Assembly (NCBI GenBank): GCA_950295325.1
Contig: OX485806.1
Location: 48,045,169 to 48,109,168 of the forward strand
Length of the DNA stretch: 64,000 nucleotides
Reading direction: 5' to 3'
From: Polytrichum commune
Taxonomy: Eukaryota > Streptophyta > Polytrichopsida > Polytrichales > Polytrichaceae
The notes beneath the pieces were generated by a model. That model was not told the origin of the DNA. It saw only the letters and a program-made list of their open reading frames with translations, and did no database searches. Shown here in pieces: positions 1 to 64,000 of this stretch. The position numbers and the translations under genes are program-made. The stretch's first letter is position 1. The number at the start of each line of letters is the position of its first letter.

Positions 1-3000
1 CTTGAATCTGATTTACGTGTGTACTGAGTTTGGGTTGTATATTGATAAGGTTGTGATTAGGCCTGAATCTGATTTAAGTGTGAAGTTGGTAAGGCTCATA
101 TAAGGCCTGAAATCAAATCTCTTAATGTTAGCTTTGTTCAAAATAGTGTGTTTCGGTCTCGAGACACCCTTGAGAAGGGTATTATGTGGGCTGACTTAAG
201 TGTGAAATCGATTGGGTTAGAAGTCGATAAGGTTGTGATTAGGCCTGAATCTGATTTAAGTGTGAAGTGAGCTTGGGTTATATGTTGCTTAGGTTGTGAT
301 TACGCTTGAATCTGATTTAAGTGTGAAGTGAGTTTGGGTTGTATGCTGCATAGGTTGTGTGTAGGCCTGAAATCTGAATTGTTCAATATAGTGTGTCTCG
401 GCCCCGAGAGACCCTAGGGAAGGTCTTAACTGGGTTGAACTATGTTTATAATCAGTTGGGTTAGGATGTTGGTAAGGTTTTTGTTAGGCCTGAAATCAAC
501 CTTAAGTGTGAATTGAGTTTCAATTTGATGTTCGTAATAATGTGATTAGGCCTAAAATCTGATTTAAGTGTGAAGTTGGTAAAGCCGATATAAGGCCTGA
601 AATCAAATTTTTGAAAGTCACATTTGTCCAAAAAAGTGTGTCTCGGTCCCGAGACACCCGAGGCAAGGGTCTTCATTGAGCTGAATTCAGTGTGAAATCA
701 ATTGGGTTAGAAGTTGATAACGTTGTGATGAGGCCTGAATCTGATTTAAGTGTGAAGTGAGCTTGGGTTATATGTAGCTTAGGTTGTGATTAGGCCTAAA
801 ATCTGATTTAAGTTTGAAGTTGGTAAAGCTGATATAAGGCTTGAAATCAAATTTTTGAAAGTCACATTTGTTCAAAATAGTGTGTCTCGGTCACGAGACA
901 CCCTAGACAAGGGTATTAAGGGGGCTGACTTATGTGTGAAATCAATTGGGTTAGAAGTTGCTTAGGTTGTGATTAGGCCTGAATCTGATTTAAGTGTGAA
1001 GTGAGTTTGGGTTATATGTTGCGTATGTTGTGATTACGCCTGAATCTCATTTATGTGTGAAGTTGGTAAGCCTCATATAAGGCCTGAAATCAAATCTCTT
1101 AAAGTTAGTTTTGTTCAAAAAAGTGTGTCTCGGTCCCGAGACACCCTAGACAAGGATATTAGGTGGGTTGAATTAAGTGTGAAATCAATTGGATTAGAAG
1201 TGGATAAGGTTGTGATTAGGCCTGAATCTCATTTAAGTGTGAAGTGAGTTTGGGTTATATGTAGCTTAGGTTGTGATTAGGCCTGAAATCTGATTTAAGT
1301 TTGAAGTTGTTAAGGCTCATATAAGGCCGGAAATCAAATATCTTAATGTTAGCTCTATTCAAAATAGTGTGTCTCGGTCCCGAGACACCCTTGAGAAAGG
1401 TATTAAGTGGGCTGACTTAAGTGTGAAATCCATTGGGTTATAAGTTGATAAGGTTGTGATTAGGCCTGGATCTGATTTAAGTGTGAAGTGAGTTTGGGTT
1501 ATATGTTTCTTATGTTGTGATTAGGCCTGAAATCTGATTTAAGTTTGAAGTTGGTAAAGCTGATATAAGGCCTGAAATCAAATTTTTGAAAGTCACATTT
1601 GTTCAAAATAGTGTGTCTCGGTCCCGAGACACCGTTGAGAAGGGTATTAAGTGGCCTGACTTAAGTGTGAAATCAATTGGGTTAGAAGTTGCTTATGTTG
1701 CGATTAGGCCTGAATCTGATTTAAGTGTGAAGTGAGTTTGGGTTATATGTTGCGTATGTTGTGATTACGCCTGAATCTCATTTATGTGTGAAGTTGGTAA
1801 GCCTCATATAAGGCCTGAAATCAAATCTCTTAAAGTTAGCTTTGTTCAAAAAAATGTGTCTCGGTCCCGAGACACCCTAGACAAGGGTATTAGGTGGGCT
1901 GAATTAAGTGTGAAATCAATTGGATTAGAAGTGGATAAGGTTGTGATTAGGCCTGAATCTGATTTATGTGTGAAGTTGGTAAGCCTCATATAAGGCCTGA
2001 AATCAAATCTCTTAAAGTTAGCTTTGTTCAAAAAAGTGTGTCTCGGTCCCAAGACACCCTAGAGAAGGGTATTAAGTGGGCTGACTTAAGTGTGAAATCG
2101 ATTGGGTTAGAAGTCGATAAGGTTGTGATTAGGCCTGAATCTGATTTAAGTGTGAAGTGAGCTTGGGATATATGTTGCTTAGGTTGTAATTAGGCTTGAA
2201 TTTGATTTAAGTGTGAAGTGAATTTGGGTTATATGTTGCATAGGTTGTGTGTAGGCCTGAAATCTGAATTGTTCATAATAGTATGTCTCGGCCCCGAGAG
2301 ACCCTAGAGAAAGTCTTCACTGGGTTGAACTATGTTTGAAATCAGTTGGGTTAGGATGTTGGTATGGTTTTTGTTAGGCCTGAAATCAACCTTAAGTGTG
2401 AATTGAGTTTGAATCTGATGTTGGTAATAATGTGATTAGGCCTAAAATCTGATTTAAGTGTGAAGTTGGTGAAGCCGATATAAGGCCTGAAATCAAATTT
2501 TTGAAAGTCACATTTGTTCAAAAAAGTGTGATCCGGTCCCGAGACACCCTAGACAGGGGTATTAAGTGGGCTGACTTAAGTGTGAAATCAATTGGGTTAG
2601 AAGTTGATAACGTTGTGATGAGGCCTGAATCTGATTTAAGTGTGAAGTAGGCTTGGGTTATATGTAGCTTAGGTTGTGATTAGGCCTAAAATCTGATTTA
2701 AGTTTGAAGTTGGTAAAGCTGATATAAGGCCTGAAATCAAATTTTTGAAAGTCACATTTGTTCAAAATAGTGTGTCTCGGTCCCGAGACACCCTAGACAA
2801 GGGTGTCTCGTTGGCTGAATTATGTGTGAAATCAGTTGGGTTAGGATGTTGGTAATGTTTTAGTTAGGCCAGAAATCAACCTTAAGTGTGAAGTGAATTT
2901 GAATTGGATGTTGGTTATAATGTGCTTAGAGTTGAAATCTGAAATTTCATTGTTGGTTAAATGATTATTGGATTGTAATTAGGCCTGAAATTTGATTTGA

Positions 3001-3120
3001 GTGTGAATTTAGTTTATATACCAAGATGTTGATTACGCCAAAACATATTATTTGACTTTGAATTTAGTTTGGGTTGGTTGTTGGGAAGGATGTGATTAGG
3101 CCTGACATCAAAATTGGAAA
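1..3120. repeat. Palindrome-bearing satellite array 1a (~244-bp units)
   Basis: About twelve degenerate tandem units fill this stretch. Each carries blocks such as GATTAGGCCTGAATCTGATT and AAGTGTGAAATCAATTGGG and one dyad, GTGTCTCGGTCCCGAGACAC (9-bp arms, 2-nt centre). Dyads start near 638, 882, 1125, 1369, 1613, 1856, 2038 and 2772, mostly 243-246 bp apart with one 182-bp step. Degenerate versions lie near 150, 393, 2284 and 2528. Higher-order repeats are visible: the block at 1053-1247 recurs at 1784 (offset about 731, three units) and the block near 361 recurs near 2251. The last ~200 bp fade into diverged sequence. An exon with a clean acceptor follows at 3144, so the array probably lies in an intron of copy A. 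Confidence 0.93.
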
Positions 3121-3143
3121 ATTAAGCATTGGATTTTCCGCAG

Positions 3144-3230
3144 AGTTTGGGAGCTACCGATCTTGAAACTTACGTTTCAAATGCTATTGAAGGCATCATG
3201 GACCATGATGAGCAGAATATTGGGGAAGAG
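3144..3230 (+). CDS. Copy A, first visible exon (29 codons)
   Basis: The exon is bounded by TTTTCCGCAG and GTAAGTACTC and open in phase 0. It encodes an acidic stretch beginning SLGATDLETYVSNAIEG and ending NIGEE, which reads directly into the exon at 3321. It is too short for a homology call. Its value is positional: it puts satellite array 1a upstream within the transcription unit rather than outside it. Confidence 0.6.
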
Positions 3231-6200
3231 GTAAGTACTCACGTAGTTACATAATGTGTGAATTAGTTGTACCTTATGCCATGCAGCTTTGTGTCTTAAA
3301 TACATACCTGTGTTTTGTAGGTCGAGTGCCCCACCCCCCAGGACTCACCGGCAGCGACTCAAGCTTCAAGAGAGACTGCAATTGATCTTGACAGTTCTGA
3401 TGAAGGTCAGGATGAGGATGAAGATGGGCTTGGAGATAAGGATACGTTTGACGGGGATGAAGATGAACTTAGATCCCGTCAAAAATTGAATTCCGTGGCC
3501 ATGATCTCTCAATTGAGAGTCAAACCTTTCAGTTCATCGAGGTTCAATATTCCTTTATGTAGAATGCTTGCCATGCCTATGGTGAGGCCAACACTCTCAA
3601 CTGATCTTGATAAATTAGAGCAGGAGTTTGTCCATGGGTATAGAGAGGGCTCCTCAGTTTTTTATGTGACATTAACAGATGAAGAAGGCAAAACACAGGA
3701 GGTGTCTGAAGCTGATAAGGCATCCTGGGGTCCCATTTGGAATTCAAAAAATGAAGAATTTAATTTCTATCTTCAGTCTATTCCGGAGTTAGCCGGTTTC
3801 AAGGATTTGATGTTCTTTGTATGTGATGGTAACCATAGGCGTCAGGCATGGTTAAATCATATTGAAAGACTTCACAAAACAGATGAGGCCTGGCATTATA
3901 TGGTGGATAGCATCCTACTTGACACAAAAGGCAAAGTTGGGGTTGTTATGCAAGTGATGCATAACATCAACAAGTAAGTTTTGTTAATTAATTTATATTT
4001 CTTTCTATGTAAAATACTTCTTGTTATACCATTAATGTCATGTGCTAATCCACCCTTTTTTATTGATAATTGCAGGCATACTGAAGACTCTCACGTCAAG
4101 ACCAACTTTGTTCACACCCTTTTTAGGATTCAAAAGTATGGTCTTATGCCAATCGAACATTATCAAGACATATTGGCTCCATCAGAGATGAAGAGGTGCA
4201 AGAGAACTCAAAATGCCAAAAAAACTTGGTACACATTGAATCTTTAAGTATTCACGAACTTCATCTTCCGGGTATGATCTCTATAATATGTACTGCATTG
4301 TTTTAATCACTAACATATTGTCATTATCTAAAATCAAATGATCACATAGGTTACAGTATACTTGGATGACTAACTAAGTCTACCCCTGTGCAGCATGAAC
4401 TTGGACTTGCTGCAGATGAGGGTGTTCGACAACTTGTGGAGCAATCAGATGTAGAAGTGTCCGCCGCTGAAAAAGCAACCGCTATGAAAGTTGCTACAAA
4501 GAAAAGAGCCAAGGCACTTCATAAGAAAATGTCGAAACTAGTTGCTCTGGCAAACCCGGACTTGACGGATGGATGGCTTCGAGAGGTATAAACTCTACTT
4601 TACAAGCACATTTTTCAATCTTCATGTTCTTTAATGACCCCTGAGATTCTAATAAATAGCTATATGTTTCACAGATTGGACGTCACTATAGTCTTAACTC
4701 AATTACACCCGAGCTCAATATGGAGAAATTGCAGTTGATCGTTACTGCAAAAACATCGGCCGCTTCTAAGGTTAAATGGTTGGAATATTTAAACTCCTCT
4801 GCATCTACACGTGAGGCCCGCAAACTGCCCCCTAAGCCCACCAACGAGGAGAAACTGGGTGCATTTCTAGCTAAGGCGTGCTTTTGGGCCGGAGTGAGTT
4901 AATACTTCCCAATCAATTCGTTTAATATGTTTGTCTTGAGGCCTGAAAACTGTTTGGGTTATATGTTGCTTAGGTTGTGATTAGGCCTAAAATCAAACTT
5001 CTGACATTAAGATTTGGTCAACAAGGGTCTTAAGTGGGCTAAACTAAATGTGAAATCAATTGGGATAGATGTTGCTATGGTTGTGATTAGGCTTGCATCT
5101 GATCTAAGTGTGAACTGAGTTTGGGATATTTGTTGCTTAGCTTGTGATGATGCCCGACAGTTGATTTCAGTGTGAAGTGAGTGATGGATAGACTTTGGTA
5201 AGCTTGTGAATAGGCTTGAATCTGATGTGAGTGTGAAATTTAAGTGTCAAGTTGTAAAGGTGTTTAGTAGGCCTGAAATCAAATTTCTGAGAGTAAGATT
5301 TGGTCAATAATGTGTGTCTCAGTCTTGGACCCTAGACAAGGGTCTTAAGTGGACTGAAGTAAGTGTGAAATCAATTGGGTTAGATGTTGCTATGGTTGTG
5401 ATTAGGCTTGAATTTGTTTTAAGTATCAAGTGAGTTTGGGATATATGTTGATAAGGTTGTGATTAGGCCTGAAATCTGATTTAAGTGTCAAGTGTGTTTG
5501 GGTTATATGTTGCTTAGGTTGTGATTAAGCCTGAAATCTGATTTAAGTGTGAAGTTGGTAAAGCCGATATAAGGCCTGAAATCAAATTTTTGAAAGTCAC
5601 ATTTGTTCAAAATAGTGTGTCTCGGTCCCGAGACACCCTAGACAAGGGTATTAAGTGGGCTGAATTAAGTGTGAAATCAATTGGGTTAGAAGTTGATAAG
5701 GTTGTGATTAGGCCTGAATCTGATTTAAATGTGAAGTTAATTTGGGTTATATGTTTCTTAGGTTGTGATTAGGCCTGAAATCTGATTTAAGGGTCAAGTG
5801 AGTTTGGGTTATATGTTGCTTAGGTTGTGATTAGGCCTGAAATCTGATTTAAGTTTGATGTTGTTAAGGCTGACATAAGGCCTGAAATCAAATTTCTGGA
5901 AATCATCTTTGTTCAAAAAAGTGTGTTTCGGTCCCGAGACACCCTAGACAAGGGTCTTATGTGGGCTGAATTAAGTGTGAAGTGATTTCAAATTAGAAGT
6001 TGATAAGGTTGTGATTAGGCCTGAATATGATATAAGTGTGAAGTGAGGTTGGGTTATATGTTGCTTAGGTTGTGTTTAGGCCTGAAATTTGAATTGTTCA
6101 AAATAGTGTGTGTCAGTCCCGAGACACCCTGGACAAGGTCTTAACTGGGCTAAATTATGTGTGAAATCAATTAGGGTAGGATGTTGGTAAGGTCTTTGTT

Positions 6201-9200
6201 AGGCCTGAAATCAACCTTAAGTGTGAAGTGAGTTTGAATTGGATGTTGTTAATAATGTCATTAGGCCTGAAATCTGATTTAAGTGTGAAGTTGGAAACGC
6301 TGATATAAGGCCTGAAATCAAATTTCCTAAAGTTAGGTCTGTTCAAAAAAGTGTGTCTCGGTCCCGAGACACTCTAGAGAAGGGTATTAAGTGGGTTGAC
6401 TTAAGTGTGAAATCAATTGGGTTAGAAGTTGATAAGGTTGTGATTAGGCCTGAAATCTGATTTAAGTGTCAAGTGTGTTTGGGTTATATGTTGCTTAGGT
6501 TGTGATTAGGCCTGAAATCTGGTTTAAGTGTCAAGTTGTTAAGGATGCTATAAGACCTGAAATCAAATTTTTGAAAGTCACATTTGTTCAAAATAGTATG
6601 TCTCGGTCCCAAGACACCCTAGACAAGCGTATTAAGTGGGTTGACTTCGGTGTGAAATCAATTGGGTTAGAAGTTGATAAGGTTGTGATTATGCCTGAAT
6701 CTGATTTAAGTGTCAAGTGCGTTTGGGTTATATGTTTCTTAGGTTGTGATTAGGCCTGAAATCTGATTTAAGTGTCAAGTGCGTTTGGGTTATATGTTGC
6801 TTAGGTTGTGATTAGGCCTGAAATCTGAACTAAGTTTGAAGTTGTTAAGGCTGACATAAGGCTTGAAATCAAATTTCTGGAAGTCAGCTTTGTTCAAAAA
6901 AGTGTGTCTCGGTCCTGAGACACCCTAGACAAGGGTCTTATGTGGGCTGAATTAAGTGTGAAATCAATTGGATTAGAAGTGGATAAGGTTGTGATTAGGC
7001 CTGAATCTGATTTAAGTGTGAAGTGAGTTTGGGTTATATGTAGCTTAGGTTGTGATTAGGCCTGAAATCTGATTTAAGTTTGAAGTTGTTAAGGCTCATA
7101 TAAGGCCTGAAATCAAATCTCTTAATGTTAGCTTTATTCAAAATAGTGTGTCTTGGTCCCGAGACACCCTTGAGAAGGTTATTAAGTGGGCTGACTTAAG
7201 TGTGAAATCAATTGGGTTATAAGTTGATAAGGTTGTGATTAGGCCTGAATCTGATTTAAGTGTGAAGTGAGTTTGGGTTATATGTTTCTTAGGTTGTGAT
7301 TAGGCCTGAAATCATATTTAAGTTTAAAGTTGTTAAGGCTCATATAAAGCCTGAAATCAAATCTCTTAATGTTAGTTTTATTCAAAATAGTGTGTCTCGG
7401 TCCCGAGACCCCCTTGAGAAGGGTATTAAGTGGGCTGAATTAAGTGTGAAATCAATTGGGTTATAAGTTGATAAGGTTGTGATTAGGCCTGGATCTGATT
7501 TAAGTGTGAAGTGAGTTTGGGTTATATGTTTCTTAGGTTGTGATTAGGCCTGAAATTTGAATCGTTCAAAATATTGTATCTCGGTCCCAAGACACCCTGG
7601 ACAAGGTCTTAACTGGGCTGAATTATGTGTGAAATTTGTTAGGGTAGGATGTTAGTAAGGTATTTGTTAGGCCTGAAATCAACCTTAAGTGTGAAGTGAG
7701 TTTGAATTGGATGTTGGTAATAATGTCGTTAGGCCTGATTTAAGTGTGAAGTTGGAAACGCTGATATAAGGCCTGAAATCAAATTTCCGAAAATTAGGTT
7801 TGTTCAAAAAAGTGTGTCTCGCTCCCTAGACACCCTAGACAAGGGTATTAAGTGGGCTGACTTAAGTGTGAAATCAATTGGGTTATAAGTTGATAAGGTT
7901 GTGATTAGGCCTGAATCTGATTTAAGTGTGAAGTGAGTTTGGGTTATATGTTTCTTAGGTTGTGATTAGGCCTGAAATCATATTTGATTTTGAATTTAGT
8001 TCAGGCTAAATGTTACTCAGGTTGTGATTAGGCCTCAGCTGAATTGTGCATATGCGCTTATTTGAATTCGGGGAGCTTCTATTATATTTTCTTTCCACAG
8101 ATATCCGAGCAGGCTTCTATTATCTATGAAGAAACAGTGCGTCAAGATAGACTGGTTATCAACTTTGAAGTACCCAGCGAGCCCTTATCCTTGGTTGCAT
8201 ACATCGAGGATTGTAGAATGAAGTTATGGGACAATGCATTCCCCACCTTCTTTCGAGGGCAAGATGCTTTTAACAAAACTCACGAATTTGAGGGCTTCAA
8301 AGGAACTGACTTGATTGTGAGAAGAGTACTATTTCGGTAAGATTTATCCTTCTCCAACTAGAATTCTTGTATTTGTCATATTGATTTGGTTGTTCACATG
8401 GCATGTATTTTGATTGCAAGGTATATAACGATGAGGTTTTTTTTAACCCGCAGGTTTTTCAAGTACGAGCTCCTTGCAAAAGGAGCAATAACAAAAGAAG
8501 ATCTCCCAATATTTCTCTCTACATGGCTTGACAGGTCGAACTCAACGTGCATGTTCTCAGCAAATCAGCAGCGGACGTGGTCTACCTCGCATCTCACAGG
8601 AGGTGGATGGTACCTCGACTGTGCTCCTAGTTTCACTCCCTCCTTTGAAACTGAACTTAGGAAGTCGAGGGATGCAGTTGGTGAGTCTTGTGTTGAGATG
8701 GTTGATTTACAGGGCATTGAAGACGAGCACGAGAGGGCAAAGGCCCTCTCGCGACGTCTAGAAGAAGATAGGAAGAAAGCGCTTAAGGTGAAGGAAGCTG
8801 AGGAGAAAGCGGCCCAGAAAGAGATGGCAAAACTCCACAACTCTCTGGAGAAGACTAACAAGAGGGGGAAAAAGAAGATGAACCCCCCTCCAGAGCCAGA
8901 ATGTAAGAGCCCACCTGCGCCTAGTCCTACATATGACTCTGGTTCTCATGCTCCAATTCAGTCTAGAGGAACCAAACGCGATTCCTCCTATGAGCAATTA
9001 AGCCAAGGAATCCCTGTTTTCACATCGGTTGAGGAGAATGATGGCCAAGTTGGGGAGTGGATTAAAAACTTCTCACTAGAGCAAGTCCTTGGTGGCGACA
9101 CGGGCAGCTTGAGTCCATTATATGACGAGTTAAAGAGCTTCATTTCTAAGGTACCATACTGCTCAACAGCTTTGCTTTGTTTATGTTTTCATTCAATTCT

Positions 9201-11006
9201 AATTCTCAAGCTGCGGAGTCCCATGAATGAATCCTCAAGTTTCTTTCAATCATTCGTAGGTCATCATTCTCATTACAATGACATCCAACACATTTCTTTG
9301 TTAGTTTTCATTGTATGAAAACTTCAACACTTGCTTAAGTCGTTGACTTCTATCTGTTTTTGCATGTTATATGCGATTTCATTACATACACATCTCCTTC
9401 TCATGTATTTGATCTCGAAGTCAATTAATTGATTCACATTAATTCAGAACGGTGTCAAGTTAGAATGTGTGCAATCTTTGCTTTTCTTGTCGGAGTTTTG
9501 ATAAATTTATTTTCATGCGCAGCACTCAAGTGACAAAGGCCGACGCTACAAAGGATCTGCTGCGGAAGTACCCTGTGTGGACTTGATTCTTGCAGATCTT
9601 CCAGAGGGCCTTCCTGTTCCAAGAATTTCGAATCCACCTTCGTCTATTCCCGCCTGGAACATAGAACATGAGGATTGGTTTCAAACAATCTTTGATTTCG
9701 CAGACCATCACCTCCAAGACGATGGGGCGATAATTTTGTTCCATCCTTTTCGAATGTCTACAAAGTCAATCATTCTTGGGTACTGTTCCACGTATGGATT
9801 TGCTGTTCGCAAAGAGTGGTGGGGGATGAACAAGCTTCACCTGACGTCACCAATTAATCCAGTCTTGACTGTGAGTTCATTTTACGATATGACTTATTGC
9901 TAATTTGATTGATAGCTGTATCTTATGTTATTAATCTTGTGAAATTCATCTTCCATTTCATTTGCTGGAATGTGCTTAATGATTTTTATCTTATTTCGTA
10001 AGTAAAGTAATTAACTGTTTTTGTAATCTGCAAACCATGAGGTTTGGAATAACTTTAGTTTTGAGGAGCATTCCGGAGGTGCGTGCTTCCAGATTTTGCT
10101 TTCAACACATCCCTGCACTAGACCGTCACGGGGTTGATGTGCACGGGATGACATTCTCCAGAACTTGGTGTCAAGGGAGGATCAGTTAATGGATGGATCC
10201 ACCCCTTGGCGTGGTCCTCGCGAAAAATCCCTCGCCCTTATACAGATGCTCATTCAGGCATCTTCTTCACCCGGGGATATTGTTCTAGACTGCTCTACAA
10301 CTACGGGTACGTTGAACATCTCTTCATGTTTAAGTAAATAACCGTTGACCATTTCATGTTAATTAATTTTGATGTTGTTTGAGAACTGAACTTCATTGTT
10401 TTCTTATTTTACAGGAGTTTCTATTCATGCGTGCCGCAATGTGAACCGTCACATTGCGGCATTAGAGGCTGACAAGGCAATTTTTGAAGCCTTGATCGCT
10501 CCTCTAATTCGATCTGCTTCGGCCATAGAAGTGAAATCAAGAGATGTTGTATGTCAGAGGATCCAGATAGCGAAATCATTGTTGTTCAGAAGATCGTGAA
10601 GAAGTCAAGGTTTAGTAAGTGAGTATAGCTACTATTTCTACTACTAGTGATATATTTTCTTATTTGCTTTCATATGAGGCGGTTTTATGACCATGTTGCC
10701 ATTTGCATTTGCAGAAGCGGTAATTTGAGATACCCTTATCACCGCGCTTTTTTTTGTGACCCTAAGTTCTATCCAAGCCCTCCAAAGTCATGGCGGCTCC
10801 CTTCATACGCAAATGACGTTGCCAATGAATTAGCGGAAGGTTCATATCGTACTTTTAGACCTAAGGAGTTGATGCTAAGCGGTATAGAGTATGTTGATTT
10901 AGAAGCTGTTGAGTATGAGGATGAAGGTTCTTCAGATGCAGATAGTACAGATTCTAAAGTCTCTGTAGCATTATCTGATAATTGTGATTTCGATTATATG
11001 TCTTAG
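3144..11006 (+). CDS. ParB-like / DNA-methyltransferase fusion gene, copy A (5' end outside window; probably decaying)
   Basis: Visible exons, read from GT/AG signals and phase: 3144-3230, 3321-3973, 4076-4271, 4394-4585, 4675-4893, 8101-8336, 8454-9150, 9523-9870, about 10034-10306, 10415-10618 and 10715-11006. The order is an acidic leader, a ParB/Srx-like domain with GNHR, a helical middle, a charged coiled-coil linker and a beta-class N4/N6 methyltransferase-like domain in the order motif IV, PWRG, motif I. Copy B (about 12416-21110) shares the exon layout and motifs. The first visible exon is in phase with an upstream acceptor, so the gene starts left of the window. At least two apparent breaks relative to copy B suggest a pseudogene or an unusual splice form. 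Its catalytic motifs are altered, so activity is doubtful. Prokaryotic ParB-MTase fusions are common in phages and mobile DNA; the plant nuclear form here is identified by motif only. Confidence 0.72.
3321..3973 (+). CDS. Copy A, ParB/Srx-like domain exon
   Basis: The exon opens with an acidic, low-complexity stretch (DEGQDEDEDGLGDKD) and then the conserved block shared with copy B: IPLCRML, MVRP, DLDKLEQEFVHGY, FFVCDGNHRRQAW. The GNHR sequence preceded by a hydrophobic strand resembles the G-x-H-R box of ParB/sulfiredoxin-fold proteins (GEHR in ParB, GCHR in sulfiredoxin). The preceding 'RP...LD.LE.EF..GY' fits the first strand/helix of that fold, where ParB proteins define targets or hydrolyse CTP. 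No HTH domain of a classical ParB is recognisable. The 3' donor GTAAGT splits the Lys codon exactly as copy B splits its Trp codon, supporting common descent. Confidence 0.62.
4076..4893 (+). CDS. Copy A, helical middle exons (three exons)
   Basis: Exons 4076-4271, 4394-4585 and 4675-4893 encode the segment beginning KHTEDSHVKTN (copy B: STEHDHVKDN). A Lys/Ala-rich helical piece (ATKKRAKALHKKMSK) follows, then a block with RHYSLNS and MEKLQLIV ending ACFWAG (copy B: RHYSSFI, IEKLQKVA, ASFWA). Short introns of 102, 122 and 89 bp separate them. Translations of this part agree poorly with copy B except at these anchors, and the reading frame is not clean throughout. The donor after FWAG opens the 3.2-kb intron that holds satellite array 1b. 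Confidence 0.55.
4930..8060. repeat. Palindrome-bearing satellite array 1b inside an intron of copy A
   Basis: This is the same repeat family as 1-3120. It fills the intron between the donor at 4894 and the acceptor before 8101. About eleven units are present. Perfect dyads GTGTCTCGGTCCCGAGACAC start at 5617 and 6353, with one- or two-base variants near 5923, 6104, 6598, 6905, 7147, 7390, 7574 and 7815. Typical spacing is about 244 bp, with some longer steps near 300 bp. The first ~600 bp (4930-5500) are the most diverged and lack a good dyad. The matching intron of copy B (18598-18677) is only about 80 bp, so the array arrived or expanded after the two genes separated. Confidence 0.92.
8101..9150 (+). 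CDS. Copy A, GGWYLDC exons and charged linker
   Basis: Exon 8101-8336 begins ISEQASIIYEE and contains KLWDNAFPTFF (copy B: ILWDKAFRVYF). It ends with a split Arg codon at GTAAGA. Exon 8454-9150 contains TGGGWYLDC (copy B: AGGWYLDC), the most strongly conserved short motif of the middle region. A Lys/Glu/Arg-rich predicted coiled coil follows (ERAKALSRRLEEDRKKALK...), then a Pro/Ser-rich linker and a helical end before donor GTACCA. Copy B replaces the coil with a Pro/Thr/Ser-rich linker. I do not recognise a catalytic function for this segment; it may be a hinge between the two domains. Confidence 0.6.
9523..9870 (+). CDS. Copy A, methyltransferase motif IV exon
   Basis: The exon encodes VDLILADLPEG, positioned like motif IV of beta-class N4/N6 DNA methyltransferases (hydrophobic strand followed by DPPY or SPPY). 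It is followed by QDDGAIILFHP (the strand after motif IV, normally GG.L) and EWWGMNKLHLTSPINP (copy B: DWFGMNDLDLQSPTNP). The catalytic tetrapeptide reads DLPE rather than DPPY/SPPY, and copy B reads DVPE. The acceptor is ATGCGCAG at 9522 and the donor GTGAGT at 9871. The domain assignment rests on motif order with the next exons. The altered tetrapeptide suggests a changed or lost reaction. Confidence 0.62.
10034..10618 (+). CDS. Copy A, methyltransferase PWRG and motif I exons
   Basis: The two exons (about 10034-10306 and 10415-10618) encode TPWRGPREKS, an 'eK.....LI..SS..GD.VLD' block (ASSSPGDIVLDCSTTTG), and then GVSIHACRNVNRHIAALEADKAIF. This fits the C-terminal AdoMet-binding half of beta-class enzymes: VLDpFxGxG at motif I, then a helix with R, then a strand ending in an acidic residue. 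The glycine-rich loop is unusual: D-C-S-T-T-T-G instead of D-P-F-x-G-S-G. The intron splits the Gly codon in both copies. The upstream part and the end of this block do not read cleanly in one frame, so boundaries are approximate. Confidence 0.6.
10715..11006 (+). CDS. Copy A, C-terminal exon
   Basis: The acceptor is TTTGCAG. The exon encodes RLPSYANDVANELAEG (copy B: ELPSYAAQLANLLAET), followed by LDLEAVEYEDEG-like acidic sequence (as read: VDLEAVEYEDEGSS) and a stop at 11004-11006. The conserved LPSYA..(V/L)AN.LAE motif marks the family's C terminus. The acidic, Ser-rich tail is also present in copy B (DIEAEQGEDSD). No poly(A) signal was assigned with confidence; the next ~400 bp are AT-rich. 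Confidence 0.6.
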
Positions 11007-11430
11007 GTAGAATTTTGTGTCTTATTGCTTGTATAATAATATATTTTTGCATTTGATTGTTAATTGTCCGTTTAGTGCGGTAATCTTCATGGTTTTCCTT
11101 AGACAGTGAATTATATTTTGTAATGCCTTCTTACACTCTTACCCTACACCCTCCTTGCACTCTATTATTCAATAAGACATAGAGGTAAAAATTCAATGCA
11201 TCATCCATGTAAAAAAATTCAAAACAAAACCCAAAAAACATAAAGAAATGTAGTTGTAAAAATATAGATCAAAACATGAAACAAAGACTAAGGAAAACTA
11301 AACCGAAAAACTAAACCAAAAAATTAAAGATGATAAGTATAAAATATCAATACATTTTTTAGAATTACAAAAAATAAGAAGATAGACTGGAAGAAGAATG
11401 GAATAACCCAAAAAAGGCTTGTGCATAAAA
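11007..11430. other. AT-rich intergenic spacer after copy A
   Basis: The stretch is A/T-rich with oligo-A runs and AATAA-like strings, and presumably includes the 3' UTR of copy A. I see no repeat unit or coding signal. Confidence 0.4.
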
Positions 11431-11434
11431 TATG

Positions 11435-12235
11435 GACAACATCCTATGTTTTTGGTTCAAATCAAACATCAAACCCCAAGAAATCCGAGGCCATATCCAA
11501 AGTGGCCACTCCCACATGAAATCTGAACCACTTGGCATGCCGAAACTCAACCTGAAACCAATGATTTCATGTCAAATTTATGGAGTCAGGTTGAATGTAG
11601 CTAAGCATGAAACCCAAACATGGCATGCCCACATTCAACCGGAAACCATAAACTTTAATTCACCCTAAACATAAAACCCCTAGGCCTTGTCCAAAGTGGC
11701 CATGCCGAGACCGAACATGAAATCTAAGCCATTGGGCATGTCGAGACCCAAATTGATACCAATGATTCGATTTCAAATTTATGGAGTCAAGTTGAATGTA
11801 GCTAGACATGAAACCCAAACATGGCATGCCTACATTCCATTTGAAATCATAAACTTGACCTCAAATCAAACAGCAAACCCCAAGGCCAACAGACCTCGGA
11901 TCCGAGACCTTCTGCAAAGTAGCCCCTCCACTTGAAATGCCGAAACCCACCCAGAAACCACCAACTTTATACACAATCAGAATTTAGGGGCTCAAGCCAT
12001 GAGGCCTCGGGTCCGAGGCCTTCTCCCAGTGGGACTTCATCCACCTCAAATGACAACTTGTAACCATCCGAGACCCATTCCCAACCTACAAACCTTATGC
12101 CCAATCTGAAATGATACCGCAACCATGAGGCCTCGGATCCGAGGCCTTCTCCCAGTGGGACTTAATCGACCTCAAATGACATCCTGTAACCATCCGAAAG
12201 CCATTCCCAACCTACAAACCTTATAAGAGAAGGTG
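11435..12235. repeat. Palindrome-bearing array 2 between copies A and B
   Basis: Two diverged ~230-bp units (about 11440-11670 and 11680-11900) share ATGAAACCCAAACATGGCAT and AATTTATGGAGTCA. Two shorter units follow, 126 bp apart, whose dyads begin near 12001 and 12127. Each of those has AGGCCTCGG-NN-CCGAGGCCT (centre GT, then AT) followed by TCTCCCAGTGGGACTT. A further core, CTCGGATCCGAG, sits at 11895-11906. The array occupies the intergenic space between the stop of copy A and the first exon of copy B, and may include the promoter of copy B. Confidence 0.85.
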
Positions 12236-12415
12236 CAAGCAAATACAGTATAGGTTCATCAACCACGGTTATAGGTTCTTTTTGTCAATAAATATTTCAA
12301 AAGTTAGCTCTACACCGCGGTCATAGGGCATGTTTCACCACACAAAATTTCAATATTCTAGAAAACTCACCGCTCACCGCTCGCAAAATAGTTTTTCCCC
12401 CCTGAGGAGACTGAG

Positions 12416-12927
12416 TTGTTGATTCGGAGATCGCAAAAAGAAGACTCAAATGCTCTAATTCATCGGGTTCGCATGAGACCGATTGCTAAGTCATGTTTCT
12501 CTATTCCATTGTGCCGCTTAGAATGTCTTCCTCTTGTTCGACCCATTAGCGAGGTTGATGTTTCTCGGTTGGAAAATGAGTTCGTTATGGGTTACCATGA
12601 CGGTGATCGTGCCATGTATGTTTCTGCCTACAACAACCTTGATGAGGTGCTTCAGGTTTCCGATGACATTTGGGCCTCTTGGAGTTCATATTGGCAGGAG
12701 GCCAATGATGAGTTTGATTCAATGCTCCAAAATGACTTTGACCTCTCTCACCTTGTTGGCAAGATGTTCTTTGTGTGGGAGGGAAATCATCGATTGACGG
12801 CTTGGTTTAGGCACATTAACAAGCACCATTCCATGGACAAAGATTGGCACATTTCAGTCGATTACATTCTTGTGGACCCCAGAAACTGCACCGCCGTCTT
12901 CCTTAATGCGATGAATGATATCAACTG
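12416..12927 (+). CDS. Copy B, ParB/Srx-like domain exon
   Basis: The exon encodes IPLCRLECLPLVRPISEVD, then RLENEFVMGYHDG and FFVWEGNHRLTAWFRHI, aligned block by block with copy A. GNHR with flanking hydrophobic strand and the acidic residue before it match the ParB/sulfiredoxin-like box. The 3' donor splits a Trp codon (TG|G) before STEHDHVK. Reading is clean over about 170 residues, so this exon is the better-preserved version of the domain. An in-frame internal Met lies just before RPIAKS, but I cannot tell whether it is the true start. Confidence 0.66.
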
Positions 12928-15900
12928 GTAAGTTTGTTATATTTTCGGTTTTACTTGGTTGCTTTGTGTTTTGGATATTTTTCTCATTTGGTTCTTCTTC
13001 TTTTTGTAGGTCCACAGAGCATGATCATGTCAAGGACAACCTTCCCGCGAAGTTACTCCGCATTCGTACATTCGGGAAGATGAAACTTGAGGAGTTCAAG
13101 GACCTCATCTCCCCCGCCGACTACAAGTTGTGCGAGTCCAAGATGGAGAAACATCCTACTTGGTATCCCCTTACCTTGGACGTCTTCGTCAAATTCCTAT
13201 ATAAGGTAACCCTTCCTTCCTTTGTGCGTGTGTATTTTTCTTCTAGTTTTCTGGCAGTCACTTACACTCATTATTTTGAGTTGTGGAGAGAGCTATCTAG
13301 CGCAGCCGACAATGCAGCAAGGATGTACCGGGAGGCTACACCTGAGTCGCTCAGGTCCGCTCCCGAAATTTGTGATACTATGAATAAAACCCAAGACAAA
13401 CTCATCAAAAGTATTCGGTCTCAAAATTTCGAGAAGTTTATTTCCGTTGCCCATAAAGATAATGGCGAAGCTTTCTTCTCCGAGGTCCGCCTCTTATCTT
13501 TCTTTCTTTGTTTCTCTTTCATTCAAAATTCAAATTATACTTGTTGTATATTTCCTAGCTCTCGCATCCAAATTTCAGAACTCTCCAAAGTATAAGTTCA
13601 TGTATAGCTCTATGATCCGAGAGCTTAGATCTTGACCTCATTTCAGAATGCTTGATTGGATAGGTTTGACGGTATCCCTCGGCCCATTTCACAATGATTG
13701 TATATGTATGTTCAGGGTAGCTCTGTATCAAAATTCAGAATGCTTGAATGTCCAGATTACAGGTAGCTCTCGGATCCGAGAGCTACCTCGATTTTCAAAA
13801 TTGGATGTATATATATTTTCAGTTGTAGCTCTTGGCCCACATCAGAAGGCTATACTGGGTAGGTTCAGGTGTGGCTCTCGGCCCATATCAGAATGCTAAA
13901 ATGTGTAGGTTCAGGGGTGGCTCTCGGCCAATATCAAATTTAATGTATCTGTAGGTTCAGGGTAGCTATATATCAAAATTTAGAATTTTTGAATATGTAG
14001 ATTTCAAAAGGCTAGGCAGTGTAGGTTAAGTGTAGTTATGTATCAAAATTCAGGATGCTTAAAAGTTTAGATTAAAGGTAGCTCTCGGATCCGAGAGCTA
14101 CCTCAATTTTCCGAATTGGATGGATGGGTAAATTATGGTGTAGCTCTCGGATCCGAGAGCTTACCTCTCAGCCCATTTCAGCATGCTTGAATGTGTAGAC
14201 TCAGGGGTGGCACTAGGCTATTTCAGAATGCAAGAATGTGTGTTTCAGGGGTGGCTCTCGGCCAATATAAGATTTAATGCATATGTAGGTTCAAGGTAGC
14301 TATATATCAAAATTGAAATTTTTTGAAAGTGTAGATTAAAGGTAGCTCTCGGATCCGAGAGCTACCTGAATGTTCAGAAATGGATGGAAGTGTAAATTCT
14401 GGTGTAGCTCTCGACCCATTTCAGAATGCTAGATTGAGTAGGTTCAGGGGTAGCTCTCGGCCCATTTCAGAAGGCTCTATTGTGTAGGTTCAGTGGTGGT
14501 TCTCGGCCTATGTCAAAATGCTAAAATGTGTAGGTTCAGGGGTGGCTCTGGGCCCATATAAGAATGAATGTATATGTAGGTTCAGGGTAGCTATATATCA
14601 AAATTCAAAATTTTTGAATTTGTAGATATCAGGTAGCTCTCGGATCCGAGAGCTACCTCAATTTTAAGAAATAAATGTATATTTATTTTCAGTTGTAGCT
14701 CTAGCCCATTTCAGAAGGGTAGAATGTGTAGGTTCAGGGGTGGCTCTCGGCCCATATCAGAATGAATGTATATGTGGGATAAGGGTAGCTATATATCAAA
14801 ATTTAGAATTTTTGAATGTGTAAATATCAGGTAGCTCTCGGCCCATTTCAAAATGCTAGATTGTATAGGTTCAAGGTAGTTATTTTTCAAAATTCAGAAT
14901 GCTTTAAGGTGTAGATTACAAGTAGCTCTCGGATCCGAGAGCTTCCTCAATTTTCAGAAATAAATGTATATATATTTTCAGTTGTAGCTCTATGCCATTT
15001 CAGAAGGCTAGAGTGTGTAGATTGAGGGGTGGCTCTAGGCCATTTCAGAAGGCTATAATGTGTAGGTTCAGGGGTGGCTCTCGGCTAACGTTAGATTCAA
15101 TGTATATGTAGGTTCAAGGTAGCTATATATCAAAATTTTAAATGTTTGAATTTTTAAAAATCAGGTAGCTCTCGGATCCGAGAGCTACCTCAAGTTTTCA
15201 GAAATGGTTAGATGTGTAAATTATCGTGTAGCTCTCGGATCCGAGAGCTTAGCTCTTGGCCCATTTCAGAAGGCTAGGCAGTGTAGGTTCAGGTGTGGCT
15301 CTCGGCCTATTTCAGAATGCCAGAATGTGTAGGTTCAGGGGTGGCTCTCGGCCCATATCAGAATGAATGTATATGTGGGATAAGGGTAGCTATATATCAA
15401 AATTTAGAATTTTTGAATGTGTAAATATCAGGTAGCTCTCGGCCCATTTCAGAATGCTAGATTGTGTAGGTTTAGGGTAGTTATTTTTCAAAATTCAGAA
15501 TGCTTTAAGGTGTAGATTACAAGTAGCTCTCGGATCCGAGAGCTTCCTCAATTTTCAGAAATAAATGTATATATATTTTCAGTTGTAGCTCTATGCCCAT
15601 TTCAGAAGGTTGGAATGTGTGAATTCAGGGTTAGCTCTAGGCCATTTCAGAATGCTACAATGTCTAGATTCAAGGGTGGATCTAGGCCATTTCAGAATGC
15701 TACAATGTGTAGGTTCAGGGGTGGCTCTCAGCCAACATCATATTTAATGTATATGTAGGTTTAGGGTAGCTATATATCAAAATTCAAAATGTTTGAATTT
15801 GTAAAAATCGGGTAGCTCTCGGATCCGAGAGCTACCTCAATTTTTCAGAAATGGATGGATGTGCAAATTCTAGTGTAGCTCTCGGCCCATTTCAGAGGGT

Positions 15901-18900
15901 AGAATGTGTATGTTCAGGTGTGGCTCTAGGCCCATTTCAGAAGGCTAAGGAGTGTAGGTTCAGGTGTGGCTATTGGATCCGTGAGGCTGGCTATCGGCCT
16001 AGTCTTTGGTTATGCCTTCCTATTCAATATCCTCTTTTTGTCTGTTTTCTTACACCGTCATGTTTTGCAGATTGATGTGTAGCCACAAGGGAATCAGAGT
16101 GCCAGAAGGAAGCAGATCAAGGAGCAGGATGCCAATGAAGAACAGTGTGCAGAGAAGGATTGAGAGCGGCCAAGGACCGGAGCACCGAGGGGCCAGCAAT
16201 CGACAAGGGAGCGCGAAGGGAAGCCAACGATCGAGGAAGAGAGGACAGATGGCAAGAAGGCCTTGAAGACCGGATGAGGACCGGCCACCGGTTATGTAAC
16301 GCACCGGGAACGAGGGGAACGCCCGGGAACGAAGGAGCCGGCGGGAACGTACCCGGGAGCCTCCATAAGAATGCTGGGAACGCGGGAACGTATCGGGCAC
16401 AAGGAGCTTCATCGAGGGAACGCCCGGGAACGAGAAGGCATACCGGGAGCACACCGGGAACGCCACCATAGTTCCGAGAACGGACAAGTTAGTGAGATAG
16501 GATAGTTAGTAGTCTAGTAAACACCTAAGCAAGGGTAGATGAAAGACATGCCTAAAAGGATGAAAGTCCTTTTTAGATGAACATAAACTATTCCCTTTAA
16601 ATGAATAGTTGCATTCCGGATGAAGGAGGCCCATGGATGATAACTGAACCACGAGGCACATCTAGGTTAAGCCAAGAAATCCAACGAATGAACTTCACAA
16701 GTACATTTTACATTCGGACATTATAACTGCTGTAAATAGATCCGGGCAGCCTAAAATTAGACTGTAACCGGATACAGGGATAAAATTAGCCTGAAATGAA
16801 CATGTGGCATTAGGGGAAGTTAGGACTAACCGCCACATCTAATTAAAGATAGATTTTGAACACTATATAAGAGGCCAAACTTAAGGCACCTAATACACTT
16901 CATTTGAACACACAAACTCTACATGAGTGTCGGAGCCTCTAGCACTCTCTCAAGCTAGTACATTTAGCCGAGGTTTTCGTGCCCTAACTCGGAGGGCAAT
17001 CGAGCTAGCATCGCAATTAGCCGAGGCATTCGAGCCCTAACTCGGAGGGCATTGGAATATTAATGCGAGTAGCCGAGGCATACTTAAGCCCTAACTCGGA
17101 GGGCATTGGAGACAATCATGCACGAAGATAGCTAGCCGAGGCAAATACATACCCTAACTCGGAGGGCATTCTAAAGTGTTAAAATATTTAGCCGAGGTTC
17201 TCAAATCCTAACTCGGAGGATATTAGCACATGTTACTACACTAAGGCAAATTGGTCAAAGCTTCGGATTAAGTTTGCTCCGGTAACTAAGACCTTTGACG
17301 AAGGAGAATTTCGAGCCGAAGGGCCCGAAGGGAAATAATTACAGAGAGGAGGAAATCTCATTCGGCGGTACACTCGAGTTAATCCCCGACCTCAAGCCGG
17401 CCAAGTAAGATAAATTATTACAGTAAAAGCACAAGTCACTCATATTTGAGGAAGGTAAGTTGTGGGCTTACCGGCTTACCATCACGTCATACCGGGTATG
17501 ACTAGATACTAAATTATTACGCGGTGCCAAATCCAATTCAAAGGGAATTAGCCTAAGGGGATTTCAAAGCATCTAAGGGGAACACTTGGGGAAATTTAGG
17601 CCATGAGTTTAATACCTCATAAATGAGGGTGATAGTAATCAAACATCTTTAAGTGGAAATCGGTTTACCATATACATTAGAATCAACAAGGATTCTAATC
17701 CCTCAAATATTCTCAAGTGAATTTGGAATGTTGAAGGACCAAGGATACCATCAGAACAATATAATCAAGGTTAAAGAGGCAAGATGATTCTCAAGATTTT
17801 CATAATGTTAAAGAATATGTTTTGAACTAGAAACTCTTTATGAAGACATTCTCGGAATATTCTTAGAAAGTAATGAAGATTAGATGCATTCGAACCATGA
17901 AAGATATTGTTTGCAACATTTAGAGTTTCCCTTGAAACACTTAACCTCGACATTAGGATTTCGGGGAACATAATCTCGAAAACCTAAGGCACTTTCTCCT
18001 TGGAGATTTATAAAAAGGGATCTTCAAATACAACATTCCGGAATTGAAGAAATAAGATTATCTTGCAAGATCTTTCAAACCATGAAAGATGCAAGAGCGA
18101 ATAGATGATTAAGAACTAAGGAAAGTAGTTTCTTAGAGAGCACTTTAATATTAGATTTCGGGGAACATAAACTTGTATCCTCAGGTCAACGATTCCAAGA
18201 GGATTTCAAAAGCGATAAATTAAAAATCACAAGAATTAGTCAACAAAGAGTTAACGGACACCTTCACAAGTTTTGGAAACTAAGAGAATCTAATTTTGGT
18301 GGGAGTAACTTCCATGTAAACCGGTCAGCAGCGGGTTACACCGTCTAAGTTTGCTGAGGGTTTGAAGGTGACCTCGACAATTGACCGTCATTATTCCAGC
18401 TTCATCATCACAGATATGATGATAGAAAAACTCCAAAAGGTGGCAACCACCCATGTCGATGCCTCTTTCAAAGCCAAGTGGCTTCAGTGGTGGAATTCTT
18501 CCACCGACGTCAAAATCAAAAACCAATTCCCCTCTGTTCTTCCTCTCCGTGAGAAAGTCCTTGACGACTGGCTAAACAAAGCTTCTTTCTGGGCATAGGT
18601 ATATCTTCAAGAATTGTTTCTTTAGTTTGTTTCTTTTATTATTTGGCATTTCTAACTATTGTTCTCTCTTAACATAGTTGGAGAAGGGGGTTGAGGCCGA
18701 AATTGCATCGTTTGAAAACGAGTGTTCCGTTGACATGGATTGGATTTCTGCGGAGATTTTGCAACCGTCCAATTATGTTGAGCATTGGAGGCTCATTTTG
18801 TGGGACAAAGCTTTCCGTGTGTATTTTGACGACAAAGGCGAATTGAAATTTGTTAAAGGCCTTGACCTCACGGAGTTTGAGGAAGGTCCGATAGCAATCA

Positions 18901-21110
18901 AACGCGTCGCTTACCGGTAATTGTTGAAGTTAAATTTTTGTACATTTCCGTTTCATTCCTTTTTTGTTTCCATATTCTTATTTGATGTTCTTCATTTTCC
19001 AAATACATTCATCGTGAGCTCGTTGTGAAGAATGTTTTGCCTCCTTCTTCATTACATGCTTTCCTCTTTGATTGGGTCGATGTCGACTCCAATTTCTGTG
19101 TCTATACTACCATGCAAGTTGCAAAGTTTCCACACGTGCACTTGGAAGCTGGTGGTTGGTACTTGGATTGCTCCCGTGGATTTGTGCCCGATGAGGAAGA
19201 ATCCCTTTACAGCAGCCTAGTAAGCTCTGCGCCTGAAATGATTGAATTGGAGGAAGAGCCGGAAGAGCATATGCCCGCTCCTCAATCCATTGAGAAGGAT
19301 GTTGCGCCCGTCAAAGGTAAGGGCAAGGGTAGGAAACTTGTCCCCCTTGCCTCTTCTCAAGTTTCTACTCGGTCTTTCACAAAGGCCTTAGTTCAATGCA
19401 TTGTTGCTCCAGCGACCACCGTTGTTGGAAGTCCAAGCGCCACTCCTTCTGCCCCCCACCCCAATCCTCCTCATGTTCCTTCTCATAGCGGCGCAACCAT
19501 CCCATCCGTACCTCGCAAGAGGACGGCAGTTGCACCGGATACATCAGCAACTTCCTCGAAGAGGTCAACTAGCCTTTCTTTGATTGAGAATGTGGACATG
19601 GTAGAGCTCATTGAAGATCTCATGAAGACGAAGGTTCCTCCTCCCGCCTACCGCCGCATACAAGATTTCCTAACCAAGGTTTGTATGTCGTTTTTTTGTT
19701 TTGTCTTTCATTCATTGTAATTTGACATTTGTTTTGTTTCTTGACTTTCTTTGCAATTTTTCCTTTCAGGTTGGAACGGGCCGTACTCGTCCCAACACCA
19801 AGCCTAAGGCTCATACGGGCATTGATCTTCTCTTCGCAGATGTGCCCGAGAACCTCCGTGTGCTGGACATCTCGTCCTCATCCTCCGATATTCCTCAATG
19901 GAATAAGAGGTCTTCCACTTACTTTGAGGTTTTGTTTGCCTTTGCAACTGCCAATATCCATAATGATGGAGTCATCGTCTTTGCACACGCAGTGGATCCT
20001 GATGTCTCTAGAAAGATTCACAACTGGGCACACACGGAGGATTTTTATGTTACCGAAGATTGGTTTGGAATGAATGACCTCGACCTTCAATCGCCTACTA
20101 ATCCTAGAGAATTGGTAATTCAATTTCGCCTTCATTTTTTGTGATTTTTAGTTATTTCTTTATTTTGTTTTTTCTTTAATGAACCGATCATTCATCTTGC
20201 AGACTCGCAAGTTCTTTATCAAAGTACTTGTGCGCAACGTATCGGTTTTGAATGTCCGGACTTCAGACTTCGAGGATATGGGTTATAATTTCAAACGAGA
20301 TGGTTGGCTCAATAGCTTCACGGATGTGAAGAACCAATCCATAAGGGATGACGGGGTGCCTTGAAGAGGAGCTCGTGAAAAACGTCCCGAGTACTTCTCC
20401 ATCATTTTCTCCGCCCTCACGGACAAGGACGACATTATATTTGATTGGCAATGTGGCGTTGGTTCGATCTTAACCTTCCTTGTTTTTCCTGCCCTTGTTT
20501 TGTTATGTTTTAACTTATTTCATATTTTGTTTATCTCATGTGTATTTTCTTATCCTCACCTATTGGCATTGTCTTGTTCTAGGAGGTTTCATCATTGCAT
20601 GTCGCTCCATTCAACGCCATATTGTGGCGCTTGACTCGGATGTTGATGTTTTCAAGTCCATCATCCTTCCCATTCGTGAGCCTGAGCAAGAACACACCTC
20701 TCAACACGCCGCCCCTCGACGAGGCTCAGTATTTGCTCCTCCTCCCCGGAAGATGGCCAAGCGCAATTTCGATTTGCTCTGTGAGTAAGTTCGTTCTTGT
20801 ATTCTACCTTTTTTCCATTTTCATCTTTTCGTCTAGGACATTTCGACTTTAGCTCATTTGTTTATCTTCCTTCATATGTAGAGTTCAAAATGATAGCTCC
20901 ATCCGCGTTCTTAATGCGGACATGTTCTCTACGCCTTCGACTACGTTTGAGCTTCCTTCCTATGCTGCTCAGCTTGCCAATCTCTTGGCGGAAACACCCT
21001 CCCTGCCTCCTAGTCGCACTCGCCCCTTTAACAAACTAGTATTGGATTTCCTAGACATAGAGGCCGAGCAGGGTGAAGATAGTGATAGACATGCTAGTCC
21101 ACATTCTTGA
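12416..21110 (+). CDS. ParB-like / DNA-methyltransferase fusion gene, copy B (probably decaying)
   Basis: Exons: about 12416-12927, 13010-13205, 13281-13484, about 18350-18597, 18678-18916, about 19018-19678, 19770-20114, 20203-20461, 20583-20784 and 20882-21110. The protein parallels copy A: ParB/Srx-like domain with GNHR, helical middle, GGWYLDC, low-complexity linker, motif IV-like strand (DLLFADVPEN), PREK-like block, motif I position (IFDWQCGVG), IVALDSD and ELPSYAAQLAN near the C terminus. Most intron positions and phases match copy A, showing tandem duplication. Two or more apparent breaks and one weak acceptor suggest decay. The start is uncertain: no ATG precedes the first conserved block, so an upstream exon may be missing or the exon may begin at a splice acceptor near 12416. 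One intron is expanded to almost 4.9 kb by array 3 and another insertion. Confidence 0.72.
13010..13484 (+). CDS. Copy B, helical middle exons
   Basis: Exon 13010-13205 begins with the split Trp and STEHDHVKDN and ends LDVFVKFLYK before GTAACC. Exon 13281-13484 encodes LWRELSSAADNAARMY and a helical, charged stretch ending GEAFFSE before a GTCCGC donor. Both are clean and phase 0/2 compatible. The second corresponds to the Lys/Ala-rich exon of copy A but shares little sequence with it, so this part evolves fast. Confidence 0.55.
13580..15995. repeat. Palindrome-bearing array 3 inside an intron of copy B
   Basis: Degenerate ~45-50-bp subunits (GTAGGTTCAGGGGTGGCTCT, TTTCAGAATGCTAGA) are interspersed with perfect dyads whose 20-bp centre is AGCTCTCGGATCCGAGAGCT. 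Full 28-bp palindromes start at 13761, 14076, 14340, 14631 and 15163; a 26-bp one starts at 15811; 20-bp ones start at 14142, 14924, 15230 and 15525. Half-sites reading GCTCTCGGCCCATTTC lie between them. A higher-order repeat of about 600 bp is visible (about 14740-15010 against 15340-15610). Copy A has only an 89-bp intron at the corresponding place. Confidence 0.94.
15996..18330. other. Non-satellite insertion in the same intron of copy B
   Basis: After the last decayed dyad the base composition changes. About 16270-16480 is GC-rich with some eight copies of GGGAACG. About 16500-16960 is AT-richer with a TATA-like CACTATATAAGAGG near 16861. About 16960-17230 holds five ~60-bp repeats (separate entry), and 17230-18330 is AT-rich with no coding signal. 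It resembles a terminal repeat or fragment of a retroelement, but I found no domain or clear ends, so the class is not assigned. Confidence 0.45.
16960..17230. repeat. Five ~60-bp tandem repeats with CCGAG...CTCGG arms
   Basis: Each unit contains TAGCCGAGG, a variable stretch of about 12-17 bases, then CCCTAACTCGGAGGGCATT. CCGAG and CTCGG form an inverted pair within every unit, and GCCCT/AGGGC gives a second short stem. The repeats are clear by eye at about 16972, 17020, 17071, 17134 and 17191. Confidence 0.8.
18350..18916 (+). CDS. Copy B, RHYS and LWDKAF exons
   Basis: Exon about 18350-18597 resumes after the large intron with DRHYSSFIITDMM, IEKLQKVATTH and KAKWLQWWNSS, ending ASFWA. Exon 18678-18916 begins LEKGVEAEIASFENE, contains ILWDKAFRVYF and ends with a split Arg codon, matching copy A. 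The intron between them is about 80 bp. In copy A the intron at this place is 3.2 kb and contains array 1b. Confidence 0.58.
19018..19678 (+). CDS. Copy B, GGWYLDC exon and Pro/Ser/Thr-rich linker
   Basis: The exon encodes ELVVKNVLPPSSLHAFLFDW, LEAGGWYLDCSRGFVP, an acidic patch (ELEEEPEEH), a basic patch (KGKGKGRKL) and a long Pro/Ser/Ala/Thr linker, ending helically (MVELIEDLMKTKV) before the donor at 19679. The basic patch may be a nuclear localisation or DNA-contact segment. The 5' boundary is uncertain because no strong AG acceptor is visible where copy A's exon begins. Confidence 0.55.
19770..21110 (+). CDS. Copy B, methyltransferase-like exons and C terminus
   Basis: Exon 19770-20114 carries IDLLFADVPENL (motif IV position), HNDGVIVFAHA and EDWFGMNDLDLQSPTNP. 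Exon 20203-20461 carries the target-recognition-like variable part and the PREK-type block followed by DDIIFDWQCGVG (motif I position). Exon 20583-20784 carries GGFIIACRSIQRHIVALDSD (motif II-like acidic end), a basic linker (RKMAKRNFD) and a split codon. Exon 20882-21110 carries FELPSYAAQLANLLAET and an acidic tail. The layout is that of beta-class enzymes, but both catalytic signatures differ from consensus. The frame is not intact throughout. Confidence 0.6.
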
Positions 21111-21349
21111 CTACGCCTTGTTATGATGACACATTTTCCATCCCATATGTATTGTCTTTTTTCAATTCCTTTTAATATTATTTGTTGAATTTCCATTCAC
21201 CTTTTGCAAACCCCTGTCAACTTCTTATTCATCTTATGTTGGTGTTGAATTCTATTTTCTGAAAATGTTTGGGCTCACGGCTATACTCTTTGGTGGTTGA
21301 GTTGAAATGTTTCAAATTTGTGTGTTGGACCATGAATATATAGTGTAGA

Positions 21350-21640
21350 GGGTTCGGCCACAAATTTTGTTTCGCTAAGTGGTTTCGGTTGGACAAGTTC
21401 GATCTCAAGTTAAGGGGTTGGATCTCAAGCTTAGGGGGTTGGAGGTTTGGGGTTCGGTTTAATCACAAAAGTTTTGGTTGGCTAAGTGGTTTCGGTTGGA
21501 CAAGTTCAATCTCAAGTTAAGGGGTTGGATCTCAAGTTTAGGGTGTTGGGGGTTGGGGGTTCGGTATATTTACAAAACAATTGTTTGGGTAAGTTGTGTC
21601 GGTTGGACGGGTTGGATCTCAAGTTAAGGGGTTGGGGTAG
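21350..21640. repeat. ~103-bp tandem repeat, 2.7 copies, downstream of copy B
   Basis: Units start near 21351, 21452 and 21559 with GGTTCGG, followed by GGTTTCGGTTGGACAAGTTC and CTCAAGTTAAGGGGTTGGAT. There is no CTCGG-NN-CCGAG dyad. The preceding 21111-21350 and following 21640-22020 contain no gene or repeat I can recognise, apart from a run of 13 C near 21936-21948. Confidence 0.75.
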
Positions 21641-22029
21641 GCATTAGATTTTTGCATGTGGCATTATAGTCATCATCCCATAGATTGCATCCCGATCATA
21701 ATATTTATTCTTAGCTATGATCCCCCAATCAAGCGGGGATTCACCTCATTAATATAGTGCAATCGGGACAAATATCATCCCAATGATGGTCAAATCCCCC
21801 AAGCCCTTTTCACATTCATATACTTCCAAGCCTATGCGCTACATATCTAATGTTGGTGGGTGGCAAGTGTTTGTTGGGAAGCTCTCTTCGGCCATTGAAG
21901 AAGGTTGGATGTTATATCTTGAAGGTTCGGCCCCTCCCCCCCCCCCCCTACATTTGCATGTTGTTTTTTATTTCCCAATGTGCCTACACTAAGGGCTGTG
22001 ATCGGAAATGCTAGTTGGATCCTGTGGGT

Positions 22030-22390
22030 AGGCTAAGGTCTTGGATCCGAGACCTTAGAGAATTCGGCCATTGAACTAGGTTATGAAGTTTTTTGGGTGA
22101 AACTTGTGGGTGGGTAAGGTCTCGGATCCGAGACCTTACCCGATTCGGCCACTGGGCCAGGTTGTGAAGTATTTTGGGTGAATCCTGTGGGTGGGTAAGG
22201 TCTCGGATCTGAGACCTTGGAGGATTCGGCCATTGGACCAGGTTGTGAAGTGTTTTGGGTGAGTCCTGTGGGTGGGTAAGGTCTCGGATCCAAGACCTTA
22301 GAGGATTCGGCCATTAGACCAGGTTGTGAATTTTTTTGGATGAATCATGATTGTAGGTAAGGTCTCGGATCCGAGACCTTAGAGGTTGAA
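22030..22390. repeat. Palindrome-bearing array 4: five units of exactly 81 bp
   Basis: Dyads centred on GTCTCGGATCCGAGAC have their AAGGTC arm starting at 22035, 22116, 22197, 22278 and 22359, exactly 81 bp apart. The second is a perfect 30-bp palindrome (22112-22141) and the fifth is perfect over 22 bp. The others each have one mismatch. The rest of the unit reads GATTCGGCCATTGGACCAGG and TTTTGGGTGAATCCTGTGGG. Because 81 is a multiple of three, the - strand shows an open 27-residue repeat, which I regard as incidental. Confidence 0.95.
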
Positions 22391-24375
22391 GGTGAGGGTT
22401 TTGGTTAGGTAGGTGCTTAATACTTGAAATCTGCTATTGTGAGGGTAGGTTCTTTATACTTGACATATGGTATTGTGAGGGTAGGTGCTTTATACTTGAA
22501 ATCTTGTATTGTGAGGGTTTAGGCCAGAATTAGGACTTGTGAGGTTGAATGTTTGTGTCTCAATGTGAGTGCTTTATATTTGAAATCAGGTTTTGTGAGG
22601 GTATGTGCTTAATACTTGAATTCTGGTACTATGAGGTTTTAGGCCACTATACTTGAAATATGGTTTTGTGAGGGTAGGTTCTTTATACTTGAGATCTGGT
22701 ATTCTGAGGGTAGGTGCTTTATACTTGAAATCTAGTATTGTGAGGGTTTAGGCCAGAATTAGGACTTGTGAGGTTGAATGTTTGTGTTTCAATGTGAGTG
22801 TTTTATATTTGAAATCAGGTTTTGTGAGGGTGGGTGCTTTATACTTGAAATCTGGTATTGTGAGGGTTTAGGCCTGAATTTAGACTTGTGAGTTTGAATG
22901 TTTGTTTTTCAATGTGAGTGCTTTATACTTGAATTCTGGTATGTATGTTTAGGCCAGAATTTAGACTTGTGAGGTTGAATGTTTGTTTTTCAATGTGAGT
23001 GCTTTATACTTGAAATTTGGTATTGTGAGGGTAGGTTCTTTATACTTGAAATCTGGATTTTTGATGGTAGGTGCTTTATACTTGAATTCTGGTATGTATG
23101 TTTAGGCCAAAATTTAGATTTGTGAGGTTGAATGTTTGTTTTTCAATGTGACTGCTTTATACTTGAAATTTGGTATTGTGAGGGTAGGTTCTTTATACTT
23201 GAAATCTGGATTTTTGATGGTAGGTGCTTTATACTTGAATTCTGGTATGTATGTTTAGGCCAAAATTTAGATTTGTGAGGTTGAATGTTTGTTTTTCAAT
23301 GTGACTGCTTTATACTTGAAATTTGGTATTGTGAGGGTAGGTTCTTTATACTTGAAATCTGGATTTGTGAGGGTAGGTGCTTTATACTTGAATTCTGGTA
23401 TGTGTGTTTAGGCCAGAATTTAGACTTGTGAGGTTGAATGTTTGTTTTTCAATGTGAGTGCTTTATACTTGAAATTTGGTATTGTGAGGGTAGGTTCTTT
23501 ATACTTGAAATCTGGATTTGTGAGGGTAGGTGCTTTATACTTGAATTCTGGTATGTATGTTTAGGCCAGAATTAGGACTTGTGAGGTTGAATGTTTGTTT
23601 TTCAATGCGAGTGCTTTATACTTGATATCTGGTATTGTGAGGGTAGGTGCTTTATACTTGAATTCTGGTATGTATGTTTAGGCCAAAATTAGGACTTGTG
23701 AGGTTGAATGTTTGTGTTTTCAATGTGGGTTTATGATATGAATGTGGTTGCTTTATACTTGAAATATGGTATTGTGAGGGTAGGTGCTCAATACTTGAAT
23801 TCTGGTATGTATGTTTAGGCCAGAATTAAGACTTTTGAGGTTGAATGTTTGTGTTTTCAATGTGGGTTTATGATATGAATGTGGTTGCTTTATACTTGAA
23901 ATCTGGTATTGTGAGGGTAGGTGCTTAATACTTGAATTCTGGTATGTATGTTTAGGCCAGAATTAGGACTTGTGAGGTTGAATGTTTTTGTTTTCAATGT
24001 GGGTTTATGATATGAATGTGGTTGTTTTATACTTGAAATCTGGTATTGTGAGGGTAGGTGCTTTATACTTGAATTCTGGTATGTATGTTTAGGCCAGAAT
24101 TAGGACTTGTGAGGTTGAATGTTTGTGTTTTCAATGTGGGTTTATGATATGAATGTGATTGCTTTATACTTGAAATCTGGTATTGTGAGTGTAAGTGCTT
24201 AATACTTGAAATCAGGTAGTGTGGGTTTAGGCCAGAATTTAGACTTGTGAGGTTGAATGTTTGTGTTTCCAATGTGGGTCCTTTATACTTGAAATCTGGT
24301 ATTGTGAGGGTAGGTGATTAATACTTGAATTCTGGCATATATGTTTTTGATTTTGAATTTTGTTTTGGTTGTGTA
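22390..24375. repeat. Array 5: ~135-150-bp tandem repeat without the dyad
   Basis: About thirteen units share GCTTTATACTTGAAATCTGG, TATTGTGAGGGTAGGTGCTT and TTAGGCCAGAATTAGGACTT followed by GTGAGGTTGAATGTTTGTG. A 120- to 150-bp period is visible at about 22507, 22747, 22867, 22947, 23099, 23249, 23406, 23556, 23676, 23811, 23946, 24087 and 24228. TTAGGCC(A/T)GAA and TGTGA(A/G)GTTG recall array 1, so the two may share distant ancestry. The array is continuous with array 4. Confidence 0.9.
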
Positions 24376-26080
24376 AGGGTAGAGGGTGTTTGACCGAGGT
24401 TGGAGGAATCTGCCCTCTCACCATATTTCCAGGTTTGGATATTGGAGGAATCAAGGCCTTTCACGATATTCGAGATGCCGTGGGTGGGTAAGTTGCTTGG
24501 GCCCTTAGCCTACATTTTGAAGTTCATTTTTGTTGGATTATGTAGCCACATTATTTGTGTTCAAGCCACATTTGGATTGTGTTGGATAATTCTGATTTTA
24601 TTATCATCTGGTTGTGTGTTTCAATGTGACTCAGGGGGTAACGCAAAAACGCGCAGATTCGTCGTCATTGTGCCACACGTATTGCAGCTGGACGTAGATG
24701 TGCAATTGTCCGTACTAGTTCCCAACTTAGTGTTGGGTGCCGCAAAAGATTTGATTGGCCGGGAGAGGGCATTTGAAACCAAACACCGTTTGGTTTTAAT
24801 CGGCAAATTGAGGCTAATTTAATATGATACATTTGAAACATATACTATAAGATGTTTGATAACAAATGCAATCTTGCACGCCTATAGGATCCGTTGGTTT
24901 CTCGAACAATTATGGGTTATTATGTCCACGGGAATGGGGTACCTTTCCAAATATAGAATTTAAACTATCTCTAATTCCATGGAAATAGGCACTGCTTCTC
25001 CTAAAATTACCCAACAAAATCTAAATTTTCCGCTCTCCGCTCTACGCTCACATAGCTAAATCCCCCGCATGCAAAGGATGTGTGGAGGGCAAACAGACGA
25101 GGCAACCATTCCCCACGGATGGAGGTATTCGCGCCACAAAGTTCTTGGAGCTTGTACATTCCATGTCGCGCACCTCTCCATGAGGAGTGCCCGAAACACC
25201 ATGGGCACAAGGGGGACCCCGGAGTGACACCCGGGACTTGTGGCGCCGTTGGTGAGAGGGCCCAAGTGATCCTAGTGTGGGCGAGGGCCCCGGGCGTTGG
25301 GAACGCCTCCCACCCACGGAGACTAGGAGGCACAAGGGTAAGGCCATCAGCTTTGCGTAGCTCTTGGCGTGGTGATTCTAGAATGCTCAAGAACACCTCA
25401 ATCGGAGGTGTGAGCTAGGAGTTATGGCCATTTGAGTGGGGCGCTGTCCCAGGACAGCGCCCTGGTACAGCAGTGCCTGGGAGTGATTCCCGGGACTGCC
25501 AAGGTTCAAACAGGCATAACTTCGTCAATACTTGCCTGAATGGGGCAAATGAAGAGTTCATCGGCATCTACGTGAAGCGTAGATGAGAATGGAGTGGTTG
25601 GTTGTTGGAATCAGACATCATACAAGGAAGTTATGATGGTCTGAAGCTGCTGGGGGCTTGTAAGCCCAGCGGCTAAGGGAAAATGTCCACTTGGCCCCAA
25701 CTCTTGGTAGAGAGACAAGAGGTTGGTTGACGGTGGGGTAGGGGCCCCGCGTAAAGTCCTAGAGGCTTATATGGGTGAGGTGGTGTGGCCTCACCCACCC
25801 GAGGCCGAACGGCAAGGCCTCCATGGGCTTTGGCCTATTGTGAGGCCATAGTTGCCTAGTATGCTTCGGGTTGTTGTAGTGTTGCTCCAGCAATGCGATG
25901 ATCAACATAGGATTGGACTTCCATGGATGGAAGTCCACATTGGGGAAATGGGTTACCGATTAAGGGGTGAGTCCCGAAAGCAAAGTAGGAGGGTTGGTTC
26001 CCTCCTATGAACTATTGGTCCGGGGTAAGAGGAGCTATCCATTAGCATGGCGGAATGCGAAGGGTTAGCGCTTGTAACCT
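24376..26080. other. Unassigned sequence, partly GC-rich, before the copia relic
   Basis: 24376-25000 shows no gene I can support. 25040-26060 is GC-richer and has overlapping open stretches on both strands without recognisable domains. It contains a near-perfect 24-bp inverted repeat at 25439-25462. It could be the 5' part or terminal repeat of the copia element that follows, but I cannot demonstrate a matching 3' copy. Confidence 0.3.
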
Positions 26081-26099
26081 TTGCTAGAAACAAAAATTG

Positions 26100-28690
26100 G
26101 CAAGATTGTTAAGGGACCTAGCAAGGGTTGCGACACTCCAACGTATGCAAGCCAATGAAAACCATGTACATTGGAGGCGCAAGGTATCTTCTCATCTTTA
26201 ATGACGAAGATTTGGGTGTATGTGCTTAAAGCCAAAAATGAAATGTTAGCAAGGTTCAAAAAGTGAAAAACCTTGGTGGAAAGGCAATTGGAGGATGTAA
26301 TGAAGGTTCTTAGAATGGACAATAGTGGGATATATGTTTCAAAGGTATTTAATGATTTTTTAAGCAAACATGGCATTGCACGGCAAACCTCGTCACCTTA
26401 CATGCCGTAACAAAAAGGTGGTGGAATAAGCCAACCGGACCATTGTAGAGATGGTACGATCCATTATTTATGCCCAACACCTTGGCCATGAATTTTGGGC
26501 GAAAATAATATGCAATGCGGTGTATGTACGCAACCGATGTCCAACCAAGGCCGTGGATGGTAAGAGCAAGGAGGCGTGGAGCGGGAGGATTCCGCACATG
26601 TCCTACATGCGCGTGTTTTGTGTGGCTTATGCAAAGGTGTTGGATTAAGGATGAACAATGTTGGACACGAAAGGCGTCAAATGTTTGTTTCTCGGATATT
26701 GCAAAGGCATCAATCGTATTGGCTCATTTTCTTAGAGACGAAGAAAATCATCAAAAGCATGGATGTGGTGTTTTTCAAAGATAAAACGCATTTGGAAGAT
26801 TGTCCAAGTGGGAGTGTTGACGAAACACCCACGGTCAAGGTGGGCATATCCCCCAAATCGGACCTAGAGGACTCGGATGCGAGTGGCAACGTATCAGTGC
26901 AAGACGAGGAGCCCAACATCGAGGAAGATGCAAAGGCCGATGGTACGGCCGTGAAATCCACTCGTAGTGGGGAGGCATCAAAACTTGACGCTGGTAAGAA
27001 AACCACAACCAAACCACCCAAAACACCGCAATATGGCAATGAAACCATGGGCAATTCTAGGTACCCGGATAGGCCACGCAAACCGCTTGGGAAATGTTGG
27101 AAGAACCACATTTTGCAACCCTACAACAAAGAGTATACAAACATGGCAATCATTGGATAAACTAGAAACTCGAAAGAGGCAATTGAATTGCGTGATGCAA
27201 GCAAAAAAGAGTTGGCTATGCAAGAGGAATATGAATCTCTTATAGCCAATAACACGTGGGAGTTAACTTCATTGCCAAAAGGCCCAAGGCCGTAAAATGC
27301 AAGTGGATGTTTCGCACAAAGAAAGATGCCAAGAACGTGGTAGTACGTTTTAAAGTAAGGTTGGTGGTCAAAGGATGCTTGCAAGTGGAAGGTGTGGATT
27401 TTGGCAAAACATTGGCACCCGTAGCCAAATTCAACACCATTAGAGTCATCCTCACAACCGAGGCGGCCATGGGCTTGGAGATGCACCAAATGCATGTCAA
27501 GACCGCATTCTTGAACGGCGAATTGGACGTGGTAATCTACATGGAGCAACCGGAGGGATTGGAGCAAAAGGGCCAAAAAACATTTCGTATGCAAGTTGAA
27601 GAAATTGCTCAACATATTAAAGCAATTCGAATGAGCACGGTATGAGTGCATTCACATACTCTTTATTAATAGAGATTTTATTATGAACCATGCGGACCAC
27701 TCGTTGTATGTTCTACAAACTTGCAACTACATTGTGATTGTAATGATATATGTAGACGACCTCATCTTTTTGGCAAGCAATGTAAACATGATCAACGAGT
27801 TAAAATCTAGCCTCGAGTGCAAATTCAATATGAGTGACCTTACAAGTTGTATTTCTTATTTGGAATTTATTTCGAGAGGGATAGGAGGACCTGCACCATT
27901 ACCATGCATCAAAGAAGCCACATCGAAACCATTTTGGAGCAATTCGGCATGGGTGATTGCAACCCATCGGAACCCTTTCGATACCAAAACCTCATTGGCG
28001 AAGCTTTCAGAGGAAGAGTATGAGGAACATTCACACGAACTGAAAAACATTTTGTATCAAGAAGCGGTGGGGTCATTGATGTACACAATGATGGCCACAA
28101 GTCCAAACCTTGCATTTGCAATAAGCGTGGTAAGCCGGTTTATGTCGAAACTAGGTCCGATGCTGTGTCAAACGGCAACAAATAATGGCACAATCTACAA
28201 TAGAGGCTAGCCATGAACCCATGCACGAGGGAGGCCATTTGGCTTAGGCAACTAATGAAGGACGTAGGTTGTGTACAAGAGGAGGCAACGACCATCATGT
28301 GCTATAACCAAGGGTCTATAACACTCGTCAATAACCCCACGAACCATGATAGGTCAAAACATATCGACGTGCAACATCATTTTATTAAAGAAAAGATTGA
28401 AAATAAAGTTATAGAGCTAGAATATTGTCCAACGCAATATATGATAGCATGTATTCTAACAAAGGCTTTAGCAAGAAATAGGCATGAGTTGTTAAGTGAA
28501 ATGATGGGGTTGGAGTATAATGCCACATCGCAAAGTGGGAGTATTGGAAGATAGTGTTAGGTTGCATTGGTGACATTGTCCTATATGGGTTGTCAACGTT
28601 GGTTGTAACTTACACATATAAATAAAGGTATAAGGAGAAGAGCTAAACATTATTTCCATTGTATGCAATCTTTGTACATTGTATTTCACC
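26100..28690 (+). mobile_element. Degenerate Ty1/copia LTR-retrotransposon relic
   Basis: Domains in copia order on the + strand: integrase core remnant about 26150-26650 (including FWAKIICNAVYVRNRCPTKA and a KSKEAWSG block), an acidic spacer, reverse transcriptase about 27190-27950 (KWMFRTKKDA; VKTAFLNGEL; IYVDDLIF) and RNase H about 28060-28510 (SKHIDVQHHFIKEKI). The gag and protease regions were not recognised. A TGTTAGG at about 28555 may begin a 3' LTR running to about 28690, but no matching 5' LTR was found. The element is clearly broken in many places and old. Confidence 0.88.
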
Positions 28691-28699
28691 TTCCTTCGT

Positions 28700-30780
28700 T
28701 GGTTTTTTTGCATTCTTTTCTCATTTCACAATAAATATACTAATATTTTTTAAATATTGTCATTAATAATTTGAAACACTCACATCCAGGGGCTAGATGC
28801 CATGGGATGTCTGACTAGGATGAATTAAAACATCTTAATCCATTTTTAAGGTCATATACGCAACATCTAGGGTAACATACGAGATGTGCCCATCCATTAT
28901 GATTAAATGTAAAAATTTCATATTTTTTACCAATATGAAATAAGAAGTGATTAATCCACTTGTTGAATATTATTTCCATCATCCAATTTTTTTTGCATGG
29001 CCATACAAACCATGCCTCACACTTAATTACAAAATTCCACTTAAATGGCCTATCCTTAAATATGTAGAAATTAGGATTGGCATTGATGCACAATAAGACA
29101 AATAATTTTCTTTCATTTGGCTTTACAATATAAATGTTATGTATCCCCATTATTTCCAAAATGTAGCCTCTATCATTTCACCCTGCTAAGGTCCTCAATG
29201 CATCATATTTTTAGGGCTGTAAGATAAACTAAATACTTCTTAGGTTTCTGAGCCAAAAATTCTTTTAAAATCAAAAAATCTTTATGAATGGAAATATTAT
29301 GTGTAGTCCTCCTAAACATCTAATTAATCCAACACAAGCTTAGTTATCATAAATAGACAACTTAAATCCAAAAGTCCAAGAACAAGAATATGACTTAAAT
29401 TAGAATAAATAAAATATGATTAAATAGAAATTCAACATCCTTTAAGTAGAATTGCCTCACGTCGCAAGGGTAAGTATTTTTGTTCACTTATACTTCACAT
29501 ATTTTCCCTGCATTGAATAATTTTAGCCACCATTGATTTTTTTCATTTAAACATTTCAATTATTTTTTATTTAGTAGTATTAAGAGTCAGTTGTAAAAAT
29601 GGATTTTATATAGTCAAGGCAAATTAGCTAGATCAAAATGACACATTTGATAGTCAACGTCAATCGTTCCACTTGTTTGATCATTTCGGCACTTAGTCAA
29701 TTCGGATCTTCAGAATCCTTTAAGTTTCTATCTTTATCAACTACTTGTTAATTGACTTAGCTTAATCAATTTTAAAATAATGATCTATTAATCCTTTGAC
29801 ATTTCTTTTCTTAGGATTTTCAACCTAAACAAAGTTCTAAATTTAAAATTTTCTAACCAACCCAAAATTTTACTATCTAACTCTTATGAACCACTACTAC
29901 TAGGTTAACCAATAAAAAAAATCAAAATATCCCTTTACAAAAGTATAAATCCTTCACATTGCCTTGCTCCAAATCTTACGCCATTTTAAATATGAAGTTT
30001 GTGTTTCAAATTTTGAATCATTTTAATTACCTTGGTTTAGGAATGTCTTTTATAAAAGGTGTGTCATAGTCATATAAGTTCTCAACCACCTTTCAACGAC
30101 ATTGATATGAATTAATTGGATAACCTAGTCCTTGCATTTTGAGAATCTAATTTACAAATTTAATCTCCTCCTCAAATAAAAACACCCCTATTTTGCCATA
30201 TTTTCAACCTATAATTTTCTTAGTAACATGGTGTCGCTGTAACGTACCTCGCTAATAGTTCATAAAAACAATCATTTATTGAGTAAAGCCCACCTCCCAA
30301 CCTAGAGACACTCCACAAAACATAAATGTGTGTTCTCCTTCCCCCGAGCCATATCTATACATAATATCTATGAGATACTCTTAGAAGTCTCAAAACTTTC
30401 TATATATAAACTGAAGTTTTCTTATCTATATGCTTAAATCGCTTTCCTTTTGTCTTTAACATTCATCCCTTCAATTTATTTCCATCCTCAACAATACATT
30501 CTCCAATTAGTCCATTATAGCCCCAAATATGTTGTGGGTATTCTATACATTCTAGCCACTATTTTGATAAGAGTCCCATCACCAATTGTAAGAATTGTTG
30601 CATGTAGTTGTTTCTCTGTCTAATTTTTTTTTTAAGTTTGTTTTGTGCATTCAAAATATTTACCATCATAATGTCCACCTAAACACCCCCCTCGAATGTT
30701 TTTTTGTTCCTTACGCGCGTTGTGAGAACATGTGTTGTGAAGCGGGTAAAATTTTTGGGATGGCCCCTTAATGCAATAAT
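28700..30780. other. AT-rich intergenic stretch
   Basis: The stretch has low GC, with no ORF, repeat or domain that I can support. Confidence 0.5.
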
Positions 30781-30829
30781 GTGATCTACTCTAGCCGTAG
30801 CTACATTGGCCTAGGGGATAGGCCATTGT

Positions 30830-32035
30830 TATTATGACATTGGGTCCTGCTTGAATTTTCCACCAATGGTCGGGGAAAACCGACGGCTAGTTCATTATCA
30901 GTCGATGGATTTCCCCTCATGGCCGGTCCAAATTTCCAACCATCGGATGGCAATCCGACTGTAATTTCAATCCGACTTTAATTTCAATCCTCCGGCAATT
31001 AGCCGATGGACCAGAAAACGTCCCGGAAATGTAGCCGATTCTTTTTGTGAGATACTGGATTTCAACCGGAAGAAGTATTCAAATACTGGCCGATACCTGG
31101 GAAATGGTAACCAAGTAGACAAGTAGGTTTGGCTTCTTGGGGTGTTGTGGAGTTGGATAGGTTGTTGCAACAATACGGTGTACAAAAAATGCAAAGAGTT
31201 CAAGTCTTTCCGCCGTTGGTGAATGCAACACTGTGCAAGCAAGAGTTATTTGCTTTCAAGATACAAGGAAGTACAGAGTGGATGGATCTTACTTTTGCAA
31301 ATGTATGGACATCAATTTCTTGGTCTCCATCTTTGAAAGTGAAATATTCTAACCTTTTGATTCTTGCTGAGATTGCTAAGTGCCAATGTGTGAGTACTGC
31401 AACATGTGAAAGGGCATATTCTGTTCAAAATATTATAAAACAAAAACCTCGTAATCGAATGTCTACATCTAACTTAGAAAGTATGATGCGTGTTGCTATA
31501 GAAAGCCCAGACAATGATTTTGATGACATTCTAACAAGTGCTCTAGATCTTTGGAAGGATGCTGCTAAGTTTCGCTATTTGTATAGCAATCCATAGCGCT
31601 ATTTGTTTGGGGCATCTGATGATGCACTTGAGGAAGTACCCTAAACCTTAAACTTTTTGAATTATGCTAGTTTTTCATGACCAAATCCAATTGCTTCTAT
31701 GAAGAATTGGGGGACCCTTGGCCTTCAAGCGGTGAAGGCATTGCTAGGTTCAATTCCTGCCAAGGATATTAACTCTTCAAATTTAAAGTTTTGAACATGC
31801 CTTTCTTTTCACTTATTCAAGATTTTGTACTAAGAAATGATTTCTAATAACTTTTCATACATTTTTTAATCAATTAGTGTCGATATGAATTCCATTTAAT
31901 CGGATATTGGCCAATGAAAATATGAAAATATAGGCAATTGGCCGATTGATTTTACAAAAGACCGGCTCTTGTCGATGTAAATTGGAAAAAATCCGACCCT
32001 TTGTAGCAACTACCGGCAATTGGCCACTAAGGCTT
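30830..32035 (+). mobile_element. hAT transposon remnant with transposase C terminus
   Basis: The open stretch at about 31129-31596 encodes a hAT C-terminal dimerisation region: WTSISWSPSLKVKYSNLL, ATCERAYSVQNIIKQKPRNR, then SNLESMMRVAIESP and a terminal DLWKDAAKFRYLYSNP. The CERA(F/Y)S.QN..K...RNR...S.LE pattern is diagnostic of hAT transposases. The N-terminal BED finger and DDE core are missing. Both flanks (about 30860-31110 and 31890-32035) are rich in short CCGAT/ATCGG/CCGGC words, as expected of subterminal transposase-binding repeats. The exact ends and target duplication were not found. Confidence 0.8.
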
Positions 32036-35000
32036 CAAAAACTTCCCGAACTCTGTTTTCCACTACATGGGCCCTTAGACCACCAAGATGTCGACCTCTA
32101 GCAACCAACATCTCCATGGATGCCATAGCACCCTCCTCGATCCCACCCTTAACAATGACAATCTCCTTTCTCAACACATTCATATTGGGGGTTGGCTTGG
32201 GAAGTTGTGCAAATTCAACAAAATAATCACCATTATGTGTGTCAAAATGGGAGTCCTCCCCACTCTCATAGTCCTTCAATTCAATAAACACTTCAATTGT
32301 CCCCTAGACGTCTTGAATGTGATCAAAGAATGTTTGGTCATCCAAACTTGTAAGATAGTCCTCTACGTGCAGCCTAACTGCGAGCCCAATATGGTGCCCA
32401 CATGTGTTCTTAACACCAAAAAATTATAGAAGACCTCAATGTTGTGGTTACTTGTGTTGTCAAAGTGATAACAAACGTGAGGCATTAGAATTTGGACATG
32501 ATTTTAAGTTGTTGGATTTAGTTGAGTTAAGTGTAGGATCGAGGCATTCAAATTGAAAAGATAAAGAAATAACAAGTGATTAGTTAGTTAAGTTTTAATT
32601 AGCATTTGAGCTTGAGTGATTTTGACTTGAATTATAGTTGGTTGTGAGTTGAGATATGGGTTGTTTTAGGCTTAGGAATTGTTTATTTTAGGGTGTGTTC
32701 ACGGCTAGTGTGGGTTGCCTCCGTCTAGAGATGAAGGAGGGATCCCGACCTCACCGGGAACCTAGAGATTTCCGGGAGGAGGAGAGGCGGCACCGGAGGG
32801 GTCTAGGCAAGGGGGCTCTGGTTTTGACAGAAGGGGGCACTCTGGATATGGCGAAAAAGGGAGCCTGTTGGGCGGCGAAGCCCTGCGGGGATTTTTGGGC
32901 ATGGGTGCAACTCGAATGGACCTTGGGTTTCTGATTCGGAGTCAGCTCCTAGCAGCTAAATGAGCCGCAGTCACAAGCAGGAATTATATGGCGAGTGATA
33001 CAAGTGGCCATTGAACTGGTTGCGGCGGTAGAAGAAGTAACCATGCTGGCCGAGGCTGCTTGGATTGCACACAGGGAGCACATAAAGGGGAAACTGCAAA
33101 GATGTGCGAACTGGAAGTGGTTGCTCGCCCAGTGAAGGAAGGACGCTGAGCGTCAAGGGCCTAAAGAGGGAGAGGCATTTGGACAACGACATGCCAAATC
33201 CAAAGGTGAATCCTGGCTAGGACCTGGCAGCATTGCGGTGCTACTGAACGCTTTGTCCGTTGAACACTGAGGTTGCAAGGATCACGGTTGGTTCCACTGC
33301 CATTTAGGGGAGAGTCAAGGAATGCGGGAGGATTGGAGGTGGCGGTGTGACGGAAGCATCTGAATGCCGACTAGCGAGAGCATCATGAGCATCAAAAGGC
33401 CATGTTGGGCGTTCAGGAGGAATGTTGGTTTTTTTTTAATGCGGTGTTGAGAATTCCAGAGCACGAATGCGGAAGGAACTTACAATCGTGTTGGTCAGAC
33501 CAGCACGGTGTCACCGAGGAGGCTTGAGGAAGAGGCAACACATAATTGAGCTTGGGTGGCCGAAGGAAGACGACTGAGGCATTTGAAGTGGGAGAGCTTT
33601 CAAGACGCAGGGCAATGAGGATTGAGCAGCTGAATGAGGCAACTACTCTGGAACTAGCTGGGAACCTGGTTGGTTACTACTGCTGCAATTAGATAGCCAG
33701 GGAGTGAAGCTTCTAGGTCGGTAGATTGAGGCACCCAGTGGCAACCAAACAGTTGGGGTTGCATGACGTTTCTTACACACAACGACCAATAAGGAGGCTT
33801 AACAAAAGGACTATTTCAGTTGACAGTGCAGACCAGCATTGCGGGAGAGTGGTGAGATGGCTCGGAGTATGCAAGTGATTAATCAATGCCCCTACTAATG
33901 GATTAGTAATACTAGGTGAAGTAGCGTTAATTAGGACTTTGACATTGAGTAGTGAATTAATTAGTTAGCTTGAAGTAGGGAGGGAATGAGCCTCACCCAG
34001 TGTGTGACTTGGTGTTGGCATTGACCCAAAGATCTGGATAGTCTATTGTGGTAGGGTTTAGGATTCTGGTAGTGGTGTGGTGGAGATTTGACAATTGATT
34101 TCCTTGCACTGATCATAAGGGCAGAAAATATTTCTCAATAATGAGGCCATGTGATGTTTAAATAAAGGTTGTGTGTTCAATGTTAAAGTTGGAAAGCATT
34201 CAGAGTTGGACTTCAAGGCCAAGGAAATTAAGTGAGTGCATGTGAGCCATAGGCTCTCATCCGGATTACGACACACAAGGGTGGGAGTTTAAGGTTGACA
34301 CTAACCCCCCTCATTGTTGCATGTAATAAACTCTAAACATATGGAAAATTAACTTTAAATAGTCTTAACCAAGTGTTTTGAACCCCTCTCCTTAAGATCC
34401 ATGACCAAAAAAACCAAGTCTATCTTATGTGGAGTTGTTTGGATGTCATAGCCCTAATCAAGGATTATAACTTTGCCACAAGTTTAATTGATTTAATAAC
34501 TTGAGGTGCATATAGTTGAAAGTATGAGTTGCCTTGCACATGGCCTAGTCATGCAAAACTTAACCATCTAGCTACATACCATAAACGTAACCTATAACTT
34601 GTAATCTACATGAATATAGGTTGGTCATGGAAAAAACTAGATAGAAAATAAGTTAGCAATGAAAAAGAATTCAACACAGTCAACTATGCTCTCTTTGAAT
34701 TTTGTATGCAAAAGTTATAAGCGATGACAAATTATAAGGGTTTTTATAAACCAATGTTCTTCCATAAGTATCAACCCCTAAACGCTCAAGCCTTTACACT
34801 CCATTTTCAGGCATTTCCAACACCAAGTTTATTTTTGTTTTGTTATGTAAACAAATAGATGATTTTTGAAATCCAATTGTACATATGTGAACTACACTAC
34901 CATATATTCTTGCTGAGAAAATTTGAAGTCAGACGGGCCACATTTTCTAGGTCATGTGGACATATGAACAAGGCCTTCATCCAAGGGGCAGCTACAAAAA

Positions 35001-35640
35001 ATTTTGAAAATTTTCTTTCATGACTATTTCGGTCATGCAACAAAATTTAGAAAGCTAGTAACTTTGCCACAACATGTTATGTGGATGAAAAATGACTTAG
35101 TTTTAAAAAATTGGAGTTTTTGGAGAAAATTTAGATGAAGTCTTTCACCTCAAAGTCGGAGGGACCACATGAGGTCATTTTGGGAGATGTTCTTTTTTCA
35201 TGGAGCAAGCAACATGTGCACTCATTTTTTCCCAAATCTATCCGGTCAAGTTGTTCAAAACCATCTCCTTGTCCTAATGGAAAATCTCACCCAAATTGGG
35301 CATCTTATGTGAAAGATATTGGATCCTAAATTTAGCTCCTACATTTGGGCAACACATGAAACCACCTCCCAAAACAAACAATTCCAACCTAACAAAAACT
35401 TCTACATACTTGGAACATGAGGTTTTTATATGTTATTTTGGCCCACATGGTAGTGGACACCACGCTACACTAGTAGATACCTTTCATTCACGTAGATTAT
35501 CACCTAGTGAGTTGCAAAGCTCCTCAAAATATTAGATGGCGGCCCATGTATGGGTTGCATGAGCACTTAAGGGTTAAGGCTTTCCATTTAACATCAAGCA
35601 TTTGGCAACGGTTAAGAAATATGCGTATGCCCTTTATAAA
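32036..35640. other. No supported gene; GC-rich island 32690-33850
   Basis: 32036-32690 and 33850-35640 are AT-rich without recognisable features. 32690-33850 is much richer in G (many AGGAGG/GGCGG words), with short open stretches on both strands and no domain. It may be an eroded retroelement segment; I cannot name it. Confidence 0.3.
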
Positions 35641-35645
35641 TGACC

Positions 35646-36050
35646 TTAAGAATCCCAGTAAAGAAACACCCTTAAAGATGGATTTGTGTCCGTTAGATCC
35701 AGGCCATTTATTAGTGCAGAAAGGAAATCGTAGTACAGATGGATGAAGGCCGTTAGATCCAAGCCCCTTGTGGATGCCAATAAAGAAATCCCAGTAAAGA
35801 TGGATCCACGTTTAGATCCAGGCCCTTTATGAGTGTCGGTATAGAAAGATGGAGCCAATTTGTTAGATCCAAGCCCTTTATTAGTTCCAATAAAGAAATC
35901 CCAACGAAAGATGGATAGAGACCTATAGATCCAGGCCACTTATGGATGCCAATGAAGAAAATCTAATAAAGATAGATCCAGGCCGCTAGATCCAGGCCTT
36001 TTATGCATGCTAGTAAATAATATTGCAATAAAGATGGACCCGTGAGTTGT
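35646..36050. repeat. ~60-bp minisatellite, about six degenerate copies
   Basis: The unit contains GTTAGATCCAGGCCCTTTAT, then AATAAAGAAATCCCAGTAAA and GATGGATCC. Copies begin near 35690, 35751, 35812, 35862, 35926 and 35980 with many substitutions. There is no dyad and no long reading frame. Confidence 0.85.
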
Positions 36051-39000
36051 GCCCTTAATCAATACCCCTTAGGTCCTGTTTAGACTTGGGGCCAAGGCCA
36101 TTGGGAACAAAGGCCAATATGTCCCATGTGGCATGCAAATGGGCCCCCAAGGCCATTAATAAGAAAGTAACCTAACTCCATTCATTACTTTCATGTGTAA
36201 ACCTATTAAGGTGAGGTTGGGGCCATTTGGAGGCTGCAATTATGAGAGGCTTATCCACGTACCAACGTACTCATGAACTATTCTATGGATAATGATTAAA
36301 GTATAATAAATTTAGAATTTCTCCCCTCCTATTCAATGCTCAAAGAATAAACTACTACAAGCAAATAAAAGCTCTGATAATGGCCTCAACTAGAGGGAAA
36401 GAGTCCACAAGGTTGGGAGCTCTCTTTTCCAAGGCTTGAGGCCATTGTCATTATGGATAAAATAATTCATTTGTTAATTGGCCCCAACTCATGGTGTAAA
36501 CTTGAAGAGGCCAGTCCCAGCCTCTCTACCAATGAGAGGAGTGGATTTCTTGCACCCCAACCCATTTTTGAGCCCTGACTCCAAGTCTAAACCCGCCCTT
36601 AATCTCCCCTTATACTCCCTACAAGCCTTTAATCACCCCCTAATCCCAACAGCAGTAATGAAACCTCGACAGCGGCAGCAATAACAAGGCAGCCTAGCGT
36701 GAAGTCCAAAAAGGTTTGGACACAAACCCACACTACTCCTCTTGTTCATGTCAAGACCTCTGATCCTCAAACTGCCAGTTGGGTGTTGATAAGTCACCCA
36801 ACACCCAATCCTGAACCGACCTTGATTAGTCTCTACCCATGCGCTCAACCCTGGATTACTAAACCCTACCACTGGGTTCTGCTGTTAAAAATAGGGACAG
36901 GTCATGGAATGCCAGGTATGAGCTTGCACCACCTCTATCACACTACTCCGTCTCTCCCGGGCCTAGGCACTGCTTGAAATTGGGACCGGTTCAAGATAAG
37001 TACATGTTTGCGGTTGGGGTGTGGGTATAGGGTGGATAACAAGATTTGCACGCTCTACCTTAGTCCCTCGAAGGTGATAAGAACTACATTGTTTGTCTAA
37101 TTAATGTGGGTTACCATTTGAAGTTACATGTAGCTATAACTTTTACTAATAGTATCATTTTTTACCCAAATAACATAAGTAATTAGTATGCACACCAACA
37201 AATATGATATAGCTTCAATGATAAACATAATAATAATGTCAGCAAAAAGTTATAGCAACACATAACTCCAAGGGATAACCCACACTGATTAGAAAAAAAT
37301 AGTGTACTGTAGTGAGTCAATCATATATCTGATGACTCAAAATAGTGTGAAATACATACCAAAAATTCCAATGGTATATGGGAGAACCCAAGTTGTGGAT
37401 AAGCTCGATTGTTTGCTAGTCTCGTAAGAACAACCTCAGCGGTACTAGCAGTATACAAACATCTCCAAAGACCATGTGGTACAGACAAATCCACCATATA
37501 CTTACAACTATAGGCCATAGGTAAGGACATTTGACCACGGGGAGGTCACTTCATTGTCAAGTTGACACCACGTGCGGACAAAGTTTGCTACCCCTATATT
37601 ACATGCCATATATAATTTTAAAATTTATGATATTTTTTCTACATATACATAACCATTGATAGTATCTTTTGTATACTTTTTTGAAATTTTTAGTCATCTT
37701 TATTTTTTTTAGTAATTGTTTTAGTTCAATTTTGTGTCATTCTAGTTAGAAATGGTATGTTTTATGAAAAAAACAAATCATCAAATTTAGTTACCACTTT
37801 TGACTATGTCATAGGTATTGTGTATATCTACTCATGAAAAAAATTTGATAAAAATTTGACCCATTTTGGTGGTGCAACTTACCAAAAGAAGATTTTTTTT
37901 GGTCGCACGTGGTGTTCAACTTGACAATGGAGTGATCTACCCGTGCATTTGACCAAACCACAACTAATGGAGGGCACCGTAAAAAAAATTGAAAACGTTT
38001 GCAAAAAATAAATAAACAAACAAAAACCAACAAATATGATCTGTACAATGAACAGCCTGCCTTGTATGGGACATGCGGAATGAATATTCACCAGAAATTG
38101 ATCCCTAGTGCCTGCAACTTCAAATTATATATCTGATTAAGCATGCCAACAGAAATTTGGTGAAGGTCGAGAAGGATGAGAAGTCGTTGAGAATCAGAGA
38201 CTTGGACGAGGTTAGCCCTTAGCGTCCACTCTTAACATCAAACTGCAAAGGAGGAGGAAAAAGATAGTCAGTTTGGTCCCCATTCAAACTGTTAGGGTTT
38301 CACCCCTGATTGGCCACTTACAATGAACGGGCATTACTATCTTAACACAGTGATGACCTTGTGAGTTTATCAGCATTAACAGCTCTTGTGGCTACCTGCA
38401 ATGAATCATCAATTTAGAATTCCATTCTCAAATCTAACTGCATGATCACTCCCAAACCAAATTGTTAACTCCACAATATATTTCAAAGTGATGCTAGCCT
38501 GACAAGAAGCAAGTAGTGACACTGGAAACAGAGGAACCTGCATCAATGCACAACCACTTCCAAACAAAATTGAACTCCAATGAGCAAGAAGAAAGAGCCA
38601 AACCCTAAGGCTGACTTAGTTGGCCAGTGGGTGCACAGTAGTGGATGGAGGATGGTCAGTCACATGAGTGCTCAAGGAGTGCATGGTAATAGGCATGACT
38701 ATGGTAGTTTGTGAGAGGGGTAAGTGTGACAGTGCAAAGGTACACTAAACATGACATTTACTGTCACCAATTCTAATTGTCTTGCACAATAATAATTGTA
38801 AAACGCAGTACAGTGTCAACAACACTAAATGCTAACCCAACATTATTTGCCATTCCTTGTAAAAGATTTGGGGGATTATAGATTTATAGTCTTGCAATTA
38901 CTGTCACATACCAAGTAATTTTTCATCCAAATTTCAATCATCCATGAGAATATTTTATGGCCACTTGCTGACAAGAGAAGGTAGGGTTTTAGCCAGTGGA

Positions 39001-40052
39001 TGAACTCATCCATCATCCATGACAATATTTGTTCACTTATTCATAAGAAGCGTCATCCGAAAAGTTCCCATATTGACATTAAATGCCATATGACACTAAA
39101 TATCATATTTAGTGTAATTCTCCAAATCTGTGAAGGGCACCCCAAGGGCCTTAATGCTTGTGGAATAACCCCAACTCAAACAACAACATGCCTTGTGAAA
39201 TCAAGAGAAGGAAATCAAAAGAATAGAATCCTTCTCATCAAGTGTTCAAGCATAGATACAAATTTGAGCTGCATAAGCTGTACAAACTTTGGTTCCTGCT
39301 CTTAAGACAGTCAGTCACACTTCTAGGTAAGCCTACTCCTTCCTAACATCCCTGAAATGAGCAAATCACAATCCTAGCGAATACACCGACATAGTGCTTG
39401 GATCTTACAAAATTCAGCAACTGAATTCACACCCTATGACAATGTTGCATACTCTACAAATGTCTTATTCGACATCCCATTAGTGCCTCGTGCATGATTA
39501 TCCCTTTCCACCAGGCCTTGCATGCATCTCTGAACTAAAGGACAGATCGTACACAAGAGGGTCACAAATCCCATTGAAGTTCCCATACAGGCAACCATTG
39601 ACACCCCCGCCTGTAGCAGCAGTCATTGGAATGAGGCTGCACAACATCATGCCAATTTGCAACTCAGCTAGGCCTCTGTTCACATGGCATGCACATCAAA
39701 TTTCAGTTAGACCTATGTATATTTTCCAAGACATTTAGAATAGAGCAGCACTTGAATGGACAGGTGACTGGACAGGTGACTGACTTTCTGAATGTAGGTG
39801 TTATACCTTATCACAAAGTAAGGTCAAACAGTCTAAGACATCAACTTATCCTTTAAGATATAACAATTCAAAATATCTGGTCTACAATAACTGACAACTT
39901 TAGAATCTGGCATGTGACAGCTAGCTTTCTGCAATAATTGAAATTTTACTTGCACTACCTGGTATTATGGACACTAACAGTAGGCAAATATATATGCCCT
40001 AAACAACTCTATCTGGAGGTACTTCGAGCACCAAATCAATGCAGCTGGTTTG
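36051..40052. other. Intergenic sequence and probable 3' flank of the ALFIN-LIKE gene
   Basis: 36051-38100 shows nothing I can name. 38100-40052 lies immediately 3' of the ALFIN-LIKE stop codon and probably includes its 3' UTR. At about 38155-38230 the + strand could encode a short exon-like stretch (NLVKVEKDEKSLRIRDLDEV) after a CAACAG acceptor-like site. I found no neighbours to support it. Confidence 0.3.
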
Positions 40053-42410
40053 TTACATACATGCCCTTTTGTTGCTGCAGGATGGACACTTGTATTGCTT
40101 TATGTGCTCAGCTCTTGCTGGAGTAATCTTCACACATTTTCCATGATACCACTTCTCACATATGTCACAACCGATCCAAAATTCATCAGCTGTGTAACTG
40201 CCTCCACAGCTACCACAAAAGGTATCCCCATGTTCTTCATCTTCATCCTCCAGAGCATCCTCCTCCTCTTTTGGTGGAGGTGCAGGCTTTGATGGTTTGA
40301 GCTGGTGCTCTTGTGGTGCACGTTGCTGCAAGAATCGACAAATTTAGATAGTAGGCAACATGTATGTATGCATCCCCCCCGCAGAGCCATATAAACCCAT
40401 CTATAACAATTATGACAATAATAACCACAGCCCCACCCAAGCCTCAGGGAAACCTAGCATTTGCACCTGTTGCTGAATGTTAGTGAACACATAAGATGAA
40501 ATTCTTGTTCACAAAAAAATATTCTACACAATCATCAAGGATACAGCTTAGAAGGGAGCATTTACAGTAATGATGACAATGCCTAACTTATGCAGAAGAA
40601 ATATCAAAAAAACTCGTTCAGCTATTTATCCAGATGCAAGTTCGTCAAATTACATATCCAAATTTATAGTACCGTAAGAATATCTATATTGGTATCCGGA
40701 CAGGTTCAAATACAAGATACATTACAACTCACCATCTTTCCAGCAGACTTGGTCTTATTTCCTCCACCACCACCACTATTATTAACATTAGGTTTTTCCT
40801 TAATCGGTTTCTTTCCTGTCACTACATCAAATACTGTTGGAAGCTCATTGATCATATTGAACAGCCGTTTCCTGCCAATAAATGAGCAGAACACTCTAGT
40901 GAGAATACTAGAATATATATATCCGGGACTACAAGAAGCACCTTCTCATAAAAAACAAGAAGATAACGTGTACCGCATAAAGAACTTTTCTAAGAGTAAA
41001 ATCTATAAATTCTTGCTGCAAACAACGCAGGGAAAGCTGATGCCTACTACATGTAAATGAACTCGTAGACTAGTAGGTACAGTATACTACATATATTGAC
41101 ATATAGAAGACTAGTGGAACAATATCTATATCTGCCAGATAGTATCTAGAACTTGGCGGAGCTCGAAGAAAATCGTAATTCTCAAACTCTCAGGCTAGTA
41201 GATCTAATTAAAGAAAGGCCTGAGCTATACTATATTGACCATTATTCCAATTATTCCGTCTTCAAGAAAAAATCACCTCAGTAATCGTATCCAACACATT
41301 GCAACAAGGAGACTCTGTGCATTACCTCTCATTCTTGTCGAATCGAGCACCATAATAAAAGGCAACTGCAAGAAGCCATGCGTCACTATGCACAGCCACT
41401 AATGACAACCAGTCCTTGCGTTGCATACCGTCTCTTGCAAAGTTGATTCCAAGCGCAGGCTCCGGTAGCTCAGGAGGGACTTCTTCGGCTGGGAGATTTA
41501 CCTCCCAAGCCTCCTCAGGGAATCCATAGAGACACAAGTTCTCTTTCTCTGTTGAGGGCAATCCGCCATGTAGCACGCAGTGCGACAAGTTTCAGTACCA
41601 AAGATTCTCCCTACATAATAACTGTCTCTGTACTGCTATGTTGACTGAAGTCTAGGGATTGAATACAAGTCAACTACACGGCCAAAGAAGAGGAGAGCAT
41701 TGCTGTCTGCACGTATACTGGTGCGACATCCAAAGGCTCGTTAAAAGCAGAGTATACTATTTATTCTGTGCGAATCGGAAGGATGAAACATGGAAAGGAT
41801 CTCAGAGGTGATCATATAAACCTGGATCACATTGTCGATAAAATTCCTCCACCTCTGCACGTCAAACGCAAACAACGGAAATCAGTGACAATTGACCCAC
41901 GGGTTCGCGAAAGAGGTAAGAAACGGAGAGTGAGCTGTGCAGATACTTAACTTGCAATAACCTAGTTCGAGAAGTTCTGACAACGCTAAAAGAACACCAA
42001 GTGCACAAGCGGCCACATGACAATTTCTCTAGCAACTCGTGAACATGATCCACATAACCAAATATTGCTACATTTGCACCAGCCTCGTGAACTAGAAAAC
42101 CGAATACAGAAAAGACCGCCTCTGTCCCACGTAAAGGCCCAAGACTACCCTCCAAACCTCCTCGGGTTGACTCCGAAAGCACAAAATCGCACTTCGCCTC
42201 GACAATGCCACCTCCCGACCATAATACTTCACTCTCCGAAACACATCAAAGTTCACGTTGAGGGATCCGACTCCATCAAGCAATAAATAACCACTCCAGC
42301 AAGACCTTACCCGTCGTGAGGGCCTTGAGCATTCCCGCTCGTCGCCCTTTGTAATCCTTAAACACCTCTTCGACTGTGCGTGGGTTCACCGCCATCGACG
42401 CCCCTTCCAT
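40053..42410 (-). CDS. AL: ALFIN-LIKE PHD-finger protein (five coding exons)
   Basis: The coding exons on the - strand are 42410-42311, 41854-41822 (33-nt microexon), 41548-41326, 40871-40733 and 40325-40053. Phases add up exactly to 768 nt, 255 residues plus stop. The N-terminal Alfin domain starts [20 protein letters not shown] and continues with [20 protein letters not shown] and [16 protein letters not shown] Gly/Asn/Lys linker, an acidic patch ([15 protein letters not shown]) and a C-terminal PHD finger (CGSCGG...[17 protein letters not shown]...YKCPSC) follow. Plant ALFIN-LIKE proteins read H3K4me2/3 through this PHD finger in the nucleus and act in transcriptional repression and stress responses. 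Length and motifs match the family. All donors and acceptors are GT/AG. The gene looks intact and is the one clearly functional host gene in the window. Confidence 0.96.
41822..41854 (-). CDS. AL: 33-nt microexon of the ALFIN-LIKE gene
   Basis: The microexon is flanked by GACGTGCAG and GTTTATATG on the - strand. With the split codons at both ends (G|AG and G|AG) it supplies [12 protein letters not shown], the conserved piece missing between the first and third coding exons. The usual family sequence at this point is DVEEFY.QCDPEKEN. Without it the frame would be lost. Confidence 0.93.
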
Positions 42411-43140
42411 AGTGCCCTCCCGTCGGCCCCTCCCTCTGCAAGATTCAAACACGAAATGAAAAAGTGCCGGCGTTTCAACCTGCCTTAGTATGGCGCAAGC
42501 CCGAGCGCCTGGAAACTTTTTGCTCCCACTAAGTGACGGTAGAAAGCGTGAATTCTAGAGACCATGAAAATTAGTGCCGGCGGAGGCGTGGCCGAAGCTC
42601 TCCCCCCTCCGTCCCACGCTCGTTTCTATGTTGTTGTCCGTCTCTCTTCGTTCACCGTTCGTCGTCCATCTTTCCGCCGCCGTTTGTCTGTAAGAGGAAT
42701 GCACCAACCCGAGTCCCTTTCACTCGTAAGGATCCCTTCGGACTCCCGGCATGGGGACTTCTCGTCTTTATTCCCAGTAACTGTATATTCATTGTCTTCA
42801 ATGCTTTTGCCGCCGTTTGAATTTATAGTAGAACGCCTCTCATGTCGGGCTTTCCACACCAGTTCAACGCCGGGAGCCCCTCGGCACTAAGTGGAGTTAG
42901 TGAGTGGGCTCCGCCCCCCACTGCCCGCTGCCCGGCCACGCCGCCCGCCCGTTTCCTGGCCAGAGCCGCCCGGCTTCCCGCCCACCTTCCTCCACCTTGC
43001 GATTCTCGCTTAACTTACTCTTCATCCTCCAGATCCAAAGCAGCAGCAACACTCTCACAAAACACCTGCACCAAAACCCATATCTAATTGCACCAAGACT
43101 CACTCAAGCTCATGAAATGAAAATGAAATGAAAATGATTT
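42411..43140. promoter_or_regulatory. GC-rich 5' flank of the ALFIN-LIKE gene
   Basis: GC content rises from the start codon outward to about 43050, with many CpG and C-rich strings. The probable 5' UTR and promoter lie here. No convincing TATA box was seen. An open frame on the + strand (about 42564-42890) has Arg/Ser/Pro-rich content typical of a GC-rich shadow and is not called as a gene. Confidence 0.4.
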
Positions 43141-43179
43141 TAGAGTCCAGCAAGCCGAAAGGTTTATAGGACTAAAGAT

Positions 43180-45168
43180 ACATTATGGTGATGTCAAACC
43201 GGCTAATTCCCTAGAGTGGCGGAGTGCGGTGTCCCCCCGTGAGGTAAAGGCTAATATCAACTTAATGGTCTAATTGAAATGAAGACTTGAGACTCCTTAA
43301 TATTACCTTCTCAAATAATGATTGGAATGTTTCTCTAATGGGGTTGTATAGGGGACACTCCAACACAAAGTGTGCTTGGTTTCAACTACATTATAAGAGC
43401 AAAAATGTCATGATCTAGTATCTCTAAAGATAGGGATAGTTGATATCCATCCAATTTCAATGATAAGTCTATGATTGGAGGTGTGATAAACAACAATGAT
43501 CTTGCATTGTGGTGGTGTCAATGGTTGCTTCAAGTACAATTGACATTCATATTTGAGAATTTTTTTGTGATGGACGTAATCTAGTTTTTGTCTCCAAGAG
43601 ATGGAAAAAAATTCCATTATTTAGCAAGAAAAACCTCTTTGATATTATCAAATGTGGTTTTTGATGTTGTTGGGTTGTCCCTATGATGAGATAGACCCCA
43701 AGATGTTTTCCACATGGTTGCAAATTTATGCCAAATGTAAGCCATTTGTTCAGCAAGGTGATGAAAACTTGAGATTGCTTGAAAAACTAACCAAGAGGAA
43801 AGTAGGTGGCAAGCCGTTGTTGGAAACTCATAGTTAACTTTAGAGTGTATAATTCCATGGGAAGTTCTCCAAATTTGGCCAATAAATTATGATAGGTTAT
43901 TACATAATGCAATTTGACATGAGATTTCATATGTATATTTAACGCGTTTCTTGAAAACCTTCCAATGAGATTTTCCATTTCATGTTATCTCCCCAAATTT
44001 CAGTGCCATATGTGAAAGTTGGAAGCACCAAAGCTAAAAATAAATGTGATTTGAGTTCCCAACATGCAACTCCAATTATTGTTTCTTTTCTTAAGGTGTC
44101 CATTAGGGGTTTTATACCTATAGTTATTCCCCTTTTGCATGATGGTTCAAAGTGGCCATATGAGTAGAAATCAATCCCAAAGTATTTATATTCATGGGTT
44201 ATCTCAATTTGGTCTTTGCCCATATAAATTGATTTTTTGGTTTAATTTCCTTTTGTTGCATCCAGAGTTTGCGATTTCAATCTTATATAAATTGAAATCA
44301 AGGCTAGAAAAAATGAAAATATAATATAGCTTGTTCAAAAGTCTTTGTAATTTTGATCTTGATTTGAAGAGACAAAAAACAATGTCAAAGTAAAGAAAAA
44401 TGGCAACCACCAAATTTAATAAACATAGAGAATCCTTGTTGACCTCGTCTAAATATGTTTCAAGTTCATCAATGTATAAGCCGAATTTTGTGTGGGAAAG
44501 TGGACATCCTTGTTTAACACTGATGTTGGACATTACTTCACCATGTGTATTTATGTTTATTCGTATTTTTGCATAGACTATGGTATACATCGTTTTTACA
44601 ACTTTTTGTAAATGTAGTGGTAAGCCTAAATGTTGGAAACATTCCCAAAAAAATTCATGTGGAACCGTGTCAAAAGTTTTTTTTGAAATCAATTGAACAA
44701 GAATAGAGGCATCAACCCGCAAATACTTCGTTGATGCATCCTAAATTTTAAGTGTATATATATATCTTTTCTTTTCTTTTCTTTTCTTTTCTTCTTTCTT
44801 TCTTTCCCCCCCCCCCCAAATTGGATCTCTTCTTATTCAATTGAAGTGTGTAATGTAAGAATGTGGTCCAAAGTAGATCGACTTTCCCAAAAACATGTTT
44901 GTCCCTTGCCATGACCCCTTCCAATTATGTTCATCGATTAATTTTTTTTTATAAAATGGAGCCATATAGCTTGCCACATATTGTGCCTAGCATTATGGTC
45001 TTGAAATTTTTTGAGGTGATTCTTTTCGCCAAATTTGAAGATCATTTGAATATTGTTGGTAGTCCATGAAGTTGGGAATCTTCCTCTAGCCATTAAATTG
45101 AATATCTTAGTGATTGGCTCACATATATCATTTGCAACCCATTTTATAAACTCCAATTTTAGCCCATG
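43180..45168 (-). mobile_element. LINE retrotransposon, 3' part (reverse transcriptase and C-terminal zinc region)
   Basis: Reading on the - strand from 45168 downward: KWVANDICEPITKIFNLMA and SWTTNNIQMIFKFGEKN (pre-RT), then DTVPHEFFWECFQHLG, SVKQGCPLSHTKFGLYIDEL (RT core), YKYFGIDFYS and PTFTYGTEIWGD (post-RT). A terminal HFVLECPLYNPIR near 43370-43400 fits the C-terminal zinc-binding region. Several frameshifts and stops break the ORF. The RT active-site YADD box is degraded, and a CTTTT/poly-C microsatellite (44766-44817) replaces part of the region before the RT core. The 5' part continues at 49226-50470. Confidence 0.88.
44766..44817. repeat. (CTTTT)n-(CTTT)n-poly(C) microsatellite
   Basis: Five or more CTTTT repeats run into CTTT repeats and a run of 12 C. 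They lie inside the LINE relic, where the upstream half of the RT domain is missing. Confidence 0.95.
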
Positions 45169-45795
45169 TGTGGGAGTCCAAATTCGACGGAAATACGGAA
45201 ATACGGAAATACGGATTCATTTTCCGTATTTTACCCTGCTTGTATGAGGATAATAGGGTCTCTTAGGATAAATTAATTGTACTAGGAAATAGGGCATTCT
45301 AAATCCGCCTTGCGCGATAAAAAGGATAAAAAGGAGTATTATTACCGGTCCGTCAAATTGAATTAGGGGGACCGTTTAATCATGGTCCGAACCGCTGGTC
45401 CAGACCAAGTAACAGTTGCGCCAAGATTAACCAACGGTCTGGAAGTAACAGTTACAACGGATTTATGACGGTTGGGGAAAAACCGTCGGAAAACGGTTGG
45501 CAACCATTTTCCGTTAAACCCTAACGGTAACATGGGAAGGAAGAGGGGGGGGAGGATATTTAAGGGTCCCTTCCTTCTCCTCCCCACTTTTTGCAAGGAG
45601 AAAAATTATTGAGGGAACGAGTGGTGAGGTTGTGTTTTTTTTTTGAGCCGCCAGTAGTTGGATTGTTGGGACTCCATAATTTCCAGTCACCGGCAGTTGG
45701 ATTGCCGGGACTCCGTAGCAGTTGAGCAGAAGAGAGGGTACCCGGAGGGGAGAGAGTTTCCATAATTGAGACGGAAGTTGAGAGAAGAGAGGAAG

Positions 45796-46980
45796 ATGCC
45801 GGAAACACGGGAAGAAGATCAGAGGGAACCCATCCCGATTCCGCTCAAAGCCCTCGTCCCTGCAATTCCAAGGGAGGACAGGGAGTTGCAGGAGCTAGCG
45901 GAGGATCTCCGGGTTATGGGCTGTGCGGGGTTGCTCGCCAAACCCTGGAACCTCCGGGCGGAAGATACCCTCCGGGAGTTCAAGTTTGAGAGAGGTAATC
46001 AATGGCTAGGGACCAAGAGGAGGGATCCGGATAATTGGACTCCGGATGTTTGGAACAGGGTCTACGGGTTCCCGAGGGGAATTGCGGAGGGATGGGCCAG
46101 CCGCCGCGATGGCCTGTTCGCCGGAAAATTTAGAGGGGACGTGGATCCGAAGGACGACTTCCACCCCGGGAACTGCCGGAACCTTAGAGAGCGGAGGGTG
46201 TTAGAGTTCCTCCTACCCATCCTTAACCCGGACAAGCCAAAGCGGATTAGCCTTACCATGGCTAACACCCTGTTTGGTGCTATGTCCGGAGTCCGGCCAG
46301 TGAATTGGGGTCTGATAATTCAAGAGATAGTAGGGCGGGCCCTCCCCCATATAGGCCGGAAACCCTCCTTCCTCTCCCCCTTCATTCTGCACCTCTATCC
46401 GCACTTTGATTGTTTTACGGCCGAGGAGGAGGACCTGCTGACGATAGCGGCGGACGAGGTCACCTACAAACTCCATCCGGAAGCTGGAGACCTCGAGACG
46501 GAGACTTCCAGCGACCCCATCATTCCGGAAGCACCTCCCTCTTCACCCGGAAGCCCGCCGCCAACCCTCCAGAGGCCAATCTCTCCTCCCCCTCATCATC
46601 ATCCGGAACCCGGGCCCAGCCGGGAGACCACTTGGCGGAATGTGGATCTCTCCGCTTGGGATTTTATGGAAAATCCCTTCAAGCGGGTCCAGGAGGGGAT
46701 GGAGGATCTGCAGAACCAGTACTACCGACTGGAACACATCGTCCAAGGAGCGAACCAAGCCCTTGACGACTGCGGACCTGGAAATATTCTCTGGGAGTTG
46801 GCAAAAAGGGCGGACAGGAAGGAGCTCAAGCAGGCCAAAACGGAGAATGCTCACCTCACCGCGCAGGTAGCGGCTATGACTCAGGAGCTGAGTCAGAAGA
46901 GCGAAGAGATCCGGAAGTACCACGCGGAGCAGGCAGTGGTCTTCAATCGAATCCGAGAGCTGGTTGGGCATTCGGCATAG
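45796..46980 (+). CDS. Long ORF of the inserted element, unknown protein (394 aa)
   Basis: The first ATG gives MPETREEDQREPIPIPLKAL. Residues about 20-220 form a compact part with WLGTKRRDPDNW and RRVLEFLLPILNPD. A stretch RISLTMANTLFGAMSGVRP then WGLIIQEIV and LSPFILHLYPHFD resembles the 'putative plant transposon protein' families found in plant repeats, but weakly. Residues about 230-285 are Pro/Ser-rich. The C-terminal third is a coiled coil (ELAKRADRKELKQAKTENAH). It has the general shape of a gag-like structural protein, which is an inference only. It is encoded within an element and is not a host gene. Confidence 0.45.
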   Translation: MPETREEDQREPIPIPLKALVPAIPREDRELQELAEDLRVMGCAGLLAKPWNLRAEDTLREFKFERGNQWLGTKRRDPDNWTPDVWNRVYGFPRGIAEGWASRRDGLFAGKFRGDVDPKDDFHPGNCRNLRERRVLEFLLPILNPDKPKRISLTMANTLFGAMSGVRPVNWGLIIQEIVGRALPHIGRKPSFLSPFILHLYPHFDCFTAEEEDLLTIAADEVTYKLHPEAGDLETETSSDPIIPEAPPSSPGSPPPTLQRPISPPPHHHPEPGPSRETTWRNVDLSAWDFMENPFKRVQEGMEDLQNQYYRLEHIVQGANQALDDCGPGNILWELAKRADRKELKQAKTENAHLTAQVAAMTQELSQKSEEIRKYHAEQAVVFNRIRELVGHSA

Positions 46981-48300
46981 ATCGTCAACAAGGCGCATCT
47001 CTACGACCGGATGATGGAGTCCGGAGAACCCGCTTCCGCTAGGCAGTCCCTCCCCATCCTCGTGAAATACTCACGGACGATGAAGGATCTCCTGGCGGAA
47101 ATCCAGAAGATGGTTCCGCCAAGCGGAACACCCCGATGGGTACTCTATCCGGGTCCGCCTGGGTCACCAACCGGAACCCTCTACGAGGTGGTTGGTGAAG
47201 TCGCCCTGGTCCAGAATCCGCCAACGTCTGCAGGACCCAGCTAGCAGGGAGGCGGCTCTCGGCCTGCTAGTTCCGGGAGAGCTCCGAAAAGGATCCATTC
47301 TCCGCAGGTGAGGAGGAAGAGCACCGGGTCTGTTAGATCCGGACGAGGGCAGTCCCCTTTTCCGCGGACCTCGGATCGGTCCCAGACTCCGGACAGGGCT
47401 AGGACGCCGATAATGCACCAAACTTCGGATCGAGAGGCAACTCCGAGTAAGGGTAAGGCCCCTATGACCCAAGCCTCGCCGTCGTCTCCTCCGGACTGCC
47501 AAATGGTTAGCCCCTTTCCTTTGCCACCCTCAAGGCAGCCTCCAACAGGGATCCGCGGACGGCCTCGATCACGGGCGGGCAGAATCCGGAACAGCGCACC
47601 GGAAGCAATCCTTCCCCGATCCGGAGCGTCCGGAAGGGGAGTACAGTTTCCGGAACACTAGGGACCGAAACACCGCGGACCGAAGGAGCAACGGACTCAG
47701 AGGATGAGGTTGTCCCATCTCCGAACATGAGGAGGATGCTCACGCGGCTACAGAAGGCATCGCCGGGAGGGGGTTCATCCGCCGTCAGTGGACTCGGCAG
47801 CCATTCGAAGGAGGGAGCAGCTCAGAAAAAACACCGTTCTTCTTAGCCTAGGATGGTAGTTAGATTAGTTAGGCAGAATAGAGGTAGGAATATAGGACTT
47901 AGGAATTTTTGAAGATGAGGAATAAAACTCTCCCTTGGGTTTTGTCAGCGGAAAATCCGGATCTTGATCCGGGAAATCCGGGAGAACGGATGCAGTTAGG
48001 GTTTTCCTTAGGGGCGGCCGCCTGGGTCGCCGCCCTCAGGTTAGGGATTTTGGGCCTCTACTTAAGGCTGAATAAGGAGTTGGGGAAGGGTTCCTTCTCC
48101 ATTGTTGTATCCCGGTTGCTCCTACTCTAATAAATTACTTGATTTCTTACTTCTTAATTTTCCTTGCTTGATTTTGTGTACGAATGATTCGGAGATCGTT
48201 AGCGAAGGAGAGAAAGAGCATGAGGGATAGGAGTTCCGGATATGACATGGGAGAGGTGACCCGGATCAGATCTAGTCATTGCCTTGCGGATCCTCTCTGT

Positions 48301-48780
48301 GTGTAGTGGGAGGGAAACCTCACTGTTCCGGATGGTTGAGTAACGTCTAGGTGGGATAGCCGCTGGGAGGATTGGGTGAGAACCGGAAGGGATCTGGACT
48401 TACGCCATCCGAGCTTCTGAAGAGGTCCCACCGCCCTTAGACGGACTAATCCGGAAAGTGGTACGGATCGCCCAGTTAGCCCAGATTGAGTAGAGTTCCA
48501 GGAAGTGATAACCGGATCAATCCGTCAGAAGGAGGGAAGGACCGGAACAGTTAGGATTCAGGGTTGGAGGCCATCTCCGGAGTGTAGTGGGAAGGGAGCC
48601 TCATTGTTCCGGATGTCTGGGTAACGTCCAGGTGAGATAGTCGTGGGGAAGATTGGGCACAGGTCCGGAAGGGATCCGGACTGGCGCCAATCTGATCTTC
48701 TGAAGAGGTCTCATCGTCGGTAGACGGGACAATCTGGAAAGTGGCACGGGTCACCCACTTATCCCGTCGAGTCAGATCTC
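48301..48780. repeat. Direct duplication, offset 281 bp, inside the inserted element
   Basis: Blocks 48301-48500 and 48582-48780 share GTGTAGTGGGAGGGAAACCT-type starts, TTCCGGATG, GGTAACGTC(C/T)AGGTG, GATTGGG and TTCTGAAGAGGTC with about 80 percent identity by eye. Confidence 0.85.
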
Positions 48781-49225
48781 CGGTTGGAATCCAGACTACT
48801 CTGGTCGTTGGGGTCCTAAGAGATAATCCGGATCTCCCTGTGTGACCTGCCGAGACGGATTTGATCAATATGGATTGGTTGTGAGGGAATTTCCGGATTC
48901 CGATCTTATAAGGGACGTCTTCACCGGAAGAAACCACCTATTCTAGAGGGTAGACGTAGAGGGGTGAGTATGTATTATAATTAGGACCTAGAGATACAAT
49001 CCGGAAAGGCCAACTCCGGAAGAAGAAGAGTGTCCAAAAGACCAAAAGTCCGGAAACAGGGGTTTCCGGAAATTTGGCTAAGGAATAGAAAATAAGCAGG
49101 TACGGAGAGTTCTAGACCTCCTACACTTCACATAATCCCTAGACGATACTAGGGTCATCCGGACAAAACCGGATTGGGCACTTAGAAACGCCAATCCGGA
49201 TATTTTGTGTTCGCGTGTCCCCACA

Positions 49226-50470
49226 CCATCAATATCTCCTACCTTGTGATTTGCTAACTCTTGTATAGTGGCCCATGCTTCCCCTTGTGAAAAACATTTG
49301 GAAGCAAAACATTTAGGATAAAATGGTCATTGATACTTTGTTTTAAGATGTATAATTTTGTGCAATAATATATACTTCTTGTGGTGTAAATGGGAGGGTT
49401 GAATTGTTTTCTTTTTTAAATCTTTTCCAAAACAAAACTTGGGTCCTTTTTTAGCAAGATTTGTAGTTCTTTTTGTTTGTGCTTCCAATAAGACCATTTC
49501 TTATGATGGATCATAATGTTTTTTTCTTAAAGAGCTACTCATGAAGTATTGACCGAGTGACTAGAGTTTAACACAATGTAGTAGTTTTGCCAAGCCTCTT
49601 GATAGTCTCTATCAAACCATGTGTTGGATGGTCTGCCTTTTTGTTTGCCACCTTTTTTTTTAGTAGATTGGTTGAGTTGCATGTAATATCAAATGTAACC
49701 AAACATGAGCATGTTCGTTTAATGAAGTGTAGGCATGTCTTACATCTAGGTGAATGCATGTTTGACCTTGAAAACATATTGGTTCGCCTTCTTAGGATTG
49801 GGATAAAGAACTTGACATTGACTAGACGAGGTTGGAAGCCTCGGTCCTACACTATGATATATTCTAAAGAAAAAAGAACAGTGGCATGAATTGGGTTGTT
49901 TGCTACCCATGGAAAAAATAGAGATAGGATTGCAAAGGAAGTTGGGATTGCCTATTAGGAATTCCACTACACTAGTCCCACCCATACTAGAGAAACAAAT
50001 GAAAATTTGACATAGCTCATTTGCCCCATTAATAATCACATAGTTAAGTTATGATGCATTTTCTACTAAAAATCAATTGAAAATATTATAATGGCCAATG
50101 TATTTGGACTAACTTAGCCAATGTGGTTTGGGGACCTCTAGCAAATTGATGTCATTGACATCAAGATGGAGATCTTGTCCTTGGTGATAATTAGTTTGAG
50201 TATTGAAATCACCTATTAGAAAAACCTCCCCTAAAATCTAATAAGATACGAACTCGATGAAAATAAGAGTCTAAAGGTTTGTAGATGTAGATTTGTAGTT
50301 TTTGGCACCAAATGCAATGTCCCAAATGAAAATTCCTATAGTTGGGTTCTTGGGAGCTTAAAATGTGAGTTTGTTTACCATGCATAGCCAAATCCCATGA
50401 ACCAAATCTCTCGAAATGCGAGCCACACATTTATAAAAAATTCACCCAATACTCTAAAATCAAGGTGACG
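49226..50470 (-). mobile_element. LINE retrotransposon, 5' part (endonuclease region)
   Basis: The - strand encodes FLIGDFNTQTNYHQGQDLHL near 50110-50225, the GDFN motif of an apurinic-type LINE endonuclease, and SSMGGTSVVEFLIGNP near 49960-50000, also typical of the endonuclease domain. Frameshifts are frequent. The start of the endonuclease is missing, so the copy is 5' truncated. It continues into 45168 and downward after the nested insertion. Confidence 0.8.
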
Positions 50471-50738
50471 ATGATATCCTTGTGTACATGTGTAGGAGAT
50501 ATTGAAGTATTATAATTAGATGCCTAAGCAAAAGGAAGTTTGAAATTTCTGCGTGCAGTGGTGTTTCATCAGCCATGCTTTAGCCGAAGATCCATCTTTG
50601 AAAGTAGTCTGCAAAAATCCATATGGAGAGAAGTTTTTTTTTTTTAATAAAAAATAAATCGGGATGGTGTTGTGCAAGAGATGTGGAATATATTAGCTAC
50701 CAAAGCATAAGGACTCATTTCAAAATTGTCATGTGCAG

Positions 50739-52243
50739 CAGTGTTCTAGATTGAAGTCTTCAATACCCTCAAACGTGATTTGGCCCTTCAAAACGCAATC
50801 CAAATTGAAAATGAAAATTTCATTTGAAGTCCTCAATATAATATGCCTGTCAAGCATTGTTCATACGAAAATTGGTCAGTCAAATTTCATTCGTCCCTAA
50901 AGAGCAGAGACTCAATAGTTGAGAGTCCCTCCCTTTGCTACCTCGCTACCACCTTCGTTCCCAAACTTGTAATCTCTTGGACTCCCCTAGGATGCCCCTT
51001 TCCCGGGATTTGCCATTTGCTTCATCTCCATCATCACAAACCTCAACACTGCAAAATACATTATATCGATTTGTTTTTGTTGCCATTTGGACACGCCGAT
51101 GGTGGTTTCCAATCCGATCTACTTCACACTAGTAGGGGACAAACATGCAAGCAAGCATGAGGGGGGGGGGATTGGATTACCACGAGCTTAAATGCTCAAC
51201 TGCTTATGCAAGGATTGAAATCGGGAACTAGATCAAGGAGTTTCTTAATTCAAAACTTTAATCTTTGGGATGGAATCTATAACTAGGTCCAGATGGGTAA
51301 TTGTACGACTAGCTACCGAGTTTGCTCTATTAGTTTTGGGATGGAGGTTCGAATATCAGACTGAAATTATTTGGGGTGAAGAGGAATGTGGTGGAGTAGC
51401 AACAACAACATCACATTTTGCACCATGATTCCATGCACGAGTGTGACGTAGGAGGCTCATTGGAGGAGTGCAGCACTTTGGGGAGGCAATATGTGCATAA
51501 GGTCATTGATTCACTCAATGATCGCTTCCCCAACTTGCCCATTTTTAATGCGGCCAAAGTTTTTAGCTCAAAGTACTATCTCGTACATGAATTGGACAGA
51601 GGGACATTATCCGACCAATGGCTAAACCCATTGGTGACACATTTCCATTGGAGCTATGACCTTGTTAATCAATGCAATGCGGGATTGCTAGAATTTGTGG
51701 AGATGATATATTCTATTTGTAAACACCGAGGTATGCACGAAGCTTGGGTTTTGTGGCAATGACCGGGAGTTCATGATTAATTGGCCAACTTTAATGTCAT
51801 TATGGCAAGCCATGTTTGTGATCCCAACTAACGCTATTGTTTGTGAGCGTGGTTTTTCGAAGCATAATTGGGTTAAAAAAGAAAGGAGCACTAGAATAAA
51901 ACTTGACACACTAGATGTTTTAACGAGGATTAGTTTAAATGGGTTTGAAGTTGAATTCATGGATTGAAATGACATTTTTGAATTTTGGAAAGCCGCCACA
52001 AAAATCAACAAGCGAAGGGCATTGTCACTACAAAAATGGAGTTAGATGGTTGATTCTTAATTCTTCACATTAAACTGAAAGCGTGTACCATACAATTCAT
52101 GCACAAAGTAATATGAGTTTTGTATTTCATTTCTATATACATAGATTGACGTCTTAGATTTAAACCAACCCTTCAATTAAAAGGTTGAAATTTGAGAACC
52201 CTTCAAAATGAAACTCTTATGAGAGCTTCAATCTTGAACACTG
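50739..52243 (+). mobile_element. hAT transposon with terminal inverted repeats
   Basis: The left end CAGTGTTCTAGATTGAAG and right end CTTCAATCTTGAACACTG are inverted repeats with one mismatch in 18. Flanking 8-mers ATGTGCAG and ATGTACAT match at six of eight positions, an aged 8-bp target duplication as expected for hAT. Inside, the + strand carries a transposase C-terminal remnant: SLNDRFPNLPIFNAAKVFSS (about 51510), then WPTLMSLWQAMFVIPTN, VCERGFSKHNWVKKERSTRI and TLDVLTRISLNG (about 51775-51960). The N-terminal half of the transposase is absent, so the copy is internally deleted and broken. Confidence 0.88.
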
Positions 52244-53264
52244 ATGTACATATTCATTTCATCAGCCACACTCTAATGACGGGATCCATCTTCAAAAATG
52301 GCCTGCAAAATTTGATATGGAGTTCTATTTCTCTTGAAATCGTAATGTTATTCAGGAGATGTTCAATGATATTAATGCCAACTCATAAGTAATTTTGAGA
52401 CCTTTGTGTGCAAAGTTTTAACAACCAAACTCTAGCCCAGGATCCATCTTTAACAATACTATGCAATGATTGATACAAAAAGTTGTTCAAGTTGACCAAG
52501 GACACCAAGACAAGGACTACGGGTCAAGAAACGTAGAAGAGTTTGGAGAGATATTGGAAAATTGAAGGTGAAACATCTTTCTAGAAGTGCAAAGTCTAAA
52601 CTTGGGGTGTGAATTTACACATTGTCTTGTTGCAACTCAACATGTTTTACAAATCAACATTTGAGGTTTTGGAGGCACCGCTATCTACCTCCTAGTTGTC
52701 TAGCAAATGTGCAATTTTCACAATTGTGTGTGTGATTACGTAGTTTTTTGAAATAAATAATTGCATTGTGAATGTATTTGTGAGACTTCTATCATTGCTT
52801 TCATCATGGACGATGAAGAAATAAGTTAAGTGAGAAATGCGAGGGTGGAAGGAAGGTGGACGTAAAACAAGCAGTGGGCACTGCGCAGGAAACAGGCAAG
52901 CAATGCGGCAGGACAAAGTTACGAGCAATGAGAGGAGAGCCCACTCACAAATGCACTTTTGTGATGAGGGCAGGTGCCCAATCCCTTGGTGACATTACAT
53001 ACTTTACACACAATGAAGACTTGTTGTAATTTTTTTTCCTTTCTTAAAATATTGTCATTATAGAATGAAATATTCCCATTTTGTGGTAGGAGGGCATTAT
53101 GTCAATACATAATGTCTAGAGTTTTTGGACATAATGTCTGTTGTGTATAGCAGAAAATCCCACAGGTTGAGCACTATGAAATTTTCGGGCACTATTTGAG
53201 AACGAGACTATGCCACAATGCAGTCCTTTAAAGGCATTTTCCTAAATGGAAAGCTTGACATAAG
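52244..53264. other. No supported gene; short duplicated words
   Basis: The sequence around 52250-52330 resembles that at about 50555-50640 (CATCAGCCA...GATCCATCTT...CTGCAAAA), and a third weaker copy lies near 52440. Otherwise the stretch is AT-rich without features. Confidence 0.4.
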
Positions 53265-53476
53265 AGGTGTTTTATGGAAGACGTTAAACACTCACCAACA
53301 AACTTTCAGTGGAGGTGGATAGGGGTTGGGGCCTGCGATCCGGCACCTCTGGGCAGCTTGTACAAAAAAAACTAATTTTATAAAATCCCAACAGAAAATT
53401 GTTGCCCGCTTTGTCCAAAGGTTGTTTGTCCATATAACCCATATTGAGTGCACTTCATTTTCAAGGTCAAAATTCA

Positions 53477-53509
<33 letters not shown>

Positions 53510-54362
53510 GTTCACTTTCATTGAATAAATAATCAATTGATTGGGATTTATTTTTGAAGTGAAACCATCAATACAACATGTAATTAACTTGGAAGTCAAA
53601 AACATTACCAAACCCTCATTTGCATTGAGGTTATAATTTTTGTGACTTACCATTGAAAGGGTCTTTGTCGTTCTAAAATGGAACTAAAATTAATGTTTTA
53701 CTTTTAGTTAGTTTATTTTACAATAGTTTAGTTAATACCTTCTACTTTTACAAAGTATTCATACATATTCAAACTACTTAAGTGTGATTAAATGTAAGTA
53801 AGTCTAAATAATCATAATTAAACCTCATTTGTGTATCCTAATTAATTATACTTTGTGAAATTAGGAGGTATTAACTAAAATATTGTAAAATATATATACT
53901 AAAAATAGAATCATACTTTTAAATCCATTTTAGAATGACATAGACCCTTTCAATGGTAAGTCACAAAAATTATAACCTCAATGCAAACAAGGGTTTGGTA
54001 ATGTTTTTGACTTCCAAGTTAATTACATGCTATATTGACAGTTTCACTTCAAAAGAAAAATCCTAATCAATGGCTTATTTACTCAATGGAAGTGAACATA
54101 ACTATTGGATTTTGAACCTTGAAAATGAAGTGCACTTAATATGGGTTATGTGGACAAGCGGCCTTGAAGAATGCAAGGGAAATTTTATTTTTCAAAGTCG
54201 GACGGGGTGGAGAACAAATTTCGGTCAGGATTTGATTGATTTTTTATTTTTATTTTTGTGGAGGTTGCCCGGAGGTGCCAGATCGCGGGCCCTGGCCCCT
54301 ATCCACCTCCCCCTAAAAGTTCGTGGGAGGGGGAGGGGTTTAACATCTGCCATGTGTTCTAG
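53265..54362. mobile_element. Foldback-type large inverted repeat (~0.5-kb arms)
   Basis: The left arm, about 53265-53758, is the reverse complement of the right arm, about 53848-54362, with a spacer of about 90 bp. Matching landmarks are GGAGGTGGATAGGGG...GGCACCTC against its complement near 54268-54318, AACCCATATTGAGTGCACTT against its complement near 54130, and ACTTACCATTGAAAGGGTCT against AGACCCTTTCAATGGTAAGT. The left arm alone holds an (AT)n run (about 53477-53501). No coding capacity is evident. It is consistent with a foldback element or an inverted dimer of a MITE. Confidence 0.9.
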
Positions 54363-57300
54363 TACATAAAGTCTTTGTGTTATTTCTCATGCCCAACCCA
54401 TTTTAGGTGCTCGGTGCATTCCACCTTTGGAATTTCATTGACACACATGAGGATGAATTCTATTACAAAAGCTCATCATATTAACTCACAACAAAATAAT
54501 CAACAATGTTTTCTGAGAAGGGAATGGTCTGATAAACTTCTTTATACCTCAATTGGGTTTGTCACCCCAACCCACCCATAGTGTGGTTGATAGTAGCCCT
54601 AAAATTAAGTTTTGGACACTAATGCATGTGGCGGTAAGCACATGCGGACTTTATAGTTCTATCTACATAATGGTTGTTATATCATGGGATAACTTGCGCA
54701 AACTTAGAAAATGCATCTATTTCATTTCATCCTAACCCTAAACTTAACACAACTATAGAATATAATTAAGTATAACATATGTGACATAAATGCAATGAAT
54801 ACCAAATTAATGCACTCATGAATATATCTATGGTATGTAAAGTAAATTAAATGACATGGTTTTGCAAGGTTTTCACTTCTATCGTTGACGAAGGTACAAC
54901 ATCATAATTGATCATGTAAAATTATATGACTTTTGTGTGAATGCATGATAATTTTGGAATAAGTTTCCATCATGGAAGCGGTGTTCAATACATAGGAAAT
55001 CCTCCACATGTGACTAAGATTTAACAAATCATTTTTATCCTTGTATTTTTTCTTTCTCTTAATTTGCATATCAACATATTATCACCCTGTGGTATATGTA
55101 TGAATGTTTGTGCATGATTTGGAGCTTTGTGGCATTATAGTAAACTCGTCCATCGCATATGAAAAGCCTCAAGTTCAAACAAGGCTTATGTAGGCTAAGG
55201 GTTATGTCAATCCAATTTGCCCTTGTCATGATTTGATGCATCTAATGTTATTTTCAAGGTCAAATCGACTTGAAAACATAAAAATAAAAATGCATCCTAC
55301 AGCATAAGAGTTTTGACCTTCCCAATGAGAAGAGTATACCTAGTCACCATGAAGCTCCGGCCTCAAATATATGGGTCATACAGTGTGGACTGTAGAGAAA
55401 AATACATAGTATATTTTGCAATCATTCAATCGTGTTTGAACACCAAATTACATAAATAGTGAGCTACTATTTGAAATTGCTACAATTTGGGGCGAGTTTC
55501 ATCAGAAATTCATTGTACACTCCTTGACAAGTTTGATATTAGCTTAGTTCAGGTTTGATTAAATTATATAGGCTGAATTAATGCTAATATTGAAAATATT
55601 CTGAACTAGATATGTTTGACACTATTCTTTTAAAAATATTCTTTTATTATTTTATTTTTGACAAACCTTGGGGGGTTTTGGGAAACACTTAACTTCTCCC
55701 AAATTTTATATTACCTTTTTCAAATTTAGAGAACTACACTATGTATGATATTTAGTATCACTTACTATTTGGATTTACATAGTGCTATTTTTTTTACAAT
55801 TGATGTTTTTTTTTACTAAGTAAAGTTGTTCATGTTCTATGATGTTCAAGTAATCAATTTAATATTTTTTGGTAAAATATGTAACATACAATAAATAGAT
55901 ATAATAATGTGTAATTCCAAATAGTTTGTGACACATGTTTAGTGTAGTTGAAACAATAGTCATCCCATATGTATATTTTGTGAGCCAAATTCTCAATAAA
56001 TATATTTTTGTATCCTTTGCACATTCTATCACATAAACAAATGTTTTATGTTGAGGTATATTGATCAAGCATCCAAATGATGCTAATGCACACGTTCATA
56101 TGGGAAAGCTTAAAAAAGGTAATCCACCATAACCTCAAAGTTTATGAAATTGAATATCATTGTCTATACATGGATATTGTCTTTTGAATTTATTTAAGTT
56201 ACTGACACATTCCATCGATAATTATCATATTTTATTCTTCTAGCTTATGTTCAATGATGCGACTGGGGAGTTGTTTTGTGTTTGATATGATATTCATGTA
56301 CACGATGCTTGACTTGTGAAGTGGTTGCAACTGAAGCATATTGCAAAAAAGAAGATTATTGAATAGAATTTATTGGGGAAACATTAGAGGGATGGTTTTC
56401 TCTAGAAGCCCAAGCCCAAGCCTTTGTCATTATAGAATCACACATTGTTCATGTGCTATGACACGAAGGTTGCAAAGTTACAAAGCAAACACAACGTGAA
56501 TAAAACTCGTTGATATCGATTCAAAATTCACATCCATGTGGTTGACATCTTAAAATAACTAAGCAAACTCCAAGTACTCAATTTTTGGATTCAATCTAAA
56601 ATAATTCTTCATAAAATTAAGATTACATAACATTCTACTAGTGAAACTCTTTAGGTGATATGAGCACATGTGGATTTATGATGTAATAAACATGAGGATT
56701 GATAATGATTGTTTATAGGTGATATGGACATATACGTACATTGGTCTAATAAGATCAAATACATTCTACACTAAGACATGTCTAAGTAAATATTTGTATA
56801 GGTTTATATAATTGTGATTTGTGTTTATGTGTCAAATTTAATTTAATTGTTGATGTGTATTTCTCAAGAATCATAATTGGAACATTGTGGGGTCCAAATC
56901 ATGTAAAACTTTCATGAATATTCTCAATAAAATCTTACTCATATCATTTTTCCCAATAGTGGAATTTGGATATGGACACCTCTTTATACCAAATGAATCG
57001 TGATTTCATTGCATTCAACCAGTGAAAATTGTTCATTGGTTGCACACCAAAATTTGGAATGTTTCTTATTTAAAATCGACTCCTTATGTAAAATTTAATT
57101 ATATTGATTTCCAAAAATATTTGTGTGTGTACATATGCCATCTATTACCACAGTAAATGTTGGGAAATTTTTATTTATTAACCCCATATATAATAAATTA
57201 ATAAATAAACCTTGTAAAAATTCCCTCAAAAATAATTGCCCCCAAGAAAGTGATGCCCAAAATTTGTACTAAATAGATCTCCAATAGTTAGCTATTAGGT

Positions 57301-57743
57301 CAGTTATGTAGGAACTCAACTGCGGCCCAATTAGGCATTATTAGGTAACACACCAGTTAAACTAGCTAATATGAACGCTAACTAACAAGTGAGTGTGGTC
57401 GGGCCCTTAAGGAGCATTAAAATCTTAAGGGTCTGTTATTTAACTGTCTCCTTTTGTTTACTAACGAATTTTATAGTTATCTAGCCAGGAGCTTCTACCC
57501 TCGTTCAAAACTTTTTTTTTTCAAAGCTCTTCTTCCTGGGCGTGGGGTGGGGTGGGGGTGGGTTGTTAGGGTTTAGATTGTCTTGAGTGTCATTGCTGAA
57601 TTCTTTGTTTCTTGAAATGAGTTTGGGGGAGGTGTAGTTGATCACATTCAATTCCTTGACTAATACCCCCTTCCCACTTGACTTTAGCTAAGCCTAAAAG
57701 TTGGTTCTAAGAACACAACCTTCACACCATCAACACTATCTAG
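54363..57743. other. AT-rich stretch without recognised features
   Basis: The stretch has low GC, with no domain, tandem repeat or RNA gene that I can support. A G-rich GGGGTGGGGTGGGGGTGGG string lies near 57545. Confidence 0.5.
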
Positions 57744-58667
57744 CAATGGTGATTTTTCACAAGGCCCCTAACATGTCTAGGGACATGTTCATTAAAAAAA
57801 CATTTTTAATGGACGGGTTCTTAGAAAATGAACTGGTTTTTGGACGTGTCAAATTCACTTTGGTCGGGTTCTAAAAATAGCATTTGGATTTTTTTTTCAA
57901 AAAAAAATGGTACAAATATCAATTACATTATGTCAAATATGACATGTGAATATAAGCATTATGCAATCAAACCACTAATACCCAATCAAAATATCAATCT
58001 TGAAGTGCTTGATTCACCTGCATACATTAATTCATCAACCACAAAATTTAGAACCTTTTTAACATAATGTGAAAGATTATAATTGAAGGTGAACTTAGCA
58101 ATTGAATAAGAATTAGCATATATAAACATGTTCAAAATTTTAAAATAAATAGCTACTTACCCTTCAAAGAACTTCAAAGAAGTGGATGAATTCTCCTATC
58201 CTTCATGTTTCTCCAAACAAGCATCACTACATTCCAATTGATGTTTTCAACTAGAATATTTGCACATGAAATGCACATCAAAGCATCTAAAGTCTCTAAC
58301 TTCAAACTAGCACGTAAATGACTTCTGATTAAGTTTTGTCTAGAAAAACCCCTCTATGTAGGGAATGCGGGAAGGATGAGGATTGACAACAAAAGACAAA
58401 TACCTGATGGGCATTGAAGGCATAATTTGTCAAGATCCTATTGTTTCCAAGTGCAACCAGTCACATGTCAACATCTTTCGGTTTTTTTTTTGTTTTTTTT
58501 AAATTTTTTTAAATTTTTACCAACATTGTAAGAGACTTATTTATACCTCTTGCGGACATGCATTTTCATTTTCAAACTGGTTTTGGGACGGGTTGCAATT
58601 TTTTTTGCCTTTCAATTCAAGGTTTTTGGACGTGGACGGGCAAAAACTTTGTGAAAAATCAGCCATG
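57744..58667 (-). mobile_element. Short hAT transposon with perfect 8-bp target duplication
   Basis: Ends CAATGGTGATTTTTCAC and GTGAAAAATCAGCCATG are inverted repeats (14-15 of 17 matching). They are flanked on both sides by CTATCTAG (57736-57743 and 58668-58675), a perfect 8-bp target duplication diagnostic of hAT. On the - strand about 58200-58400 a transposase C-terminal piece is open: GFSRQNLIRSHLRASLKLET followed by LDALMCISCANI and NINWNVV. Most of the transposase is missing, so it is a non-autonomous deletion derivative, 924 bp long. The exact duplication suggests it is younger than the other hAT copies. Confidence 0.92.
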
Positions 58668-59142
58668 CTATCTAGTCATGAGCCTAGTTGGCAAATGATG
58701 TGGCATGGTTCAAAAGTGGAGGTTTTAAGCCTCAAGCACTGATCCTGCCACTGGTACCTACACACGAGGCATGAATGTAGGACTTTTAAAAGTGTCGCCT
58801 CCCGCCCTTGTGATTGGTTGGTTTTTGGTTTAGCTATGAGGGCACGAGGAGCTTCATTAACAAACAAAAAACAATGGTAAGATAGGTGAGTAGTAAGGCA
58901 TTTGGGGATGGGACAAAAACTATCCAACATTCATTGCTTGGTAGATAAAACAATGAACATGTGTGAAAACTACTTAACTAAAACCTACTTGACAATCTCC
59001 AGAGCAAGTTCTTGTAGGTGCATTGGGATGGCCATATGTCTCTGCTATAATTGAGGGAGCTTTACCTAATTTTTAGGAAAGACTTTGGTTATTTGGTAAA
59101 GTCAAGTGGGAAGGGGGCATAGCTTGTGTAAGAAATAATGAT

Positions 59143-59466
59143 CAGTGTTCAAGATTGAAGTCTTCAATGCCCTTCAAACGAGATTTGGCCCTTCAAAATA
59201 TACCTCTTTCAAAACAACCCTTCAAAACGCAACCCCAAATTGAAAATGAAGATGTCACTTGAAGTCCTCAATATAATATGCCCGTCACAAGAACCAACAA
59301 GCGTAGGGCATGCCACTACAAGAAATGGAATTAGATGGTTGATTCTTAATTCTTCAAATTGTGCTGGAAACATATACCATATAATTCATACAAGTTTAAT
59401 ATGAGTTTTCTATTTCAATTCTATGTTCTTGGATTGACGTCTTGGATCTGAACCAACCTTTCAACT
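59143..59466 (+). mobile_element. Deletion derivative of the 50739-52243 hAT element
   Basis: 59143-59280 matches 50739-50850 (CAGTGTTCAAGATTGAAGTC, then TTGAAGTCCTCAATATAATA). It then jumps to sequence matching about 51999-52180 (CAACAAGCG(T/A)AGGGCAT, AGATGGTTGATTCTTAATTC, GATTGACGTCTT). About 1.15 kb of the longer copy is absent, and the right inverted repeat is missing. An extra stretch (59205-59230) repeats CCCTTCAAAA. Confidence 0.85.
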
Positions 59467-62400
59467 GTGAGCATTGCTTTGGCGCCTCCTCATAGTCAAC
59501 CTCTTCCTCCACATCAAATTCCATTCTTGTTAGGTTTGTCGGTAATGGTTTACCTTATTCAAGTACTGGATTTCCTGATTTTTGGTTATGCCGAGGTTCA
59601 TTCGGAGCGCGTCCACCAATCGAGCCTCTGTGCGACAGGTAACTCCACGGTGGCGAGTAAGCTCCTCCACCTCCTGCCAATTCTGTTTGAAGAATTGGTG
59701 CTCCTCAGTAAGCACGTCGAATTTATCTTTAATTTGAGTATTTTTGGCCATGGCTTGAAGTCTTGTTGGAATGCCTTGGAGACTTGTTGGACACGTCCGA
59801 AACAATCGAAGCTTCGTTTTCTATAATATGGACGAAGATCATTCCGCGGCAAGATCGGATTTTAGGCGCTTGATTTGTTGTTTACACAACATATGATATA
59901 TTTTTGCTGTTGTTTCTTGAAGGCTTGCTTCAAATTTGTAAAAAATATTCGATGCGTTTGTTCTCCACCGTGAGTATTTTTTGCAACTTGATAACTTGGT
60001 CTTATGTTCAATGGTGTTGAGACGTATCTCCTTAAGTTGTCATTGCATTTGAGCTATGTAAATGCCAACTTAAGTCTTCAATCGTGAAAGCAAACCGAGT
60101 GCTGCATGGAAGTTGTTCAAGACCTCCCCTTCGAGTGATTTCATCTGCCCCGCAACCTCCCTGACAGTCCGCGAAGTGCTTCCCCAATGGTATGTTCACG
60201 AGAGCATTTAGCTTCATGGTGCGTAGCATAGCCCATGGCAAAAACGCTCACAAATAGGATTCGCAAGTGTCCGCTGGAAGCATTTTATCGAAAACGGCCC
60301 TAATTGCAATTTTACTATTCAGTTTTTGGCGGAAATGTTTTGCTACGAATGGTCAAATCCATAATGTATTTTAAGTCGATGGGGACGCCTTACTATGGGA
60401 GCATTAGGATTCTAACGTCCTGGCCGTGACAAAATTACAACTGAAACAAAAGTAAACCAGGCTGAGGATTTCCATTGTGCGAACATACCAAGTATCATTT
60501 TGTTTTCCTGGAACCCTGATACATAGTACTCAATTTGCTCCGTGTTGTTGTTCGACGTATGTCAAAAATGATATCTGACAGCCAATGTCGATGATATTTG
60601 GGGTTCTTCTTGGTGTACCAAGATTCTTCCGTGCTTTTGAGGTTAAAAGCTATGGAGAACCTATCTCAGAGTAGCAGGGTCGTCCTTGTGGGGTAAGGAC
60701 CTGGTGAAGGCCTTGCAAAGAACATCATTGACCTGGAAACCAATATTGGTGTAGAGTCTTGGAGTTTAGTTGCATTCACCCAATTATAGTCCTTGGTGTT
60801 CCGCCAGTTGACTGACGCAGTGTGAGACGCAAATTTCATTGTGGAGCTAGAGCGAGTCAAGCAACCAATACGACTTCAATTTTTTTTTCCGATGATGATC
60901 GTCTACAAACCCTGCAAAATCCTAAATCTTTGATTTCGTTGAGTATGGTTACTGTCCTTAGTAATGTTGAGAGTGGTGTTACCAGTATCAAAGGAGAGTG
61001 AAGATGGCGTAATTCATTGGTAAGGCAAAGTGGCAAATGTTACAAATTGAGGTGTGCAGCATCAACAGGGTCCTGTGTTGATGTCTTGGAAAAGGTTGTT
61101 GACACAATTGCTAATTGGTGCAATGACCCGTGGAGGCATAATTTAAGACGATGGTGAGCTTTTGGCTGGGTTGCAACCTATGTGGAAGTGTGAGCAGAGC
61201 TCCTTGTAAGGCCAACAATTTGAGACGGAGTGAAAATGAGGTGCAAAAAGAAAGTGAGAATGGTTGGGCTCCTGTATATATGGTTAGAAAGCAAGGTGGT
61301 GAGCATATTGCGTGCATGCAAAGTTGAGCAGGCGAATGGTGGCGAGCAACAACCGAGATAAGTGCTGGTTTGAGGTGAATTATCCTTAAGGTCACTTTTC
61401 ACGGGATGCAGGGGAGTCAGGGTAGGCTTGCGATTTGATGTTGAATTTTGTGGCACTTAGCATTTGATTATGGGAAGTAACAGTGTTGGCCGGTTGGCCT
61501 ATAAGAAGGTTTGGTATTCTGTGAGATTTCTGCGGTCGATAATGTGGTTTTGGAATGATGTTGATGTGTTAAGATCTGTGAGTGTTCATGACATGGGAAC
61601 GAAATGATGTCTGTCATTGATTAGTACGCTAAGTGCTACCTGAGAGACAATGCTAGTTCTAGGGCTGGTGAGAATGACGGACGCTTCACCTTGATCATAG
61701 CTGCGAGCTCATATGTGAACCCAGAGCGGGTTCACTGAGCAAGGCTATTGGACAAGTGCTCTTGCCTCATGTGGGAAGTGATCCTTGTTAATAATCAAGG
61801 ACGGGAGAACTTGTATGCCCATTAGAGGGAGTATGGGAAGACCATGGGCTTGGCTCCTGCAAGGCCAACTTTGTTGTGGCCATGTGTCCCACACTGGATA
61901 AATGACAGGAATCATTGTCTCATCTAAACACATTTACACTGTGTCATTTAATACAACAGAGGGCTGCGGTTATCAGTTTGGAGATGACAAGCCAGTTTTA
62001 CCCACAACCAAGAGGGTCTTCAAACAACCTAAGGTGAGGAAGCCATCAAATGTCAGTTCCGGATCTTCTTCTGGGACAAGCCAAATGTAACCCCCAGTGC
62101 TAATATATTTTCATATTGTTACATTCGTGATTGAAGCACATGGAAGCCACAAGGCATTGGAGTCATCTAGCAAGAATACTAGGTCAAAGGTGAAGTATTC
62201 GAAAGTGACTACTTAAAAGATTAAAAACATTATTGAAAATTGATATGTTAAAAAATAGAGCTAAAGGCGTAGACTAGAGTTTTTTTACATCTTGGAAAGA
62301 GGTGTTGGTGGAAAGAAAAACGAAAAAAATTAGGTCAAATTGGTGGAATCAAACTTGATTTGACTCTTGGAAAATAAATAAGGTACACATCAGCGTTCGC

Positions 62401-62500
62401 AACCTCACGCAACTAGTGGATAACTTGGTTCCAACTCCAAAACCTTGATAAGTGCAGGACCCTAGAGCATGCAAAATGGGCCTAATTTTACATGGTGAGA
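59467..62500 (-). other. Coding-like remnants of unknown origin
   Basis: Several adjacent - strand stretches look protein-like. One begins FRTCPTSLQGIPTRLQAMA and contains DVLTEEHQFFKQNWQEVEEL (about 59530-59820, coiled-coil-like). Another includes NIPLGKHFADCQGGCGADEI (about 60030-60240). They are broken and match no family that I recognise. Base composition is higher in GC than the flanks. They may be an eroded retroelement or an old gene; confidence is low. Confidence 0.25.
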
Positions 62501-64000
62501 GCATTGCTAAATTGTGGTCAAAGTGAGTCACAGAAATCCTCCTTGGGCTGAGGAGAAAATGAAATGGTCAAAAGAAAGGACGCCTCCCAAGTAATGTGGA
62601 GTTCCTGGGGGTTAAAAAAGGTTAGAGAGGTAATGAATGAATATGGTTTGGGACGATTCTCAACTTCCTCATGGAGTCGCATGAGTGGAAAATATCACAA
62701 ATTCTACCAAGAAAAAAATAGCTCACATTTCTCATTTTGGGGAGGCATTGGTTTGCCTACGGGGTCATCCTACTTCATTACATTCTGATTGATCAACAAT
62801 GTCCGCAAATTCTATGCCAAATCCCTTCATCTAGTGGAACGGGGGAGTTTTAATAGAAATCTATATCTGTGGTGGATTGTTTTACCCTATTTTCCCTTCA
62901 TTCACATAATATTATTGGGGTTGAGTACAAAAATCAACTCCAAGCTTGATGTTGGAGGGGGGTTAGTCATTTGGCTTGCGTTTTGTACACATGGGAACTG
63001 AAACACAATGATTTTCCACTGACAACATTATTTTTGATTGAAAATCAAACGATGACATAAAGATTAAAGTTGTGAGACTGGGGGTGTGCTACAAGGAAGA
63101 TTGAGGATGCTCTATCATTTTGGCATGTGACAAGACCAACCGGCATTACGTCACTGGTAGAAATAAGGGTGTGTTTCAATGTAGCCGCTCACCCACCATA
63201 TTCTAGTGTGAATAAGGACAAACCCACCCAAATGTAGAGGGAATATGGTGGGGTAGGGTTCGTATGTGTGAACTAGCTACTCCTATATTTTCAAATCCAT
63301 GCTCACCCACTAAATTCCTCCTCTCGGTTATCAAGAATGAAGTTCTGGACCAACATTGGTTCTCTAGAGTTTTCAATTGGTCTTAATCCTTTGGTGACAA
63401 ACACTTGTAGGTTAAAGATTCTTTAGTAGACGCATAGAATTCTAATAGCTCGTGTCCATGGCCCTCCACATTCTAACGGACCACCATAATATGATTGGAT
63501 GGTGGCTTCTGCTTAACAACACGTGAACACCTCCAATCCATTATTATCTAGAATCTAGTGGACGAATGGCGTACATGGAAACTCACCCTACGAGGGACGT
63601 GGTGGTGCCCTTTACATCATGGAGCATGAGTGTTATCCAAGCTTGCATGTCAATTTTGGAACACTGCCAACGATAATGTCCAACTTGCAGGTGAATTGTT
63701 TGAAATTATTCAAGGTGTCTTGGGTGAGGAGAATGAACACATGCACATAACCCTAGCAATGGCAAAACAACAGCTCACAGATATGTTGGTGGTATGGATA
63801 GAGTATTATTTGTTGGCGCACAAATATTACAGACTCTAATGAGGATTAGGTGTTAGGTATGCTAGATTAATCTGCTTGGTAAGTGTAAATATCCATGGAC
63901 AATTTTGTTTTTTTGTGATACTGTACCATTGGTAAATTGGATACATAGAATTGATGGCCATTTCCACAATTTCATTTTCACTAAGTTTGCCCAATACTGC
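62501..64000. other. No supported gene at the right edge
   Basis: Short open stretches at about 62564-62788 and 63630-63839 show no recognisable domain or splice support. No repeats are visible. Confidence 0.4.

Follow-up and report, generated by a model that had tools for sequence, protein, structure and literature searches.

In this work, we analysed a 64-kb stretch of DNA (the window) and found one palindromic core, CTCGG-NN-CCGAG, within four tandem arrays whose units are otherwise unrelated. The arrays occupy introns and flanking DNA of a tandem pair of paralogous genes, A and B, probably of a plant; the core is conserved beyond its own flanks, and in both paralogs the catalytic tyrosine of a methylase-like domain is replaced by glutamate. 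A palindrome shared in this way points to docking by a DNA-binding protein, which these very genes may encode. Our leading reading, held tentatively and with somewhat less than even confidence, is that the dyad serves as the site of a dimeric DNA-binding protein, which would most likely be the product of the gene pair and would act in the manner of VANC.

One palindromic core in four unrelated arrays

The core pattern counted, CTCGG-NN-CCGAG or CTCGGNNCCGAG, occurs exactly 26 times in the window, always between 397 and 22375, while dinucleotide-shuffled sequences (n = 100) contained 0.01 sites on average and never more than 1. This shuffled control, run inside the window, places the core far above expectation and bears out the original observation of one dyad core across four arrays. 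It is the only 5+NN+5 word common to all four, and in 0 of 200 shuffles was any such word common to them. Exact copies are distributed over array 1 (11), array 2 (3), array 3 (10) and array 4 (2), numbers which become 23, 3, 11 and 5 if up to two core mismatches are allowed; of the 23 sites of array 1, 22 clearly belong to the family and the remaining one, at 5324, is degenerate. Eleven more sites with at most two core mismatches lie elsewhere in the window, none of which (0/11) displays four matching pairs beside the core, and the exon stretches of both genes hold zero exact dyads. The array-3 dyad AGCTCTCGGATCCGAGAGCT gave 0 exact matches in IMG/VR, and in a non-exhaustive literature search no account of the dyad was recognised from titles and abstract openings.

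With the dyads masked, arrays 1-4 showed no mutual similarity (blastn, E 0.1), confirming the claimed unrelatedness of their units. After masking, array 1a still matched 1b, array 2 matched its upstream repeat, and a weak similarity (E 0.007 and 0.019) linked array 1 to the dyad-free array 5; there were no other matches. The array-bearing introns also differ between the genes, the intron of array 1b corresponding to an intron of about 80 bp in gene B, and the acceptor of the 2.6-kb array-3 intron of gene B corresponding to that of an 89-bp intron in gene A, so that one dyad recurs in arrays without common origin of their units. The sequences originally termed satellites are thus, at this locus, tandem arrays in the introns and flanks of genes (Table 1), a setting absent from the original account. 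Array 2, situated between the genes, is assignable to either of them. Helitron 3' ends, raised as a candidate by the frequent CCTAG after array-1 dyads, were set aside, the other families being without CCTAG.

Table 1. Arrays, gene segments and inserted element, in window coordinates.
Feature	Position	Strand	Description
Array 1a	1-3143	+	gene A intron to acceptor ttttccgcag, donor before window start; 244-bp units with 61-bp subunits; 12 dyads of type GTGTCTCGG-TC-CCGAGACAC, 8 core-exact
Gene A 5' exons	3144-3230, 3321-3973, 4076-4228, 4394-4585, 4675-4893	+	exon ends set by eye; frame join from 4076-4228 to 4394-4585 provisional
Array 1b	4894-8100	+	GT-AG intron of gene A, 3207 bp; 11 dyad-like sites, 3 exact
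Gene A 3' exons	8101-11006	+	N6_N4_Mtase-like domain (Pfam PF01555)
Array 2	11880-12240	+	between genes A and B; 126-bp unit; dyads at 11895, 12006, 12132
Gene B 5' exons	12392-13484	+	GNHR exon 40% identical to that of gene A
Array 3	13485-16070	+	gene B intron (gt...ttgcag); 10 exact dyads AGCTCTCGG-AT-CCGAGAGCT; broken dyads at both edges (13610, 15972); 25 half-site units of CTCGGCCC type
Solo-LTR-like TG...CA element	16076-18379	+	2304 bp; inside gene B exon
Gene B 3' exons	18385-21110	+	methylase-like domain (DVPEN, FDWQCGVG)
Array 4	22019-22385	+	downstream of gene B; 81-bp unit, 4.5 copies; 5 dyads of type AGGTCTCGG-AT-CCGAGACCT, 2 core-exact

Constraint on the dyad and covariation of its arms

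The original claim that the dyad is maintained and the surrounding unit is not was supported by the distribution of changed cells. For array 3, 2 of 231 dyad cells were changed versus 214 of 936 flank cells (one edge copy included), and 0/210 versus 179/856 in the 10 interior copies; the corresponding counts are 4/120 and 47/279 in array 4 and 24/440 and 285/2618 in array 1, Fisher tests on such counts treating cells that are not mutually independent. Divergence per column in array 1 was 0.04-0.08 in the dyad and 0.10-0.12 in the flanks, its dyads being only about twice as conserved as their own flanks. The degenerate site 5324 was excluded from the conservation, arm, covariation and CpG counts, and the edge copy 15972 from the divergence, arm, covariation and CpG counts, the latter being kept for the comparison of full and half sites. 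A profile search using only the right flank of array 3 returned 8 strong matches, 8/8 of them beside a perfect dyad, where the profile had been built from those same 8 and the exact dyads at 14146 and 15234, which possess other flanks, lay outside the test. In the same array, CTCGG is retained by 12 of 25 half-site units and by 10 of 12 full dyads, a difference short of significance (Fisher 0.07).

CpGs persist in the dyads as well. Outside them, arrays 1 and 3 have an observed/expected CpG ratio of 0.18-0.29, compared to 0.57 in 24.4-64 kb; arrays 1a, 1b and 3 together contain 114 CpGs, 60 of which sit within dyads. Within the array-1 dyad, CpG positions were changed in 7/88 and other positions in 17/352 cells, a rate which does not suggest methylation protection at that array.

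As had been proposed, the outer arms differ between families while remaining complementary within each, reading GTGT/ACAC in array 1, AGGC/GCCT in array 2 (imperfect in the copy at 11895, AGAC/ACCT), AGCT/AGCT in array 3 and AGGT/ACCT in array 4. The arms covary between families, but the covariation does not extend into array 1, where 0 of 135 cells were changed on both sides, i.e. there is no compensation within the family. The announced extension to 28 and 30 bp is likewise reached, at 13761-13788 and 22112-22141, the longest palindromes, but among the 10 exact array-3 copies only 5 attain the former length, and among the 5 copies of array 4 a single one attains the latter. The arrays of gene A mostly carry GTGT arms and a TC or CC centre, and the three arrays around gene B carry AG- outer arms and an AT centre (one GT).

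The outer arms are complementary well beyond the requirements of a 12-bp site, which is a point against a protein site and also fits birth by inverted duplication.

The gene pair and its methylase-like domain

Genes A and B are tandem paralogs, 33-40% identical; tblastn also relates the 5' exons of gene A to pieces of gene B. These 5' exons encode an N-terminal region with a GNHR motif, reminiscent of ParB-like domains; with an E-value limit of 1, neither Pfam nor PHROGs gave a ParB match, no related PDB sequence emerged, and the AlphaFold2 model of the GNHR exon, built from two sequences, is unusable (mean pLDDT 37.6). Gene A matches PF01555 with E 1.1e-8 (35.8 bits, cut-off 26.7), and its C-terminal domain is matched by 367 phage records at E 1, the best 15 of which are annotated as methylases and share 23.0-27.5% identity with it. 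Gene B gave no Pfam match at E 1 and matches only weakly a PHROG methylase (E 0.02) and a tRNA methylase, the best in NCBIfam (E 0.006, far below cut-off). Searching IMG/VR with one protein and two alignments found no relatives of the genes, and the N-terminal exon of gene B in phages and that of gene A in plasmids gave no match at E 1.

Motif IV reads DLPYG or DPPYG in four compared phage methylases, DLPEG in gene A (near 9595) and DVPEN in gene B, with glutamate in place of the catalytic tyrosine in both paralogs, neither of which carries the (D/S/N)xPY of catalytic beta-class methylases. At motif I, all four phage methylases carry GSG; the corresponding residues are TTG in gene A (VLDCSTTTG near 10290) and GVG in gene B, and both genes keep the preceding D. 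Since gene B retains both motif I glycines, this paralog may still bind the cofactor.

Gene A contains a frame change near 10145, and the AG that serves in gene B as acceptor for this exon is missing from it. Gene B contains an in-frame TAG at 18596-18598, at the end of the first exon after the LTR-like insert, and a TGA at 20362, and the insert itself is flanked by a 5-bp duplication ATTGA (16071-16075, 18380-18384). Given the frame change in A and the stops and LTR in B, it may be that neither copy here makes protein. A MULE transposase was absent from Pfam scans of the gene A and B pieces and nine other ORFs, and no terminal inverted repeat was found among the 25 longest of 99 pairs in 8060-26000.

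Candidate explanations and known systems

According to the reading we favour, a dimeric, sequence-specific protein would bind the dyad within the arrays of the introns and spacers of the tandem gene pair. The binder would be the pair's own beta-class N6/N4 methylase-like product, whose catalytic tyrosine would have been lost before genes A and B split, with DNA recognition retained. Coating the motif arrays in the non-coding DNA of its own gene, the protein could keep it active or unmethylated, as VANC does on VANDAL. A separate variant for each paralog would predict the difference in arm and centre types between the arrays of the two genes. The three functional options originally offered do not fare equally, as the absence of compensation within array 1 speaks against an RNA hairpin or a cruciform and leaves a dimeric protein site as the best fit. 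The more specific proposal of an undescribed self-targeting system, in which a catalytically dead N6/N4-methylase-like family of eukaryotes targets palindrome arrays in its own introns and spacers and variants of protein and palindrome co-evolve between paralogs, perhaps as a selfish anti-silencing shield, seems to us less likely than not and is put forward with clear reserve.

The association of dyad and genes concerns one locus.

It is unlikely, though well worth weighing, that the dyad binds a host factor of transcription, chromatin or recombination which is unrelated to the genes and whose site accumulated like a CENP-B box. Constraint of the dyad over its flanks and CpG retention would also fit such a factor, and unrelated satellites with a common conserved box are known, the available text of one report describing six Meloidogyne satellites of 32-64% identity that share two motifs (PMC3694981). 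However, all 26 exact sites fall inside the first 22.4 kb, where the gene pair lies, the 39.6 kb from 24361 to 64000 contain no exact site, and the CENP-B box pattern NTTCGNNNNANNCGGGN has no exact match on either strand of the window.

We consider it improbable that the palindromes have no binder and are of structural origin, half-sites having been duplicated in inverted orientation and the resulting arms kept perfect through hairpin-templated correction or recombination linked to cruciforms. Such an origin would be in line with the between-family covariation of the outer arms, with the strong folding of single-stranded DNA that carries perfect 20-30 bp arms (z -3.4 to -6.8, four examples) and with the 25 half-site units of array 3, chosen by eye, in which the left arm is similar to that of the dyad and mostly reads GTAGCT or GTGGCT. 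It leaves unexplained, however, why five inner bases are identical in four unrelated arrays, while array 1 mismatches stay uncorrected, the lone half-cores of array 4 are pieces of broken dyads, and the array 2 stretch lacks any lone CTCGG but contains CCGAG alone three times.

Quite improbable is plain common descent, in which an ancestral dyad repeat was duplicated, its flanks were replaced by satellite turnover and the dyad is now functionless. Families 2, 3 and 4 agree with this in being single compensated pairs away from AGGT (AGGC, AGCT) with a common AT centre, one GT aside. Yet the flanks are unrecognisable between arrays and about 20% diverged inside array 3, whereas the dyad is nearly unchanged despite two CpGs, a constraint with which common descent is compatible without explaining it. 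An RNA hairpin in the transcript, with an intronic, splicing or small-RNA role, is very improbable even though the majority of copies are intronic, on the transcribed strand, and differ between families in a compensated manner, because array 2 lies in the intergenic spacer and array 4 beyond the 3' end of gene B, array 1 arms hold 16 broken cells versus 6 with G-U, AT-centred palindromes are identical on either strand, and Rfam gave no match at gathering thresholds over the whole window.

If the product of the gene pair does bind the dyad, a bacterial-type methylase fold would have been turned, in a eukaryote, into a protein that only reads DNA and has motif arrays of its own, and VANC-like self-targeting would have been invented a second, unrelated time. 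Arrays retaining only the binding site would then be a natural record of joint change in protein and DNA site, and the system could provide a short, palindromic, sequence-specific tool for steering chromatin. Under the ordinary readings too, a short site is under strong constraint inside fast-changing intronic repeats.

Element proteins acting on many short motifs are represented by TNPA of CACTA/En-Spm, which binds numerous subterminal copies, partly in inverted pairs; unlike these, arrays 1 and 3 lie in introns and extend over kilobases. CENP-B-box satellites share with the present arrays a short conserved box across units of low similarity, as far as the available text describes them (PMC3694981), but here the box is palindromic and the arrays are intragenic or gene-adjacent. 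Regarding the methylase fold, the available texts report bdelloid N4CMT as a eukaryotic PF01555 methylase with permuted motif order (PMC8885841) and Marchantia MpDN4MT1a/b, whose Pfam family is not stated there, as enzymes making 4mC in a land plant (PMC8566409). N4CMT has kept the catalytic SPPY (PMC8885841), unlike the DLPE of gene A and DVPE of gene B, and for neither system do these texts describe palindrome arrays (PMC8885841; PMC8566409). In our non-exhaustive literature search, PF01555 genes with motif arrays in plants were not recognised by title or abstract opening.

VANC21, according to the available text, binds short motifs in the element that encodes it, at the ends of that element and in its introns and spacers, the targets being tandem repeats that differ between families (PMC5735166). 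Its motif YAGTATTAY is non-palindromic in contrast to the dyad, and gene A is PF01555-like, whereas VANC is not called methylase-like in the available portions of the two accounts (PMC5735166; PMC10398659). Unlike for VANDAL, neither transposase nor element ends were identified here in the sequence covered, which begins within an intron of gene A. Like the VANC/VANDAL system of Arabidopsis as described there (PMC5735166; PMC10398659), the locus carries tandem short-motif arrays in the non-coding DNA of the encoding genes, and arrays and motifs vary between related elements, here as variant arms and centres in two genes only.

Sharing of the dyad core and variation of its arms

Several tandem arrays occupy the first 24.4 kb of the window, and four of them (arrays 1 to 4, array 1 comprising the stretches 1a and 1b) carry the palindromic dyad CTCGG-NN-CCGAG, for which 26 exact sites were found in the window against 0.01 expected, with none in its remaining 39.6 kb. 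Within the first 24.4 kb, 26 of the 31 CTCGG...CCGAG pairs lying at most 40 bases apart have a spacer of exactly two, and CTCGG ranks first among the pentamers forming such pairs (26, runner-up 7). The dyad is the only gapped 5+NN+5 word common to arrays 1–4; ungapped words of 8, 9 and 10 bases yielded none common to all four, and a shared gapped word arose in 0 of 200 dinucleotide shuffles. With dyads masked, these arrays showed no blastn similarity to each other at E 0.1. The original prediction of one core shared by satellites whose remaining unit sequence is unrelated could thus be confirmed. Array 5, which is without dyads, gave weak blastn matches to array 1 (63%; E 0.007, over ~140 bp, and E 0.019).

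The outer arms, i.e. the bases flanking the core, read GTGT, AGGC, AGCT and AGGT by family, with the opposite side complementary in each. Over 41 dyads (24 distinct), 90.3% of cells were paired and 22 cells displayed changes on both sides, compared to 8.7 after shuffling, where none of 500 runs reached 22; counts refer to sequences rather than events and effectively to four families. With the partner slid by 1–3 columns, no more than 3 such cells remained. Of the five measures, two were not unusual: the pairs with both-side change (4; reached in 104 of 500 shuffles) and the further pair types (8; 494 of 500). Within array 1 (22 copies, 15 distinct), no compensated change was observed in 135 cells, and arm pairing was no better than shuffled (88.1 vs 88.5%). 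The proposed covariation of the arms therefore holds between families, but not within array 1: compensation is a between-family difference, while in array 1 the site just stays or breaks. Such behaviour is that of a protein site and speaks against selection acting on pairing itself.

Divergence of dyads, flanks and CpG positions

When each dyad was aligned together with the flanks of its own unit, 2 of 231 dyad cells were changed in array 3 (11 copies) against 214 of 936 flank cells; in the 10 interior copies the values were 0/210 and 179/856. Arrays 4 (4/120 vs 47/279) and 1 (24/440 vs 285/2618) point in the same direction, in line with the earlier proposal that the dyad is maintained rather than its surroundings. 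Fisher p values of 2.5e-20, 7e-5 and 3e-4 for arrays 3, 4 and 1 are too small, since cells share ancestry, and locating copies by their core biases the comparison toward intact ones. To control for this, a right-flank profile alone, built from the same 8 flanks, was used and gave 8 strong matches in array 3 (32.8–44.0 bits; next 16.6), all adjoining perfect dyads. Of the 11 strong matches of a left-flank profile, 8 fell at perfect dyads, 2 at half-sites and 1 at neither. Array 3 has two broken full-type copies, one at each array edge. CTCGG is retained in 12 of 25 half-site units (those with one dyad arm, picked by eye) compared to 10 of 12 full dyads (p 0.07). Where the 21-bp consensus of array 3 ends on the right, the last column shows 0 changes and the next one 4/10, an abrupt step unlike a gradient from gene conversion.

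Outside dyads, observed/expected CpG is 0.28 in array 1a, 0.18 in 1b, 0.29 in 3, 0.36 in 2 and 0.46 in 4, compared to 0.57 in the rest of the window, and dyad-free array 5 contains 1 CpG in 1953 bases. Dyad masking removed 25/44, 14/26 and 21/44 CpGs from arrays 1a, 1b and 3. CpG transitions account for 3 of the 4 dyad changes in array 4, and in array 1 dyads CpG positions were changed in 7/88 cells (6 transitions) vs 17/352 at other positions, so that part of these copies decays like methylated CpGs. Array 3 dyads showed no CpG transition in 44 cells and two other changes, both in an edge copy. Retention of CpGs in dyads amid CpG-losing DNA fits selection on the dyads, or protection.

A damaged gene pair and its encoded proteins

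Coding frames revealed two tandem paralogues, genes A and B, on the + strand, with 40% identity over the N-terminal GNHR exon and 33–34% over the C-terminal region; tblastn found pieces of each at the other's place.

Features of the window
Feature	Position	Strand	Remarks
Gene A exons	3144-4893 and 8101-11006	+	coding frames
Gene B exons	12392-13484, then past inserted element to 21110	+	coding frames
Array 1a	up to acceptor before exon 3144	+	upstream of gene A exon
Array 1b	4894-8100	+	3207 bp; one of gene A's GT-AG introns
Array 2	11880-12240		between genes A and B
Array 3	13485-16070	+	fills gene B intron
Inserted TG...CA element	in gene B exon		2304 bp; flanked by ATTGA duplications
107-bp tandem repeat	21365-21635		2.5 copies; just downstream of gene B; without dyad
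Array 4	22019-22385		downstream of gene B
Array 5	22408-24360		without dyads
Copia element, degenerate	26564-28207		RVT_2 E 8.5e-27 and 5.2e-11
hAT C-terminal dimerisation region	31111-31593		E 4.4e-5
61-bp imperfect tandem repeat	35656-35847		3.2 copies
Non-LTR type reverse transcriptase fragment	44207-44740	-	RVT_1 E 2.6e-11
Open frame, 404 aa	45766-46977		no Pfam match above cut-off

All seven gene A introns checked are GT-AG. The gene B counterpart of the array intron of gene A measures only ~80 bp (18599-18677), and for the array intron of gene B the acceptor has its counterpart at an 89-bp gene A intron (4586-4674), no match being found on the donor side. Array introns thus differ between the genes, indicating that the arrays arose or spread separately, yet with the same core. 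Both genes are damaged: in gene A, the frame changes near 10145 and one expected acceptor lacks its AG; in gene B, a TAG stands where one exon ends, a TGA is present and the element is inserted in an exon. This LTR-like element holds five copies of a ~53-bp repeat (16965-17220) with CCGAG and CTCGG in divergent order, TAGCCGAGG...CCCTAACTCGGAGGGC, perhaps a coincidence with the dyad pentamers. Further downstream, the 404-aa frame looks by eye like a retroelement gag and lies in a stretch of locally high GC content (58% in 46001-48000). The Copia and non-LTR reverse transcriptases and the hAT dimerisation domain of the window are compatible with a plant source, though no proof of one.

The C-terminal region of gene A matched Pfam N6_N4_Mtase (PF01555; E 1.1e-8, 35.8 bits, cut-off 26.7). 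It also matched two structures of DpnA, 5hfj and 5hek (E ~6e-9), and methylase families from phages, the best of them at E 5.8e-7. Gene B gave no Pfam match at E 1, weak matches to PHROG methylases (E 0.02 and 0.05) and, as best NCBIfam match, a tRNA methylase (E 0.006, far below its cut-off); its probable kinship to methylases is supported mainly via gene A. Aligned with methylases of four phages, which have DLPYG or DPPYG at motif IV, gene A shows DLPEG and gene B DVPEN; motif I reads GSG in the phages, TTG in gene A and GVG in gene B. The exchange of Y for E most likely predates the split of the genes, since both diverged paralogues have it. The methylase fold may have been retained to recognise DNA while no longer catalysing methylation. 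At the N-terminus, the GNHR motif seemed to us reminiscent of ParB, a reading for which no support was found.

A candidate binder and its proposed likeness to VANC proteins

We infer that a protein binds the dyad, and likewise its identity and the effect of binding: a putative dimer would contact the two half-cores, and the best candidate would be the product of the A/B gene family, because its introns and spacers hold all exact sites and arm variants differ by gene, an association seen at one locus. Gene A introns mostly carry GTGT arms with a TC or CC centre, whereas AG- arms with an AT or GT centre are found around gene B.

Among the Pfam-scanned pieces of the window, no transposase was detected except the hAT fragment at 31 kb, and we do not claim VANDAL membership. 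According to passages in PMC5735166 and PMC10398659, VANC21 from Arabidopsis is found on a 9-base motif of VANDAL21, in the introns, the spacers and at the ends of this element, while the targets of VANC6 carry other motifs, likewise tandem-repeated and rapidly changing. As far as these passages describe it, VANC21 thus resembles the present case in that introns and spacers of its own element serve as motif sites, as they do for the dyad and genes A and B.
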